Positions 1 through 64,000 of a stretch of 64,000 nt of DNA are shown here, piece by piece (the stretch's first letter is position 1; every line of letters begins with the position of its first letter). The notes beneath the pieces were generated by a model. The model saw nothing but the letters and a program-made list of their open reading frames with translations. It made no database searches and was not told where the DNA came from. A program made the translations under genes and the position numbers. This DNA is from Tribonema minus (taxonomy: Eukaryota > Sar > Xanthophyceae > Tribonematales > Tribonemataceae), in assembly GCA_017506865.1 (NCBI GenBank), contig JAFCMP010000545.1:372001-436000 (forward strand), read 5' to 3'.

Positions 1-348
1 CTGAACATGAGGAGCCAGAACGCATGCGCATACAGAGCCCGGAGACAGAAGGGGTACCAGCCCAATGGCCACACATTTTTGTCGGATGAAGATCATGCGG
101 AGACCGGACTCTGGCACGCACTGCATCAGACATTCAGCCAAGGCAGGGCATACGCATGGGGGCACCGGACGCTAGCTCCTCACAACATCTGTTGCGAGCA
201 TACGAAAAGGATAGATCAAAAGGCATGGCACACAAGCATCAAGAGGAGCAGCAGTGCCATGTAATTACATGGAACTCATGCCATCAGGCATCACGCTTCA
301 GCAAAAAAAATTGCTGCAAAGTACAGGGCGGGACACGCATATACTCAC

Positions 349-2298
349 CCCTTTGACCTCAAAAGGGCCCTGCACTGACACGGAGTCATGTACGCGCAGC
401 TTGGCGAGAGCCTCTGACATCTGCCCGCGGGGATACAGCCTGCGCAGCAGAACGGGGGCATCGAAGATGCAGTTAGATTATCAGGGCTTGGAAAAAAGAG
501 AAGGCATCATGACAACAACACCGTCAAGTCACTTGTTTCGCAAGCGAGCGCTGCTTGCGGCATGATGGAACTTGATTTGATGCGTTAGGCTTTGAGACGA
601 ATCTTTTCGTTGTGACTCATCATTCACCACTGAAATTTTTGGGCAGGATCAGCAATGGCTGAGTACGGGCACCTGCATAACATCAGACTCCACATGAAAG
701 TCTCAAGTTCACCGTACGATGAAATGGCCGACCATTGCCATGTTCACCTGATGTAGTACTCAATGCCCATTATGCCAGACCGGATTTCACGAAGTCCTAC
801 GGGCGTGTAGCTCCTCTGCAGCAAGGACAAGAGGCAGCAGCAGTCGCATGTTGAGTGTACACGCAGTGCCACGCGACAGTGACATGAGCACTAAGAAGAG
901 GAGCCAAGTGAGTGCGCTGGGAGACTTCGAGTACACGCCTTCAAAAAAAAAAAGTGGTTTGACATCTCAGCCCGAGATCTTCGATTGCATTGGGGTGGTT
1001 GCGGACGTGTCCTGCGCATTCAATAATGTACTAGTGCAGTCAGGGGTCTACTCAAACCAAAGTCTCACAAGCATCATACTGCAGTCAACAGACTCGAAGT
1101 GCAGTCAGGAGTCCGCTCAAACCTGGCCTGATTCACATGCAGTTCCACAGGATGTGGGGTCGCACTCAAACCGCAACAGTTGAAAGCCAGATCAAATATT
1201 GCGGAAAGCAGCAACAGTGCCTTGTGCACCAGTAGTGCTCAGTATTACAATGGGGTTACCTGCAGCACAACGCCATTGCAGACCACCCGAAACTTGTGGA
1301 AGCAGCCTGGCGTGAAAGCATTTGCCAGTTGCATTTGGTCCTGCACACACATAGCAGCAGCATGTCAGTGCTGGCAGGTGCACGTTCACATCACTGAGTG
1401 AAAATCTCAGTCAGAAAACGATAGCAGACTAGAGTCAGTCAAAGCAGGAATGCATTGACTATTCCTCATAAAGATGCAAAGCGGGGCCGGTTATGTGGCG
1501 CACTGGTTGCAGCAGGATGCCCATTATGAATCGAGCCCAATTTGAATTGCACAGCACAAGCGCAGTGGACAATGGTGAATAATTGTGTGCACCAAATGCC
1601 AATGTTCGGAGGCCGGCTGAAATCATTGCACAAACAGCGTCGCTTTCGGGCATCCCACCCTTCAGTAGTATGCTTGCACGTCAGTCATGAAGTAGCACAG
1701 TTCCCACATGACACAGAGCTCTTTGCAGCCTCTGGACTAATGCAACTCAGTGCAGCATTGCTATACATGCCCTGATAGTGCCATCAGACAGGTGATGGCA
1801 GATGTCATAGCCCGTGCTGAAGTAACAGAGGGATGTCCTGGCTCAGCATGCAGAGGCTCAACGCTTACCCCAAGGTTGGATAGTCTACAGTGTGTCTCCT
1901 CTTTTATCGGAACTGCCTTCTCAACGTACTCATGCAGATGCACCTCAAGGTTTGGTGCCAAGATAAAAGCAGATTACTCAAGCACAGATAACTTCATGGG
2001 ACATTCTTCAAGCTGCAGTGCATGTTGCAGCCTCAACTCCAAAGAGTATCCCCGTCTTCCGTTCTACTAGCAAGCAGTGTGGCGCCCAGTGCGGCCCAAA
2101 CCATTCTGAGTGCTATTTAAATCACCATTGAAAGAGCATGTACTCACACACATGCATCCAAGAAAGGCCAGGGGAAGCGTGATATGTGCACATGTCAACT
2201 TACCGCTGGCTCAAACAGGAAGCGCACTGTGAAGCCATTCCTGCTGCTGCCGCCCATCTTGTGCTTGCCCCTGATCCACGCATCAAGAGAACACAACG
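349..2298 (-). CDS. Flavin (cytochrome b5) reductase FAD-domain exons, partial
   Basis: Exon 439-349 (CTGCGCAG acceptor, GGGTGAGT donor) encodes 30 codons including LYPRGQMSEALAKLRVHDSV and VQGPFEVKG. This matches the family pattern K-x-Y-x-P-x-G-x-M-S ... L-x-x-G-D-x-V-x-V-x-G-P. Exon 2298-2204 encodes DAWIRGKHKM, then GFTVRFLFEPA, and may be the beginning of the reductase, though this assignment is weaker. The RxYT/S FAD motif and the NAD(P)H-binding half were not found and would need undetected exons or sequence left of base 1. Confidence 0.55.
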
Positions 2299-5200
2299 CT
2301 GCACTGACGTTTCTCGACAAAAGATGTGGGTCAGGCGGAGTTTATTCAGCCTTGACCAACCGAGGGCGCGCAAATGCAGCGTTGCAGCAATGCTGCAAGC
2401 AAAACCTGGTAAATATGAATGCTCGCATGCGCATGCGCATGCACATGTACAAAATGTAATGCACACATATGTCTTATGTCTTGTTTTGTCAAACTCAACA
2501 AACGCTGCTGCTCATGCATAGCTTGCGTCACGTCGTAATTCAGAGCAACAGCGAGGAAGAACAATGACAAATGCCCATGCTTAGAAGTTTCAATAAGATT
2601 TATCGGATTAGCGTTTGTGTGTCCCGCTCTTGTCATGGCACAAGCTCAGGTTCCCCTACACGGTGATCTGCGCTTTGTCGATTCTGCAACATGCCATTGA
2701 TTTATGAACATTCAATGAATAATTTCATTCCGCACCTGAGAGTGAACTTCATGAAAGGCTGCTGTGCCCCGCATCGCCTCTTTGAGTGGGCTGCACGCAT
2801 AGAAGGTGCAGCTGCGCAACCTGCGCTGTCCTCCTCATCACTGCAAAATGCACAGAGGGCAGACTCTGCAAATCAAGCTTTGAAACAGCAGTGCTCTCTG
2901 TTTCTTACAGCTGGCAAGGCCACACATTAATATGCCACGCATGACCACACCGAGCCGCAACTGTTACATACAAATTAGTCACTCGAAAGAGGGAAACCCC
3001 TGCTGCTCCTGTGAGTGCCAGCCATTTATGCCTAAAACACAGTTACAATTAGACTGATTGTGACGATGCTGAAGACTGCACACAGGCGGTTCTGTGTCAC
3101 CCGTTGCAGCAGCATCATAATGCAGTGTATATTTGCTGGGGCGAAAATTTCGACCTCAGCACGCCTCCTTGTGCCCAATCACTTAGCCCAGTATCCAGCG
3201 ACTACTCGTTGTGTACAAGTGGACAGATTGCAGAACACGAAGGTCAATGTTTATGTGCTTACGCCAGGCATTCCATGCAGTGCAGAGGAAGCGTAGGCCA
3301 GTCACTACATCAACAGTGTAATTAAAATTATGATGCGGCAACGGCGATGACGTCACAGCATGGTGCAGTCACCTGCTCCAATCTCATTATGGCACGAAGG
3401 TGTGAGGGGTGGTAATGAATTTGCGCGAGTGGCGGTACTTGCAGTGGTCAGTGATCTGCTGCAGCAATCGACAGGCTGTGAGAAGTGGCACACATCTGAT
3501 GGTGGCGTACCAGTTCATGTTTTGGCAACGTTGCTTACCTTGCGTCTCCAGAATCCACCTGCAGACAGGTCCAAACAGCAGGCCATTGCAGAAGTGTCAG
3601 AACCCAAGCAAGGGTGCAGCTGTTGGTAGGCTTTGAATAGGGGCATGACATGGTATTGCATTGATTGAGGCTGTGCACAACTTCTTGCAAACTTCACACA
3701 CCGAATACACAAGAGCAGCCTAAGGTTTAACATCACGAAACAGTCTGCAGAGTATGACTCTGGGAGTCTCCTTGGAGCGAGCTTCAGACATACCTACACA
3801 ACGCTAACAGCCACGCCCTTCAGTTGCTTCATAACGTAGACTCAAGCTTGCTTTGTGCAGCAACAGCAGGTCGGCAAATGAGTGGGTAGTGAGATGATCA
3901 CCGTGTGCAACAGGTTCACCACTTCTTTCAAGTTCTTAGAGCGGTGTGCAATGAAAGCTTGAGCAACGCATCGACCATACACTAAAAGGGCTTTGGTGCT
4001 GCAGGAGTTAGAAGTGCTACTCATGAACATCAATGTACGGTACTCGGTGTTGTGCTTACATATGCCACCACCAGTCTCTGGATAGCCGCCCAGGCCTTTG
4101 CACTGCACGGCAACGAGGCACAGTACCAGCAACAGCAATACAGCCATGTGAGGCGCACACTCATTATAGGGCACCAGCTGGCACAACAAGCAAGGGTTAG
4201 GGTTAGGGTTAAGCCTTACACTAAATATATGTCAAAGAGCAAAACGAGCAGTACATGTGTTTCTTATTCGTCTGCCCGGACGCTTTCTGCACGCGCCAAA
4301 ACAAGACGTGCATGTGGCACGCAAATACCCAGGGCCGCAGGCGGTCATTGGTGCGCAGGCTACTCATTTGCAGTCCCGTACAAATAATGCGATTGCGATT
4401 GGTGTCGCAATGCGCATGTGCCAGCCTTGCAGTTGCGCAGACTTCCAAGTATTATACCTCCGTATTGTACTTTATTTGCTTCCGCTTGAGCGGCGGAGAT
4501 CCTATGAAAAATACAAGATGTGCAGCTCTTGTACTCGTGTCAAGCGCGCTCACACGCGCATTTGTGAACGCAGCTGAACACAATCGCTACTTACAGTATT
4601 CAACGGTCACGGACCGCCAGGCCAACTTTGTTCGCCCCAGAACTACTTTATTGTACTTGCCTGTGTTTGTGGGTGCCGGTGAAGATGCCCTCTTCAGGGC
4701 CTTGAATGCCCAGCACCTCCTTGGTGACATCCCGACTGACAGACTCCTTCAAGAGCTGAATACGGTCGGAAGCGAGAGCAAAGGCAAATGGAGCAAGGAA
4801 CCGGCAAGGCGAATGGACATGAACCAGGGTACAATCACTTTTCATGCCTGGCTCCACAAGCCTGCCTCACGGGATATGGATTACAGTTAATTCATGAGAC
4901 CCACGGGCAAATGAACGGTGTACACAAATGTGATAGTCCCGGATTGAACCCTTGTTGTGATCCTGCTCCCAGTCCAAATGGACCAACGCACCAGTAGCAC
5001 AATTAAGAAGAACTGCAGCATGTCATTCTGGGTGCTTCTTAAGCTAGCTACTTCTTGGTCAAGTCATTCAAGAACTATGCGATGACTTCACATTGCCACA
5101 CATACTTGAAGTACATGTCGTGCGGTCATATGCGCACCAAAGTTCTTCAATGTGAAGTACCTTTGTGCACTCACCTTGGAGCCACCAGGATGCGCCTTCA

Positions 5201-8200
5201 TGTACTCCGAGACATCCAGTATTGCGTCATTCACAATCAGCAGTTGTTCACCCTGCACCAACAACGCAGGCACACACCACCGGTCGTCCGCAGACAACAA
5301 ATGTGCTTCAGCAGACAGCCAATGTGCTGCAGCAGACACCACATGTGATGTCACAACCAGGCTTTGGGCTGAGTTGAGAGGCTGTGGCTTCAGCATGCGC
5401 CGCAAGTGAAATTATCTCGTCGCTGCACTGCGCGCTTTCGTCCATGATCAAAAGATTAATATCATATTCTTCACAGTGGCTGTGTTGTTTCACTGTCTGC
5501 ATGGCGGTCATCTGACGCAAACGAGGCGATGCGCTGTTAATCAAGCTGATCTGGCAACTTCTTAAAAATGCTTATTTTAAGAATTCAATGTCTGTCTCCG
5601 ATTGTTAGAACAGTGCCAACAGAGGGTCTGTCTGTCACAACGTCCGGTGGACAAAATGGTTTCTCGACTTGCTTTGTCGCCTCAGCTCGTGTTGGTAACG
5701 TTCTTGCCATAAACAGCCTACACAAAGGCGGTAAAGGCAAATGCGGCGACAGGCCCTGATGTAGACTCGAACAGCACAATGATGTCATGCGTTTCAGCAC
5801 AAGCATCTTCTGCCAAGATTAGGACATTAGCAACGTTACGATAGGTTCAGTTCAGTTTGTACACATCAGACGTGAAGGTGTCAGGCAGAATCAGGTTGAA
5901 TGCGTCACCAGTTCGGCCGTTGATGCCGTGATCAATGCACAGAGAGCTTATTCCTGTGCGTAGAACGGGTACAGTGGAATTCCAACACGCCATACTTAGC
6001 ACTTGGTTCTGATCACAGCTAGTGTAATCTGGTTTGAATGTAGATGTTGAAAATTGCCAGTGCCACGGGGTCTTGTGAGGAAAGCTACAGTCCGTTGATG
6101 ATGCTTTATTCCTCGAGCTTGCAACTACGCAGCGGCAATGCCAAAAAGTGATGTCAAGTCCTTCCCGTTGCTGTGTATTTGCGTGCACCGCCCCGCCCCG
6201 ATTGTTCGAGCAGAAACGCCTCGCCTCAATCCTCTGCTCTCACGCCGATCATTAGCAAATTGAAGTCTCACCTGGCCCACACGCTCATTAAACTGTTCCA
6301 AAGTGAGTGAAGGTATCCCAAGCTGACGCCGCTTGGTCTTGCGCGCATGCCACCGGCCGTGCCACAGGTAGATCTCTGCTACGATGAACATTAGTGCCAT
6401 GAAGGCCAAGATGACCGAGAAGACGTATCGCATAACCACGTCGAAGCCCGCCAGCTGCAGCACAAGAGGGGTGCAAGAGGTGCAGTTGAAGATGAAGTTG
6501 GACCACAATGATCATGCCAGATGGCACAGATATGATGTACTTGCAGAAATCTGAATGTCCGGGCAAAGCATGTGAGAGGACGCATGGGGGCAACCGAACC
6601 ACCAGTGGTCCGAGTGTTTGCATGGCGTGAAGACCAGTCTTCAGACTGCAATGCGCAGAGGCTAAAGTATGACAAGGTACATTGCAAACTCAGGCCACAT
6701 AGGACAACAGGTCACACAGTTCTGGCCACTGCGTCGGATTTGAGCAGTGCTGTATGACGCCTTATACTCCCGCAAAGCGCGGTCACAAGCCTGCACTTGC
6801 GAGATCAAAGCACAGTAATGTCAACCCCTTGTGGCCATGCAGCAGCTGGCGAGCATTTCAGGTACTGCCCTGCAAGCGAGCACAAACTGACATTATAGTC
6901 TTTGATGCTTGCAACCCAGCAACAATGACATGTACAAAGGCAGCACCGTTGCCGGTGGATGCTTGAGAGTGCTCTGCCGTGCAACGCATGTAGCGATGCA
7001 GCCAGCACAGACATATAAGTTGTTGGTAGTACTATACAGACATCGCGGTTTGAACAATGCTCACCTGGAGGTTGAGGGCGTCTGAGTTATTGTTGTCCAG
7101 GGCCTGCAGTTGCACACCAAATTCAACAAGGCACGTTGTGATACTGGTTTACTGTGAAATAGCAGAGTCGCAGGTAATTCACAACTTCAACCTCCAACAT
7201 TCAGCAAGACTGTTGGTGGCCTAAGCGAGCGATTGAGAGCTTTGACATTCAGCCAGCAACACTGATCTTACTGTGTGCTTGTGCCTGTTGTGAACATCAA
7301 ACATCTCGTACATCAATGCACTTTTCTGCATAATTTACGGAATGGGTGTCAAGTATGGCAACCGGTTTACACTGAGTACAATGGCCTTGCCGTCAAATGC
7401 CTACCGTTGAGAGTCATCTACCATGCACCAGCAGCACGACTTGCAAAGCATACTGGGCGATGCGGCAGCAATGCGCAGCTTGGTGATGCTCACTATTGCA
7501 TCAGCTGGTGTAAGAGCACAATGACTACTGTACGCAAGCTGACTGACAACTACGCCCGTTTTGAAGCTGGACGTCAGTCGGTGTGTAGTCTACTATCCCG
7601 ATGCGAACTCAAAGCGCCCGCGCTGTTGTGGATTTGAGATCAAACTGAAGAATGCAGGCCAATGCAAATTTGAATGTCCTCTGCCAAATGAATGCACGCA
7701 CTACGATCGTGCAAGCAATGCTGCCCGCCTGTGAGTGCTGCAGGATTTGCATGATACATACCCCCAATTGGATGTTCTCGTCATTTGGCGAAATGATGGT
7801 GAGCCCAATGATGACGTTGAGGAGTCCTAGCGCCACTACCACTCGCCCGCTTAAGCGGTGAAACCACTTGTTCCACTGCGCAAACGAGCACATGGCGGGG
7901 GGGAAGGAGAGGGACACACAGCGATTTTTATATTGTGGATAAATCTGTAGTGAGATGCCAGTGAACATGGTGACACATGCTGCAGTATGCTCATTGGGTG
8001 GCGCAAAGAAATGACAATACGTTAGCTTGACGCAACGCGGCTTCAAGAGCTTTGGGATCGCTTGTTGTACAACGTGTGTGCATGTGGGTGAGTTGGGGGG
8101 TCCACAGTGGTGCTTGATGAGAGACAACAATAGGTAGTGAAAATAGGTAGTGTCAAAGGCGCAGCATACACCGGCATGATCTCCTCAGCGTGATGTGGCG

Positions 8201-11200
8201 GGAAGCCCAACTAAGGGAAACGCTGGTAGCGCCTGAACCTAACGGAATGTGATGGGACACTGCCCTCATTCTGCTCCCTCCGCAAACATGCAGTCAGGTG
8301 CCAAAGAACAAGTACCTAGCTACCCAATAGCAGTTAAAGTACACGCCAGTGCCTAGACTTCCATTACTTAAGTAGTTGTGTTCCACCTGCATGTCTGCGC
8401 CCAGCCTGCTTGTTTTCATGGACAGACGGTCGTGGGTTTCTGTCGCCACTCCTACAAACGTGCGTTGCACAATGAAGCTGTTTCATAAATCTTAAACGCC
8501 GAAGTACACAGCTACCTGATGCAGCCTGTCATAGTTCGTGCCCAGCCACCGGTTGCCGCGGTTTTGAATGCCCATGCTCCGCACTTTGCCAGAGGCGAAC
8601 TGTATGATGATGATCACAAACAGCGCAATGCCAATCTGGCCATGCACGGTGGCGAACTGCACAGGCGGCGGAGGCAGAAAGGCGCGCAAGCAAGCAAGCA
8701 AGTACACCAGTTTAGTGATAGAAATGGCCATCAAGTAGCAGCGCGTTTTTGATTAGCATGTAAGCACCAGGATTGTCCAGGAGTGTCCCCGTTGTCGTGC
8801 ATGACACATTGGAACAAGGGCCATGGGTACAAACATATCATGCTATTGAATGCGCTGCTGGCAGACAGGCTTGTTCAACAACAGCCAGAGCGCAGTCACT
8901 TAACAGGGCACAACAAGCAGTAGGCGATTCTGTTGCCTAGGATCCGAAGTGCTCGTCAAATCACACGCGCATGCTTCTTACCAGATTATTCGCTGATGCC
9001 ATGGCGGCGACAGCTATAGGGAGCGAGGCCTCCACAGCAAAGGCCATCAGGCCCTCGTGCACGTCCAACCAATACTTCCAGTGCTGCGTACAAGGTACAG
9101 AAGGCAACAAAGTTCATCGCATTTCTCCCTGTAGCTGCTGCTGGTGCGTGTGTGTGTGGCTTCTGAAATGAGACATTTCAGCCAACAATATTCGAAAAAC
9201 GTGGACCACCCTCACAGACTCAGTGATGCAGCCCACAATCTAGTGTAATGAGCCATACGCTTGCCTTATACCACCAGCACCAGCGCTTTGTGCATGTGTG
9301 TGCCAGCACTTCAACAGTCATGGAACCCAGCACAATGGACTTCAACTTGATGTTGCAAGCACTGAAAGTGCTCACCTTTTTGTAGCGCGCAATGTACACT
9401 GCTGCAGGTGCGCACATGCCCCATGCCAGCAGCATCACCGCGCCGTGCAGCGCAAAGAAGCCCTTCTGGGAGCTAGTCGGCTCGCTCTCTCCAGTGTAGA
9501 AGTTGACGATGTATATGCCTGCGAGGGCCGGAGCAGCGATAATTAGAAGTATACTTCAAGTATGACATGAAGTTGAGGTATGCGCTGATCAAGCTGAAGT
9601 TATTGCAGAGCAGATAGTCATGTTGAACATGTACATACCCGATTCATCAACCGCATTGACCCTCGTGAGCCATCATCGCGCGGATACTGCCGATGTTTCT
9701 GAAGCAGGGACCACACCTCAAGGTGAGCAAGTGTCTTTAAGCTGAGTTGAGGTCGAGGCATTTATATTGAAGTTTTCAAAGGCCTGCATAAAGCCTTTTC
9801 ATAAGACGGACAGTGCTTCGACGCATGTGGCATTCATATTGAGTGCTGTCAAACTACTGCATGCATGCAAGCATACGCACCTCTGTCATCGCCGCTGTGC
9901 TGCTCTGTGGCCTGCAGGTTCAAGCTCCAGATGATGCTCATCTGCTGTTTCAGGATCGGATAGTCGACGCCATCTCCAGGGTCCAGCGGCCGCTCGAGAA
10001 CAATGCACTGCAGGCACTCACAACACATTATTCTGAATGATACAATTGTTATGATGAAGTATCATGATGAAGTATTGCTACTGCAGTGCCACAGTCATAG
10101 TAGTACATCATGTCAGCCCCCCAAAAAGAGGGCACCGTGAGGAACACTGAAAAAAATGGGCCTTACACTGCTCTCAAGTCATGCACTCAGGCGCGCGCCT
10201 CTTGTGGGCTGGCGCACTTCTTATGTGCCACATGCTGCACCGAAAGAGCTGACCGTACCCAGCGTCAAAAGTTCTTGAAATGGCACAGCACAATGAAAAA
10301 CAACTTCAGTGTTGTCTACTTGTATCTTGAAAATTGCATACTTCGAAGTAGTAAAAGGCAGAAACATGTGTGCAGTGTCAGGAATATTGGGCGCTAACTT
10401 CAAGGTGCCTGTTCCCCCCTGCACTGGCAGAGCTAGATGACGCGGTGGTTCTGTAGACATGACATGAAACGCTCATGATGGGCATCACATGCCAGTAGTG
10501 TTGCAACACTGGCAAGTCTCGCATGTGCGTGAAACCACGTCACTACTTGGTAGTCCTGGCGATAATTTACATATTCCTCCTACGAGCAGTGCCGACCGCG
10601 GTGCACTTCTTACACCCTCAGCATCTCACCTTGGTTTCTGTTTTTTCCTCCGAGTTGCATCTGTAGGGGCGCTTGCTGATGAGTTTGACAGACTGTTTCT
10701 CGTCCGGTGGCGGCAGAATGTTGTCAGTTCCAGAGCGATCCAGCGTTGTATTCCTGACCTCACCCTCCTGCGCACGCGTACAGCAATGCTTGAGTCAGTG
10801 CTCAGCGGGTAAGACCGCAAGCGTCAACACCGTCAACAACTTTGAAATAACTAGAGATCGCAGCAGGAGCAGTTCTCTGTGGCAGCGAACTTCAAGTCAG
10901 CTGTACAGCGCAGTGCTTGGCATCTGCTGGCAAGGGCTTTAAAGAACAACAACAGCAGCTTGCAGAACAGGCTGGCATTCAATTGCTGGCGGGCTTCAAC
11001 TCTGCATGCAGAGGGTAGCAGCAGCAGCAGCAGCAGCAGCAGTCCCAACGCTATAACAGCAGTGCTCAACATATGTGGCTTGAGGCTCAGACAATCACTG
11101 GTAGCAGCGCTCAGAGCAGCAACTTTGTGTTATGTAGCTACGCAGCAGTGGCATCGATGAACATTGCAGCTGGCAGCTCAGTGAGGGCACGTTGCAGTGG

Positions 11201-12621
11201 TAGTGTCTAGCATGAGACCATTGCTCAGCAGGCGAAATTGGCGGGTCTGTAGCTGAGTGCACAACAGTCCTCAGCAGTGGTAGTTTACTACAGTTCCCAC
11301 CAGTGGTGTGGTAGTGGTAGTGGTGGTGGTGGTGGTGAGGGTGTTGTGTTTGCTTCCAATTGAGAGCGGCAGCAGTGCTCAAGCACCTGTGCTACATGCA
11401 TGGAATTGAAACCTAGATGAACCATCCCTGCCACTGTGTGCAGCAATACCTTAAATGTCAGTGCTCAGTAAGCCGCTGTGCCGGATGCAGCGTCTGCAAT
11501 TCACTCGCATTGTGTGGCTTGACTCTACGCTGCCCGTGCTGCCGATGCAGCTATGGCGCGACACCGTCACCGCCGCTGTTCACGTCCTGTCAGTGGTTGC
11601 TGAAAGCATGGACACCCAGTTTTCGAGCAGATGGCGACGGTGTACGTACCACGAATTCCACAAATATGATGTCGGCACCGCGCATCCTGTCTCCAAAGCC
11701 AAATGCGAAGTAGCCGCTGTTCCCCATGCCCGTTACTTTTGCCGTAAACCGGATGTTTCTCTTGGCTTCGTTGATATCCCAGGATAGAACGTAGACGTCC
11801 TGTGCAAACACAGTGCAATGGCAGGGACAGCCATCAGCCACAAAATATTGAGACCAAGTGTTATGCGATGCCCAGCGACACTGTAGGCTTTCAGGATTGC
11901 ATCGCTGCACTACTGCACACTCAGCCCAGCTGGCGCATGCCTGAGTTAATCAGTAGTCAGACAGGCAGTAGTTGACATCAGCCAGTTGCTCCATTTCATA
12001 TACTGCAGTGAAGTGTTTCTGCTGGCAATGGACAGGAAGGTTACAGACAATCCCTGCTCTGACCCTGACCATCGACCAGACCTCAGCCTGCACCGCATGT
12101 CACTGATTCAGCCTATGTCTACATTCAGGCCGTGGTGCGGGCGTTGGTAAGGGCGTTCATGTGGTGAAGTTTTACTGGACCCTACCATTTGCTGCAGCAT
12201 GCAGAGCGCCTTTGTCCCAAATGCCTGCCAAGCAGCCTTTGCAAGTTAGCACGGCAGTGCTCATACACCTGGCGCACTTGCATCATGTTGACTGGATCAG
12301 TTATTTGCAATACAACGTACTCGCAAAACACCGACAACCATCCTGTCAGAGAAGTGCCTGTCATCAAGTGCATACGTCCGTTTCTGCCGATGCTCACGCC
12401 TACGCTATCTTGTAGCATTCTTCATCACCTCTTTGAACACGATTTGCTTGACTGCCTTGATAGAGGGGTCCTCCCCTGTGAACCCATACGCAGGCCTGAA
12501 CGAGTTGACGGGGTAGTATGCAGCAGTGCCATTTTTGTTGGGGTCCCCCGCCACAATAGTGCCATCATCAGTGCAGTTCCGCTGCGGCAGTCCATTGATC
12601 CATTTGACGACGCAGTGGTCA
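349..12621 (-). CDS. DOMON - cytochrome b561 - cytochrome b5 - flavin reductase module (multi-exon, runs off left edge)
   Basis: Predicted transmembrane electron-transfer protein. Exons read on the minus strand are 12621-12429, 11799-11650 (DOMON), 9518-9376, 9083-8982, 8656-8516, 7875-7762, 6454-6272 (b561 core and last helix), 5252-5175 and 4847-4661 (cytochrome b5), 2298-2204 and 439-349 (flavin reductase). Phases agree from 12621 to 11650 and from 9518 to 5175; some small exons between the others are unresolved. The b561 core shows four histidines in FALHGAVM, LDVHEGLM, ATVHGQIG and KWFHRLSG, the set expected to bind two b haems. The b5 part has LDVSEYMKAHPGG and a second histidine in VHVHSP. 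The 439-349 exon has LYPRGQMSEAL and VSVQGPFEV, typical of cytochrome b5 reductase FAD domains. The NAD(P)H domain would lie beyond base 1. By family knowledge, electrons would pass from NAD(P)H through FAD, b5 and b561 to the outside. It lies directly downstream of the peroxidase exons on the same strand and may be one gene with them. Confidence 0.75.
4192..4216. repeat. Interstitial TTAGGG tract
   Basis: AGGGTTAGGGTTAGGGTTA is a short perfect telomere-type run. Others occur at 16965, 42627, 45108 and 51064. Confidence 0.85.
4661..6454 (-). CDS. Cytochrome b5 domain exons of the redox locus
   Basis: Exon 6454-6272 ends in SLTLEQFNERVGQ and exon 5252-5175 continues in phase with LLIVNDAILDVSEYMKAHPGG, together the N-terminal half of a cytochrome b5 with its first haem ligand (HPGG). 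Exon 4847-4661 contains VHVHSPCRFLAPFAF, fitting the second ligand region (H-x-HS). One small exon between 5175 and 4847 seems missing because the phases do not agree. The last exon either stops at a TAA just after 4651 or uses a GC donor (ACAG/GCAAGT) to reach the flavin reductase exons. Confidence 0.75.
7762..9518 (-). CDS. Cytochrome b561 transmembrane core exons
   Basis: Four consecutive exons (9518-9376, 9083-8982, 8656-8516, 7875-7762), all joined in phase 0, encode four hydrophobic helices that each carry one conserved histidine. The first ends HGAVMLLAWGMCAPAAVYIA, the hallmark start of the b561 core. The third carries ATVHGQIGIALFVIIIIQF and the fourth KWFHRLSGRVVVALGLLNV. The next exon, 6454-6272, adds a further helix (YVFSVILAFMALMFIVAEIY) and a basic cytosolic linker that runs into the b5 domain. 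Confidence 0.88.
11017..11043. repeat. CAG microsatellite
   Basis: Eight or so AGC units in an intron of the redox locus. A GTG/GTA run (11310-11340) lies 300 bases further. Confidence 0.85.
11650..11799 (-). CDS. DOMON-domain exon of the redox locus
   Basis: A 50-codon exon with CACAG acceptor and GTACGT donor. It encodes LSWDINEAKRNIRFTAKV, then GYFAFGFGDRMRGADIIFVE, the classic DOMON beta-sandwich core with its conserved glycine-rich turn and the M-x-G-A-D-I motif. DOMON domains bind haem or sugars outside the cell and usually precede cytochrome b561 cores. The exon enters in phase 0 from the 12621-12429 exon, which encodes a cysteine-containing extracellular stretch (DHCVVKWINGLPQRNC). 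Confidence 0.85.
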
Positions 12622-12926
12622 CTGGAGCGCAATCATTGCAGTGGCGACGTGTAAGGAAGGGGGTGAGTCTGTGTTGAGGTGAGTGTAGCAGTGCAAATGC
12701 AGTGCACTATGCCTTTCGACTGGGTCTACGTTGAAAGTTCAACAGGCAGAGCAGCTCATCTTATTTTCCAGCTGATCATAACGTAATCAGCTGAAAATAA
12801 TGCAACCATGAAGGTGCGCACATCAGAGCAAGGTGACATGAAGGGCATCAACTCAACTGGTACACGTATGCACCACATTGAGCATATGTTAACACAAACA
12901 TTGTACAGATGGCAATAAGACTTACC

Positions 12927-13278
12927 GTCATAGGTACATTTGCAATGTGGCTTGCCGCCCTTATACTTAATAGCGATGCAGTAGCGAGCGAATTGCACGG
13001 ACTGCAGCTGTCTCATACTAACATATACGCAAGCGTTGAACCTGTACAGCAGTCAAATACAACAGCAACACTTCATGACCGTCACAACTGATGGACGATG
13101 CCAGTATGGCCAGTGCGTGGCGAGGCTGCGCCAGGTGACACTGCAGTCTGCCGGTAGGATGCTTGACAGTGCCACATAAAGGGCTTTGGCCAAATGTCAA
13201 CATAGGTGTTCGTACCTGTTGCGCTGCGCCAGGATGGAAAGCGTAGTTGTCCGAGAGTCCTCAATCACATTCTGTGGG
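12927..13278 (-). CDS. Candidate linker exons between the peroxidase and DOMON modules
   Basis: Two short open stretches have good splice signals. One, near 13278-13216, encodes NVIEDSRTTTLSILAQRN and ends at a GTACG donor. The other, near 13013-12927, encodes VQFARYCIAIKYKGGKPHCK, has a CTGCAG acceptor and ends at GTAAGT. They are in the right orientation to link the peroxidase to the DOMON, but the second does not join the 12621 exon in phase. Offered as possible exons only. Confidence 0.25.
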
Positions 13279-14157
13279 GCGCAGCAGGGTTACCAGCATC
13301 GGGTCCATCAGTAAGTAACGCTTGTGCCCCCGAAGCAAGTGCGAATGCCAGTGCAAGCAAGGTGCAGGTAAACCCAACACATACCACTACATAGCAAACT
13401 ATCCTCTACCGAAATTTGCTGTCAACATGCTGTGCGCTCGATATGTACCACACATAATGGTGTTGTGGTTCCTGGCAACAGCGCATTGACTCACGCATGG
13501 CGCGTTCATCATCTGCCAGGCCAGGTGGCAGCTGCCACATCCACCTCCTCGGGCTTGCTGTCATGGGATCTAAGTGCCCGCATGGCCACCACGACGCGTG
13601 CGGCGCAGTACATCATAGGCTACCCACCGCCGTTCGCAGTGCTGGTAGGACGTGCAGCCGTGTATGGCTCCCTACTGTGCCACACATTCTAAGTAGGCTA
13701 GCGCTACCGGGCGGCGCAACTCAAGTGCTGGAATTTGCCTGCCTGATGCCCCTAAAGTGTACAGGAAACATGAATTGCTCAAAGTCGGCTGATAGTCTGC
13801 ACATACATGGACAGCCTATAGATGTGCGCAGGCGGCACAAATGTGTAATAGAGGCCTATTGGCATGTCCGTGTCATGCTTACACCCGGGCTTGTCATGCC
13901 ACCTCCAAAGCGAAACAATGATGCGGCGATGGCTTGCACTTGGCTTACTTTCAATACTCCAGCGCATGAGCATGCGATGGCCAATTGTTCAGTGCTGTGC
14001 CACAGAAACCCTGACGCAGGAGGATGGGTCAGACACTTCATAGCACACATAGAAGTATGCATGTCCCGAACTGCAGGATATACAAAATGGAGTAAAAGTA
14101 AGGCTCCAGGTCCTACGCAGCACCCGAGGAGAGGTGGTTATACGGCAGTTCCGTACT

Positions 14158-14712
14158 TACGAAATGGCTGTGCCAGTGGGGGTCGACTCTCTTCAGTTTC
14201 TCCAGCTGCCTCTTCAGCACCGCTCTGAGGGCAGCAAGAAGGGCAGGACAAGAGGCACACGGTCACAATGATTCTTGAAAGTATGACAGAACAACAGCAG
14301 TGCCGCAGCTGTGGCCCTGCCTTTGTAGCAGGTGCCATAACCTCAGCCTAGTATGCACTGCGGCCAACAATGTTTTGAGCACCAGGAGATTCGTTTCGAG
14401 TGGCCGCTTCTGTTGCAAGCAGCAGCTTGGGAAGCAGAAGTGCGCACGGGAGACAGTGTTCATCTCAAAGCAGAGATGCGAGTATATAAAGTGCATGCGT
14501 CATGAAGCGGGTACCTTGAAGTACCATGAAAGTAGGACAGCAGAAGTGTTCACAGCAAGACCGAGGATGACACACACTGGAAAGGGGACCTCACGCATGT
14601 AAGTGATGAGCATGACTTCATACAGTGAAGACCAAAGAGGCCTGCAGCAGTGGTTTGTCAAATGGCGGCGAACTCGTTCCCGCGAGCAGCTTAAGGCTAT
14701 GTTTGCTGCCTG
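14158..14712 (-). CDS. Candidate transmembrane and juxtamembrane exons after the peroxidase
   Basis: The open frame 14712-14519 follows a CAG acceptor, ends at a TTCAAG/GTACCC donor and contains one clear hydrophobic helix. About 300 bases further, 14222-14158 (CCCTCAG acceptor, GTAAGT donor) encodes the charged VLKRQLEKLKRVDPHWHSHF. Together they could be a membrane anchor with a short basic tail at the end of the peroxidase, or a linker to the DOMON module. There is no homology evidence and phase continuity was not established. Confidence 0.3.
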
Positions 14713-17700
14713 CACTCCTCTGAAAGCCCCAGCACCCTAGCCGCACTCGAGACTTGCATGCGTGAGCTGTGGGCATGGTCACTCACTGCACATACCACAG
14801 TTAAGCATGTCTGACGAGCCAGTGACTACCGATAGTCCAGCAAATGTACAAAAAAGTGCGCAAGCATTCCCGTGACCCATTGTGCTGCGGCCCGCATATA
14901 CAGTGCAAATCAAGCACGAAGTTTCACAACGCACTTGTCATATGCGCCGTCGTGATTGCCCGGCAGTCCCGGAGGCCTGCATACACGAACAGCATATTTT
15001 ACTCACGTGAATAGGGGACCCAGGACTGATGGCCCTCGCGCCGCCTCTGCCAAGCCCCCACGCACAAAGTCCACGTTGCTCACGTCCCCCTCAAACATTC
15101 TGCTGAGCTGCACCGCATCGGGTCTGGAGATGTCAAAGAATGTGGCGGGGGCGGTGACGTTGGGGTAGAAGAACTCCCATGCTGCACGGTAACTGATCTG
15201 GCTGGCCACCTGCAGCGAGGGCCAGAGGTGTAGCACACATTGCACAGATGATGAGCATAACATGACAATTTCAGCTTTCATTGCAGTGAGTGCAAGTCCT
15301 ACATATCGTTCTGTGGCTGCTTAGGGTTTGGGGTCTAGGGTTACGGTTCGGGAATGACATGCCGCCGGCAAGAAATTTGCTCTGAATACATAGCATATGT
15401 ACTAATCACATATATGTATATACTACGATCTTGCGTCAGGAAACCTCAATGGTCCCAAAGGGTACAATGAATAGCTTGATCACGTGCGCATTGTTGGACT
15501 GTGAAGTGGTTTGCGTAGGCTGGATCACCGACTACGCGATGGTCATACATTTGTGCATACACAGGTCAACTGAGACGCAGTACCAGCTGTTGCAGGGCTC
15601 AGCACTTGCGGCAGCACTGAGTAACTGCTGCAGTGCTAAGCACTCGTTGCAGTTGTCCGCTGCTGTGACAGCGCTCAGGAGTACTGTACCCTCAGTAGCA
15701 TTGACTAAGCATGCTGTCTGCAGCTAACTGCCTTCATCCACGTGTACGACTTAAGCGAACGCTGCTGTTGTACAGTGCTCAGAAAGTGCTGCACCGTATC
15801 CATGTTCAGCAGTAGTTAGATTCTCCGCAGGTACTGCACTGAGGACCGCCGCCAGAGTATGCACCTCAACAACAGCCCTGGCGCGGAACTTCTTGCAGTC
15901 GACTGACGCAGCAGCCGCACAGATCGCCAGGACTCTCTTAGGCTAGTGGACTTGTTCCCGGTTCAGCATCGTGCGGCGGTGTCTCAGCATGCGGACATGA
16001 ATTGGCTTGGAGCATAAATGGTGGCCCGGAGCTTGTCGCCTTCCTCAATTGCAACATCTCCTATGCCTGCATGGCAGCTGTGCTGAAAGGAGTGGCCGAC
16101 GCCTGCGGGTCCATAGAGCTGGCAAAGAATAGCCTGATGTGGCTGGTCGTGTACAAATACAGCACTGAGGCCATGTGAGTGCCTGTGATCTGCAGATGCT
16201 TGCGCACCCGGTCTGTCCTGTTATGAGGTGGTTCAACAAGTTGTGCGCCCAGGTGGTCAATGCAACGCATTTCGACCTGTACGACAATCAATGCAACGCA
16301 TTTCGACCCGTACGACAATCGTACAATTGTACAGGTTGAAATGCGTTGCATTGACCACCTGGGCGGACAATCGTACAGGTCGAAATGCGTTGCATTGACG
16401 ACCTGGGCGCACAGGTCGAAATGCGTTGCATTGACCACCTGGGCGCACAAAGTCGACTCGGATATCATGCGTGTTGTGGCAATGATTCATTCCCCTCATC
16501 TCTTGATGGATGATGGTACTTCTACATCAAATGCATGTGGGCACCAAAACCATCAATCAATGAGGGGAACATGCCCTCTGTGCTGTTCTTGTACACAGCC
16601 AGCCATCGAAGGCCATTATTCGCCAGCTATACGAACCTGCAGGCATCGGCTACGCCTTTTGATACAGCTCTCATGCAGGCATAGGAGCCATTGCAGTACA
16701 GGAAGCCGGCAACCAGGCCACCATCCATGCTTTCAAGCCAATGCACGTCCGCATGCTGAGACACCGCCACGCGACGCTGAGCGGGGAACAAGTCCACTCG
16801 TGAATCCCAGTGGTGTGCGGCTGCGTCAGGCGACTGCAAGAAGTGAAGCGCGCCCGAGGTGTGGTCCACGTGCATGCTCTGGCGGTGATCCTCAGTGCTA
16901 GGCACGCGGGGGGACCTAACGGATGCTGATTATAATTCAGAACCCGCCGCTGGGCCCTGAACCTTGCCCTAACCCTCGTTAAGCACGCTCGTATGCGCGC
17001 GCCGTTGATTCTAACTCCAACTCACATTCAGCGTGTGCACGCGCATCTCAACTCGCCACAACTCTCTTGTTGAGTGCGCGCATGCGTGCATTGCGGTTGC
17101 AAATGCTGAATCAAGATTTGCAAACATCATCAGTCACACGCTCTCTGGTCGCACACTCTGCACATCGTCTCATCTCAATCCTGATCCTCGTTCAGCGCGC
17201 GCGCATGCGAGTGGTGATGAGCTTGACCCTAGGGCTAACCCTCATTGAGCGCGCATGCGTCACGCAGCATGAGCGCTGAAGTACTGGTTGTCAAATTGCG
17301 CAATTATGAAACCCCTCTCTGCGACACAGGCTCTAGCGCATGCACGCCAGCTACTTTTTACTCTTCATTTTTTAGTTACTTTGTTCTTTGCTGTTGCGCC
17401 TTCACCACACGCAGCTGCATTGACCAAGCTGCCAATGGTGGCGATAGAGCTTCTAAGGTCCGAAGCCACCGATGCGAATGCCGTGGCACTCTTTTGCAGC
17501 GCCAACAAGGGCAACAAGGAGGCATTCGTGCAGCTATACCACGCTGGCACTTATGCTAGAATCAGCATCTCTGTGCGCTCAAGCAAGGACGGAGCGCCTC
17601 CCAACACCCCGTGCTGGTGGACGAGTGGGGCCGCGTGCGCTGATGTTGAGCACTGTGGCCTGACATGTCAGATGATGACAGCTCATGTGCTGGTGAATGA

Positions 17701-20700
17701 GTACTGCACCGACCTTGCCACTCGCCTGCAGCAACACGCGATAGAGACGCTTTTGGCGCTGTCGGGCATCCGGGAGCAAGTGCTGTTCAGCACGAGTGAC
17801 GAGGAGACCGCGCATATAGCCAGGCGGAAGGCTTCGCAGGCGGAGCGACTTGCACGCAACTGCGGAGGAAGCAATGGCGCCTCCCGCCCCCCAAAGCTCC
17901 GGATGGGGAGGGAGTCTGTGGCGGTGTCTCCTGGCGGCAAAAAGCCACTCACCAGCCCCACAGCAGTACTGCACAAGCATCTGCGTCGTACTGGTCAATA
18001 TACGCCGCCACAACCTCTCTGGAGACTTGGGGGGGGGCGCCATTGCCTGCTCCGCACATATGCGCACAAGTCGATCCCCCTGCGCGGCCTTCCGCCTTGC
18101 CATGTGCGCTCTTTTTTCCTCATTCCTGCTGAAGAGGACCTGCTTCTGGAAGCCGGACAGCGCAAAACGCGTCTCTATCGCATGCTGCTGCAGGCGAGCG
18201 GCACAGTTGGCGCAAACATGTACTCGTCCACCAGCACATGTGCTGTCACCGCCAGACACTGTCAGCTGAGGACGCAGTGCTCAACGTCAGCGCACGCGTC
18301 CCTTCACTCCGAGCACCAACCCTGCATACAGCACACAAGGCCCTCACCTCTTTCTGCAAGCGCATTTGACACACAGCGGCGCACAGTGCGTAGCTCAGGC
18401 CCAGAGGCACCCTTGGCACAGCGCAAATACGAGCACTGCGCGAGGTGAGTCAACACTCAGGCCTACAAACTGGCTGAGAAGCCCGGAACAGCAGCTCACT
18501 CACCTGCACGTCCGCCGTCAGCGGAGCGATGCCACAGTCCCCAGTGCTCAGCCCCGGAGGCAGCCGCAGGTCCACCGCCCCCGCATCCGCCAGCATCATG
18601 CCGCGCAGCAGGGGGTCGATGCCGCCGCCAATGTCACTGCTCAGCTGCCTCAGCGCTGCGCCACCGCACACGGAGCCCACCTGGAGCAGATCTACGGAGG
18701 GCATGGAGCCCCAAGCAGCGCTCAGCACCCTGTCCACAGGGCTCAGCGCTGTGTGAGGCCAGCCCATTGCGACCGCTGCCAGGAGGTCGATGGTGGGGTC
18801 TTCGGGGGGGTCGAGGGCGGCGTCGAAGCCGCTGAGCGCTGGCGCGGAGGAGGGCAGGCCCAGCAGGGTAGGTATGTATTGGTTGAGGGTGATGTGCTGA
18901 GCCGCGGAGATGGTCCACGCGCGCGCCATCTGGTACAACTTATCGTCGGCGCTCCACTGCACGCAGCGACGGCAGGGCAGCGACGCGCATTTACACAGCA
19001 GAGTAGTGAGGAACGCTGGAAAACGCAGTTTGTATGTGGGAGTGAGGTGTACACATGTGATGATTGTGGTCATCCCGCCAGGAGTATCCAGTAGGCACTG
19101 TGGCGCGTTGTAGTAATTGATTCAGGCATGCGTGCCATCTAGTCATCTGAGTGTACAAAGAGGAGGGCAGTGGCAGCATGGCCACTAATGCAGGCATCGG
19201 CGATGGCTTCGTGACAAATGACCAAAGCATATCATGTAGCACGTAGCACGTGAACTGACAAAGTATGAAGACAGTGGTCAGGCGCAAACGTATGCACACA
19301 AAATATGGTGGTCATTGGGACCTAAATAAAGTTCAGCAAACTGCAGATGACTCAGTAAACTGCATCAGTCCTCCTGTGAAAGTGTTACACGCTGTGAAGA
19401 GCCTCGTAAAGCAGGCACTATTGCGGCTCTTTTACCATGAACCCCAAGTGCATCAGCAGTTGAAGTACAACTTCTTCAGTGCCCCTCCACACATAGCTCG
19501 GCAAAGCGCTGTTGGGTCTGAGCACACACACTGCAAGAAAGTTCAACCAGCAGCCACGGTCTACCGTTGAAAACATGAAGCTGGGGGCAATCACATGGTC
19601 CGCGCCCGCTGATGCAGCCGTTGGGCCGCACCTACTAGTACCCTACAATGAGCCCGCCATAAGTCACTGCGTTCAAGGGCCAACTTACAGAAAAGCTTGT
19701 TCACAGATTTGCTCACCGCTTGCCCCAGGCCACACGGCCCCTCGGGGTCATAGACGACGTCGCAGTGCTTGCACTGGTAGTCCTTCTCCGTTGCGCCACG
19801 GCACGCGCTGTCGTCGCACCCCTGCTCCCACAGGTGATCCACGTACTGCGTGTGCGTGCTGTTCAGCCACGGCGGCGGCGCCGCGGTGAGGTTGGCGGCG
19901 CGCCGGTTGTGCTCGCGCAGCAGCAGCGCCGTGAGCGTGAAGGTCCCCGGCAGCTGAGCGTTGCGCTGATCTGCCACCAGAAACTGCCGGGTGGTGACGT
20001 TCCACACGGGGAGGCCGGCGTCCGACAGGCGCATGGCGCCGCCGACGCCCGTGCGCAGCGACGTGTCGTTCGCATCGCGGCCGTAGATGCTGTGGCAGGT
20101 GTCAGCGTGTAGGGCAAGGGCTGCTGTCAGGGTGCCCGTCAACCATGTGTTTGCTGAACTGCCAGCAGCAGCTGCTGGGCGGCTGCAGCGCTGTAATCAA
20201 GAAGGCCGGCATCCGACAGGTACATGGTACGGCATGCTGATGATGCGCTTGGGAATCTGTTGTTTTGTGGCTTGCCTGTTGATGCTGTTGCAACCGTCAA
20301 AAGTAGCGCCAGATCTGAGTCACTGTCTGGGCAAGAGCGCTGGCTGACGTGCGTGGCAGCTGAGAGCTTATGATCTGCCATCATGTACTGCCGCAAAGCA
20401 GCATGCCGTAAACCGCAACGGGCGGGTGCACGATAGGCATATGGCACGGCCGACGCGCGTGCACAAATGAAAGGCTGATGTCGTCCTGCCTGCCGCTGCA
20501 AGGGCCAGGGTCAAGGCTAGATGCAGGCAAGGTCACCCAAAAATTGGTGGCGAGGGGTGCCACAAGCGCAGCAATTAGGACATACAAGGGTATTTGAGGA
20601 AAGTTTCAAAAAGAACTGGGCATAGTGGGCCAGGGGGTAAGGGCAAGAGACTCTAAAAGGCGTGCAATCCGCTGTTGGTGAGTGGAAACCGCGGCAACGC

Positions 20701-23700
20701 GTTCGGGGACAATCATTGCCCGCGGGTGCTTGGCAGTCGACGTGACAGGGTGGCACAGGATAATGTTCATGGTTACCTGTCCAGGTCATGAAAGGAAGTA
20801 GCACTGTTATTCACACTTTGCACAGCTGCAGCCAGCTGTTCCTCGCTGCATGCCTGTCACGGCCAGCATGAAATGATAAAGCGAGGAGGACATCAGTATT
20901 CACCGTCGCGTTGGCAATCCTGAATGAGCACTGGCTTCACATGAGGTGCATCATCACAACTGCTTTGAGTGCTTGCTTGCACTGCAACTTTTGCAGTCCT
21001 GTGTTCATCCTATGCAGTCACCATTTGATGCTGCTGCGTGGACCCCCTGCTCGGGCTGCAAGCATACACACTCCTCATGCAAGCAATTATCATAAGCAGC
21101 GAGTACCGCAGTTTCAGCTCCTGTATTATGTACTTGCGTTGGGTCTATCGCAGCAAACCAAACTGCAAATCCAAATTGCGAGTCCCAGATGCAACTGCCT
21201 GTATCATGCAAGCACCCCAGCTGGTCAGGTGATGAAACAATGGCGTAGTAAGCCTAATAAGTGACACTGTCACAATCACTTGAAGTATTATTACTCGGCG
21301 GGGGACATCTGATTCCAAGTACACCTACATGACGACGCCTACACACAAGACTTGCGGTTCAAATCGCATTGGGCAACGTTGATTGCAATGCAGCTAGCTG
21401 TAAAGCCTTCTTGGCGCATTGCCTGCGGCCTTAGCCTCTCGCAAACATCAGATCCTGATTGAGCGGTGCAAGCACTCACACACCAGCAAGACAGACTTGC
21501 AGGCACCGTGTGAGGCTTGTGCTCTCAAATCTGCACATGCATCTTGTAAGCAATTAGGGCAGCTACCCGCACTGCCTTGCAAATAAGCTCGTGCAGAGTT
21601 GCTGCGCTACACAGTGGGGTATGCTTGTGTACTTGTCGTACATGCTCACCCCCGTGCACAAGTCCGCCAGCGGTTCAGTGTCCACCACATCATGGTACAG
21701 CAGGAGCCCCCAGTACACCATGGCCTGCACAAGCAGTGAGGGATCGGCGACAGTTGCGGCACCAGCTGAGAAGACCGAGATATCAGCTAAATCCACTGGG
21801 ACGCGTTGATGCAACCCGCCTGATGATGTTTGCATCATACGACTAAGTGCTTACAGTCAACTGGTTGAGATCATATAATAGAGACAGGGGGAATGCACAT
21901 AGGGTAAGGGTTAGTGTTACCACCCAACTACTCCGCAGCAGTTGATTTCACACTGACTGATGTGTTTTGGTTTTTTCAATGAAGACGATGTCCAATTGAC
22001 CTGGCCAGAAGCCAAATGCTTTGACGTACGGATACAGCTACAAAATCGGTCATAATGTTGTAACGCCCTGTTGCAAACAGGTGATATCAGCACAGCATCT
22101 GCACAAGAAGCAAGGTACTTGTATGGACAACACCTTGTCGCAACAGCACAGCTATGCGACCGTGGTGCCCTTTAAGAGCTCAATCTGGCCGTGTTGCCAG
22201 GGGTTTAGATTCAGCGGCTGCATTCAGTGTCTGGCTGTGCACGTATTCACAAGTATCATGAAGCCCTGCATGCCTAGATCAATCGGTACAGGTATGTCCA
22301 GACGAATCGCGATCATGAAGAAAGCTGAAGGCAGTCACGGTGGTGACCTGCAGCGATGAGCGATGACGAGCAGTTGTAGTTTGCTCTCAAGAGCAAGTCG
22401 ATACAGTTGCATAACGTTAGATCATGTGTTGCTGCACTGGCTCATGTCATCATCACAGCATCTAACGTGAAGAGCTGTACTCAGGCAGCCAGGCTGCCAT
22501 GCGTTAAGTAGCTTTTTGGTTAGAGCGCGCTTGGCATATGCACAAGTGTAGCACCTGCCTTGGCAGACTGGTCTAAAAGCCATTTTGTAAGGCAGAAGCC
22601 TCAGCTAAGGCTGAGTTTACTTGAAAAGTGCTGAAGGTCATGCTGCATACGTCATGTACATACTTCCATTTACCTGATTACATATTTCCATTTACCTGAT
22701 TGATGCCTCTGTCGCTTAAATGAGACTGAGGTTGGTCGCCTGGATCCAATATCCACATTGACTGCACAATAGTGGCGGACAGGCGACCATGATGAGCACA
22801 AGTTAGTTCAGCTTTGGCACGGTAGCGTTTCAACTGTAACGTGCCAATGCCAAAGACCACATGCAGTATGAAACACTTCCACAATTGGCCACAGTAAAAT
22901 GCCATTTGCATCAGCATGCTCATGGCATGCACCTATGACATTGTAAACCACATCTCCATTACCACTTAAACAATGCGGCTGCGTTACAGTAGCAGGTGCA
23001 TGTATGGAACCAAACTACTTCCGAAGTATAGCTTCAAGAAGTTCGTGAGTGCATCAGGACCTGGTGCTCCCCTCAGAACTCAATCTGCTATTCTTGTTAC
23101 ATTTACACTGTCATAACACTAGCCGACGCTGTCAGGCTGGCTGACGCACTGCAACACATGACGCACACATTCGATGATGTGCGTGCCATGAAGTGCTGGT
23201 GGAGCGCACGTACATGAGCACAAGTTAGAAGGTACATGGCATTTATGCATATGCGCAGTGAGAGGAAGACCGTCCAAGGGGAAGGCATGCCGGTGGCAGC
23301 ACCAGTGTCACCAGATGAGCAAGTTGCCACTCAAAACGCTCAATCGTGCTTGCAAGTGGGTAGCAATAGCATACTAGTACATGTTTTGATGAGGCAGAAA
23401 AGCGCACACACACTGCAGGTATCTCAACTGTGCTGCCTGTGCTGTCCGTCTCAAATGTGTGTGCACTCACGAGCATGCTAGCTGCAACAAACAGGCACTG
23501 AGTCTGACAATGTAATGGATGATGATCGGATCAGACGCTTGCCTCTTTCTGGTTGTCTTTTAAAAATTAGAGAATTGTTGAAGTTTTGTTCGGGTCGCAG
23601 GCGTTCTGCCTGCTGGGCTGAGCCGTCCGCCTATTTGAGGTCAGAAATTTGCGAGAATACAGCCACTAATAACCGGCTAACACACACACATCACACTGCC

Positions 23701-24005
23701 GCTGGCAGCAACTTCGTGAGACCGAGACTGTGACTCGCCTTAATTCAGAAGAGAAAGTGTGTGTACTGTACCTGCTGTTGCCTCGGAAGCACACCATCGC
23801 CAGCAGCGAGTATTCTGGTGGCGTTGACTGAACCATAGGAGCTCCCGCTCGCCCCCAGATCGCCCACGTTTGGTGGCACGAGTCCCTTTCCATCCATTAC
23901 GTAAGGCCTCAGCCTGGTGAAGGCACCTGAGCAGGCGGCCTGTGTCGCTGCAGCCATCGCCGCACTGACGTGAGAGAGTAGTAGCAGGAGTCCGGCGAGC
24001 AACAT
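14519..24005 (-). CDS. Secreted animal-type haem peroxidase (multi-exon), possibly fused to the downstream b561 module
   Basis: The start is ATG at 24005, with a signal peptide of about 18 residues (MLLAGLLLLLSHVSAAMA). Recognised exons are 24005-23772, about 21772-21650, about 20119-19717, 18956-18504 and 15209-15007. Visible peroxidase landmarks, in order: the distal-haem motif WGLLLYHDVVDT; SIYGRDANDTSLRTG; LLLREHNRRAANL; LYQMARAWTISAAQHIT with YIPTLLG; a proximal-histidine candidate in MGWPHTALSP; GGIDPLLRGMM; and near the end SNVDFVRGGLAE. The family uses H2O2 to oxidise halides or phenolic substrates outside the cell. I did not find the usual RGRDHG exon between 18504 and 15209, nor the GDRFWYE segment after 15007. 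The 3.2-kb intron there is filled with inverted repeats. A possible transmembrane exon follows at 14712-14519 (CVILGLAVNTSAVLLSWYF). Either exons are missed or diverged, or the enzyme is degenerate at its C-terminal third. Recognition of the family is firm; the gene end is not. Confidence 0.78.
15840..16905. repeat. Inverted duplication with coding-like arms in the peroxidase intron
   Basis: About 330 bp at 15840-16170 reappears in reverse complement at 16905-16575. Shared words include GTGGACTTGTTCCC, GGCGGTGTCTCAGCATGCGGAC, CCTATGCCTGCATG and GTGTACAA. The minus-strand arm is the more open one; it encodes DLFPAQRRVAVSQHADVHWL, then YACMRAVSKGVADAC and WLAVYKNSTEGM. The plus-strand arm gives YACMAAVLKGVADACGSIEL and WLVVYKYSTEAM. 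I do not recognise the protein. The arms flank the foldback at 16241-16450. Confidence 0.7.
16241..16450. repeat. Foldback element with perfect 40-bp ends and internal copies
   Basis: The first 40 bases, starting TTGTGCGCCCAGGTGGTC, are repeated exactly in reverse complement at 16411-16450. Inside are further copies of the core CAATGCAACGCATTTCGACC, two forward and three reversed in total, so the 210-bp segment can form several alternative hairpins. It has no coding content. Confidence 0.85.
17640..18275. repeat. Second inverted duplication with coding-like arms
   Basis: The plus-strand arm (about 17650-17985) encodes RLQQHAIETLLALSGIREQ, then AHIARRKASQAERLARNCGG. The minus-strand arm (about 18270-17990) encodes RLQQHAIETRFALSGFQKQ, then AHMARRKAAQGDRLVRICAE. 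The two arms are clearly homologous but diverged, and lie nearly head to head. The family is not recognised. They lie in the same intron as the 15.8-16.9 kb inverted repeat, so this 3.2-kb intron contains little besides nested palindromes. Confidence 0.7.
20200..20245 (-). repeat. Partial copy of the peroxidase REHNR exon
   Basis: On the minus strand this stretch reads MYLSDAGLLDY, matching MRLSDAGLPVW inside the functional exon about 200 bases further along (20119-19717). It is a fragment of that exon left in the upstream intron. Confidence 0.55.
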
Positions 24006-26382
24006 AGCAGCAGGTAATCACGCGGTCTGCATCTATTCGCCGCCTGGTGCGGCAAGTTTCGCCCTGAAAGGGCGAGTGTGTTGAGCTTGAGGTGCTATGA
24101 CGTCTCCGATGCTCTGCTCGTCGTATAACTGAACTTAGGATGGGCTTTGCTTGGGCAATTCAATGACTCGTCGCGGATATAGCTACCTCGAGATCTCTCA
24201 GGTTGCTATGTACATACGCTCACAAAGTGTATTTCAGTATACACAGGCTCCTTTGCAATGGCCCTGCTCTGGCAGGCTACCATGGTCCACTGAAGCAATC
24301 AGCAACGTGCATCACAATGCCAGCAATACCGCATGGAGAACCATCATGAGGGACCAGATGCAGTTGCACCAAATGACAAATGTGTTGCTCATTATCATTT
24401 TGTAACGTGTTGGTGTCTATGTGCTACGCCACCGCCGATCACAAGTCATGTTCGGGGCCGCCACGCGAGCGGCCGCTACCCCCTGCATTGATGGGAGAAC
24501 GATTGCAACAATGCGCACATACGCATACTTCGAAGTGCTATTGTATGCACCCCGCAAAAGCTGGCCATTCCCCTTTATGAGGCCCACCGGGATGTGCTGA
24601 GCTGAGCAACTGGTCAGATGTAGATGCTCAGGGCAGCGCTTACTCGCTGACATGTGTGATACTCGGAAGCAGTTTAACATGGAAGGATTCTTACAACTAG
24701 TAAGATTACACTGACTCCAAGTCAGCTCAAACAAAAGCACGACCCGCTGTTGCAACAAACAAGATGAGGTGACACCATCATGGCATGGCACCATGGACAC
24801 TCTGCAGTATGATTGGCGTCAAGGAGTGTCGCATATTGAGTACTTGTTGAGACTGACGGCACCATGATTGCAGCAAGGCATTGTGAGTGCAAGGCGGCGA
24901 TGGTGGCAACGTGACGCTCATGACCAACTGTGTTGTGGCCATTACTTACATGTACCACATGCGAACAGAGCACAACAGGACCACGGCGCATTTAGATGCA
25001 TCTCTCCGGGCATTTCAAATATTCATGGTCATGAGTACATTTTCTGTTCCTCCAAGTAGAGGCTTGACATTGACGATGCATTCAATTTGACATAGAGTAC
25101 GCGCTGCGCACAGGAGAGATCCCTGACGGAGCTACACAGCAGCCTGAGTAAGTAAGGCTGCCGCATGCGTTCGGTGCTGCTTGCACTACTCTGCGCTTGC
25201 TGCTGCCATAGCTGCTGCTGCATCTTGCTAAGCCCACCCGCTTTTGTACAGATAGTCAAAGGGGTTTGACTCCGCCAGCCGTTGCATACCCTCCCAACCC
25301 CATATTCATCACACACGTTGTACCTACAGATAGGCTGCTGCCCGTAAGGCTCACAAGCACACAGCTGCTTTCGATGCCCGCTTCTCGAGCGTCGTCTGGC
25401 GTTATGTACAAGCACTAGCTTGCCAGAATTCTGAGCCTCATGGCGAAGCTGCGGCACTTCCGCCTAGAGTACACACAAAAGTCGCTAGACGACGCAATCG
25501 CGTTGCGCCTCCTTCTGGTGGTATACATGCCGCCGCAACGCTTCAGTGTCAGCTTCTGGGTGTCCCGAGGAGGCACCGCGGCGGCGTTATGTATCGTCCC
25601 ATTGTTTGTGCCGCGCTGCGCGGGAGCCATGTCAGCGCCCGCTTAGGGGGCCAGTGCGCGAGCTGCGAGGCCAAGGCCCGGGCCCTGCTGGCATCAATTG
25701 CCAGGCGCAGCAGCGCTCGTCAAAGACGGATTTTGGCCAAAGGGCAGCGATGTTGTTGAGCATGGCAGATAACATCAAGCATTCAGAAGTACATGAAGTA
25801 CATGCAATGGCAGATGGTGACAAAGAAGTGCAGAGCAGGTCAGTGGTCATGTTTCTAAGGCATGCATTTTTGTTGATCCAAATATTTCTATTTCATCACG
25901 CCTGCAAAAAACACCAATAGTTTGAGTGCGCGAGCGATGCAACAAGTCCGTAGAGTCTGGAGGGCATGCGATGAATGCATCATCAACTGACCTACTACTG
26001 CTGCATTCAAGCAACCGCCGGATATGTACAGTGTCCACACGTGCAAGAACTAGTTTGCATATGTTTTGATGTGCAGTGACTTGTCGACACATTACCGGCG
26101 ATGACAGCGGATAAGTTGTAACAGGTGCATCAGCTCACTGACACACAGCCACACCCATCCTGTACTGTAACACTCACTTTTCGTGCACCTCCACTCACAA
26201 TGTGACAATCAGTGAGCACTGTGTCCAGCATATGCTACCATCACCTAGTCAAAGCGGCAACGGCAATGACCAATAACTAAGAATGCTCTCACCACACTCT
26301 AACGTTATTCTGTGCAAATCCTATCCCCTACGCAAAGCCCTCAGCACTTATGGTCACATAAAGATTGTTGGCAAGAAATAAC
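24006..26382. other. Intergenic region upstream of the peroxidase
   Basis: This stretch lies between the peroxidase start codon and the last methyltransferase frame on the same strand. I see no convincing exon. It probably carries the peroxidase promoter, but no motif can be named. Short ACTTC/GAAGT words recur here (near 24526 and 25785). Confidence 0.4.
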
Positions 26383-29300
26383 TTAGTATCCACGATTTGA
26401 ATTTGCAGATAGGAAGGTCAGGGGCATCTCTTGGTGAGCACTACAATGTGCACAAAACACACAAGCTGAGAGACTCCTTTGAATCAGTGATGCGGACTTC
26501 AGATACAAGCACTTGAGTACCACAGCTACACTGACTTTGTGGGCCGCAATGTCTTGAACACTAACAGTGTGACACCTGCTTAATAATTTCACAACAACGA
26601 GTTTGGCGTCACTGCAATGCGATCTGATTGCGATAGGGAAGTACATTACCCTGAACAGGTGAATGCCCATCTCCAGTGGGGACAGGACAAGACCCCCCTC
26701 AGCCGCGCCGCCCCATGGTTGCTGCGGAGGGGTCACAGGGCTCTCAGGCGGGGGGGTCTTGGCCGCGGCGGCCTGTAGCTGCTCAGCCGGGGGGGGCGGC
26801 ACAAACCACTCCCTGTGGTTCACAGGAGGGGCATGCACAGCAGACATTATTGGCCATGCAATGTGTATACTATAGGTAGATTGGGCGGCGTCAAACAGTC
26901 TCAATTGGTTCTGGCGGCATTTACAGGACTTCCGTGAGCGGCATCCAGCGGCAGCAGCTCCACAGGATCATTAGATTTGATCGTTTTGGTGTATTGAGAC
27001 ACCAGACAGCAAAAAGAAGTGCACAAAAAAATGTTATACTAGCAACCGGGCAGACTTGCAACCCATACATGTATGTACACCTCCGAATATGTAGGTCTAA
27101 CGCAGGTGTTTGCCTGCAAAACCGGCTGATGGTCATTTGTGACGAAACAGGTGCTGCTTTATTGGCTAACGCTGGTGTTTGACTGCAAAACCGGCTGATA
27201 GATAGCATTTTGTGACAAAACAGGTGATGATAGATTGGCCAATTGGTTGAGCCGTTACTCTGTCACATCTGACTCATCGCCGGAGCCCATGCCCCCTAAG
27301 CATTTAGCACGCATACAGGCCACACCATGCTCGCTCTTCTGTGGCGTGCAAATCAAAATTGGCACCTCATGCACATGCACACGCGGCTGCGAAACCCGCT
27401 CAGAGGGATGGGCGCATGACACAGTCTCCCATTGTCTGCATCCAAAAAGCGCATTATACCTCATGCAATGATCAGGTGACTGTAAGACCTGCTCAGAGGG
27501 ATAAACACACACACCGCCTGCTGTGAATTCACAGTTCAGGCCATGGTCTGCTGCATCCACACACCAAACTGCTGTTCATGAGCACATAGATTACTTATTG
27601 ATGCCCACGCCCAGGCTGCACTGCAGCCTGCCACTTACATATCAGTCGGATATGCAAGAAGGGCCGCCTTGAGACTCGTTCAAGACATGCTGTCCTACAG
27701 GTAAATTGAAAGAGCTCTGCCAAAATTAAATACTTCCTCCGTTTCAATTTATTAGACAGTTGGCTTTCAAATGCAAATATGAGGTCAAAAAGAGCTACAG
27801 TGACATACACTCCTGTTATATATAGCGTCCGCTAACGTACATTTGTGCGTGCAACAGCGTTTTGGAGGTCTAAACGCGCGCGCGCGCGACTTGTTCATAT
27901 CTGCTCATGGTAAGTTCACTGTCATCTGTATTGCCCTATTTCTGGAATGCTGATCACTTTTACTGAAGGGACTTTTTTGGTGTGCGCGGCCGTCTTTGCC
28001 CTTGAAATTGCATTTCAATGTCAACTGTCTAATAAATTGAAACGGAGGAAGTAAAACATTGCCTGCTGCAGATTTGCTACATGAAGGCAGATGGGCAATG
28101 TCACTTGCCTGTCAGTGAAGTGGAGAATCTCAGTCAGCAGGCCCGGGGGCAGCGATAGGGTGGGGCTGGACGCAGCCATCTGGAGGCCTTTGCGCCTCGC
28201 GCCCTTGCCCTCGGTGGCCGCTGAGCTGCTGCAGCTCAGCAGCAAAGCCTTGGCGCTGCCGCATCCGTTGCAATCCGAGTACGAGCAAGACGCATCTATC
28301 GTCAGGCACATGTTAGCAATGTTGCAGCGGGGGGGTCAATGTGCATGAGTGCAGAGGGAAGGGAAAACCAATAATTGTGCTTGTTACCAGTCATTTGTCA
28401 TTCGGTCGGTAGCTAGCAGAGCGTTCGCGCTAGCATAGCACATTCACTGAAATTGCGATAAGCCAAGAATGGGTGATGTGGCCGCTGCATTGTGTCTGGC
28501 TCAAGGTAAAGATTGAGCTCACACGTGGGAGCTGATGCTCATTGTCTGCAACTGCCGTGCTGCGTGTCAGGTCCTGAAACACAGCATTGGCAGCTCGTTT
28601 GAGATGCTTCTGAAGAAGTCGCGTACAGATGATCCAATAGTCAGGCACACATCGGCGGAGGTATCGATGCTAAGAGAGCGCTAACACGGGCGGGCATGAC
28701 TACAAGCAACTGCTTGGATATTGCACACAAAATTCTGAAGGCAATGGCTCACAAGCGTGAACCCTAAGCGCACCAGAAATGCGAGGCCATGTGCCCACAT
28801 CAGCATGCCGCTTCCCACACCCCTCGGTTATTGATCTGCAGGATGGAGCCACAAAACGCATCGAGCTGACACCCAGTACATCGCAGGGCTTGCAAAACTG
28901 CGCAGATGCGTATGGCCGAGAAAACTTCTAGCCCGCAGTGAGCATAGCTATGTACATGAGACGTATCTCCTGCTGCTACGTGAATTTTACTTCAAGTTAG
29001 GTGCTGCCGTACCTCTCCTTGAACTCAGGCGAGTATGTGTGGTGCGCCTCGCGCGTCCACCCGACACGCGGCAGTGCACAGCGCGCCGCCGGGTACCGCA
29101 TGAGGGGGGCGAAGCGAACGCCGGACATCCGCTCCTCGCGGAAGGAGTCGGGCGAGTCAGCAGTGCTCGTACGCGTCACCTTGATGAACTCGTCGCCAAC
29201 GGGGGCTACCAGGACGCCGCCCTTGGAGAGCAGCCGCATCAGCTCCTGCACACCTCAGAGTTGCATATTGCTTCAGAATGCGCGTTTGTCAGAACTGAAC

Positions 29301-32300
29301 ATACTTGCTTTTCTTGTCAATTATTGCGTCAGCCGCAAAAAGCCCAGATGACTTATAATTCTACACGCGGTTGTAGCAGCTTTACACGTCGTTTGTTCCC
29401 TTGTACTGCGCAATGTTTAACATTGACAGGGTACTCTACAAAGTTGCATACATACTGCAGATTTGCACAATACAGAAGGGCCCTCAAGCGTGCACATCAG
29501 ATCAATCATGACACCATTCAATTGCAGTGCAGATGAGCTACATGTACGTGGTTGTCCGCAAACCTTGGCACGGCCGGGCGGGCACGCGGCCCCAATGTAG
29601 ACCCTGTCGTAGCGCATGCACGACTTCACGTCCAGCTCGTACACATTGCCGTGGAAGAACTTGACGCGCGCAAAGGGAGCGTCACCAGCCTCTTCCCCCT
29701 GCTTCGCGCCCCCTCGCAGGGCCCCAGAGCAGCCGTCAAAGGGCGCCACATCCGAGTTGAGTTGAGTTGAGTTGGCATCAGGAGAGTCAGAGTCGGAGGC
29801 GGCGGTGGCTTTGCCAGCGGGGGATGTATCGGGCCAGCGGTCGAGGCAGCTGTTGTGGTTCTTGGTGGAGAAGTCAACGAGCGTGTTGTCCAGCTCCAGG
29901 CCGTGGTGGACGCTCCACTGCACGTGAAGTAGGCATGATTGAAGTTTGTGAGACAAAACGTACTTTACGGCACAGAGACTTCGCACACACCCCTGTGCCA
30001 ACTTGCAGACATGTACAAATCGTACTGCTGAGTGTCAGCTAGGTGTGCTGATGCTCCTTCAGGGTGCCGACAGCCTTGGCCATGAGCGAAAAAGTTGAGA
30101 ATATTGTCCATCTCCTGCGCCCAATACGCGTCCAGCCTGTCTCCCAGCCATGCCGCAAAATAAGTGCCCGGCATCTGACATCAATGGCGCCATGCCTGCG
30201 AGGCTGCAAGGCATCTGCACAACATCAAGTAGATGAATCATTATGATTTAACGGCCACACCATGCTTTAACACAGCAATTGCAATTGGGTGTGCGTTGCT
30301 GTAGTCTTGCAGGCCTGCGCATGCTATCTCGGGGTTGCTGCATCAGAGGTGCATGTAACTGGCATGCGGGACAATGGCCCCTGCATTGACGTGACAGACG
30401 TAACTATTACACCACCACATGTTTTTGAGCACTGCCTTGATTATGGCCTGCACATTGCCAGTGCAACATTGTACCACGTGCACATCATGGGCATCACTTA
30501 GTTTTAGGGCTCGCCTTGCATCAAATGCGCGTTTCAGCTTGACGCCAGTGTCAACATGTACTTACATTGGGAACAAGGCATCTGGCAGCAAATTTGCTGC
30601 CAATATCTGTGAATGATTTTGCATGCTTTAGCAACTGCAGCATCGCTTGTCCAGGGTCAAGACCGCTAGTCAAATGCACCACCTTTAAGTCATGTGCGTA
30701 GAAGCGCAAGCGTCGAAAGTTACAGAATTGCACCGGCCACTCAAAGCCCTTCTGCTGGCTGGCATGTTTGCTGGTCAACAAGGAGGGTCGTGACGAGCAG
30801 CACACGTAATCATAACCAACAAGGTACCATGAACTCCCGCGGTAGAACTGCTTGCAAAGTTAAGCTGCCACAGTGGAAGGGTGCTCTTACCCCCCCCCCC
30901 CTTCCCCCCCTAAAGAAGACATGCATCACCGACAGGTAAACGGTGAACACGGCAGCACAACATCCCTTCTTTCTCCCTGCAGCTAGACATGTGCTGTGCC
31001 TGTATTATGTTACATTTCAAGGTCCGCACCTGGCCACACAGGTACGCCGCCATTGTGGAGAGGTATCCCGTCCCGCTGCAAATAGTGAGGCATTGCAGAA
31101 CAATCGGAAAGGGGCCGTTAGATGGCGTACAAAGTGATGCTGAAGTGCGCAAACGTTGCAATCTGAACTGCAGCGGCTGAAGATTAGCCACCAGCGACTC
31201 GGATGACATGAGTTGCAGTCTGATGGAGCTGCAGTGGTTGCCCTGGCCCAAACGATGGGGAGAAGAAAGGAGTAACATGATAGGAATATGACACTGCTCC
31301 ACCATTCAGATGCGCACCCTACTCTTGTTGCCTGTGATGATGAAGTGCGCTGAAACATTGTGCACCTGACCCTGTGCATGTGAGATGGCAGCACAGATCC
31401 AAGACAACTTCAGGTCAGCTTCGAAGGAAGCGTGATGCTTACTTGAGTTGCAAGTGTAACAAAGGGTGGCGGCTGCCGTATTGATATTCACCAAACTGGA
31501 TAGCATATTGTGCTGGCTGCCTCTGGTGCCTGTGCATTACTCATTGAGGTTGCGCCACTAGTTCTGCATGTGTCACACCACGAAGAAGGATACTTCTATA
31601 TATGCTTCTGCTGGTGGCCGCAGTGCTCAGTTGCAGTCTGAGCCCCACACCATGAGCACACAGACGAGGGTTCTCGGTTGAAGGGTGGATGTGTATGTTT
31701 CAGGCAGCTGGGGAGGGGCAATTGACAATCAGATGTCACTCATGTGCTCCGGATCAACTTTCAACTCAAACAGCGCAGGTACGTGGCATTATGCATTGCG
31801 CATGGACAGCTGTGTGGAGCTGCAGGCTCGAGATACCAAGTGCATACTCGATTGAGTGTGCGCGCGTCCATGAGTGCGCAAGATGACGGAATGGTGGCAT
31901 ATGCCAGTGCTCGGCAAACATCCTGATCAACGTGTGAAGCCAGGGTTGTTGATGGCAAAGTGACACAGACTCACGTCAACACAAGAAGGTATGTGATGTA
32001 CCTGCCAATGTTGAGGAAAGACATGCCCTTGTCCAGCTCCAGGGACTCCAGGCACATGGCGTAAATGTGCACGGCACTGAGTGCAGAGGGCAGCAGGTAT
32101 GCAGTACAGGTTGAGGCAGCAGCTCAGATGATGTGGAACTAATTTAAACATGAGGCTCATAGGACAGAACTCGCTGTTCACGCACTTACAAAAATAAAAC
32201 ACCATAATTGGCGCTGGTGACCCGTTTCTTCCAGCGCAAGAGTCAGGGCCAGCGTGCTCTCCATGGCAGTCATGATCATGACACAAGTGATGCTTCAAGG

Positions 32301-33301
32301 ACAGCAGTAAGAGTCAAACTGATATATCAACATGCATGCTGCCTTGCGGCTGAAGTTCAAAGCAACGCTGAGACCGCATGCTTGCCGAATTCGTGTATGC
32401 TGCACGCGCATGCCCGCAATGCCTGGCTTGAACACAGCTTGCTGCTGAGCTGCAGTGAACGGAACTTTGATTAATCATCATCAGCATCGGACATGCCATT
32501 GGACGCTGTGTCGCTTGCTGCATCATGGAACAAAGCCAAATGAATTTCAAGTTGCACAGCGCACATGAGAAAGGTATGCGGTGCTGCTAGGCATAATCGC
32601 TGCAGCACATACCTCTGATGAAAGCTCATGTGCCTGAGGGGCTGGTCAAAGTAGGCCTCGCCGCTGAGCGCTGGGGGAAGGAAGGCCCCCCTGTCCACAG
32701 CGCGGAAGGCTGAAGCCACCTTGTCGGATTTTATCACCCCCAGCTCTGCACGGCAGATGAGTATACCAGGTGGGCTGTGTTAGTTTGCTGTTGAGTTGTG
32801 ACTCTCCAATTGTGCACTTTCACCATCACTTGCATCACATACGAAACCTAGGCATCTGACATAAAACGGCTACTCCGTCCATTCAAGACGCGCACTGATG
32901 TAGACGTCATGACAATAGCTATGCAGTTCATGTGTTGAAGTTTACACGCGCAAACACATTTGCACATCAGCACTGCAGTGTCCTCAAGCTGAAGAAAGAC
33001 GAAGGATGTCCGAAATATCCGCCAAACATGTGCGAGGTAAAGTATGGGCATGCAGACTATGGAGCAGACTTACGCAGCAGGAGCTCTTTTATGCAGTTAA
33101 TTTCCTTGGTCCACTTATGTTTGAAGAACACAGGATCTGCCCCGGCAAATCCTATGCAGTGCAGCCGTAGTCCTTGCATGCGTGCGTCTGCAAGGCAATT
33201 AAAAGTGAAGCAGCCATCCAGGCACACACACATCAGCTCTCACCTCTCAGCTGGGTCACCATCTCAGCATTGTTGGACGCATGCGTCTGCCAGGCCATCA
33301 T
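26383..33301 (-). CDS. PCMTD-like protein-L-isoaspartate O-methyltransferase with F-box-like C-terminus
   Basis: Eight exons join in continuous phase: 33301-33244, 32745-32613, 32076-32002, 31075-31030, 29917-29564, 29245-29013, 28255-28109 and 26812-26650. The start is ATG at 33301 or 33298. Family motifs are clear: VIKSDKVASAFRAVDRGAF; SAVHIYAMCLESLELDKG; the SAM-binding loop FLNIGSGTGYLSTMAAYL; the post-I acidic residue in HGLELDN; RYDRVYIGAACPPGRAK; and LLSKGGVLVAPVGDE. The enzyme family methylates isoaspartyl residues in damaged proteins. The PCMTD subfamily is closest (SAPHIY and FLNLGSGTGYLSTM types). About 75 acidic and low-complexity residues are inserted before the RYDRVYIGA motif. 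The last exons give LPPGLLTEILHFTDREWFVP, an F-box or BC-box-like helix, then a proline-rich tail. The intron from 28108 to 26813 has a GC donor and contains a MITE. The final stop is uncertain: 26383 if the last frame is read straight through. Confidence 0.85.
27731..28053. mobile_element. MITE with 30-bp perfect terminal inverted repeats and TA target duplication
   Basis: The element 27733-28051 (319 bp) begins CTTCCTCCGTTTCAATTTAT and ends with its exact reverse complement. The first 30 bp match perfectly, with weaker similarity beyond. It is flanked by TA on both sides. There is no coding capacity; the interior has a CGCGCGCGCG run. TA duplication and CTCC-type ends fit a Tc1/mariner (Stowaway-like) non-autonomous element. 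It sits inside the last intron of the methyltransferase gene. Confidence 0.9.
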
Positions 33302-33693
33302 GGACGGTGCCCTGCCCCGATATCACTCGTGGAATCTCCACGAGCGCAGTGGATTGGGATTGGATTTGAACAAGAGGCTGGGCTCAAGGTCAGGTAGACT
33401 GCGTGGATCGTCAGTAGGCGAAGGTGGTCAGGCGAACCCTCTGAAAGCACACCAGCTCCTCTGTGTGCACGGTATCGTAAGCACGTGATTACTTCAACCT
33501 TGGTTCTGCAGGAGAGTCGAGTCACGGCGCTTGAAGTTGCCGATCTTTAAAGCATTAAGCTGCCGTGCTGTGCTTGCACATAGGAAGGGCGAGCAGAGGC
33601 GCAGATCGGGAGAGCTCTGCGGAAGCTGGATGACACGGCTCAACAACAATCATCGGACTGCCTGAATAGGGCACAGAGGTGGTCGGATCTGCC
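33302..33693. promoter_or_regulatory. Shared divergent promoter region
   Basis: About 390 bp separate the methyltransferase start codon (minus) from the antiporter start codon (plus). The two genes are transcribed away from each other, so both promoters and 5' UTRs should lie here. No TATA box or named element is convincing. Confidence 0.5.
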
Positions 33694-36600
33694 ATGGAGC
33701 ATGCAGATGTTGGGCGACGAGGCTTGGAGGAGACAGAGGGAGAAATATACGGCGAGACTGCCGTGGACTATGGGCTGGGGCCCTTATGTCTGATGATCAC
33801 GCTGGGGCTCATTTGCAAGCAACTGGCGCCGTGGCTATCGATGCCTTTCAGCGTCTTGGTGAGTTTGTTAGATGTTCATGTGTTCTTCCATTGCTCGGTC
33901 CACTAATCATTGCATGGTCACCAAAATGTCAAGCTCGATTGTGCCAGATCACTGCAACCGCTCTTTTGACCATGAACGTGTTCAGTCGGCAAAACTTCAA
34001 AAGTCTGACCATACTTCAGTACGCTTAGTGTTCGAATGCCCGCACGAGGTTTGCCTTCGAATGCTAAGCGATTACATTCCTCGTTGGTATATTAAGTGCA
34101 GATACTACCAGCACGGCAGCAGCCTGCAAGTCTGATGCCAGTTGCGGCCGGCCAAGCTGGAACAGAAGTGCAGAAAAGTGCCTCGGATTATGCGCTGCAT
34201 GCTACAGGGTTCATTGCGAGAGCCTTTCTCCAGTTTGACAACGCACATTTCACAACTTGAAGAGACTCAAATAGCGCTGATCTCTCTGTGTCAGACAACA
34301 GTGCCATGTGCCCGTCTCGTGCTGGCTATGCCTGTCGACAGAGTGCCATTTGGCATCACAGTGATGATATCCAATGTTGCAGTGCGCAGATGAAACTTCC
34401 ACAGTTGGGACGAGACCAGTTGTCTAAGAAGCACTCGTACGCAAGTACTCATACAGTACGAGTACGCGTACATGAATTCTGGGGCGGTACTCGTACACGA
34501 CGAGTACTCGTACATGATTTCTCAGGCAGTACTCGTACAGCACGAGTACTCGTACATGATCTCTGAGGTTGTACTCGTACAGGATGAGTACTCGTACACA
34601 GTCGTCATACACGTACTCGTTCACCATTACATACGGCGACTCCTCCTTCAACACAACTGTAAGAGCCACAAATTTTACAGAATCGTGTCACTGGGCGCGA
34701 TACAGGTGCACATGCCATGTGTTTGCATGCTGCACAACATCAGAGGCATGTATGCATGTATGTTTAACACCGCAGTATGTATGTATCCAAAATAATGGCT
34801 GTTGCCCGCCCTCTCCAGACTTCACTATATGGCCGTGCGTTCACAAGCATTTTCCAATCTCTATGTTTGTATTGAGAAAGCGTTGACTGGCACCATGTGC
34901 GCAGCAAGTGCAATCTGAAGTATGTCAAAGTCCTTCACTTGAGTGAACAAGCAGTGTGTTGTCGATGGCACTAGCCGCTTGAAGCCCCGTCCAGTACTGC
35001 ACATCTTCGAGCAAGATCTGTTCTGGCAGAATGATGGTCACCGAGTGTTCGCAGAACATCTTGCGATGACGTCTAAGGTGACAAAGCAATGCAAAATATA
35101 AACGCTGGCCCTCTGACAGCACATCAGAAAAACTTACATCTGGAAGACTTGCACTGTGCGCACCGGCAGAAGACTGATGCTGTTCATGTGCTTTAATTTG
35201 TGCTCAGGTCCTTTTTGCAGGCATGTTGGTGGCTGAACTGTGGCACCTGGACGATGGCTCTGATTCTGAGTTCCATCAATCTCTGGGCGACTGGATCAAC
35301 ATCAACCCAGACCTGCTCGCCACGGTGCTGCTGCCGCTGCTGATATTCGCCAGCGCGTTCAGCTCGTCGGTGCACGTCATGCAGGTATGCATGCATGTAT
35401 AGTAGTAGGTGTGTTGTATGTATCGCAATCAGTGCGCCAGCAACTAAATGAAGTGCGCAATGCAGTGCTGAAGATTGTCTACTTGCCTCAACTCCAAAGT
35501 ACTTGCGCAGCTGGCATGTGCCGATGCCTCACCCTTTCTATGCATTTTACTCAAACCAGCAGTGTGCTCTTTGTGGAAGTCTCCCGCAGTCTCTGCATGT
35601 GACAGTTGCGTCATGCTTGTTTAGCACGCACTCGAGTCTGGAAGTATGGTGGAATGCCTCAGCAGCAATTGTCTGCACGTGACACATGCATGTATGTTTA
35701 CAACGCGGCTGCCGCCCATGTGCATGCCCATTCATCTGACATATGTACCTAATGCGCGTCAGCGCGCAAGGCATATGCCAGTGTCCATCACGGCCACTAC
35801 ACCACCTATTGACGTGCTCTGCAAGTATGTCTGGCGCCACGCCTGTACACATTGCTGGTGCACGTTGGGCTTGCATACTAAGATCACAACTCATATTGCG
35901 GTGATGCATATATCATATTTTTGGCACCGCGGTGTTACATAACAGTACAGATGGAGGGTTGGGGTCTGATAGCGCCATCAGTACCCACCCACCTAAGTAA
36001 TAACTGCCTGGTCATATGCAGGCGGAGCTATGGCAGTTTCTCTGGCTGGCGCTGCCCATGGCGCTGGGCGGAGCGATGCTGTCGGCGCTGTTCCTGCAGC
36101 ACTGCAAGTACAACTGCCGTCACACATGTTCACCCTGCTGCTGGTGCAGGTCGCGCTTGCACATTGAGGCCACAACAAATATTGTGGTAACGCTCACAAT
36201 GCTCAACTGATCATTCGCAGGCGGAGCTGTGGCAGTTTCTCTGGCTGGCGCTGCCCATGGCGCTGGGCGGCGCGATGCTGTCAGCGCTGTTCCTGCAGCA
36301 CGCGCTGCCTCTGGGCTTCGACTGGACAACATCATTGCTGCTGGGCGCCATAGTGTCTGCCACTGACCCCATAGCAGTCGTCGCGGTGCTGCGCGAGCTG
36401 GGCGTGAGCGAGAAGCTGGGGACGCTGATTGAGGGAGAGTCACTGATGAATGACGGCAGCGCGTACGTCATCTTCACCGTCATGCTGCAGGTGCGCGGTC
36501 CTCTTGGGGTTCCTGCACTTGGTGTATGTTTGTGTTGGAGTGGCAAGTTTATGTGTGTGTCGTGCTGATTGATACTTCTTATCGAGGTACGAGCAGGCAC

Positions 36601-39600
36601 CACGGGAAGCAAGGCATGCTGCATGATGGAGAGTCGCTTGAAGAAGAAACTAGTGGCAGCATGTATACCATTTTGAGTGCCCCTGCAGCAGGTGCAAGCA
36701 GTCTGCGTTTTGCAGCGTGAAGTGCCAGTGCACTAAGCTGAAGAACCATGTCTGTCAGGAGTTGTGGCACTCCTGCCCCAATGCATTCGAGCTGGTGGGC
36801 ATTGATACACAACAAATCATTGGCGCATTCAAGCTATTCGTTGGGGGAGGCACTTGGTAGAGCAAACATGGTGAGCATCAAGTTTGCATGCAATGAGCAT
36901 TGTCAGTTTCAATCTTGTTTGTATCCAAGTACGTGGCCAACACAGAATCGTCTGGCACACCGTCCCCACAAGTAACCGGTGACTTGGTTGCAGATGCACA
37001 CTGCATGGCCTGCATATGCTGCTGAGCGTTGCTGCACAGCGAGGCTGACAACGCTCGTTTTTACCCCTGACGGATCTTGTGCAGGAGCTGCAAGGCAAGG
37101 AGCGCAGCAGTGGTTTGATGGTGGCACATGGACTACGGTACATACATAACCTCAACTTTGAGTGTAACGTACTTCAACCTTCACCCTTGCGTTGTTGAAG
37201 TAACGCTGATGTCGTTGTGTTGTGTCCTGATTGTTTTCTCGCACATCCCCACTTGCCAATGTCTGCCCGAAGCTTGCTGATGTCGGCAACAGTGTTTCGT
37301 ACTAAAAGTGGCATGCGGAGCAGTGCTGCTGAGTTTACAGATACACCACATCAGCAGGCAAACGTGGTTCTCTCTGACAGGGCTGAAGAGGCATTGCGCT
37401 GGGTGTCCAGGTGTTCAAACATCAGCAGTAGAACGTGTTGCAGGTATTCACATCAGCACACCAGTCATTGATACCCGTTTACTCGAGCGGAGGCATTGCA
37501 CTGTGCATGCAGATACCAACTTATGTGCATCATGCAATTAACAAACTGGCCTGCGGAGGCGTGGTGGGCATGCTGGTATGCTCACATGAGCAGTAAAATA
37601 TGTTCCTTTTGGTATGAAAAACAGGCCTGCAGAGGCATTGCGCTAGCTCTGCAGATGTACTGACTCTTATTGAACATTTGCTTCTCAGACTGGCCTGCGG
37701 AGGCGTGGTGCTGGGCATACACGTATCTCACCACACCTTGTCACCTAGAGCTCTACGATCTTCTGATTCATTTCCATTTGTATATCAGTGATAGTCATTA
37801 ATATCTGTTTTACTCAGAGCAGCGGCATTGCATTGGGTGTGCAGATAAACTAACTTAATAGAATAATTGTTTTCTCAGACTGGCCTGCGGAGGCGTGGTG
37901 CTGGGCATGGCCATGGGCGCGCTGGCATGCGTGGCCCTGGGGCGCGTTGTCAACGACACCCTCACCGAGATATGCATCTTCCTCGTCGTGACGTACGGCG
38001 CGTGGCTACTGGTGAGCACTGTGGTGACTTGCAACAACACTCTCACTGAGATATGCACACCCTCGCAGAGATATGCATCTTGCTGGTCGTGACATACGGC
38101 GCGTGGCTACTGGTGCGCACTGTTGTGACTTCTATTTATTTAGGTGCGACAGCTCTGTGCTCAGGCAGGCATGTGTCAAAGTCTCTCAATCATTCTACAA
38201 CGGTGCAACGGTTCTGTGCTCAGGTCTCTTTCCTGTATTATCAAGTTGTACTGTATTTCCTGCAGTCGAGTACAGCTTCCTATCAATGAAGTGTGTATGA
38301 GAGCGCCAGAGCTCTGTACCTTGGTATCTGTGCAGACCTCGGTCGATGTGCACGTCCCCACGGAGTCATGCCTGTTGCGTTTTGGTGACACATGGTGCAG
38401 CGGTAGTGGCACGACTCTATTAGGCCACTTCTGGCCGCACCTAGGCCTTGGGTGTCTTGAGCTTGTGCCACACGACACAGCCGCATATGGTGGCAGTACT
38501 TGAGCCTTAGTTTCACACCTTAGACGACAGTCCGTCGCGACGGCGTCGTCTAGACAACAGGAACTTACGCCAGCCTGTCGCAACGGCGTCGTCTAGACGA
38601 CAGTAACATCTCTCTCTACGACACAGGTTTTGCGAGCTCGTTCACGACAGGAAACGACAGATTAAACTTCAAGCAGAAGTTGAAGTGCGATCGGGAAACG
38701 TCACATTTCAGCTTAGCGCCTGTGCCAAGAATGGTGTTAGAGCTTGCGCTATGCTTCGTCAGCTATCCTCATGCCTCTTAAGCCATGCTGTCGACCCTGT
38801 AGCAGTTGTATGTGCGTCGTGTAACACATGACAGGACACAACAGTAAACATGCACGCTCGAGCTCATTCACCTACCTCTCTGACACATTCTCATCTGTGC
38901 AACCCACATCGCCGTCCTGCAAGTGCCCGGTCTTCTCTACAACGCTCATCCATGCTTGAACCTTGCGCAACGCATGCACTCAAAAACTCCTGAACTAGCT
39001 GTATCACATGAGATTGTGCCGCGCGTCTCATGCTCGTTCCCCCCGCCAACAGGCAACCCCCCTGCAGTTCAGCGGCGTGCTGGTATAAACACCTCTACAT
39101 TATTGTACAATGTAGTGTACTTTGAAGTATATTGAGTTGGCATATGCTGGCGCATATACCTACTATACATCAAATGCACGCTCACGCTCAAGCATTCGCC
39201 TAGTTGTGTCACTCGAGATCTTCCATGCCACGCATCTGACGCCCCCCCCCCCCCCCCCCCGCTGTTAACAGGCGACCCCCCTGCAGTTCAGCGGCGTGCT
39301 GACGGTGGTGGTGCTTGGACTGGTGATGAATGCGTATGGGCGCATACGCGTCAGCCCACGCGCACAGGCGCCCCTCTCCAACTTCTGGGACATTGTAGAC
39401 TTCGTAGGTGAGCTCTAGGTTGTACTTCAAGGAGTAGATAGTGAATGGCACCATGAAGCGGGAATATTGTTTGAACTATACACAGGAGATATTGCATGCT
39501 TTACGTGAGCGCTTTGTGAAGTGTGCCAGAACGCAATCTTACTTGTTGCTGGTCTTCGCTTAGAGTCAAGCACCAATGCTGAGGCCCGTACCATGGTGTG

Positions 39601-42600
39601 GAGGGACTGGAAAAGAGGACGGCAATGCAACTTATCAGCCCTTCATGACACCATCACTTGGAGCCATGAACCTCGGCACGGGAGGAAGTGCAGGTTGCAG
39701 ACATGCATGTTTGTCAGCAGCTCTCGATGCTGAAAGTTGTCTTTGGGTTTGGTATTCTCTTGTGTCATCACTGGCGATCTCAGCCTTTAGCAGTTCTCGC
39801 ACTTGCTGCAAGCAAGCAGGCATATCTGACCCTCCTGATCAAAAGCACTGGACGTCACGTCAAACTAGATGGCTTGATGGTCTTTGGCAAGTATGCGTGG
39901 TTGACATGCCGCTGCTCTCGCACCGCAACAACAGCATTGCTCAGCAGTGCTGCAGCAATGTGGCCAACATTGGTTGCCTGCCACTTATCTACCTCGCGTG
40001 AGGCTGCTGTTGATCCCAGCACGCAATTCAAAAATGCCCGCCTGTCATTACCAACCGCTTCTGTCCCATGCCTGCTGCTGCCTTTGCTGCCTTTGCTGCC
40101 TTTGCTGCGCTGTCTACAGCCAATATCGTCATCTTCTTTGCGACGGGCTTGATTGCCATTGGGACGGTGAGCACTGTTCATTACAGTACAAACTGGATGC
40201 ATTATCAGTACAGTAGTCTGCTGCAAAGGCCATACCACTCCCTCAGGCCCTGTATGGGGTGAGCGCAGGGGCAAACAGCTCTGATATCCCCCGCAAAGTA
40301 TTGTTGCACCATTGATGTGTATGCCCCTCAGTGCATCAAAATGCTTTAGTAGCACATCTCCACATGCGTCAGGTATGCTTCAGTAGCACATCAGCGAGCA
40401 TGTGCGTTGCAGGCTGATATGTGGAGCGCTTCCCATCACCCCTTTTGAATGTTGATGCTGCATACACAGAAGCGGTTGGTGACATTCCAATTAAGGGCGC
40501 GTGCCAGTTTGCATAGTAATCCAATATTGATGATGCCCTTCGCTGCATGTGTTGCGCGGACTCCCAAAGTCATACCGCTTGAAGTGCAGCTATTGAGCCA
40601 TGATGACCACAATCTCTATGATCAACAACGCTACGCACCAGATTGCTCTGTAGACTTAGCAAACTGCACAGAGTACTGCTGGGCTGAGCACTGCCACACG
40701 CCGCACCGCCGTGCCTCCGCACATCGCGCTTGATTATGCGCTGGAAGATTGGTCGCTTACACCACTCTGCGCATACCGAGCTCTGTGACCCAGCGCACAC
40801 CTTATTCCGATGATGGCGCCCTGAACCTACTCCTTATGCCGGCGCTGAGCACTGCCACGGAGCGATGCCACACACTTTCCACACGCCTCAATACGCCGCA
40901 GAATCATTCCAGAAGCGGTCGCTCACGCGCACCGTCTCAGCGTTCATTGCCTTCATCTCCGTGACCCAGCGCGCCGCCTTTGCAAACTGAAAGTGAAACT
41001 CTCCCGCTGTGCTGAGCGCTGCCACACACCGCGCCGCCGCCCCCCCCGCCGCAGATCGCGTTCAAGAAGCGCTCGCTCACGCCCACCGACTGGGGCTACA
41101 TGTTTGCCTTTGTGGCCATGCTCTACGTCATACGCGCCGCGCTGGTAGCCTTGTCGTGGCCGCTGCTGAGCCGTGGCGAGTACGGCCTCACGCCCAAACA
41201 GGGCGTCGTGCTCGTGCACAGCGGGCTGCGCGGCGCGCTGTCGCTCATCCTGGCGCTGATCGTCGACTCCACAGAATCGGTGCGTATCACTGTAGTACTA
41301 TTGTTGTTCACGAAACTGTTGTGCGCGTTGCAGTGGCGCAATTGTAATTGGATTTCAAAATGGCCTCACGCCGGAACAGGGCGTCGTGCTCGTGCACAGC
41401 GGGCTGCGTGGCGCGCTGTCGCTCATCCTGGCGCTCATCGTCGACTCCACAGAATCGGTGCGTGCTGTTGTTGTTTACAAAGTACCATAGACACAGTTTT
41501 GTTGTTGTTTTAAAATAGGTACCGTAGACAAGGTTGTGCGCGTTGCGGTAAGGAAATTTGATCATCCTGGCACTGATTGTGGACCCCACGGAATCGGTGT
41601 TGTTCAGAGTACCCTAGACACTGTTGTATGCATGCACACGTCGTTCATCTATGATGGTAGCGCATAAGTTGTTGGTGTGCATTGCAGTACAGTGGCCGTG
41701 GGAGAAGGTTGACTGCACGTCTACGCCTAACGCGAGCACGCGGGCTTTGTGGAGCACTGTTGCTTGCCGGCGCTCACCGTCGAGTCCACCGGATCGCTGC
41801 ATATTGTTGTCGTTCGCGAAGTACCGCTGACACTGGTGTGCGCGTTGCCGTAAAACAATTGTGACTGAAGTTTGACTCCAGGGCCACGCCCAAGCAGGCG
41901 TCGTGCTCGTACACAGTTGCCTCCGTGGCGCGCGCTGTCGTTCATTGTGGCGCTCATTGCCAACTCTACAGAGCTGGTGCGTGTGTACTATGCAGTGCTG
42001 TCGAACGCAAGCGCACGACTCAAGTTCATCACTGAAAAATATTCAGTGAAGGTCGGCAAGCCCTGGTGCTCATTGTGGCCGGTGCGTACTGGGCGCCTCG
42101 ATCGCCCGGCTGAGCTTCACTGTACATGCGCGCCGGCCCTGTCTCAGACCCTACCTCCCTGCCTGTCCGCAGCACACACACTAACCCTAGCCCCAATTCT
42201 AGTAGCAAACCCACTTTAACCCCTACCTCAAACCCTACCTTCCAACCCTACCTCAAACACTACCTTCCATCCTGCCCTAGCCCTGACTATAGGCACGCGC
42301 CTCGTCCGCGCGCGTGCAGATCCCCGCGCACCACTGTGACATCATCGTCCTCTTCGTCGCCGGCACATCAGTGCTCACCCTCGTGGTGCAGGGCTGCACA
42401 AACCCTGCTCTCAAACCCTATCTCAAACCCTGCCTCAAACCCTACCCCCCCCCCCCTTCCCTCATACCCTAACCCTACTTGTACACACGCGCCTCGTCCG
42501 CGCGCGCAGATCCCCGCGCACCACCGCGACATCATCGTCCTCTTCGTCGCCGGCACGTCAGTGCTCACCCTGGTGGTGCAGGGCTGCACAAACCCCGATC

Positions 42601-45600
42601 TCAAACCCTACTTCAAGCCACTCCCTAACCCTAACCCTGCTTGTACGCGTGCAGATCCCCGCGCACCACCGCGACATCATCGTCCTCTTCGTCGCCGGCA
42701 CGTCAGTGCTCACCCTCGTGGTGCAGGGCTGCAGCGCGCGCCCGCTCATTGCTCTGCTGCGCATGGATCGGGTCACCGCCACGCAAGAGCGCGCCTTCGC
42801 AGCCACGTGCAACGTCCTCGAGACGCGCGCAGAGAGCGCCGCCAGGCACCTGCGCGAGTCGGAGCCGTTCCTCAAGAACGCGGACTGGTCCTTGGTCTGG
42901 AGATTTGTCCCCGCGCCGAATGCGTATGCGTATTGGGGGAGGGTGATGTCGGGGCGTGTGACGCTTGCGCCCTGTGAGGTGAAGGATTTGGAGGGGGCGA
43001 TTGGGGGGGTGGGGGAGGGGGAGGGCGGGGGCTGCGGCCGTGGTGTGCACAGGTATGAGCGCTGACGTGAAGTTGAAGTATGGTTGTGAAATTTGGCAGC
43101 ATATCCGAATGCTGAATTTCACGGAGAGCAGTGTGGACAGCAGTGTGAGGTGTGCAGCTGTTGAGAAAAAAATGCGCTGCAAGAAAGGGTCGGATCAGTT
43201 GCCACTGAAAAGGTGTGAATCGATCAGAGAACAGTCAACGAGAAAGGCTCAGAGGCGCCCTCTGCTTGGCAATGTGCTTTGGACCCGTCGCGGACAGCAA
43301 CAGGCGGCCAAGAAGTAGCCCGTACCTTCAGCTTCGCTGTTGCCGCCAATGCTGCTGCTCTGCTGCCACCTCTGCATCTGCCGCAACCTGCTCCGCGGCG
43401 CAGCCAGCACCTATCTGCTGCGCACATCGAGCCCTGCCTGTGGTTTCTTGTCACCCCGGCATCCATGCATGTAGTGGGTGTTTAACAAACCGCCACATGT
43501 TTCGCTGTCACCCCAGCCTCCCACACGGAGCGCGCGCGCCGGCACTTGGCCACATCGGGCCTCTACCCACGCTACTGCAGTGCCTTCTGCTGCGGCGTAC
43601 CGCCATTCATCAGACCGCCGCATTCCTCACTGCCACCTGCCCCCTTGCGGTAGTCCCCATAGCGCGCCCAGCTCTGCGGCGCCGCCAGCACCTACCTGCT
43701 GCGCACAGACCCTCACTGCAGTTTCTTATCACTCCGGCATACATACATAAAGTGGGCATGGAGCGCACCGCCGCATTGAGCGCACCGCCGCATATCTCGC
43801 TGCCACCGCAGTCTCCTCCGCAGCGTGCACGCGGCGCTGCCGCTCGGCGCCGCCAGCACGCGCCTGCGCTACGCGTACCTGCTGTGCAGTTGACCACATC
43901 GAGCCTCTACCCATGCCACTACAGTGCCTTCCTGCTACGGCATGCCGCCACTCATCAAGCCGCCGCATCCCTCGCTGCCGCTACCCCCTCTCGGCAGCCT
44001 CCTCCACATCGCCCGCGCGGCGCTGCCGCTCGGCGCCGCCAGCACCCACCTGCTGTGTGCATCCAGCCCTTGCTACGATTTGTTATCACCCTGACACACA
44101 TATACATAGTGAGTATTGAGCGCACTGCGCCGCATATCTCGCTACCACCGCAGTCTCCTACACAGCGCGCGCGCGGCGCTGCCGCTCGGCGCCGCCAGCA
44201 CGCGCCTGCGCTACGCGCACCTGCCGCGCCTGCTGCGCAGCCGCTGGGCGCGCTACACGCGGCGCTACGCAGCTGCGCAGCACAACTGCTGCTACGGCGC
44301 GACGCTGCAGGAGGCGCTGGCGGAGGCTGCAGCGCTGAGCACTGCTGCTGAGGCGGCAGCAGCGGCGGCGGAGGAGGAGGAAGTGGCGCCTGAGGCGGAT
44401 GTCAGGGTGCGGCCGCGGCCGTTTGTCTTTGGCGTTCCCACGGTGAGTCGCACAAGTAAGCAGGGCTAACATTTGGACGTACTTCGAAGTAGTAAACGTG
44501 GAACCAGGGTTCACGTCAGCCCGGGTGTGGCTGGTAGCTGTGCTCATCGGTGTTTCCGACGGTCAGTCGCGTGGCTAGTCAGAGTTTTAGGGTTAGAGCC
44601 GGAGCTCTGCTGCAGAACTGTGCTCGTTGGCGTTTCGACGCTCAGCTTGGCTCAGGCGATTTGCATGGCTAGGTGGGGTTAGGTGAAATGCAGCACCGCT
44701 GTAGCTATGCCTCACTGATGTGTGGCGTCCAACAGAGCCAAGTAGGGGTAGAGCCAGAGCCAGGAATTGGCTGACCACTTCTGTGACTGTTGGGTCTGAT
44801 TGGCGTTCCCGACAGCATGGTGCATGACCAAGCAGGGTTAAGGTCAGAGGCTTTGCTGAAGCGCTGCTGCGGTAACGTGTGCAGCTAAGTAGGCTAGGGT
44901 TAGAGGCGTAGCTGTAACGCTGCTGTAGTTGTGTGTGAAATCAAGCAGGGCCAGGGATACAGACGTTGGAGTGCTGCTATGGTCATGTGTGCAAAGTGAA
45001 ACGTTAGGGTTCGGGCATGGCTTGAGCACTGCTGTTGTGATGTGTGCAGCCAAGTAGGGTTAGGTTAGATGTGTCGCTGGAGCGCTGCTTCATGTGTGCA
45101 ACCTTGTAGGGTTAGGGTTGGCGGCATTACTAGAGCGCTGCTGCGGGCATGTGTGTGTGTGCGCGGCAAACGTTGGGCAGCGCGTGGGTAATGACAACGG
45201 CAGCGGTGCGCACGGCACTGCTGCTGCTGCTGCACCAATGACTGGTACCTTAAGCACTATCCTGCTGAGCACTGCTAAGAATTTTGTTGCGTTTGATACG
45301 TTCAATACCCCTGCATGCACATGTCAAAAAAGATGTACTCAAATGTGTCGTGCTGCCGCTGCCACCGCCGCCGCCGCCGCTGCTGCTGCTGCTGCTTCTG
45401 TTGCTTCTGCGGCTGCTGCTTCTGTTGCGGTGCAGAGCCATCATGGGTCCTGCGTGATCGAGCACCCAGAGGAGCTCAAAGCGGCACGCTTGCGCTTCTT
45501 AGCCGCGCTGCACTCTCAGTACACCACGCTCATGCTACATGGCAAGCTGCCTGGACGGTGGGTACCAGGCTGTACTCAGGACCGTAGTCGGGAGTATGAC

Positions 45601-48600
45601 TTCAAGCCTGATGCACAGAATGCCGCACCGCAGCGCATGTGATCGAAATGTTGGCCAGGGCTAGGACATGAGTAGTTTGACAGCCCTCACAGCTGGAACA
45701 GACACTGCGCTGCGTGCCACAAGTTGCATGGCAGCTGCGCTCCAGGGCATGCAACGGCCTTCTACTTTTCTTGATGTGAATATACATGATGCCGCATTAA
45801 CACTAGTGAACAGCCCGCTGCAGTCAGTTCACAAAAGGGTTGCAGCAGCGCTCGACAACAGCCGTTGCAAGCATCCTACTGTCATCTGTACATGTACTTT
45901 TGAGGGTATGCTTTGAAGCATGATCTTCCAGCAGTGCCACTGTCTACGCAGATGTTGATGCCAGCAGCCGCATGCTAGGGAAGCAGCGGCTGTCTTTAGG
46001 CACATCGAGCGATGGCTGCTCTTCTGCACTGGAAGCATCTGAATAAATCACACGACTTACATTTGTAATTATAGATGCTGACATGAACAAGGCCGCGTTG
46101 TGCATGCTTGAATGCCACATGCGACGGCACCCACACATGCTTGTGACCTCCGCGACCACGCTTGAAAGACACACCGCCCGCATGCGACTCTCCCCGCCAC
46201 AGCGCGCTCCGCGCACTCCACGAAAGTGTTGAAGTTGCGCGCGACAAGGTGGACGCCGGCGGCACCATCGACACGTGGTCCTACATCCAGAAGTTCCACT
46301 TGCGCGGGATGACGACGCGCGTGGTGCAGAGCGCGCGCTTTGTCGCGCGCAACACGCTGCTGCACAGCGTCGCGCCGTCCAGCGCGTCAACACTCATACA
46401 GGTATGCTTTAAAGGAGGTTGGTGAACTCAAAACCGTAATGAATTGTGTTGATTCTGAAGATTTTGTTGGCTAGGAAATTCAAGCCAGAATAAAGGTATG
46501 CGACGATGAAGTTAAAATTTTATGTAATAAAAGGATTGACCAGGTGCGGTACACGCTGCTGCACAGCGTCGCGCCGTCCAGCGCATCGACGCTCATACAG
46601 GTGCGCTTACGAACACTGAAGGAGGTTTGTTGACTCAAACTAATCAATTGTACCGTTTTTGATACTTTTAACTCTAGAAATGTATAGCGCGAAAAGAGGT
46701 GTATTATGAAGTTGGAGTTTTGATCTAAAAAAATAACTGACCAGGTGCAGTACGGGCCGCAGCAGCGCTCATCTAGCCGTGTCATTGTTGCGGCGTCATG
46801 GCGTCCAGCGTGTTGGAGCTCGACGCAGTGTCACTGCTGCAGCAGTGCTCATCATATGTGGCAGCGCCCATCGTGACGATGCTTGTTTGGATTGCGCATC
46901 ACAGCTGCAGGCCCGGCTATTGCGCCACCATGAAGTTGCAGCAGTGCTCATCATGCGGAAGACGTAGGCCAGTGCGTCGACGCTCGCTCAGGTGCACGCG
47001 TCACAGCTGCAGCAGTGCTCATCTGCCTGTGCTACAGCTGCAGCAGCGCTCGTCCAGCGCAGCAACGCCCATACAGCGACGTTACAGGCCGCAGCAGCGC
47101 TTTCTTGGCATGTGTCAGTTACAGTAGCGCTGGGTCAAGCGCGTCAACGGCTCACCTGGGTGTGCCACAAGCTGCACCAGTGCTCATGCAGTGCGGCAGA
47201 GCCCAGCAGGTTTTGTTCACGAGCTGCAGCAGTGCTCACCAGGTGTTAGCGTTGCATTGATCACAATGTATTGGTGCCGTCGAGTCCGGCTGAGTGGGGC
47301 AGAAGCACAACTGAAGTATAGCTTGAAGTATGTGTTTGTGTGTATGGCAGCCACAGCAATTGCCGCTGTGTCAACGATCAGTGGCATGCCCCCCTCCGAA
47401 TTCTGCACCACAATGACACAATGCTCAGAGCAGAGCGCCGCACAGCACAGCTCAAGCTTGTGCACGTGCCGAGCACGCACAGCCATCGAGTTAACAAACC
47501 TGCACCTGTTGTTCTGTCTTGCCAAGCACATGTTGTTGATGCACCCACTTGTTGTAAAACGACCGCAAGCTTCACACACGCAGGCAGGTGGTTGACATGC
47601 ACCTGTTTTGGCTCGCCTCTATTATGTTTGTTGACGCAAACGCTGCTTCATTTCGCCGCAACCTCTACACAGGCCACCAGCACGTTTGTGACAGCGCACA
47701 GGGCAGTGGTGGCGGCTGCGCGGGAGGGCAACGAGTCACTGCCAGGTCGCATCGAGTATGAGGTTCAGACGGAGGTGAGATATTCAACTTGAAGTTGCTG
47801 GCGAGCGTGTGTAGTAGCGGTCGAGGGCAGTCATCGTGGAATGAGTGCTGTGCCAGACAAGATGAAACAGGAATGCAATCCGCTCAGCGGTGAAAGCCGG
47901 TATGCACATGGTAACAATATGCACACGGTAACTATATGCGGTGGCGTTGGTCTTGTGGTTTGATGTTGATTGACAGGGCGCCAGAGTGCAGGTCCGGGCC
48001 CATTCAGGTTCAGTTCATGCATCTCTGTCAGCGATTTGGCTTGACCTCTCACATCGAAGAATGGCCAAGGCTGATTCTCCACCGTAGATCTCAGGCAGTG
48101 TATTACTCTCTGGAAGCATATCTGCCCAATAGTTTCCTTGCTTGGCGGTGCACGCCTCCAAACCATGTTGCTACGATTTTGGTGCGGATCACACATGAAC
48201 ATCTCGCGTGTGATGCTGCTGGCACTTCAAGCCCTTGACACGCAGTGTGACAGGAAGGATATCATGTACTTCAAGTACCATCCCTGGGGACAACTAGTTC
48301 TCATGCAGACACTGATGCTCGCTCAGGCCCCTAAGCCTCTGCTTCATGAAGCTGTACAACATGCACCTCACATGGCGAAAGGTAGCATTTCTCATTCGAT
48401 GATGGCCGAAAATTCTGACGAGCTCATTGCCCCATTGTGTGATGCTGCTGCCAACAGGTAGAGCGTGCATCTGCCGCACTCGCAAAGCTGGAAGCCGAGC
48501 ACCCAAAAGATGCGCTGGTGGTGAAGACGTCACTGGCGGCGTATCGACTGCTGTACGTGTATGAAGCGGATGCTGAGCAGCTGCGCAGCGAGGCGCGGCT

Positions 48601-49359
48601 CACAGATAAAGAGATGGACGGCATTGAGGAGGTATGTATGTATGCATTTGCGTGTACTGTGTACTGTGTACAGTACGCTGAGATAGATGTTGATAGTAGG
48701 CAGCATGTTGAATCGTCGGACAAGAGGATTGTCTGCAGCTCAGCGAATTGGCGCACATGAGCAGATTTGCATAATTTGTAAAATCATAAGCATGATGGCA
48801 TATCTGGAATGATGCTTGAAAATCCACCTATGAAAGGACTTGCAGTTATGAAGCCAATGCGTACTGGTCAGGGTAAGACAGGTGCGCAGTTGATTACGCT
48901 TATAGTAAAGTATACGATGCCTGCGGATGCAGTGGGCACTGAGCAGCTTCACAGCGGGGCACAGTCATGGCTAGGGAGCTGATTGGCATCCAGGGCATGC
49001 ACATGCTCAGGATCTCAGAGGACGTCCTCGTCTGTTGTTACGAGATGTTTGCGCGGCAGTGCTTGTAGTCGCAGTGGCGCCATCAGGTAATCCGCAGGGT
49101 TTGAAGAGCTGCACGTGCATGCTATGCGGTTTTCGTACGGGACGTTGTGCTTCAAGGTATCCTCAATTAGAAAAATGACTTTGCGATGCAGTCCAGCAGT
49201 TACCGCCGGTGTGAATGACGGCAATACGCATGCAACGGCTGTCATTTCCATCATCCCCCAGCACTTTTGAGCTGTCAAGCTCATATATTGCCCCCTTTGT
49301 GTGCATGTGCGCAGGAGCTGACAGAGGCGCTCAAGGCACTGCGCGCATATGACTGGTGA
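33694..49359 (+). CDS. CPA1-family Na+/H+ antiporter (SOS1/NHE-like)
   Basis: Predicted membrane cation/proton exchanger. Exons: 33694-33858, 35221-35384, 36221-36490, 37879-38011, 39272-39407, 40120-40166, 41055-41279, 42655-43052, 44166-44442, 45436-45557, 46203-46401, 47673-47774, 48458-48631 and 49315-49359 (TGA). Phases agree from 39272 to the stop. Small exons seem missing between exons 1 and 2, between 36490 and 37879, and probably between 38011 and 39272. The hallmark is GAIVSATDPIAVVAVL, then LIEGESLMNDGSAYVIF, with the ion-binding TDP and ND residues; ATVLLPLLIFASAFSSS and VHSGLRGALSLILALIVDST are also typical. After about twelve membrane segments comes a roughly 400-residue soluble tail with an alanine/glutamate-rich stretch (44.3 kb), ending ELTEALKALRAYDW. 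I see no cyclic-nucleotide-binding domain, unlike plant SOS1. Total length is about 820-860 residues. Likely role: Na+ export or pH control. Confidence 0.88.
34431..34620. repeat. 42-bp minisatellite built from palindromic GTACTCGTAC words
   Basis: Four consecutive units of 42 bp, each containing GAGTACTCGTACATGAT and a second GTACTCGTACA, lie in the first antiporter intron. The units are internally palindromic (GAGTACTC), so the array can fold. The period is a multiple of three, giving open frames on both strands; I read these as non-coding. Confidence 0.8.
36022..36105 (+). repeat. Partial duplicate of antiporter exon 3
   Basis: With its own CAG acceptor this copy reads AELWQFLWLALPMALGGAML and SALFLQH, then diverges. 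The full exon starts 199 bases downstream (36221) with the same protein sequence and almost the same DNA. The copy has no good donor and lacks the TDP/ND motifs, so it cannot replace the real exon. Confidence 0.8.
37360..37870 (+). repeat. Degenerate copies of the start of antiporter exon 4
   Basis: At 37546-37572 and 37689-37719 the intron repeats CTGGCCTGCGGAGGCGTGGT, the first bases of the exon that begins at 37879. The second copy even includes the CTTCTCAGA acceptor. Weaker relatives (AGAGGCATTGCGCT) occur near 37388, 37632 and 37822. Confidence 0.75.
38040..38112 (+). repeat. Copy of the end of antiporter exon 4
   Basis: Just after the exon 4 donor, the segment containing GAGATATGCATCTTGCTGGT and GGCGCGTGGCTACTGGTG repeats the last 50 or so bases of that exon, with a few changes. 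Confidence 0.75.
38519..38625. repeat. Palindrome-bearing direct repeat (GTCGTCTAGACGAC)
   Basis: GGCGTCGTCTAGACAACAGG and GGCGTCGTCTAGACGACAGT lie about 55 bases apart, with further GACGACAG and ACGACAGG words on both sides. The core GTCGTCTAGACGAC is a perfect palindrome. The function is unknown; it lies in the intron between exons 4 and 5 of the antiporter. Confidence 0.6.
39052..39087 (+). repeat. Copy of the start of antiporter exon 5 with its acceptor
   Basis: CAACAGGCAACCCCCCTGCA, followed by GTTCAGCGGCGTGCTG, repeats the acceptor and first codons of exon 5 (39272). The copy then meets a GTATAA donor-like sequence. It lies about 220 bases upstream of the real exon. Confidence 0.8.
39242..39260. 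repeat. Poly-C tract in a splice acceptor
   Basis: A run of about 18 C residues forms the polypyrimidine tract just upstream of the exon 5 acceptor TTAACAG. Similar but shorter C runs precede exons 7 and 8. Confidence 0.85.
40890..40990 (+). repeat. Degenerate copy of the start of antiporter exon 7
   Basis: CGCCGCAGAATCATTCCAGA and AGCGGTCGCTCACGC copy the acceptor and first codons of the exon at 41055 (IAFKKRSLTPTD), with substitutions. A weaker copy lies near 40715-40800. Confidence 0.65.
41361..41985 (+). repeat. Tandem copies of the end of antiporter exon 7
   Basis: The block 41361-41457 repeats GLTPEQGVVLVHSGLRGAL and SLILALIVDSTES almost perfectly, including the GGTGCGTG donor. Three more decayed copies follow near 41565-41605, 41710-41800 and 41880-41980, each ending in a form of GAATCGGTG. 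Only the first retains an open frame, and it lacks a good acceptor. Confidence 0.8.
42176..42640. repeat. Interstitial CCCTAA/CCCTACC telomere-like tracts
   Basis: Between the exon 8 copies lie degenerate arrays such as AACCCTACCTCAAACCCTAC and CCCTAACCCTAACCCTG. They resemble TTAGGG-type telomere repeats mixed with a 10-bp variant (CAAACCCTAC). Confidence 0.75.
42320..42581 (+). repeat. Two extra copies of the start of antiporter exon 8
   Basis: Segments 42320-42391 and 42510-42581 each follow a GCAG acceptor and encode 24 codons (IPAHH-DIIVLFVAGTSVLT). They match the start of the true exon at 42655 almost base for base. Each is followed by GGCTGCACAAACCC and a CCCTAA-type tract instead of the rest of the exon. 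Confidence 0.85.
43370..44165 (+). repeat. Tandem degenerate copies of the start of antiporter exon 9
   Basis: The motif GCTGCCGCTCGGCGCCGCCA, with the following AGCACGCGCCTGCGC, is found in the true exon (44166 on). It recurs at about 43378, 43655, 43805 and 43995 with decreasing fidelity, at spacings near 150-250 bp. The copies at 43805 and 43995 are close to perfect over 40 bases. Confidence 0.8.
44450..45135. repeat. Degenerate minisatellite with GGGTTAG words and exon 9 end copies
   Basis: After exon 9 the intron repeats its end and donor (GGCGTTCCCACGGTGAGTCG) in altered forms near 44550, 44630 and 44800. From 44880 it becomes a roughly 60-bp unit of the type GTGTGCAGCCAAGTAGGGTTAG plus GGAGCGCTGCTG, repeated about five times. 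Confidence 0.7.
46540..47250 (+). repeat. Copies of the end of antiporter exon 11 decaying into a GCAGCAGTGCTCAT array
   Basis: The segment 46552-46600 repeats GCTGCACAGCGTCGCGCCGT and GACGCTCATACAGGTGCG, the last 49 bases of exon 11 plus donor. From 46745 to 47240 similar words (CAGCTGCAGCAGTGCTCAT and GCGTCAACGCTC) recur every 60 or so bases with strong decay. Confidence 0.7.
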
Positions 49360-52300
49360 CCTCGGGCTAGGGTTACACCCACCCGGGACCCTCGTGCTAG
49401 GGTGTGAACCCCCCGAGAAATCCTATTCAAGTATGAGTACGCATCGCCTACAGCACCGCGTTGGTCTCTGTGTGTGCCCAGCCTTGCTAATGATGGCCGT
49501 CGCCTCAACTTGAGGTTTCAACCCCGTCGTCGTTGTAGTGCCGTCGTTATTTGGTGAGAGTTTTGACCCGCCACCAGACACCATCATCTACATGTTCTGT
49601 TGCAGCGCTGCGAGAGTTGTGTGCTGCTGCAGTCCGCACATGACACGCTTTTGTATGCAGGCGTCAGAAGCGTATATAGCACCCCCCCAGTGCTCAGCTT
49701 TGTGTTGCGGGTTTGCCAAGCTCTGAAGCGTCTGCGACACAAAAGTCGAGGTATTCTGATTGGCGGCACGCATGTGGCAAGGTGCGCCTCCAGCTGTCAC
49801 GTGCCATTGTGGGGACACGGTGCTCCGCTATACATTGGCTCATGGCATTTCTGCTGCACACGCAATTAGGCGGGCCACAGCAGTAGTCACATGCCTTGGG
49901 CTGTAGCATATGCGGTGGTCCTTCCATCCCTAGGCTGTCACGGTGTTGCAGCACCCGCAACATAGCTTGGGCAAAAATCAAGTGCCATTGTGGACTGCAC
50001 GCCATTGTTCCCTTGTAATGACATGCCTCTGCTTTGGCGACCCTACTCATTGTCAATGTCAGACAACCCCTGTTTGCGTCCTGTGCTCCTGTTACACTGC
50101 CTGCATGTGCACATTAGCACCTGCAGCACCTTACACGAACATGTATCAGTGGGGGTCATGCCTGCAAGCTCGCTAGTTCTGAAGCACCTGCGCCGACACC
50201 ATTTGTGTGGCCGTGTGTTCATATGCTGGAACCTCAGTTTTGGGTATGCACCTTCGTTAGCAAAGGAGGGGGGTACCATTGAGACTCAATGATGAGCCTT
50301 TGAGCTGTTGGCACTAGGTATGCTTTGTGATGTCTCAACTTGATGGGCGTTTCGGGTACCTGCAAAACTCTTTAACGTGAGCTCATTCAGAGTCACTCGT
50401 CCACGGAGTGCGCATGCTGTCAGTGACTATCATGCAGCAGTAGCAGCAGCAGCATACAAGCTCTTGGCGGTGCCACCGTGACGGTGCAATCATTGATGCT
50501 CTGGGGGTTCGGCAAATGGTGCGACTCAAATCACACAATTCATCAGAGGACAGGCACACATGTCACATCTGGCATTCCGTGGAGCTCTATGAACGCAAGT
50601 CCCGGGGCATATTGTACTTTAACTAATTCTCGCTCAAGGCATGTGAAGAGGCATCCAGAAGTGCATGCAGGTGCTTGCTACCGAATAGACTAGCAATGGT
50701 GGTTGAACATGCGCTGCAGCAGTGATGGGCATTACAATATCGCAATGCCTTGAGAAACGGTGCGCAGTGCTGAAATCTGTGAGATTTTATTTGCAGTAGT
50801 ATTACCACTGCACTCATAGACTTGCATCATACATGTGCACGCTGCAGCTGCGCCAGGCACAGACCTTCAGCAGGTGCGCAGCGGCAGGAGAACCAAAGCG
50901 TCACCAATTGTTAACCGCTGACTCTGACTCCTTAGTGGTGAGTATAGTCCGAGTTGTCAAGCATGGAGTCTGCTCCTTCCGCCCCCCTCCAAATCCAATG
51001 TATGCATGTACTGCATACATGTGGTCGGTGCGCATGTAATGCATGTTCCTAGGGACGAAGTCAGGGTTAGGGTTAGGCGACTTTTCCCACGCGAATTTTC
51101 CTACGCGTGCGTGCAATGGCCTGTGGCGCCGTCTGCGCTGGCGACTATACCTACACATAGCACGCGCACCATGGTCTACGCAGTGGCTGCGCCTGAGCTG
51201 ACAAGGCTTCTACGCGAAGCGTGTGTGCCGCGCCCACATTGCGGCAACGCCGGCGCTCAGCCTGGCGACTTCTGCGCGCAGCGTGCGCGTCGTAGCCTAC
51301 ATTTCGGCGGCGCCTGCGCGGGAGACTTCTTCTGCACGCAGCGTGCGCGCTGCGGCCCGCGCCGTAGTGGCGCCTGCGCTGGCGTCCTCTTCCACGCGCA
51401 ACACGCGAGCGCGCCGTGCAACACCAGCGTACTGGAGTGATGCAATAGACTTGGTGCGCTAGGCGAGCACGTACAGTGGGGACTATGCAAGGCGACAGGC
51501 AGCCTGAGCGAGGCGGAGGCGCATATGTCCACTATAGTGCAGTGCTAGTTCTGCTGTAGCTGTATGCCACATGACAGGAGTACAGTCTCAGAGTTGCATG
51601 CGTTTTTGTGCATAGCATTTAGGCGCTGGATGAGAGACAGTTACAGTAGCATGTGTTTTGCAAGTCTTGCACTTGTGTCATGTGTTATGACTGGCATAGT
51701 GAAGTCATGGTTGCTTCCCTTCATCGGGCTCAGCAGAGCCCTGGCGGGGGTGACTGCAGTGGTGCCACTGGGTTGTGTCACATGCAGCAGCTTCAACTTT
51801 CTGTTTCTTTGGGATCAGCACAGTTCTGCTCAGCCTAAAGAGGGACAGTTCTTAATTGGCGGTTTCAGGAAAGGAGTTTCCAATCGTTGGTTGTTTTCTG
51901 TCCTTAGAGTGAGTGACGGCCTGACAACACACACACACACATGTTTGAGTGCTGTTGAGAGTGTCAGTGTGCTGTCTGCTCTGTTCGTCACCGCTCACGT
52001 GCAGTAAAGCACATCAGAAGTGCGGCGGCCGACCACCACATTTTCAAGCGCGACTGGGTGCTGGTTGTATATAATTTCTGGACGAGTCACGCACGATCGC
52101 AACAGGCTTTGCCATCAGCGGTGGCGCAGGGTACACAGACGACAAGTGCTAGAAGTTTGATTGGCACAAGTCGGGACGCAAGAACTTGAAGGGTGTCAAT
52201 TACACGACAAAACCCGTCCCCGGCATCCGAGCTGCCGCGGGTCATCGACCGTCACCTCATGTTTTTGGAATTTTTCAAAGAGGAGGACAGCGGATCACTC

Positions 52301-52681
52301 TGTACAGAAAATGTCACATCTATTTTCGCTCTGCATTGTGCTGAGATGCAATCAAACGACTCATTTTACCGGTCGCCACGGCTGCACTCCTCTTTCTGTG
52401 CTGCGCATTGAACAGACACAAAGCAGTGATGGAAGCATCAATGCTTGCACTGCAGCAGGCAGGATGTCAAGTGCTGAAGTAGGGAAAAGGTTGAACCTCA
52501 CTTACTAATAGGGAAAGCTTCAACCTCGTAGTACATTTAACATTGGCCACTTCGTCACAGCCAGTGACCGCAGCTGCAAACACCTTCTCAAAAATATGGA
52601 TGCTTGTAAACACCAATTTTTTTGGAACCCATGCTAAGTTCTAGTGTGCACCTTCAGCGACTCTCAATCTAATTGCCATTC
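49360..52681. other. Gene-poor region with minisatellites
   Basis: No exon is convincing between the antiporter stop and the membrane protein gene. The region holds CTAGGGTT words near 49370, a GGGTTAGGGTTAGG tract at 51064 and the array at 51115-51425. Confidence 0.4.
51115..51425. repeat. GC-rich minisatellite of about 63 bp period
   Basis: Five or so imperfect units share GGCGCCTGCGC, GGCGACTTCT and CGCAGCGTGCGCG. They give open frames in several phases, best read as repeat artefacts. The array is preceded by a TTAGGG tract. Confidence 0.7.
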
Positions 52682-54813
52682 TCATGGTGCTCTCAAAAGC
52701 CGGGTTTGAACGTTGAAGTTGATGGAGGCAGTGCTGAACTTTGTGTCTGTCCTCATTTTCAGTTGCGCGTCGAAGACCTGAGCTGTGATGGGGCTCACAT
52801 ACTTGAGGTATATCGGCACACTGCAGTGATACGACACAAGAGCACTGGTCACCATGCTAGGAAGTATGAGCACCACAGTCTCCATCAAGGCAAATGCACT
52901 CGCCAATGCATAAAGAGGGAGAACCACTGGCACCATGATCAGTACGCTAACAGCAGCACTGACAACTTTGCGTACGGCCTTCTGACAGCAGCTTGCTTGA
53001 TTCCCATTGACATCGGCAGCGCCAAGAACACTGTCGACTTTTTCTCCAATGGCAGCGAGAATGGCACCCCACAGCGAGTCGAATGCAAATATCTGTGCTA
53101 AGCCTAATTGCCCCATGATGAATGAAGTGTTCCATTGATAGGCATCCCACCAGGCATCTTGGGAAGCGCTTACCGCCCCATCATCTGTGCGAGCGTAGCA
53201 AACATACGCACTGTGTCCTGGAGGCGGCGCAGCAACTCCTACCACAAATGGTGCTGGCTGCCCGATTGTGAACCCCTGCAGGCATAGCAAGCACGTGTCA
53301 CTGAGTGGCGTGAAACAGGTCAGTTACAGTGACACTGGCAAGCGAGCTTGTAAGAAACGGTCAGGCATAAAGCATATGGGAGAACTGCAAAGCGGACCAG
53401 TACTACTAGTAGTAGGTATATGTCTCGTTGACAAGCCTCACATGGTGCAGACTGAGTGTGCTCATCCAGCGGCCAAGCACCATGCTGACAAGGCCACCAT
53501 ACTTGTGGTCTTGGCCGTGGGTACTGGTTACCATGGGCGGGTTAGCAAAGCATTCACCGTGCTCACCAATTACTGCTGCCAATCACTGTGGTGTGCTAGT
53601 AGCAGCAGAGTACGGCAGTGCAGGCGCGTGTTGATCATGACATTGTGTGAGGGGAATCATGTGACTCCCCGGTACTGGCAGCTGCTGCAAGCTTCAAGTT
53701 CAACAAGTTTGCTGTCTAACTGTCAGCATACTGCTATGCAGGGACTGTGTAAAGTAAACACAAAATTGCTGCCGCAGTTTGATTAGTTGGCAACTCCGGT
53801 TCTTTGTCGACAAGCTTTAAGCAGGCAATGATTATGCTCCCGTCTTCAAGTTTGTCGGGCAGACTGTCGGATGTCTCGGGGTCACAGCCATTATGATACA
53901 AGCATTGACTGCGTTAGGCATGAAGCGGTACCATCATCATACTAATAGTATGCAGAAATATGCAAGAACTACAAGCACTTCAAGTTGAGGCTCACAGTTC
54001 TCTCCAAGCGTGCAACTTGAAGCTGTTTCTTTTCGCTAGGCTGCTAAACACCGTCACTACTGTAATCACCCACTAGAGAATTGCACAGGCGATTGATTGA
54101 ACCGAGTAAACCGTGTCAGGAACATCATCGTGCTGTGCAAGCCGTTGAAGCATGCATCCGATGGTGTCATTTGACAGAGCAAACACAGACCCATTACTGT
54201 AATATCTATACCTAGTAGGGAGCTTGGCCTGCAAGTGGGCTCAGCCAGTCTAACACGCGGTAGCTGTCTCTTACAGCATGGCGTAATTTGCCGTCCTATC
54301 TATTACTTCTTCTATATATGCTTGTTGGCGTTGGTATCTGAAACACTGTCCCTCGCAATCTGGCTTTGATATGACGCTTACGTACCACGTACTCTTAGCT
54401 CATTGGTGGCAATTGAAGTGGCAATTTGAAGAAGCAGGGTTTACACTGGCAGTTCTGCACAATTTGGTATATACCTGCAGGGCACAGACACCAGCACCCA
54501 GCTGCTGAGCAACGACGGCCAGCCCGTCGTTCAGGCTGAATATTAGCGGTCCGCTGGCTGCTACGACGAGTACAACTACTGCCGTGTCCTGGCTGCAGGA
54601 TTTTGTGGCCAGTCGAACTATCAGGTACAGCGTAGCGACAGGCGACACTGCGGCGAGCGCCAACCACAAGGGGAGGTTAACAACAAGCGCTGTGGCCTGT
54701 TCAGCGGTTATTTGATTGGCGTTGGCTATGCGCTCAGGCTTTTGCAGGAGGCTTGAGTATGCTGCAAGGACGCCCAAAGCTCCAATTGCTATGACGTCCA
54801 GCACGTCCGCCAT
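52682..54813 (-). CDS. Two-exon membrane protein of unknown function
   Basis: Exon 1 runs from ATG at 54813 to 54475 (donor CAG/GTATAT) and encodes 113 residues. Exon 2, 53275-52682 (acceptor CCTGCAG, phase 0), encodes 197 more, for a total near 310. Hydrophobic segments include VIAIGALGVLAAYSSLL, LPLWLALAAVSPVATLYLIV and TAVVVLVVAASGPLIF in exon 1, and AAVSVLIMVPVVLPLYALAS and LMETVVLILPSMVTSALV in exon 2, suggesting four or five membrane helices. Between them is an extracytosolic-looking stretch rich in W, Y and D. I do not recognise the family. The last 45 residues could instead be intron, because a GTATGTG donor occurs at IYLK. Confidence 0.6.
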
Positions 54814-56150
54814 GATTCCCAGCTGTGCTGCTGTTTGCTGGTGCTGCTGCTACGGGATGTGGCAGACCATTCTGCAAGCAAGCAAGAGCCGCAGCAAAGG
54901 TTGGACTGCTGAATCGCAGCGTATGTTGCATGGCAAACACGGCGTAGACGAAGCCCGAGGTAAGCCTTTATTGTTCACTTGCCGATGCGTGCACTGGTCA
55001 CATGCGCGCATGCAGAGCGAGCGCTCTGACGCACGGAATTCTTCGAATTTGCGCTGTGCACAGCTCTTGTTCGTTATGACAATACGCTGTACCTACGCTG
55101 CGCATCGTGCACATTTCTGCTCTGGTCAGTGCAGTCCTCACCAAGTGTAAAATTCTGTTCATGCTATTGCTGATTGATGTCGCCACAATTGTGCCAGACA
55201 GCTTACCGTTGTGCCACCTCCTGATGCCCCTGCTGCTCTCGGTCGCCTCTCGCAAAAAGCTTGTTCACGCACGCACTTCAAGTTCAGCTTCAACAGTCGT
55301 TCCGGCGTGATGCTGTGCACCTAGGTGTTGAGGTGTAAGCAATACGCATCATCAGCTCAGCAAACGCGCAGTGCTCCCGCGCTGACTTAATCAACATCAG
55401 CGTTGTCTTGGCAATGCTCAACACTTCACGCCAGCTGGGGCCCGGTGCTGACGAACACGGCGCAGTCACCTGGTTTGCGCAGCAGTTATGCACCGTGACA
55501 ATTACTGATACGCGAGGACCAGGGACTGCCACCACTGATCGAGGCCGTGCGGCGCTCTACGCGAGCACTGACGGCTGACGGTGGCCAGAAGTCACGCACA
55601 GACGTGGCCGAGCAGCTCCCAGCATCGTTGCTACGGTGGGCAGCAGACTCTCGTATTCGACGGCCACAGCATCGACGCTCCCCGCTGCGGTGCAAGCGAT
55701 TGCAAATGCATGCATATTGGTGCATATGTATTTTCTTGCTCTGAATATAACTTAGATGCATGATCTTACACTGTCGGATGCATATATTGCCGCATATATG
55801 CTTAGCACCTTTGTGATATTAAATTTGACCTACTTGAAGTATAACAATGTCTCTTTTGTGCTGAGTCAATTGCTCGTTTACCATGCAGCTGCGCAACGTA
55901 CAGGCCTGCCAGCAGATGCGCAGCGGCAGCAGCGCCAGAGCGCTAAGGTCACTTGGCAAGTGTGGAGTTGGCAAGGAGTCACTCGGAAACGCTTGCACTT
56001 GAAAGACTTTGGTGCAAGTGACCGGGCCTGGTGTGCGCGTAGGGGTCGGCGACTCAATTGCATTGCGCCATGGGATAAGCATAGCTAGTAGAATGAATGC
56101 TTCGACGCACGAAAGGTGAAGTGTGCAGGAGGAAATGAAAATTTTAAAGT
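54814..56150. other. Intergenic stretch with one unexplained coding-like segment
   Basis: At 55513-55670 the plus strand is open and encodes GLPPLIEAVRRSTRALTADG, then SRTDVAEQLPASLLRWAADS, with codon use like the genes here. No splice partners or homology are recognised. The rest shows nothing clear. Confidence 0.3.
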
Positions 56151-56151
56151 A

Positions 56152-56325
56152 CTACGAGGGGAGGATCCCGAGATGCCATTTGGCGGCGGCGGCGTTTGAG
56201 TGGTTGTCGTTGAGACACTTTCAGAAGTCACACAACATGCAGATTCCGTACAGCAGCATCAAGTTAGACCATCATCTGGGCTTTTTCGCGCCCTGAGCGA
56301 GAATTAATAAAAAGTACTATGAGTG
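56152..56325 (+). mobile_element. 5'-truncated relative of the retrotransposon, tail to tail with it
   Basis: On the plus strand this begins inside the end of the element ORF (EDPEMPFGGGGV then TGA) and continues through its 3' UTR to AATTAATAAAAAGTAC. Coding end and terminal 45 bases match the full copy almost perfectly. The 50-base middle of the 3' UTR differs at many positions, so it comes from a related element, not from a simple local inversion. Confidence 0.85.
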
Positions 56326-59300
56326 TACTTTTTATTAATTCTCGCTCAGGGCGCGAAAAAGCCCAGATGATTGGCATCTAGCTGTAAGGAATCTACATGT
56401 CGTATGACAGTCTGAAAGTGTCGCAACGACAACCACTCAAACGCCGCCGCCGCCAAATGGCATCTCGGGGTCCTCCCCTACGTCCTCCTCCATGTGCCCC
56501 CCCCCCCTAGATTCTGCCATGTGTGTCATGACACGGCCAGAGTACGCCATGTGGAGCGCTGCCGACAGTGCCGAGCGTAAGCGCGCCAGGGCGATGCCCT
56601 TGAGAGCTTTAGGGCGCGCTCCTCCGGGCACTGACATCCTGCTGGCATACTCCGTCGCCACAGCCTCCAGCAGCTTCCGCCCCTGCTCCCCGATGCTGCC
56701 AAATGACCCTATTGCCAATGTGGCAAGTTTGTAGCAATTCTGATCATAATGACCAGAATAGTGGGTAGTCTTGGCGGCCTCTTGGTCGCGGCAGCATCGC
56801 TCGGGGTCTGCTGCAGTCTTCGCCGCCCGCGACGCCACCTGTGCCTCGAAGCAGGTAACGTCCACCATGAGCGGTAGGTGGCGTGTCGGGTCGTCGTAGC
56901 CGGTCACCGGGAAGGCGTCGGCAGGCAGCACGATGTCCATCCTGCGACTCCCCGGCGGCCCGGCGGACCCCAGAAACGGCGTGTAGTCCTCGTCCACCAG
57001 TCCCGTTTTGAGGTATTGCCGCAGGAGGCGCTGCGTGGCCCTCTTGACGCTATTGTGGACAATGGTGTCGTGCGCCTTGACGCGTGGCGCTTGACACAGC
57101 CGTGCATGCAGGGTGCCCGGCGACTTCCCGCACAGCTTGCAGCCTGCCGTCTGCTCCTCTACTCCGATGGCGCGTTTGACGGCCAGCTGCCAGGATAGGC
57201 CATCGAACGAAGCCGTTGTGGAGTACATGGGCTCGTTGAGGAATGCCATGCCGATCGAGTGCATGTGGCGCTGCGACCGGAATCGAGCAAGTGCTTGCGT
57301 GCGTTGCGTGCCCTGCGGCAGCTGTTGCAGGTCCGCCTCCACCTTATCTGCAAGCTCGGTAGCGACGGCATCTGCAAGCGCACTCTGATTGGGGCGCTTC
57401 AGGCTACACTGCAACTGCAGAGCACTGGCGTCAAGTACGCAAGCAGCATCCGCACCAGTGCCACCACCTGCTGTCGGCCGCAGCGGCGGCTGCTGCGTAG
57501 GTGGTTGCTGCTGCAGTGGCGTTAGCGCTGGTGGCAGTATATGTTCCAGCTTGTCACCTGTTGCTGCACGTAGAGATGTGGCAGCTGTGGCGATCGTCCG
57601 CATGAGGGGCAGGCGCGCCACCTCTGCTGCTGCTGCGCCTTGTAGCATTGCTGGTGTGGAACGCGCAGCGCCTGCATTGACGGCTGCCGCTGCTGCGTGC
57701 GCTGGTGCTGCAGCTGTGCCGCCTGCCGTTGCTGCTGCTGCCAGTGGTGTTGCTGCTGCCGCAGGTGTTGGTGCAGCACCTGCCGCATTGGCCGCTGCCA
57801 CCGCCATTGCCGCTGTCGCAGCCGGCACGGTTGCGGCGCCGCCTGCCGACGCTGCTCCTGTTGCAGGTGCTGCAGCAGCCCTTAGGCTAGTAGGGCCTGT
57901 AGCAGCTGTATTGCCTATGCCCGCAGCCGCTGCTGTTGATGCTGCAGTTAGTGATGCCGCCGAGGCCACTTGAGGTGCAACATGTGCTGCCGCTGCTGCA
58001 GCAGCCTCTGATGCTGGAGCAGCTGCTGCTGCCGCCGCTGCTGCTGCCGCCGGAGTAGTTGCGCCGTGCGCCGCCGCTGCTGCTGCTGCCGCTGGTGCCG
58101 CCTGTGCTGCCGCCGCGGCCCCTGATCCAGCGGCAGCTGCGTCGTGTGTTGCCGGAATGGCTGCGCCATAAGCGCGGCCAGCCGCTGATGCAGTTGCCGC
58201 TGCCGGAGCGGTCGCGCCTCCACTGGCAACCGCCGCTGCCGCTGTAACAGTTGCCGCTGCTGATGCTGCTGGTGCTGGTGCTGCTGCCGCTGCTGCCGGT
58301 GCCGCTTGTGTTGCCGCATCCTCAGCAGCGTTGTCTGCAGCCGCTTGAGGAGCCGCCTGCTGCAGCACCCCCGCCCATCCAGAGAGTGCTGGTTGCAGCG
58401 CTTGCAACGTGCCCGCCACATACGCAGCATCAGCGATGTCGCAGGCGCTGGTAATGCCAAGGCCGCCATGCCGTGTTGGGAGTCGCGCTTGCTGTAAGGC
58501 TGGGCCGTGCGCTGCCAGATGGAAGTGGGCCCCACTTTGCTCAAACTGGCGCCAGGTCTGGCCTGGTGGCTGCAGGCCCATTGAGTGCTCAAGCACCCAC
58601 TGCGTGACCCGATCCCACTCCTTGGCGGCTGGCGCTGTCTGCGTAGTGGGAATGGTGCGCAGGCAGTACGTCATGCGAGGCACCACGCAGTAGCGCAGTA
58701 ACCTGAACATAGCCCTCGGAGATGTCAGGCGCGCGCATCGCTCTGCAAATCGAGCCCCTGCCCCGCCTGCACCCGCTTCCCTGCGCAGCCATGCGTCCAC
58801 AAAGCTGCTGTGGCCCACCGGCACCCCCAGCAACACAGCTCCACGGTTCTGATTTTCATCCGTATCCCCCACTAGCTGAACGCCCAGCTGCTGCAGCAGT
58901 TGCCGCTCGTGGTCTGTCACCACATGCCCCCTGCCAGGCAGCGCGCGTGACTTGGTGAGGTTTAGCTCCAGCCCCACCTCCGCAAAGTGTTGTTTGAGCT
59001 GCGCCACCGCCTGTATGTCATCCTGAGTCAGCGTGCAAGCGCCTGTTCGGACGTTGGCATCGTCCATGTAGGCGCCCATCCGCCTCCGCGCGCGCTGCGC
59101 AGCGGCCGCCTCATTGAACCGTTTCAAGCACTGAGCAATGGCGCCGCAGAAGAGCATCGGTGCCGCGGGGTCCCCCTGCTTAAACCCGCGCTGAGACATG
59201 ATGATGCGCGTGGAGCCGTCAACGTGCTGGAACAGCAGGCGTGGCCGAGTGCGAACGTATGTGCCGATGAAGTAGTCGAGGAAGTCCGGCAGCTGTGCTG

Positions 59301-61773
59301 CTACCCATTCCGCTGCCGCCAGGACGAACACCATGTTGAAGGCATTCTTGAGGTCCAGCATGAACTGCCAGTGACCGAGCTCATACGCGAGTTTGCCGGC
59401 CATGGCCGCTTTCTCCGCTCCTGCTGAGACGGCTACCCCATACTGCCCGTCTGGCTCAAGGAGCTCCGCCAGGAAGTCTTTGCGGTCTGCCACGTACACC
59501 GAAGTGCATAGTCGCTGCAGCACCTCGCCGCAAACGATGGGCCGCTGCTTAGCTGTACCATCTTCCTGTTGTTCTGCAAGTGGCGTCAGGCGCCCCGCGC
59601 CATGCAACTGCCAGAAGGCATCCGGCAGCCGCGCAGCCTCCCGCATAACGGTCTGAAGCCACCGTGTGAGGACAGCAGCAAACTCATGCCGTCCCCAGCT
59701 TGTGCGTAGCGCATCCTGCAGGTGGCTGTAGCGCAGCCCCGATGGGCCTGCTCCACTGTAAGGGCTTGCTCGCTGGATGAGCTTGGCAACCGTCTCTGGC
59801 TCAATTCCCTCCCCCTGTAACAGGCTGAGTTCTGCTGGCATGTCGGCTGCTTTCGCCACAAGCTGATCAACCATGCCGGATAGCTCATGGAGTTGTTCCC
59901 CTGGCGCAGCGGGGGGGTGTTTGGACTGCATGGCGGCAAAGCAGTCATCATCAGGTATCGCCACCGTTTTGGGCTGAAGGAAACGCGCTGCCTGCTGTAA
60001 CCCCCCCCGTGTGCCCATGCACTGTAGGACGTAGGCGTTGATCGCTGCCTCCGTTTGCTGGCGCGCGCGCCAGCGCCGGTGCGCACGCGCGTGTGCGAGG
60101 AGCGCTGGCACCAACCGGTCAAGCTCACCGCGTGCCAACATTCTGATTCTGTCGGAGCGAGTGATGCCAGGTGCGCCATCGGTGGAGGTGATGAGTGATG
60201 GCATGAGGTGGTGTAGAATCGTGGATCTTTGCAGTCGCTGCACCCGCCCTGCGGAATCTGGCTCCCGCGCCGCATTGACGAACATCGTCATTGTGTGTGC
60301 CAACAGATGTGTTGCTGCGTTCTCCAGTGCAGCTCCCACATAGCGACGATTGCGTGGTCTAGCAAGGCTTCTAGTTGTCGCGAACTGCAGCTTGCACAGC
60401 TCATCGAGGCTGATGCTGTCAAGCACTGCTGCGACTGCGGGGGTTGAGATGGTCCACGTGAAAAGCCCACCTGCCCCACCTGCTGCGCCTGCAGGGCCTG
60501 GCGCTGCCGCTGCTGTCGCCGCACCTGCCGCTCTGGGGCCCCCTCCGCCGCCGCCGCGGCCGCCACGACCACAGCCTCGTCCGCCGCTGTCGCTGCTGCG
60601 ACCGCTGCCACGGCCACCGCGGCCGTTTTGAGTTCGCGCGCCACTGCCGCTGTTGCTAGCACCGCCGCTGCGGCTGCTGGCATCACTGCTGCGGCCGTTG
60701 CCAGCGCCGCTGTCCTTAGTACCGGCTGCACTGCCGCCGCCGGCACCGCTGCTGCTGCCGCCTCCGGTTCTGCTGCCGCTAGTCGCTCTGCTACTGCTGA
60801 TGTCTGCATCATTGCTGCCGCTGCGAACGCGTCCTCCATTGCCACGTCCGCGCCCTCCACTGCGACCCCGACCCCCTCGTGTAGCACTGCTGCCCCCGCG
60901 TTCCGGCCTCTTTGAGCTGCCGGAGGAGCTGCTGCCACCAGCCTGAGCAGCAGGTGCCTGCTGCGCGTGCGCTGGTCCCTTTGCGTAGGGGTTGCCGATG
61001 GGTGTGCACGCCGGTTGCTGCTGTGGCAGCGACGTGGTAGCTGTTGCCGTCGATGCATCAGGTGCTAGCGGTGCTGCTGATGCTGTTGTTGACAATGTTG
61101 CCGCCACTGCAGCGGGTGAAGTGATAGGCCTGCATTTGCGGCAGTGCTTGCCCGCGCTGGCATCGCTGCTGTCCACTCTGAATGTCTTGTTGGCATGAAA
61201 CAGGTTTTTGCACAAGGCACACTCGGTGTAGATGGTTTGCAAGTGCGACGTGCTGAGGTCGGAGCGCTCCAGGAACGTTGTTGCTGTCCCACTGTGGTGT
61301 TTGCGCTGGTGCTTCGCCGCGATGTGGGCGTTTAACCTCTGCTGTAACGAGAGCAGCGACATGCCCTTCTTCACCACGAGGTCGCATAAGTTGCACTTGT
61401 ACTCCGGGTCCGCACTGCCTCCACCTCCAGCTTCGTCGTCTAGCATCAGACGTTGCTGTTCCAGACTGTTATGACCTGTTCTAGAGCGCTTGACTGCACT
61501 TTGCCCGCCCGTGTGCTCCCCTTCGCCTGTTTGATCGGAAATTGACCAACCGTCATTCTGTACCCTCTTGCGTTTGTGCGCTGCGCGTCCGTCTCCAGTT
61601 GCTCTGCTGCTGCCGCTCGTGCCATCGTCCTGTTGACAAGCGCCATTGCCGTCTGCAGCACTGGTGCTAATATCCTGCGCTTGTGCGCACGCTAGATCGG
61701 ATTCCTTGCATTTCTGCGCTGATTCAGAGTTGGCAATACGGGCCTCCCGCCGCCGCCATGATATTCTTTTCAT
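56326..61773 (-). mobile_element. Non-LTR retrotransposon (LINE) with restriction-like endonuclease, apparently full-length ORF
   Basis: The ORF 61773-56437 is followed by a 3' UTR ending near 56330 with AATTAATAAAAAGTAC; no poly-A tail is seen. The 3' end abuts a truncated inverted relative, separated by 7 bases. The 5' end is not defined: sequence upstream of the start codon may belong to the 5' UTR. No target-site duplication was identified. The terminal 45 bases contain GGGCTTTTTCGCGCCC, a possible hairpin for reverse transcriptase recognition. Confidence 0.85.
56437..61773 (-). CDS. Retrotransposon polyprotein: zinc fingers, reverse transcriptase, CCHC knuckle, PD-(D/E)XK endonuclease
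   Basis: An intact ORF of 1778 codons without introns. A C2H2 finger (CNLCD...HIAAKH) lies near residues 125-155. A second Cys cluster (ECALCKNLF ... HCRKC) lies near 190-215, and a serine/glycine/arginine-rich stretch near 270-430. The reverse transcriptase has motif A LDLKNAFNMV (near 805), motif B GFKQGDPAAPMLF (near 860) and motif C YMDDANV (near 900). The usual LINE form of motif C is Y/F-A-D-D, so YMDD is atypical. A roughly 320-residue alanine-rich insert (1125-1445) separates RT from the C-terminus. There CKLCGKSPGTLHARLC (C-x2-C-x7-H-x3-C, near 1541) precedes RRMDIVL and PLMVDVTCFE (1610-1640), matching the knuckle and endonuclease of R2/RLE-type LINEs. The activity would be target-primed reverse transcription. 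Element still possibly functional. Confidence 0.9.
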   Translation of the reverse strand: MKRISWRRREARIANSESAQKCKESDLACAQAQDISTSAADGNGACQQDDGTSGSSRATGDGRAAHKRKRVQNDGWSISDQTGEGEHTGGQSAVKRSRTGHNSLEQQRLMLDDEAGGGGSADPEYKCNLCDLVVKKGMSLLSLQQRLNAHIAAKHQRKHHSGTATTFLERSDLSTSHLQTIYTECALCKNLFHANKTFRVDSSDASAGKHCRKCRPITSPAAVAATLSTTASAAPLAPDASTATATTSLPQQQPACTPIGNPYAKGPAHAQQAPAAQAGGSSSSGSSKRPERGGSSATRGGRGRSGGRGRGNGGRVRSGSNDADISSSRATSGSRTGGGSSSGAGGGSAAGTKDSGAGNGRSSDASSRSGGASNSGSGARTQNGRGGRGSGRSSDSGGRGCGRGGRGGGGGGPRAAGAATAAAAPGPAGAAGGAGGLFTWTISTPAVAAVLDSISLDELCKLQFATTRSLARPRNRRYVGAALENAATHLLAHTMTMFVNAAREPDSAGRVQRLQRSTILHHLMPSLITSTDGAPGITRSDRIRMLARGELDRLVPALLAHARAHRRWRARQQTEAAINAYVLQCMGTRGGLQQAARFLQPKTVAIPDDDCFAAMQSKHPPAAPGEQLHELSGMVDQLVAKAADMPAELSLLQGEGIEPETVAKLIQRASPYSGAGPSGLRYSHLQDALRTSWGRHEFAAVLTRWLQTVMREAARLPDAFWQLHGAGRLTPLAEQQEDGTAKQRPIVCGEVLQRLCTSVYVADRKDFLAELLEPDGQYGVAVSAGAEKAAMAGKLAYELGHWQFMLDLKNAFNMVFVLAAAEWVAAQLPDFLDYFIGTYVRTRPRLLFQHVDGSTRIIMSQRGFKQGDPAAPMLFCGAIAQCLKRFNEAAAAQRARRRMGAYMDDANVRTGACTLTQDDIQAVAQLKQHFAEVGLELNLTKSRALPGRGHVVTDHERQLLQQLGVQLVGDTDENQNRGAVLLGVPVGHSSFVDAWLRREAGAGGAGARFAERCARLTSPRAMFRLLRYCVVPRMTYCLRTIPTTQTAPAAKEWDRVTQWVLEHSMGLQPPGQTWRQFEQSGAHFHLAAHGPALQQARLPTRHGGLGITSACDIADAAYVAGTLQALQPALSGWAGVLQQAAPQAAADNAAEDAATQAAPAAAAAAPAPAASAAATVTAAAAVASGGATAPAAATASAAGRAYGAAIPATHDAAAAGSGAAAAAQAAPAAAAAAAAHGATTPAAAAAAAAAAAPASEAAAAAAAHVAPQVASAASLTAASTAAAAGIGNTAATGPTSLRAAAAPATGAASAGGAATVPAATAAMAVAAANAAGAAPTPAAAATPLAAAATAGGTAAAPAHAAAAAVNAGAARSTPAMLQGAAAAEVARLPLMRTIATAATSLRAATGDKLEHILPPALTPLQQQPPTQQPPLRPTAGGGTGADAACVLDASALQLQCSLKRPNQSALADAVATELADKVEADLQQLPQGTQRTQALARFRSQRHMHSIGMAFLNEPMYSTTASFDGLSWQLAVKRAIGVEEQTAGCKLCGKSPGTLHARLCQAPRVKAHDTIVHNSVKRATQRLLRQYLKTGLVDEDYTPFLGSAGPPGSRRMDIVLPADAFPVTGYDDPTRHLPLMVDVTCFEAQVASRAAKTAADPERCCRDQEAAKTTHYSGHYDQNCYKLATLAIGSFGSIGEQGRKLLEAVATEYASRMSVPGGARPKALKGIALARLRSALSAALHMAYSGRVMTHMAESRGGGHMEEDVGEDPEMPFGGGGV

Positions 61774-62648
61774 GATCTCTGCTACGCCATGGTGCTACAT
61801 GCTACAGCTACATACCTATCCGCATCTCGTGGAGGCCTGGTACCTCTTGTCATATCTTGCCACGGGCGCGCAAGTGTACTACAGTGTAAAGAAGGCCCTG
61901 AAAAACTTCACAGTATTACGCCGTGGAGATGGACCATCAGCAGTGCATCATCATTAAGCTCTTTTGAGCAGCAGAGAGAATGAAACAGCCTTTTCGGTTG
62001 TTCTACAATAGCAGCACGCCTGCATACAAGAAGAAGTCGATACTGTATAGTAAGCATTGCACACAAGCCGTGAAAGCGTAGGCTTACTGGGCGCTACTAG
62101 TAATTGGACAGTGCTGCGTGCTGCTGCCAGTGGTATTAGCCAAATTTTGCCGTTCTCCACCTGGGCCTGTGCTTGCCTATTCTTCTTCTTTTTCGAGTAA
62201 CATGACAGTGCCTGTCATACTGAAGTGAACATGTTCAGTTTCGAACGTTTGATCTCCGCTGTTGTGTGTTCATGGACTTCTGGTATCAGTCTGTTCTCTA
62301 CTTGAAGGTCTCTCCCTGATTTCCCGCGGCGCGTTCTGATGGCAAGAAAAAAACACGGCCTCTGAGAGATTTCGGTTCAAGAAGTCGCCAAGCTTGTTCC
62401 TCGGAACGGGCCGGAAGTTGAAGAAGTCAGTCTCGGGTTGTAAGTCGTCTCTCGGGCCGGCGAGGGAGTTCGCCGGTCTTCGCTTTGTAAGAGGCCGCGA
62501 GGTATGTCGCCGCGTTCGGGTTGTAAAGAGGCCGCGAGGTATGTTGCTGGTCGGCCGGCCACAGAAAGAGAAAGAGGGACATTGGGACATTTCACTCAGA
62601 CATCGCACGCCAACAGAATAGAGCTCTTCTTGAGACACAGCAGCAATC
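61774..62648. other. Region between the LINE ORF and the NAT gene
   Basis: It contains the unknown 5' end of the retrotransposon and the presumed promoter of the acetyltransferase. At 62489-62542 a short direct repeat (AGAGGCCGCGAGGTATGT, twice, 35 bases apart) lies in a locally GC-rich stretch. Nothing else is clear. Confidence 0.4.
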
Positions 62649-64000
62649 ATGGACATCACCGACAAGTACCTAGCGAGCATTGGTATTGCTCGCGACTCAA
62701 TCGGAAAACCCAGCATCGACGACCTGAACAGAATCCACCACGCCCACATTACGACGTACGCTTACAACTCGGTGAGTGCATTGCATTAGGTTCATGAATG
62801 TACATGCGCTGAGACGCTTGTCCGCGTGCCTTCACAGTGTGCAAGTGTTCATTGTGACCTTCAACAATCCTTAATCAAGCTTGTCATGTTCTGCAAGCCC
62901 TGGCTGCCTGTCAGTACTGTATGCGGAAAGTGGCGCCTTGTTTTGGAGTGCTTGAGGTGCAGCCCTCGAGCGACCCCCCAAGCACAGGAACCCAGCTGTG
63001 CAGTTGTTATGGAACGAGACGCAGAGCTCAATACAGTTGTGCAGATGCGAATGGTTTATGAGTCCCTGAGTTCGCATCAGTCATGCTTTGTACATGCTTC
63101 AGATCAATGGCATTAGTACTACGGCCCGTCTCAGCGCCCGGGGCCCCACACCATACTGTGCGCCAAGGTGTTGTCGATATAATGCATCTCGGTTCCTGTA
63201 CGACACTTGTTGTGACGACAACACCTGGGCGCAAATGCCATCCCTTGTCGTAATCATGACTTTAACCCTGAACTCATCATCACCCTCGCACCCTTACCCA
63301 CAGATACGCGTGCTGCGGGGCTCCGATGTCCACGAGCTGCCTGCCGACGCATTCGATGACCTCGTGGCATGCAAGATCGGGGGCATCTGCGCTGAGCACT
63401 GCTCGCTACTGATGGCAGTGCTCAGAGACCTGGGCTACGACGTCAGCGTCGGCGCGGGGGAGGTGTGGGTCGGGTACTGGTCGCCTCCGCTGCCGCACAG
63501 GAGCATTGTGGTGACGCTCAATGGGGAGCGCTACATCAGCGATGTGAGTGTCACTTGATGTTCAACATGACACTTCTTCAAGTTGTGACTAGGCACAGAG
63601 AGACCATGCTGCAGTGTGTCTGGCGCGTTCCTTCAGGTGTTTTGCGTGCTTTTACGAGACAGTACAGGAGAGCATCGTAGTGATGCTCAACGGGGAGCGC
63701 TGCATCATCAACAATAGTGACACCGATATATAACAGCGTACTTGTGATTATGCAGGGGTCCAGACAGGCCATGTGTACATCTGGTGCGTTCCTTCAGTCA
63801 CGTCCAGTGCAGTTCCCCGGCAGTATACAGGAGCATCGGGGTAACACTCACTTGGCAACAGGGGGCGGTATATCAGCATGACAAGTGCCACTGATGTACA
63901 CAGTGCTACAAACTAGTGCTTATTATGTCAGTGAAGAAGTTGCATGTTCTAGTGTGCTAAGTAGTTCAGTGACACTTTTGTGTGCAGAACCTCAGCAGCA
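62649..64000 (+). CDS. Arylamine N-acetyltransferase (NAT), partial at right edge
   Basis: Exon 1, 62649-62771, starts MDITDKYLASIGIARDSIGK and holds LNRIHHAHITTYAYNS. Exon 2, 63304-63543, joins in phase 0 and carries KIGGICAEHCSLLMAVLRDL. The catalytic Cys-His-Asp triad expected for NATs is visible: Cys in GGIC (residue 70), His in PLPHRS (residue 106) and Asp in RYISD (residue 121), near the positions usual for the family. The enzyme transfers acetyl from acetyl-CoA to arylamines and hydrazines in the cytosol. The usual R-GGYC-E is here K-IGGIC-E, and PFEN is replaced by YAYN. Later exons lie beyond the window; a possible acceptor occurs near 63987. The direction and start codon are secure. 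Confidence 0.85.
63660..63900 (+). repeat. Two decayed copies of the end of NAT exon 2
   Basis: GAGCATCGTAGTGATGCTCA plus ACGGGGAGCGCTGCATCA (63673-63710) copies the stretch that encodes the catalytic His side of exon 2 through to its donor. A second, poorer copy (GGAGCATCGGGGTAACACTC) lies at 63830-63890. Neither keeps the reading frame. Confidence 0.7.

What the first reader, a model, noticed from the sequence alone, without database searches (positions are those of the whole stretch)
349..24005. Peroxidase, DOMON, b561, b5 and flavin reductase modules in one same-strand locus
Seen: recognisable exons for all five redox modules lie in order on one strand, with many phase-compatible junctions and no obvious start exon or signal peptide between the peroxidase and the DOMON. 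Known: b561 cores move electrons across membranes, DOMON domains accept them outside, and b5 with b5 reductase is a standard NADH-driven pair. Inference: either one giant chimeric protein or two co-located genes that feed cytosolic electrons to an extracellular haem peroxidase. This would be similar in logic to dual oxidases but non-homologous. I do not know of a described protein with this architecture.
Basis: partly seen in the sequence, partly recalled or inferred. Interest (0 to 1): 0.88.

Follow-up and report, generated by a model that had tools for sequence, protein, structure and literature searches.

The report
Peroxidase fused to membrane electron relay
A yellow-green alga encodes one large membrane protein that seems able to carry electrons from cell fuel (NADH or NADPH) across the membrane to an outside domain built like a peroxidase enzyme, a layout resembling animal dual oxidases but with a different membrane engine.

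Summary
The window is from Tribonema minus. One minus-strand gene runs from window 24005 past the window edge to contig C542:367931. My 30 exons join into one frame of 1700 residues plus stop: peroxidase, DOMON, b561-like core, cytochrome b5, b5-reductase.

That this is one protein rather than neighbours rests on four lines. A deposited model of this locus spans peroxidase to reductase (P0001). Three more loci keep the order on one strand. A Trinity-derived protein, P0003, crosses the peroxidase-DOMON joint. A metagenomic relative, P0007, fits its 1419 residues on a 4,625-base contig.

Ligand residues for the DOMON, b561 and b5 haems were invariant in 4 of 4 aligned copies, so an NAD(P)H-to-outside conduit is likely. 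The peroxidase is the weak point: this copy and P0007 keep distal and proximal histidines, but five of seven copies readable at the proximal site have Tyr, Cys or Trp, recalling haem-free human DUOX1. I found no description of this architecture in the listings searched. Acceptor and activity are untested.

The parts
23772..24005 (-). exon 1: start codon at 24005, signal-peptide-like segment (MLLAGLLLLLSHVSAAMA...), N-terminal peroxidase region
   Evidence: open frame and GT donor; hydrophobic stretch 1-21; not in deposited model P0001; joined in phase to next exon, but an exon between may be missing
21633..21724 (-). exon 2: distal histidine motif YWGLLLYHD of the peroxidase
19717..20089 (-). 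exon 3: peroxidase, distal Arg motif ADQR and LLREHNRR
18504..18956 (-). exon 4: peroxidase, proximal histidine motif GWPHT
15007..15209 (-). exon 6: peroxidase (VDFVRGGLAE...)
14161..14224 (-). exon 7: peroxidase
13216..13271 (-). exon 8: last peroxidase exon (NVIEDSRTTTLSILAQRN)
   Evidence: counterpart in three other loci; joins 12621 in phase, as in P0001
12429..12621 (-). exon 10: linker between peroxidase and DOMON
   Evidence: P0003 has a linker exon at this place in C479
11650..11799 (-). exon 11: DOMON with ligand Met (GDRMRGADI)
10630..10767 (-). exon 12: DOMON
9881..10007 (-). exon 13: DOMON end with ligand His (EQHSG)
9376..9518 (-). exon 14: b561-like core, first His (ALHGAV)
8982..9083 (-). 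exon 15: b561-like core, second His (DVHEGL); absent from P0001
8516..8656 (-). exon 16: b561-like core, third His (TVHGQ)
7762..7875 (-). exon 17: b561-like core, fourth His (WFHRL)
7065..7103 (-). exon 18: short loop exon
6272..6454 (-). exon 19: last membrane helix and start of cytochrome b5 in one exon
5175..5252 (-). exon 20: cytochrome b5, first ligand His (HPGG)
4661..4755 (-). exon 21: cytochrome b5, second ligand His (HKHS); GC donor
4060..4102 (-). exon 21b: end of b5 (AKAWAAIQRLVVAY); absent from P0001
   Evidence: found from P0002
3539..3558 (-). exon 21c: short linker; in P0001
   Evidence: accepted no counterpart in the other three loci
2736..2840 (-). exon 22: linker and start of reductase; absent from P0001
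   Evidence: similar stretch in P0002
2204..2270 (-). exon 23: FAD-binding domain
1260..1340 (-). exon 24: FAD-binding domain; absent from P0001
748..815 (-). exon 25: FAD motif RSYTPV
349..439 (-). exon 26: GQMS motif; the gene goes on beyond window base 1 (four exons in L004, minus strand: 9713-9573, 8788-8573, 8126-7978, 7074-5931 with stop)

Best explanation
This is one gene for one membrane protein of about 1700 residues, a member of an apparently undescribed family. Outside the membrane lie an animal-type peroxidase domain and a haem-binding DOMON domain; then a b561-like helical core with two haem sites; then, in the cytosol, cytochrome b5 and an FAD/NAD(P)H reductase of the cytochrome-b5-reductase type. 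Most likely mechanism: NAD(P)H reduces FAD, FAD reduces the b5 haem, electrons cross through the two b561 haems to the DOMON haem, and from there go to an outside acceptor (O2, H2O2 or ferric iron). The peroxidase domain either uses peroxide formed at the site or, where it has lost haem ligands, serves as a scaffold as in human DUOX1. Shown by sequence: gene structure, one frame, domain order, conservation of ligands. Inferred: topology, haem content, direction of flow, acceptor, peroxidase activity.
Against: No transcript for this very locus was available, and P0003 itself begins inside the peroxidase, so no transcript seen here shows the whole peroxidase. b561 is below the Pfam cut-off wherever listed and unlisted elsewhere. 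Proximal His replaced in five of seven copies (Tyr in C63/P0004, P0003 and C335; Cys in C479; Trp in P0005), and distal His replaced by Tyr in C479 and C63. In this copy the distal Gln and the Asp/Glu positions that bind haem covalently in myeloperoxidase (recalled) are Leu, Tyr and Gln. N-terminus not fully resolved; of five proteins scanned only the window model showed an N-terminal hydrophobic stretch (P0001 and P0007 start inside the peroxidase). The DOMON has the highest dN/dS of the four parts (0.37). The fold model has mean pLDDT 52.8, so no haem-haem distances were taken from it. The sequon excess that would fit an outside N-terminus is seen in this copy and P0004 but not in P0002, P0003, P0005, P0006 or P0007.
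Confidence: 0.72

Rival explanations
1. Two neighbouring genes: a secreted peroxidase and, downstream, a DOMON-b561-b5-reductase gene.
For: Animal-type peroxidases and DOMON-b561 proteins each exist alone; the joint lies in a 0.6-kb gap (13216 to 12621) with another open stretch (13041-12926) in it; P0002 and P0006 have little or no peroxidase in their deposited models.
Against: P0003 crosses the joint in one transcript-derived protein; P0005 and P0007 are single predicted proteins; P0002 still begins inside the peroxidase; the window and three more loci keep the same order; exon 13216 to 12621 is in phase.
Confidence: 0.05
2. DUOX-like oxidase: the relay reduces O2 outside to superoxide/H2O2 and the peroxidase domain is a structural remnant without haem.
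For: Loss of proximal His in five of seven copies; human DUOX1 lacks the haem-ligand His and shows no haem in its peroxidase-homology domain (passages of PMC7794343); the peroxidase has a higher dN/dS than b561 (0.23 against 0.04).
Against: This copy and P0007 keep both His and the Arg; in HYP1 the haems are modelled with His/His and Met/His ligands and the acceptors reported in the passages read are ferricyanide, ferric chelates and cupric ions (PMC10784544), not O2.
Confidence: 0.35
3. NAD(P)H-driven ferric or cupric reductase: a CYBDOM whose usual ascorbate donor has been replaced by a built-in b5/b5-reductase, the peroxidase serving mainly as a metal- or substrate-binding cap.
For: DOMON-b561 proteins HYP1 and CRR act in iron reduction or homeostasis (HYP1 passages; CRR only the start of its abstract); relay ligands conserved in 4 of 4.
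Against: Does not explain purifying selection on the peroxidase or its intact form in P0007; no iron data here.
Confidence: 0.3

Closest known systems
CYBDOM proteins (DOMON plus cytochrome b561; Arabidopsis HYP1 and CRR, insect CG8399, human SDR2, also called FRRS1 by recall)
   Same: Outside DOMON with Met and His, then b561 core with four His; electrons from cytosol to outside
   Different: Here an N-terminal peroxidase and a C-terminal b5 plus FAD/NAD(P)H reductase are fused on; HYP1 takes electrons from cytosolic ascorbate (PMC10784544 passages)
Dual oxidases (DUOX)
   Same: N-terminal peroxidase domain of the same superfamily, membrane haems, C-terminal FAD/NAD(P)H reductase, and loss of peroxidase haem ligands in several members
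   Different: Membrane core is b561-like, not a ferric reductase/NOX domain; DOMON and b5 added; no EF-hand family listed
Cytochrome b5 reductases and Ncb5or (CYB5R4)
   Different: Tethered to a membrane core and outside domains; no CS family listed in the Pfam scans
Ferric reductase (FRE) proteins with DOMON domains in Naegleria and oomycetes (PMC3591440 passages)
   Same: DOMON outside, membrane haems, flavin reductase inside
   Different: Ferric reductase core rather than b561; no peroxidase reported for that subfamily in the passages read
Peroxinectin A, lactoperoxidase and myeloperoxidase
   Same: Peroxidase domain homologous
   Different: Stand-alone enzymes, not fused to an electron relay (recalled)

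Membership tests
CYBDOM | DOMON domain over curated cut-off | tested here: met
   46.7 bits, cut-off 32.7
CYBDOM | Met and His haem ligands in the DOMON | tested here: met
   M39 and H133 of A1, invariant in 4 of 4; rule from PMC10691727 passages
CYBDOM | b561 core recognised by curated profile | tested here: inconclusive
   Cytochrom_B561 10.7 bits against 23 in the window protein, best 22.5 in P0006; four His and 4-5 hydrophobic stretches present
CYBDOM | cytosolic ascorbate as donor | not testable with these tools
   needs biochemistry
Dual oxidase | N-terminal animal-type peroxidase domain | tested here: met
   92.2 bits, cut-off 25
Dual oxidase | ferric reductase/NOX transmembrane core | tested here: not met
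   no Ferric_reduct hit in the window protein at E up to 1; a sub-threshold 15.5-bit hit in P0006
Dual oxidase | EF-hand domains | tested here: not met
   no EF-hand family listed
Catalytic animal haem peroxidase | distal His, distal Arg, proximal His | tested here: met
   YHD, ADQR, WPHT in the window copy; proximal His not met in five other copies
Catalytic animal haem peroxidase | Asp and Glu that bind haem covalently in vertebrate enzymes (recalled) | tested here: not met
   Tyr before the distal His and Gln three after the Arg in the window copy
Cytochrome b5 reductase | FAD motif RxYT, GxMS, GGTGxTP and b5R fold | tested here: met
   motifs; fold tested on relative P0006, not on the window protein
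Ncb5or (CYB5R4) | CS domain between b5 and b5R | tested here: inconclusive
   no CS family listed; 6mv1 and 6mv2 align over their residues 241-520

The most novel reading that the evidence does not exclude
A self-powered transmembrane peroxidase: the DOMON haem hands electrons from cytosolic NAD(P)H straight to a tethered peroxidase haem, so that outside H2O2 is reduced (or substrates are radicalised) without a soluble donor. This would be a solution parallel to DUOX on a b561 engine, arisen early in ochrophytes or before, with repeated loss of the peroxidase haem in paralogues just as in human DUOX1.
Probability: 0.2. Interest if true: 0.85.

Novelty: new variant of a known kind. Interest (0 to 1): 0.7.

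Why it matters
It would be a second, independently built way to wire cytosolic NAD(P)H to an extracellular peroxidase domain, showing that the DUOX plan can be reached from a b561/DOMON chassis. It also gives b561-type electron bridges a built-in flavin donor in place of ascorbate, and offers natural variants with and without peroxidase haem ligands to ask what such a domain does when it no longer binds haem.

Tried and rejected
Dropped exons: 18435-18348 and 13041-12926 were in my first model, broke the reading phase and are not needed; exons 2 and 3 were re-cut to the edges seen in P0001. P0001 uses other small exons between 18504 and 15209; I did not adopt them because the direct joint is in phase and fits the motif in the paralogues. 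An open stretch at window 1-150 (CVPESGL...) was taken for reductase at first reading and dropped when the next exon was found in L004.

N-terminus: tblastx between loci showed N-terminal peroxidase exons in C479 and C63, also in P0004, without clear counterparts for all of them here; left open.

Exon-by-exon tblastn also listed one weak out-of-order hit in C479 (E 0.44 and 0.66), taken as chance. Spliced search in paralogues: of 28 template exons per locus, none was accepted for exons 10, 12, 15, 21c, 24 and 28 in C479; for 2, 10, 12, 21c, 24 and 28 in C63; and for 2, 4, 10, 12, 21c, 25 and 28 in C335. The 3' end of exon 4 in C479 and the 5' ends of exon 3 in C479 and C63 are unsafe and were trimmed for dN/dS, as was exon 6 (untrimmed peroxidase 0.29).

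Distribution: the three protein searches each scored only the 7,984 to 7,995 candidates sharing most words, so species without hits are not shown to lack the protein. The organisms behind P0003, P0005 and P0007 were not given. Sixteen genome-search runs did not complete, so the number of peroxidase genes in the genome and the place of P0002 are unknown.

Structure: the P0006 model is weak overall; the rows shown by Foldseek and VIA are filled by the reductase domain, with no b561 or DOMON entry among the 50 shown in each.

Sequons: excess N-glycosylation motifs before the membrane core in this copy (9 against 3.3 expected; 0.4% of shuffles reach it) and in P0004 (9 against 4.7; 2.6%), not in P0002, P0003, P0005, P0006 or P0007; not used as support.

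Rfam: 0 matches in window, L004, L005 and L006.

Literature (PMC open licences only): searches found 120, 52, 28 and 140 papers and listed the top 20, 15, 15 and 15; from titles and abstract beginnings none describes a peroxidase-DOMON-b561-b5-reductase protein. Searches were on Tribonema, Chrysoparadoxa and DUOX. I read passages of six papers and no whole paper. Subscription papers, including the 2007 DOMON survey, were not seen.

Full report
Identity. A protein search with the first spliced model returned P0001, a hypothetical protein JKP88DRAFT_283324 of Tribonema minus on a 618,947-base contig, the same length as own-genome contig C542 that holds the window. Tribonema minus is a xanthophyte stramenopile.

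Gene structure. Reading the minus strand, I listed exons by homology and splice sites. After removal of two exons that broke phase, re-cutting of exons 2 and 3, and addition of two exons found from the paralogue P0002, 30 exons give 5,103 bases, 1,700 residues and one terminal stop. The last four exons lie outside the window in L004, the stop ending at C542:367931. One of these four (exon 28, 216 bases) has no support beyond its open frame and is absent from P0001. The last membrane helix and the start of b5 share exon 6454-6272, so these two cannot be separate genes. The peroxidase-DOMON joint 13216 to 12621 is in phase. The first exon carries a hydrophobic signal-like stretch; the N-termini of P0004 and P0005 suggest that some N-terminal exon is still missing here.

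One protein, not neighbours. (a) P0001 is a single deposited model. (b) Exon-by-exon tblastn found the same order on one strand at C479, C63 and C335, and a spliced scan found counterparts for 22, 22 and 21 of 28 template exons there; the scan imposed the window's phases. The deposited P0004 (1786 aa, contig length 361,213 as C63) carries peroxidase, DOMON, b5 and FAD families. (c) P0002 begins inside the last part of the peroxidase and continues into DOMON. (d) P0003 is a Trinity-named protein of 1623 aa given as complete; it maps in order to C479 over 29 HSPs at 76-100% identity and crosses peroxidase, linker and DOMON exons without a break; it begins inside the peroxidase. (e) P0005 (1633 aa, metagenome) and P0007 (1419 aa on a 4,625-base contig, so nearly the whole contig is coding) have the same order. 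P0006 from Chrysoparadoxa australica has DOMON to reductase; its model starts inside the DOMON. In all, 5 of 7 database proteins carry a peroxidase match over Pfam's cut-off; P0002 has a short piece by BLASTP and P0006 none.

Electron relay. Ligand Met and His of the DOMON, four His of b561, both His of b5, and the FAD and NAD(P)H motifs are invariant in 4 of 4 aligned Tribonema copies (window, P0002, C63, C335; C479 was not in that alignment). Over the seven database proteins the DOMON Met, three b561 His and both b5 His are invariant; the DOMON His and the second b561 His fall in exons missing from the P0004 and P0001 models. In Arabidopsis HYP1 the DOMON and b561 haems are proposed to form a conduit from cytosolic ascorbate to outside ferric iron (passages of PMC10784544), and Met plus His mark haem-binding DOMONs (passages of PMC10691727). 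Adding b5 and b5-reductase supplies a NAD(P)H donor. This is inference from family knowledge; nothing here measures activity.

Peroxidase domain. The window copy keeps a distal His-Asp (YHD), the distal Arg (ADQR) and a proximal His (WPHT). Proximal position across seven copies with data: His in the window copy and P0007; Tyr in C63/P0004, P0003 and C335; Cys in C479; Trp in P0005. Distal position across six: His in the window copy, C335, P0005 and P0007; Tyr in C479 and C63. P0007 matches lactoperoxidase at 5.7e-100, Peroxinectin A at 2.6e-79 and Dual oxidase 1 at 3e-58. Human DUOX1 lacks the ligand His and shows no haem in this domain (passages of PMC7794343). So the fusion probably began with a working peroxidase, kept in P0007 and perhaps here and degenerate in others (inference), while the domain stays under purifying selection (dN/dS 0.23 over 367 codons, C479 against C63; b561 0.04 over 212, b5 plus reductase 0.12 over 222, DOMON 0.37 over 95).

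What is known. None of the papers listed by four full-text searches of an open-licence library describes this architecture, judging by titles and abstract beginnings and passages of six papers (passages 34, 35, 61, 77, 78, 84). The parts are known; the combination seems new. I therefore file it as a new variant of b561/DOMON electron bridges, working like a dual oxidase in layout but failing DUOX membership on its membrane core.

Limits. No transcript for this locus, three word-limited protein searches, no organism names for P0003, P0005 and P0007, and 16 unanswered genome searches.

Noticed in passing
window 56437-61794, minus strand: A 1785-aa open frame with reverse-transcriptase-like stretches (e.g. 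QRGFKQGDPAAPMLFCG) and low-complexity parts; looks like a retroelement (motif recalled, not scanned).
   Followed up: no
window 41016-41513, plus strand: Open frame resembling a Na+/H+ exchanger segment (GYMFAFVAMLYVIRAALVALSWPLLSRGEYGLTPKQGVVLVHSGLRGALSLILAL), by eye only.
   Followed up: no
window 15836-16898 and 17628-18302: Two nested sets of long imperfect inverted repeats inside the 3.3-kb intron between exons 18504 and 15209, like foldback elements.
   Followed up: partly
window 4661: A GC-AG intron donor (CAG|GCAAGT) at the second b5 ligand exon; GC donors also appear at some exon ends picked by the scan in C479, C63 and C335.
   Followed up: partly
L004, minus strand from about 3940 downwards: The next gene on the same strand seems to begin with a signal-peptide-like MRPRGMLLACLGVSSLPRGAYA (read by eye) and to have several long open exons; not identified.
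   Followed up: no
P0001, P0002, P0004 (deposited models): Deposited models differ from mine: P0001 lacks window exons 24005-23772, 9083-8982, 4102-4060, 2840-2736 and 1340-1260 and L004 exon 8788-8573; P0004 skips the last peroxidase exons; P0002 starts late and repeats a segment.
   Followed up: partly
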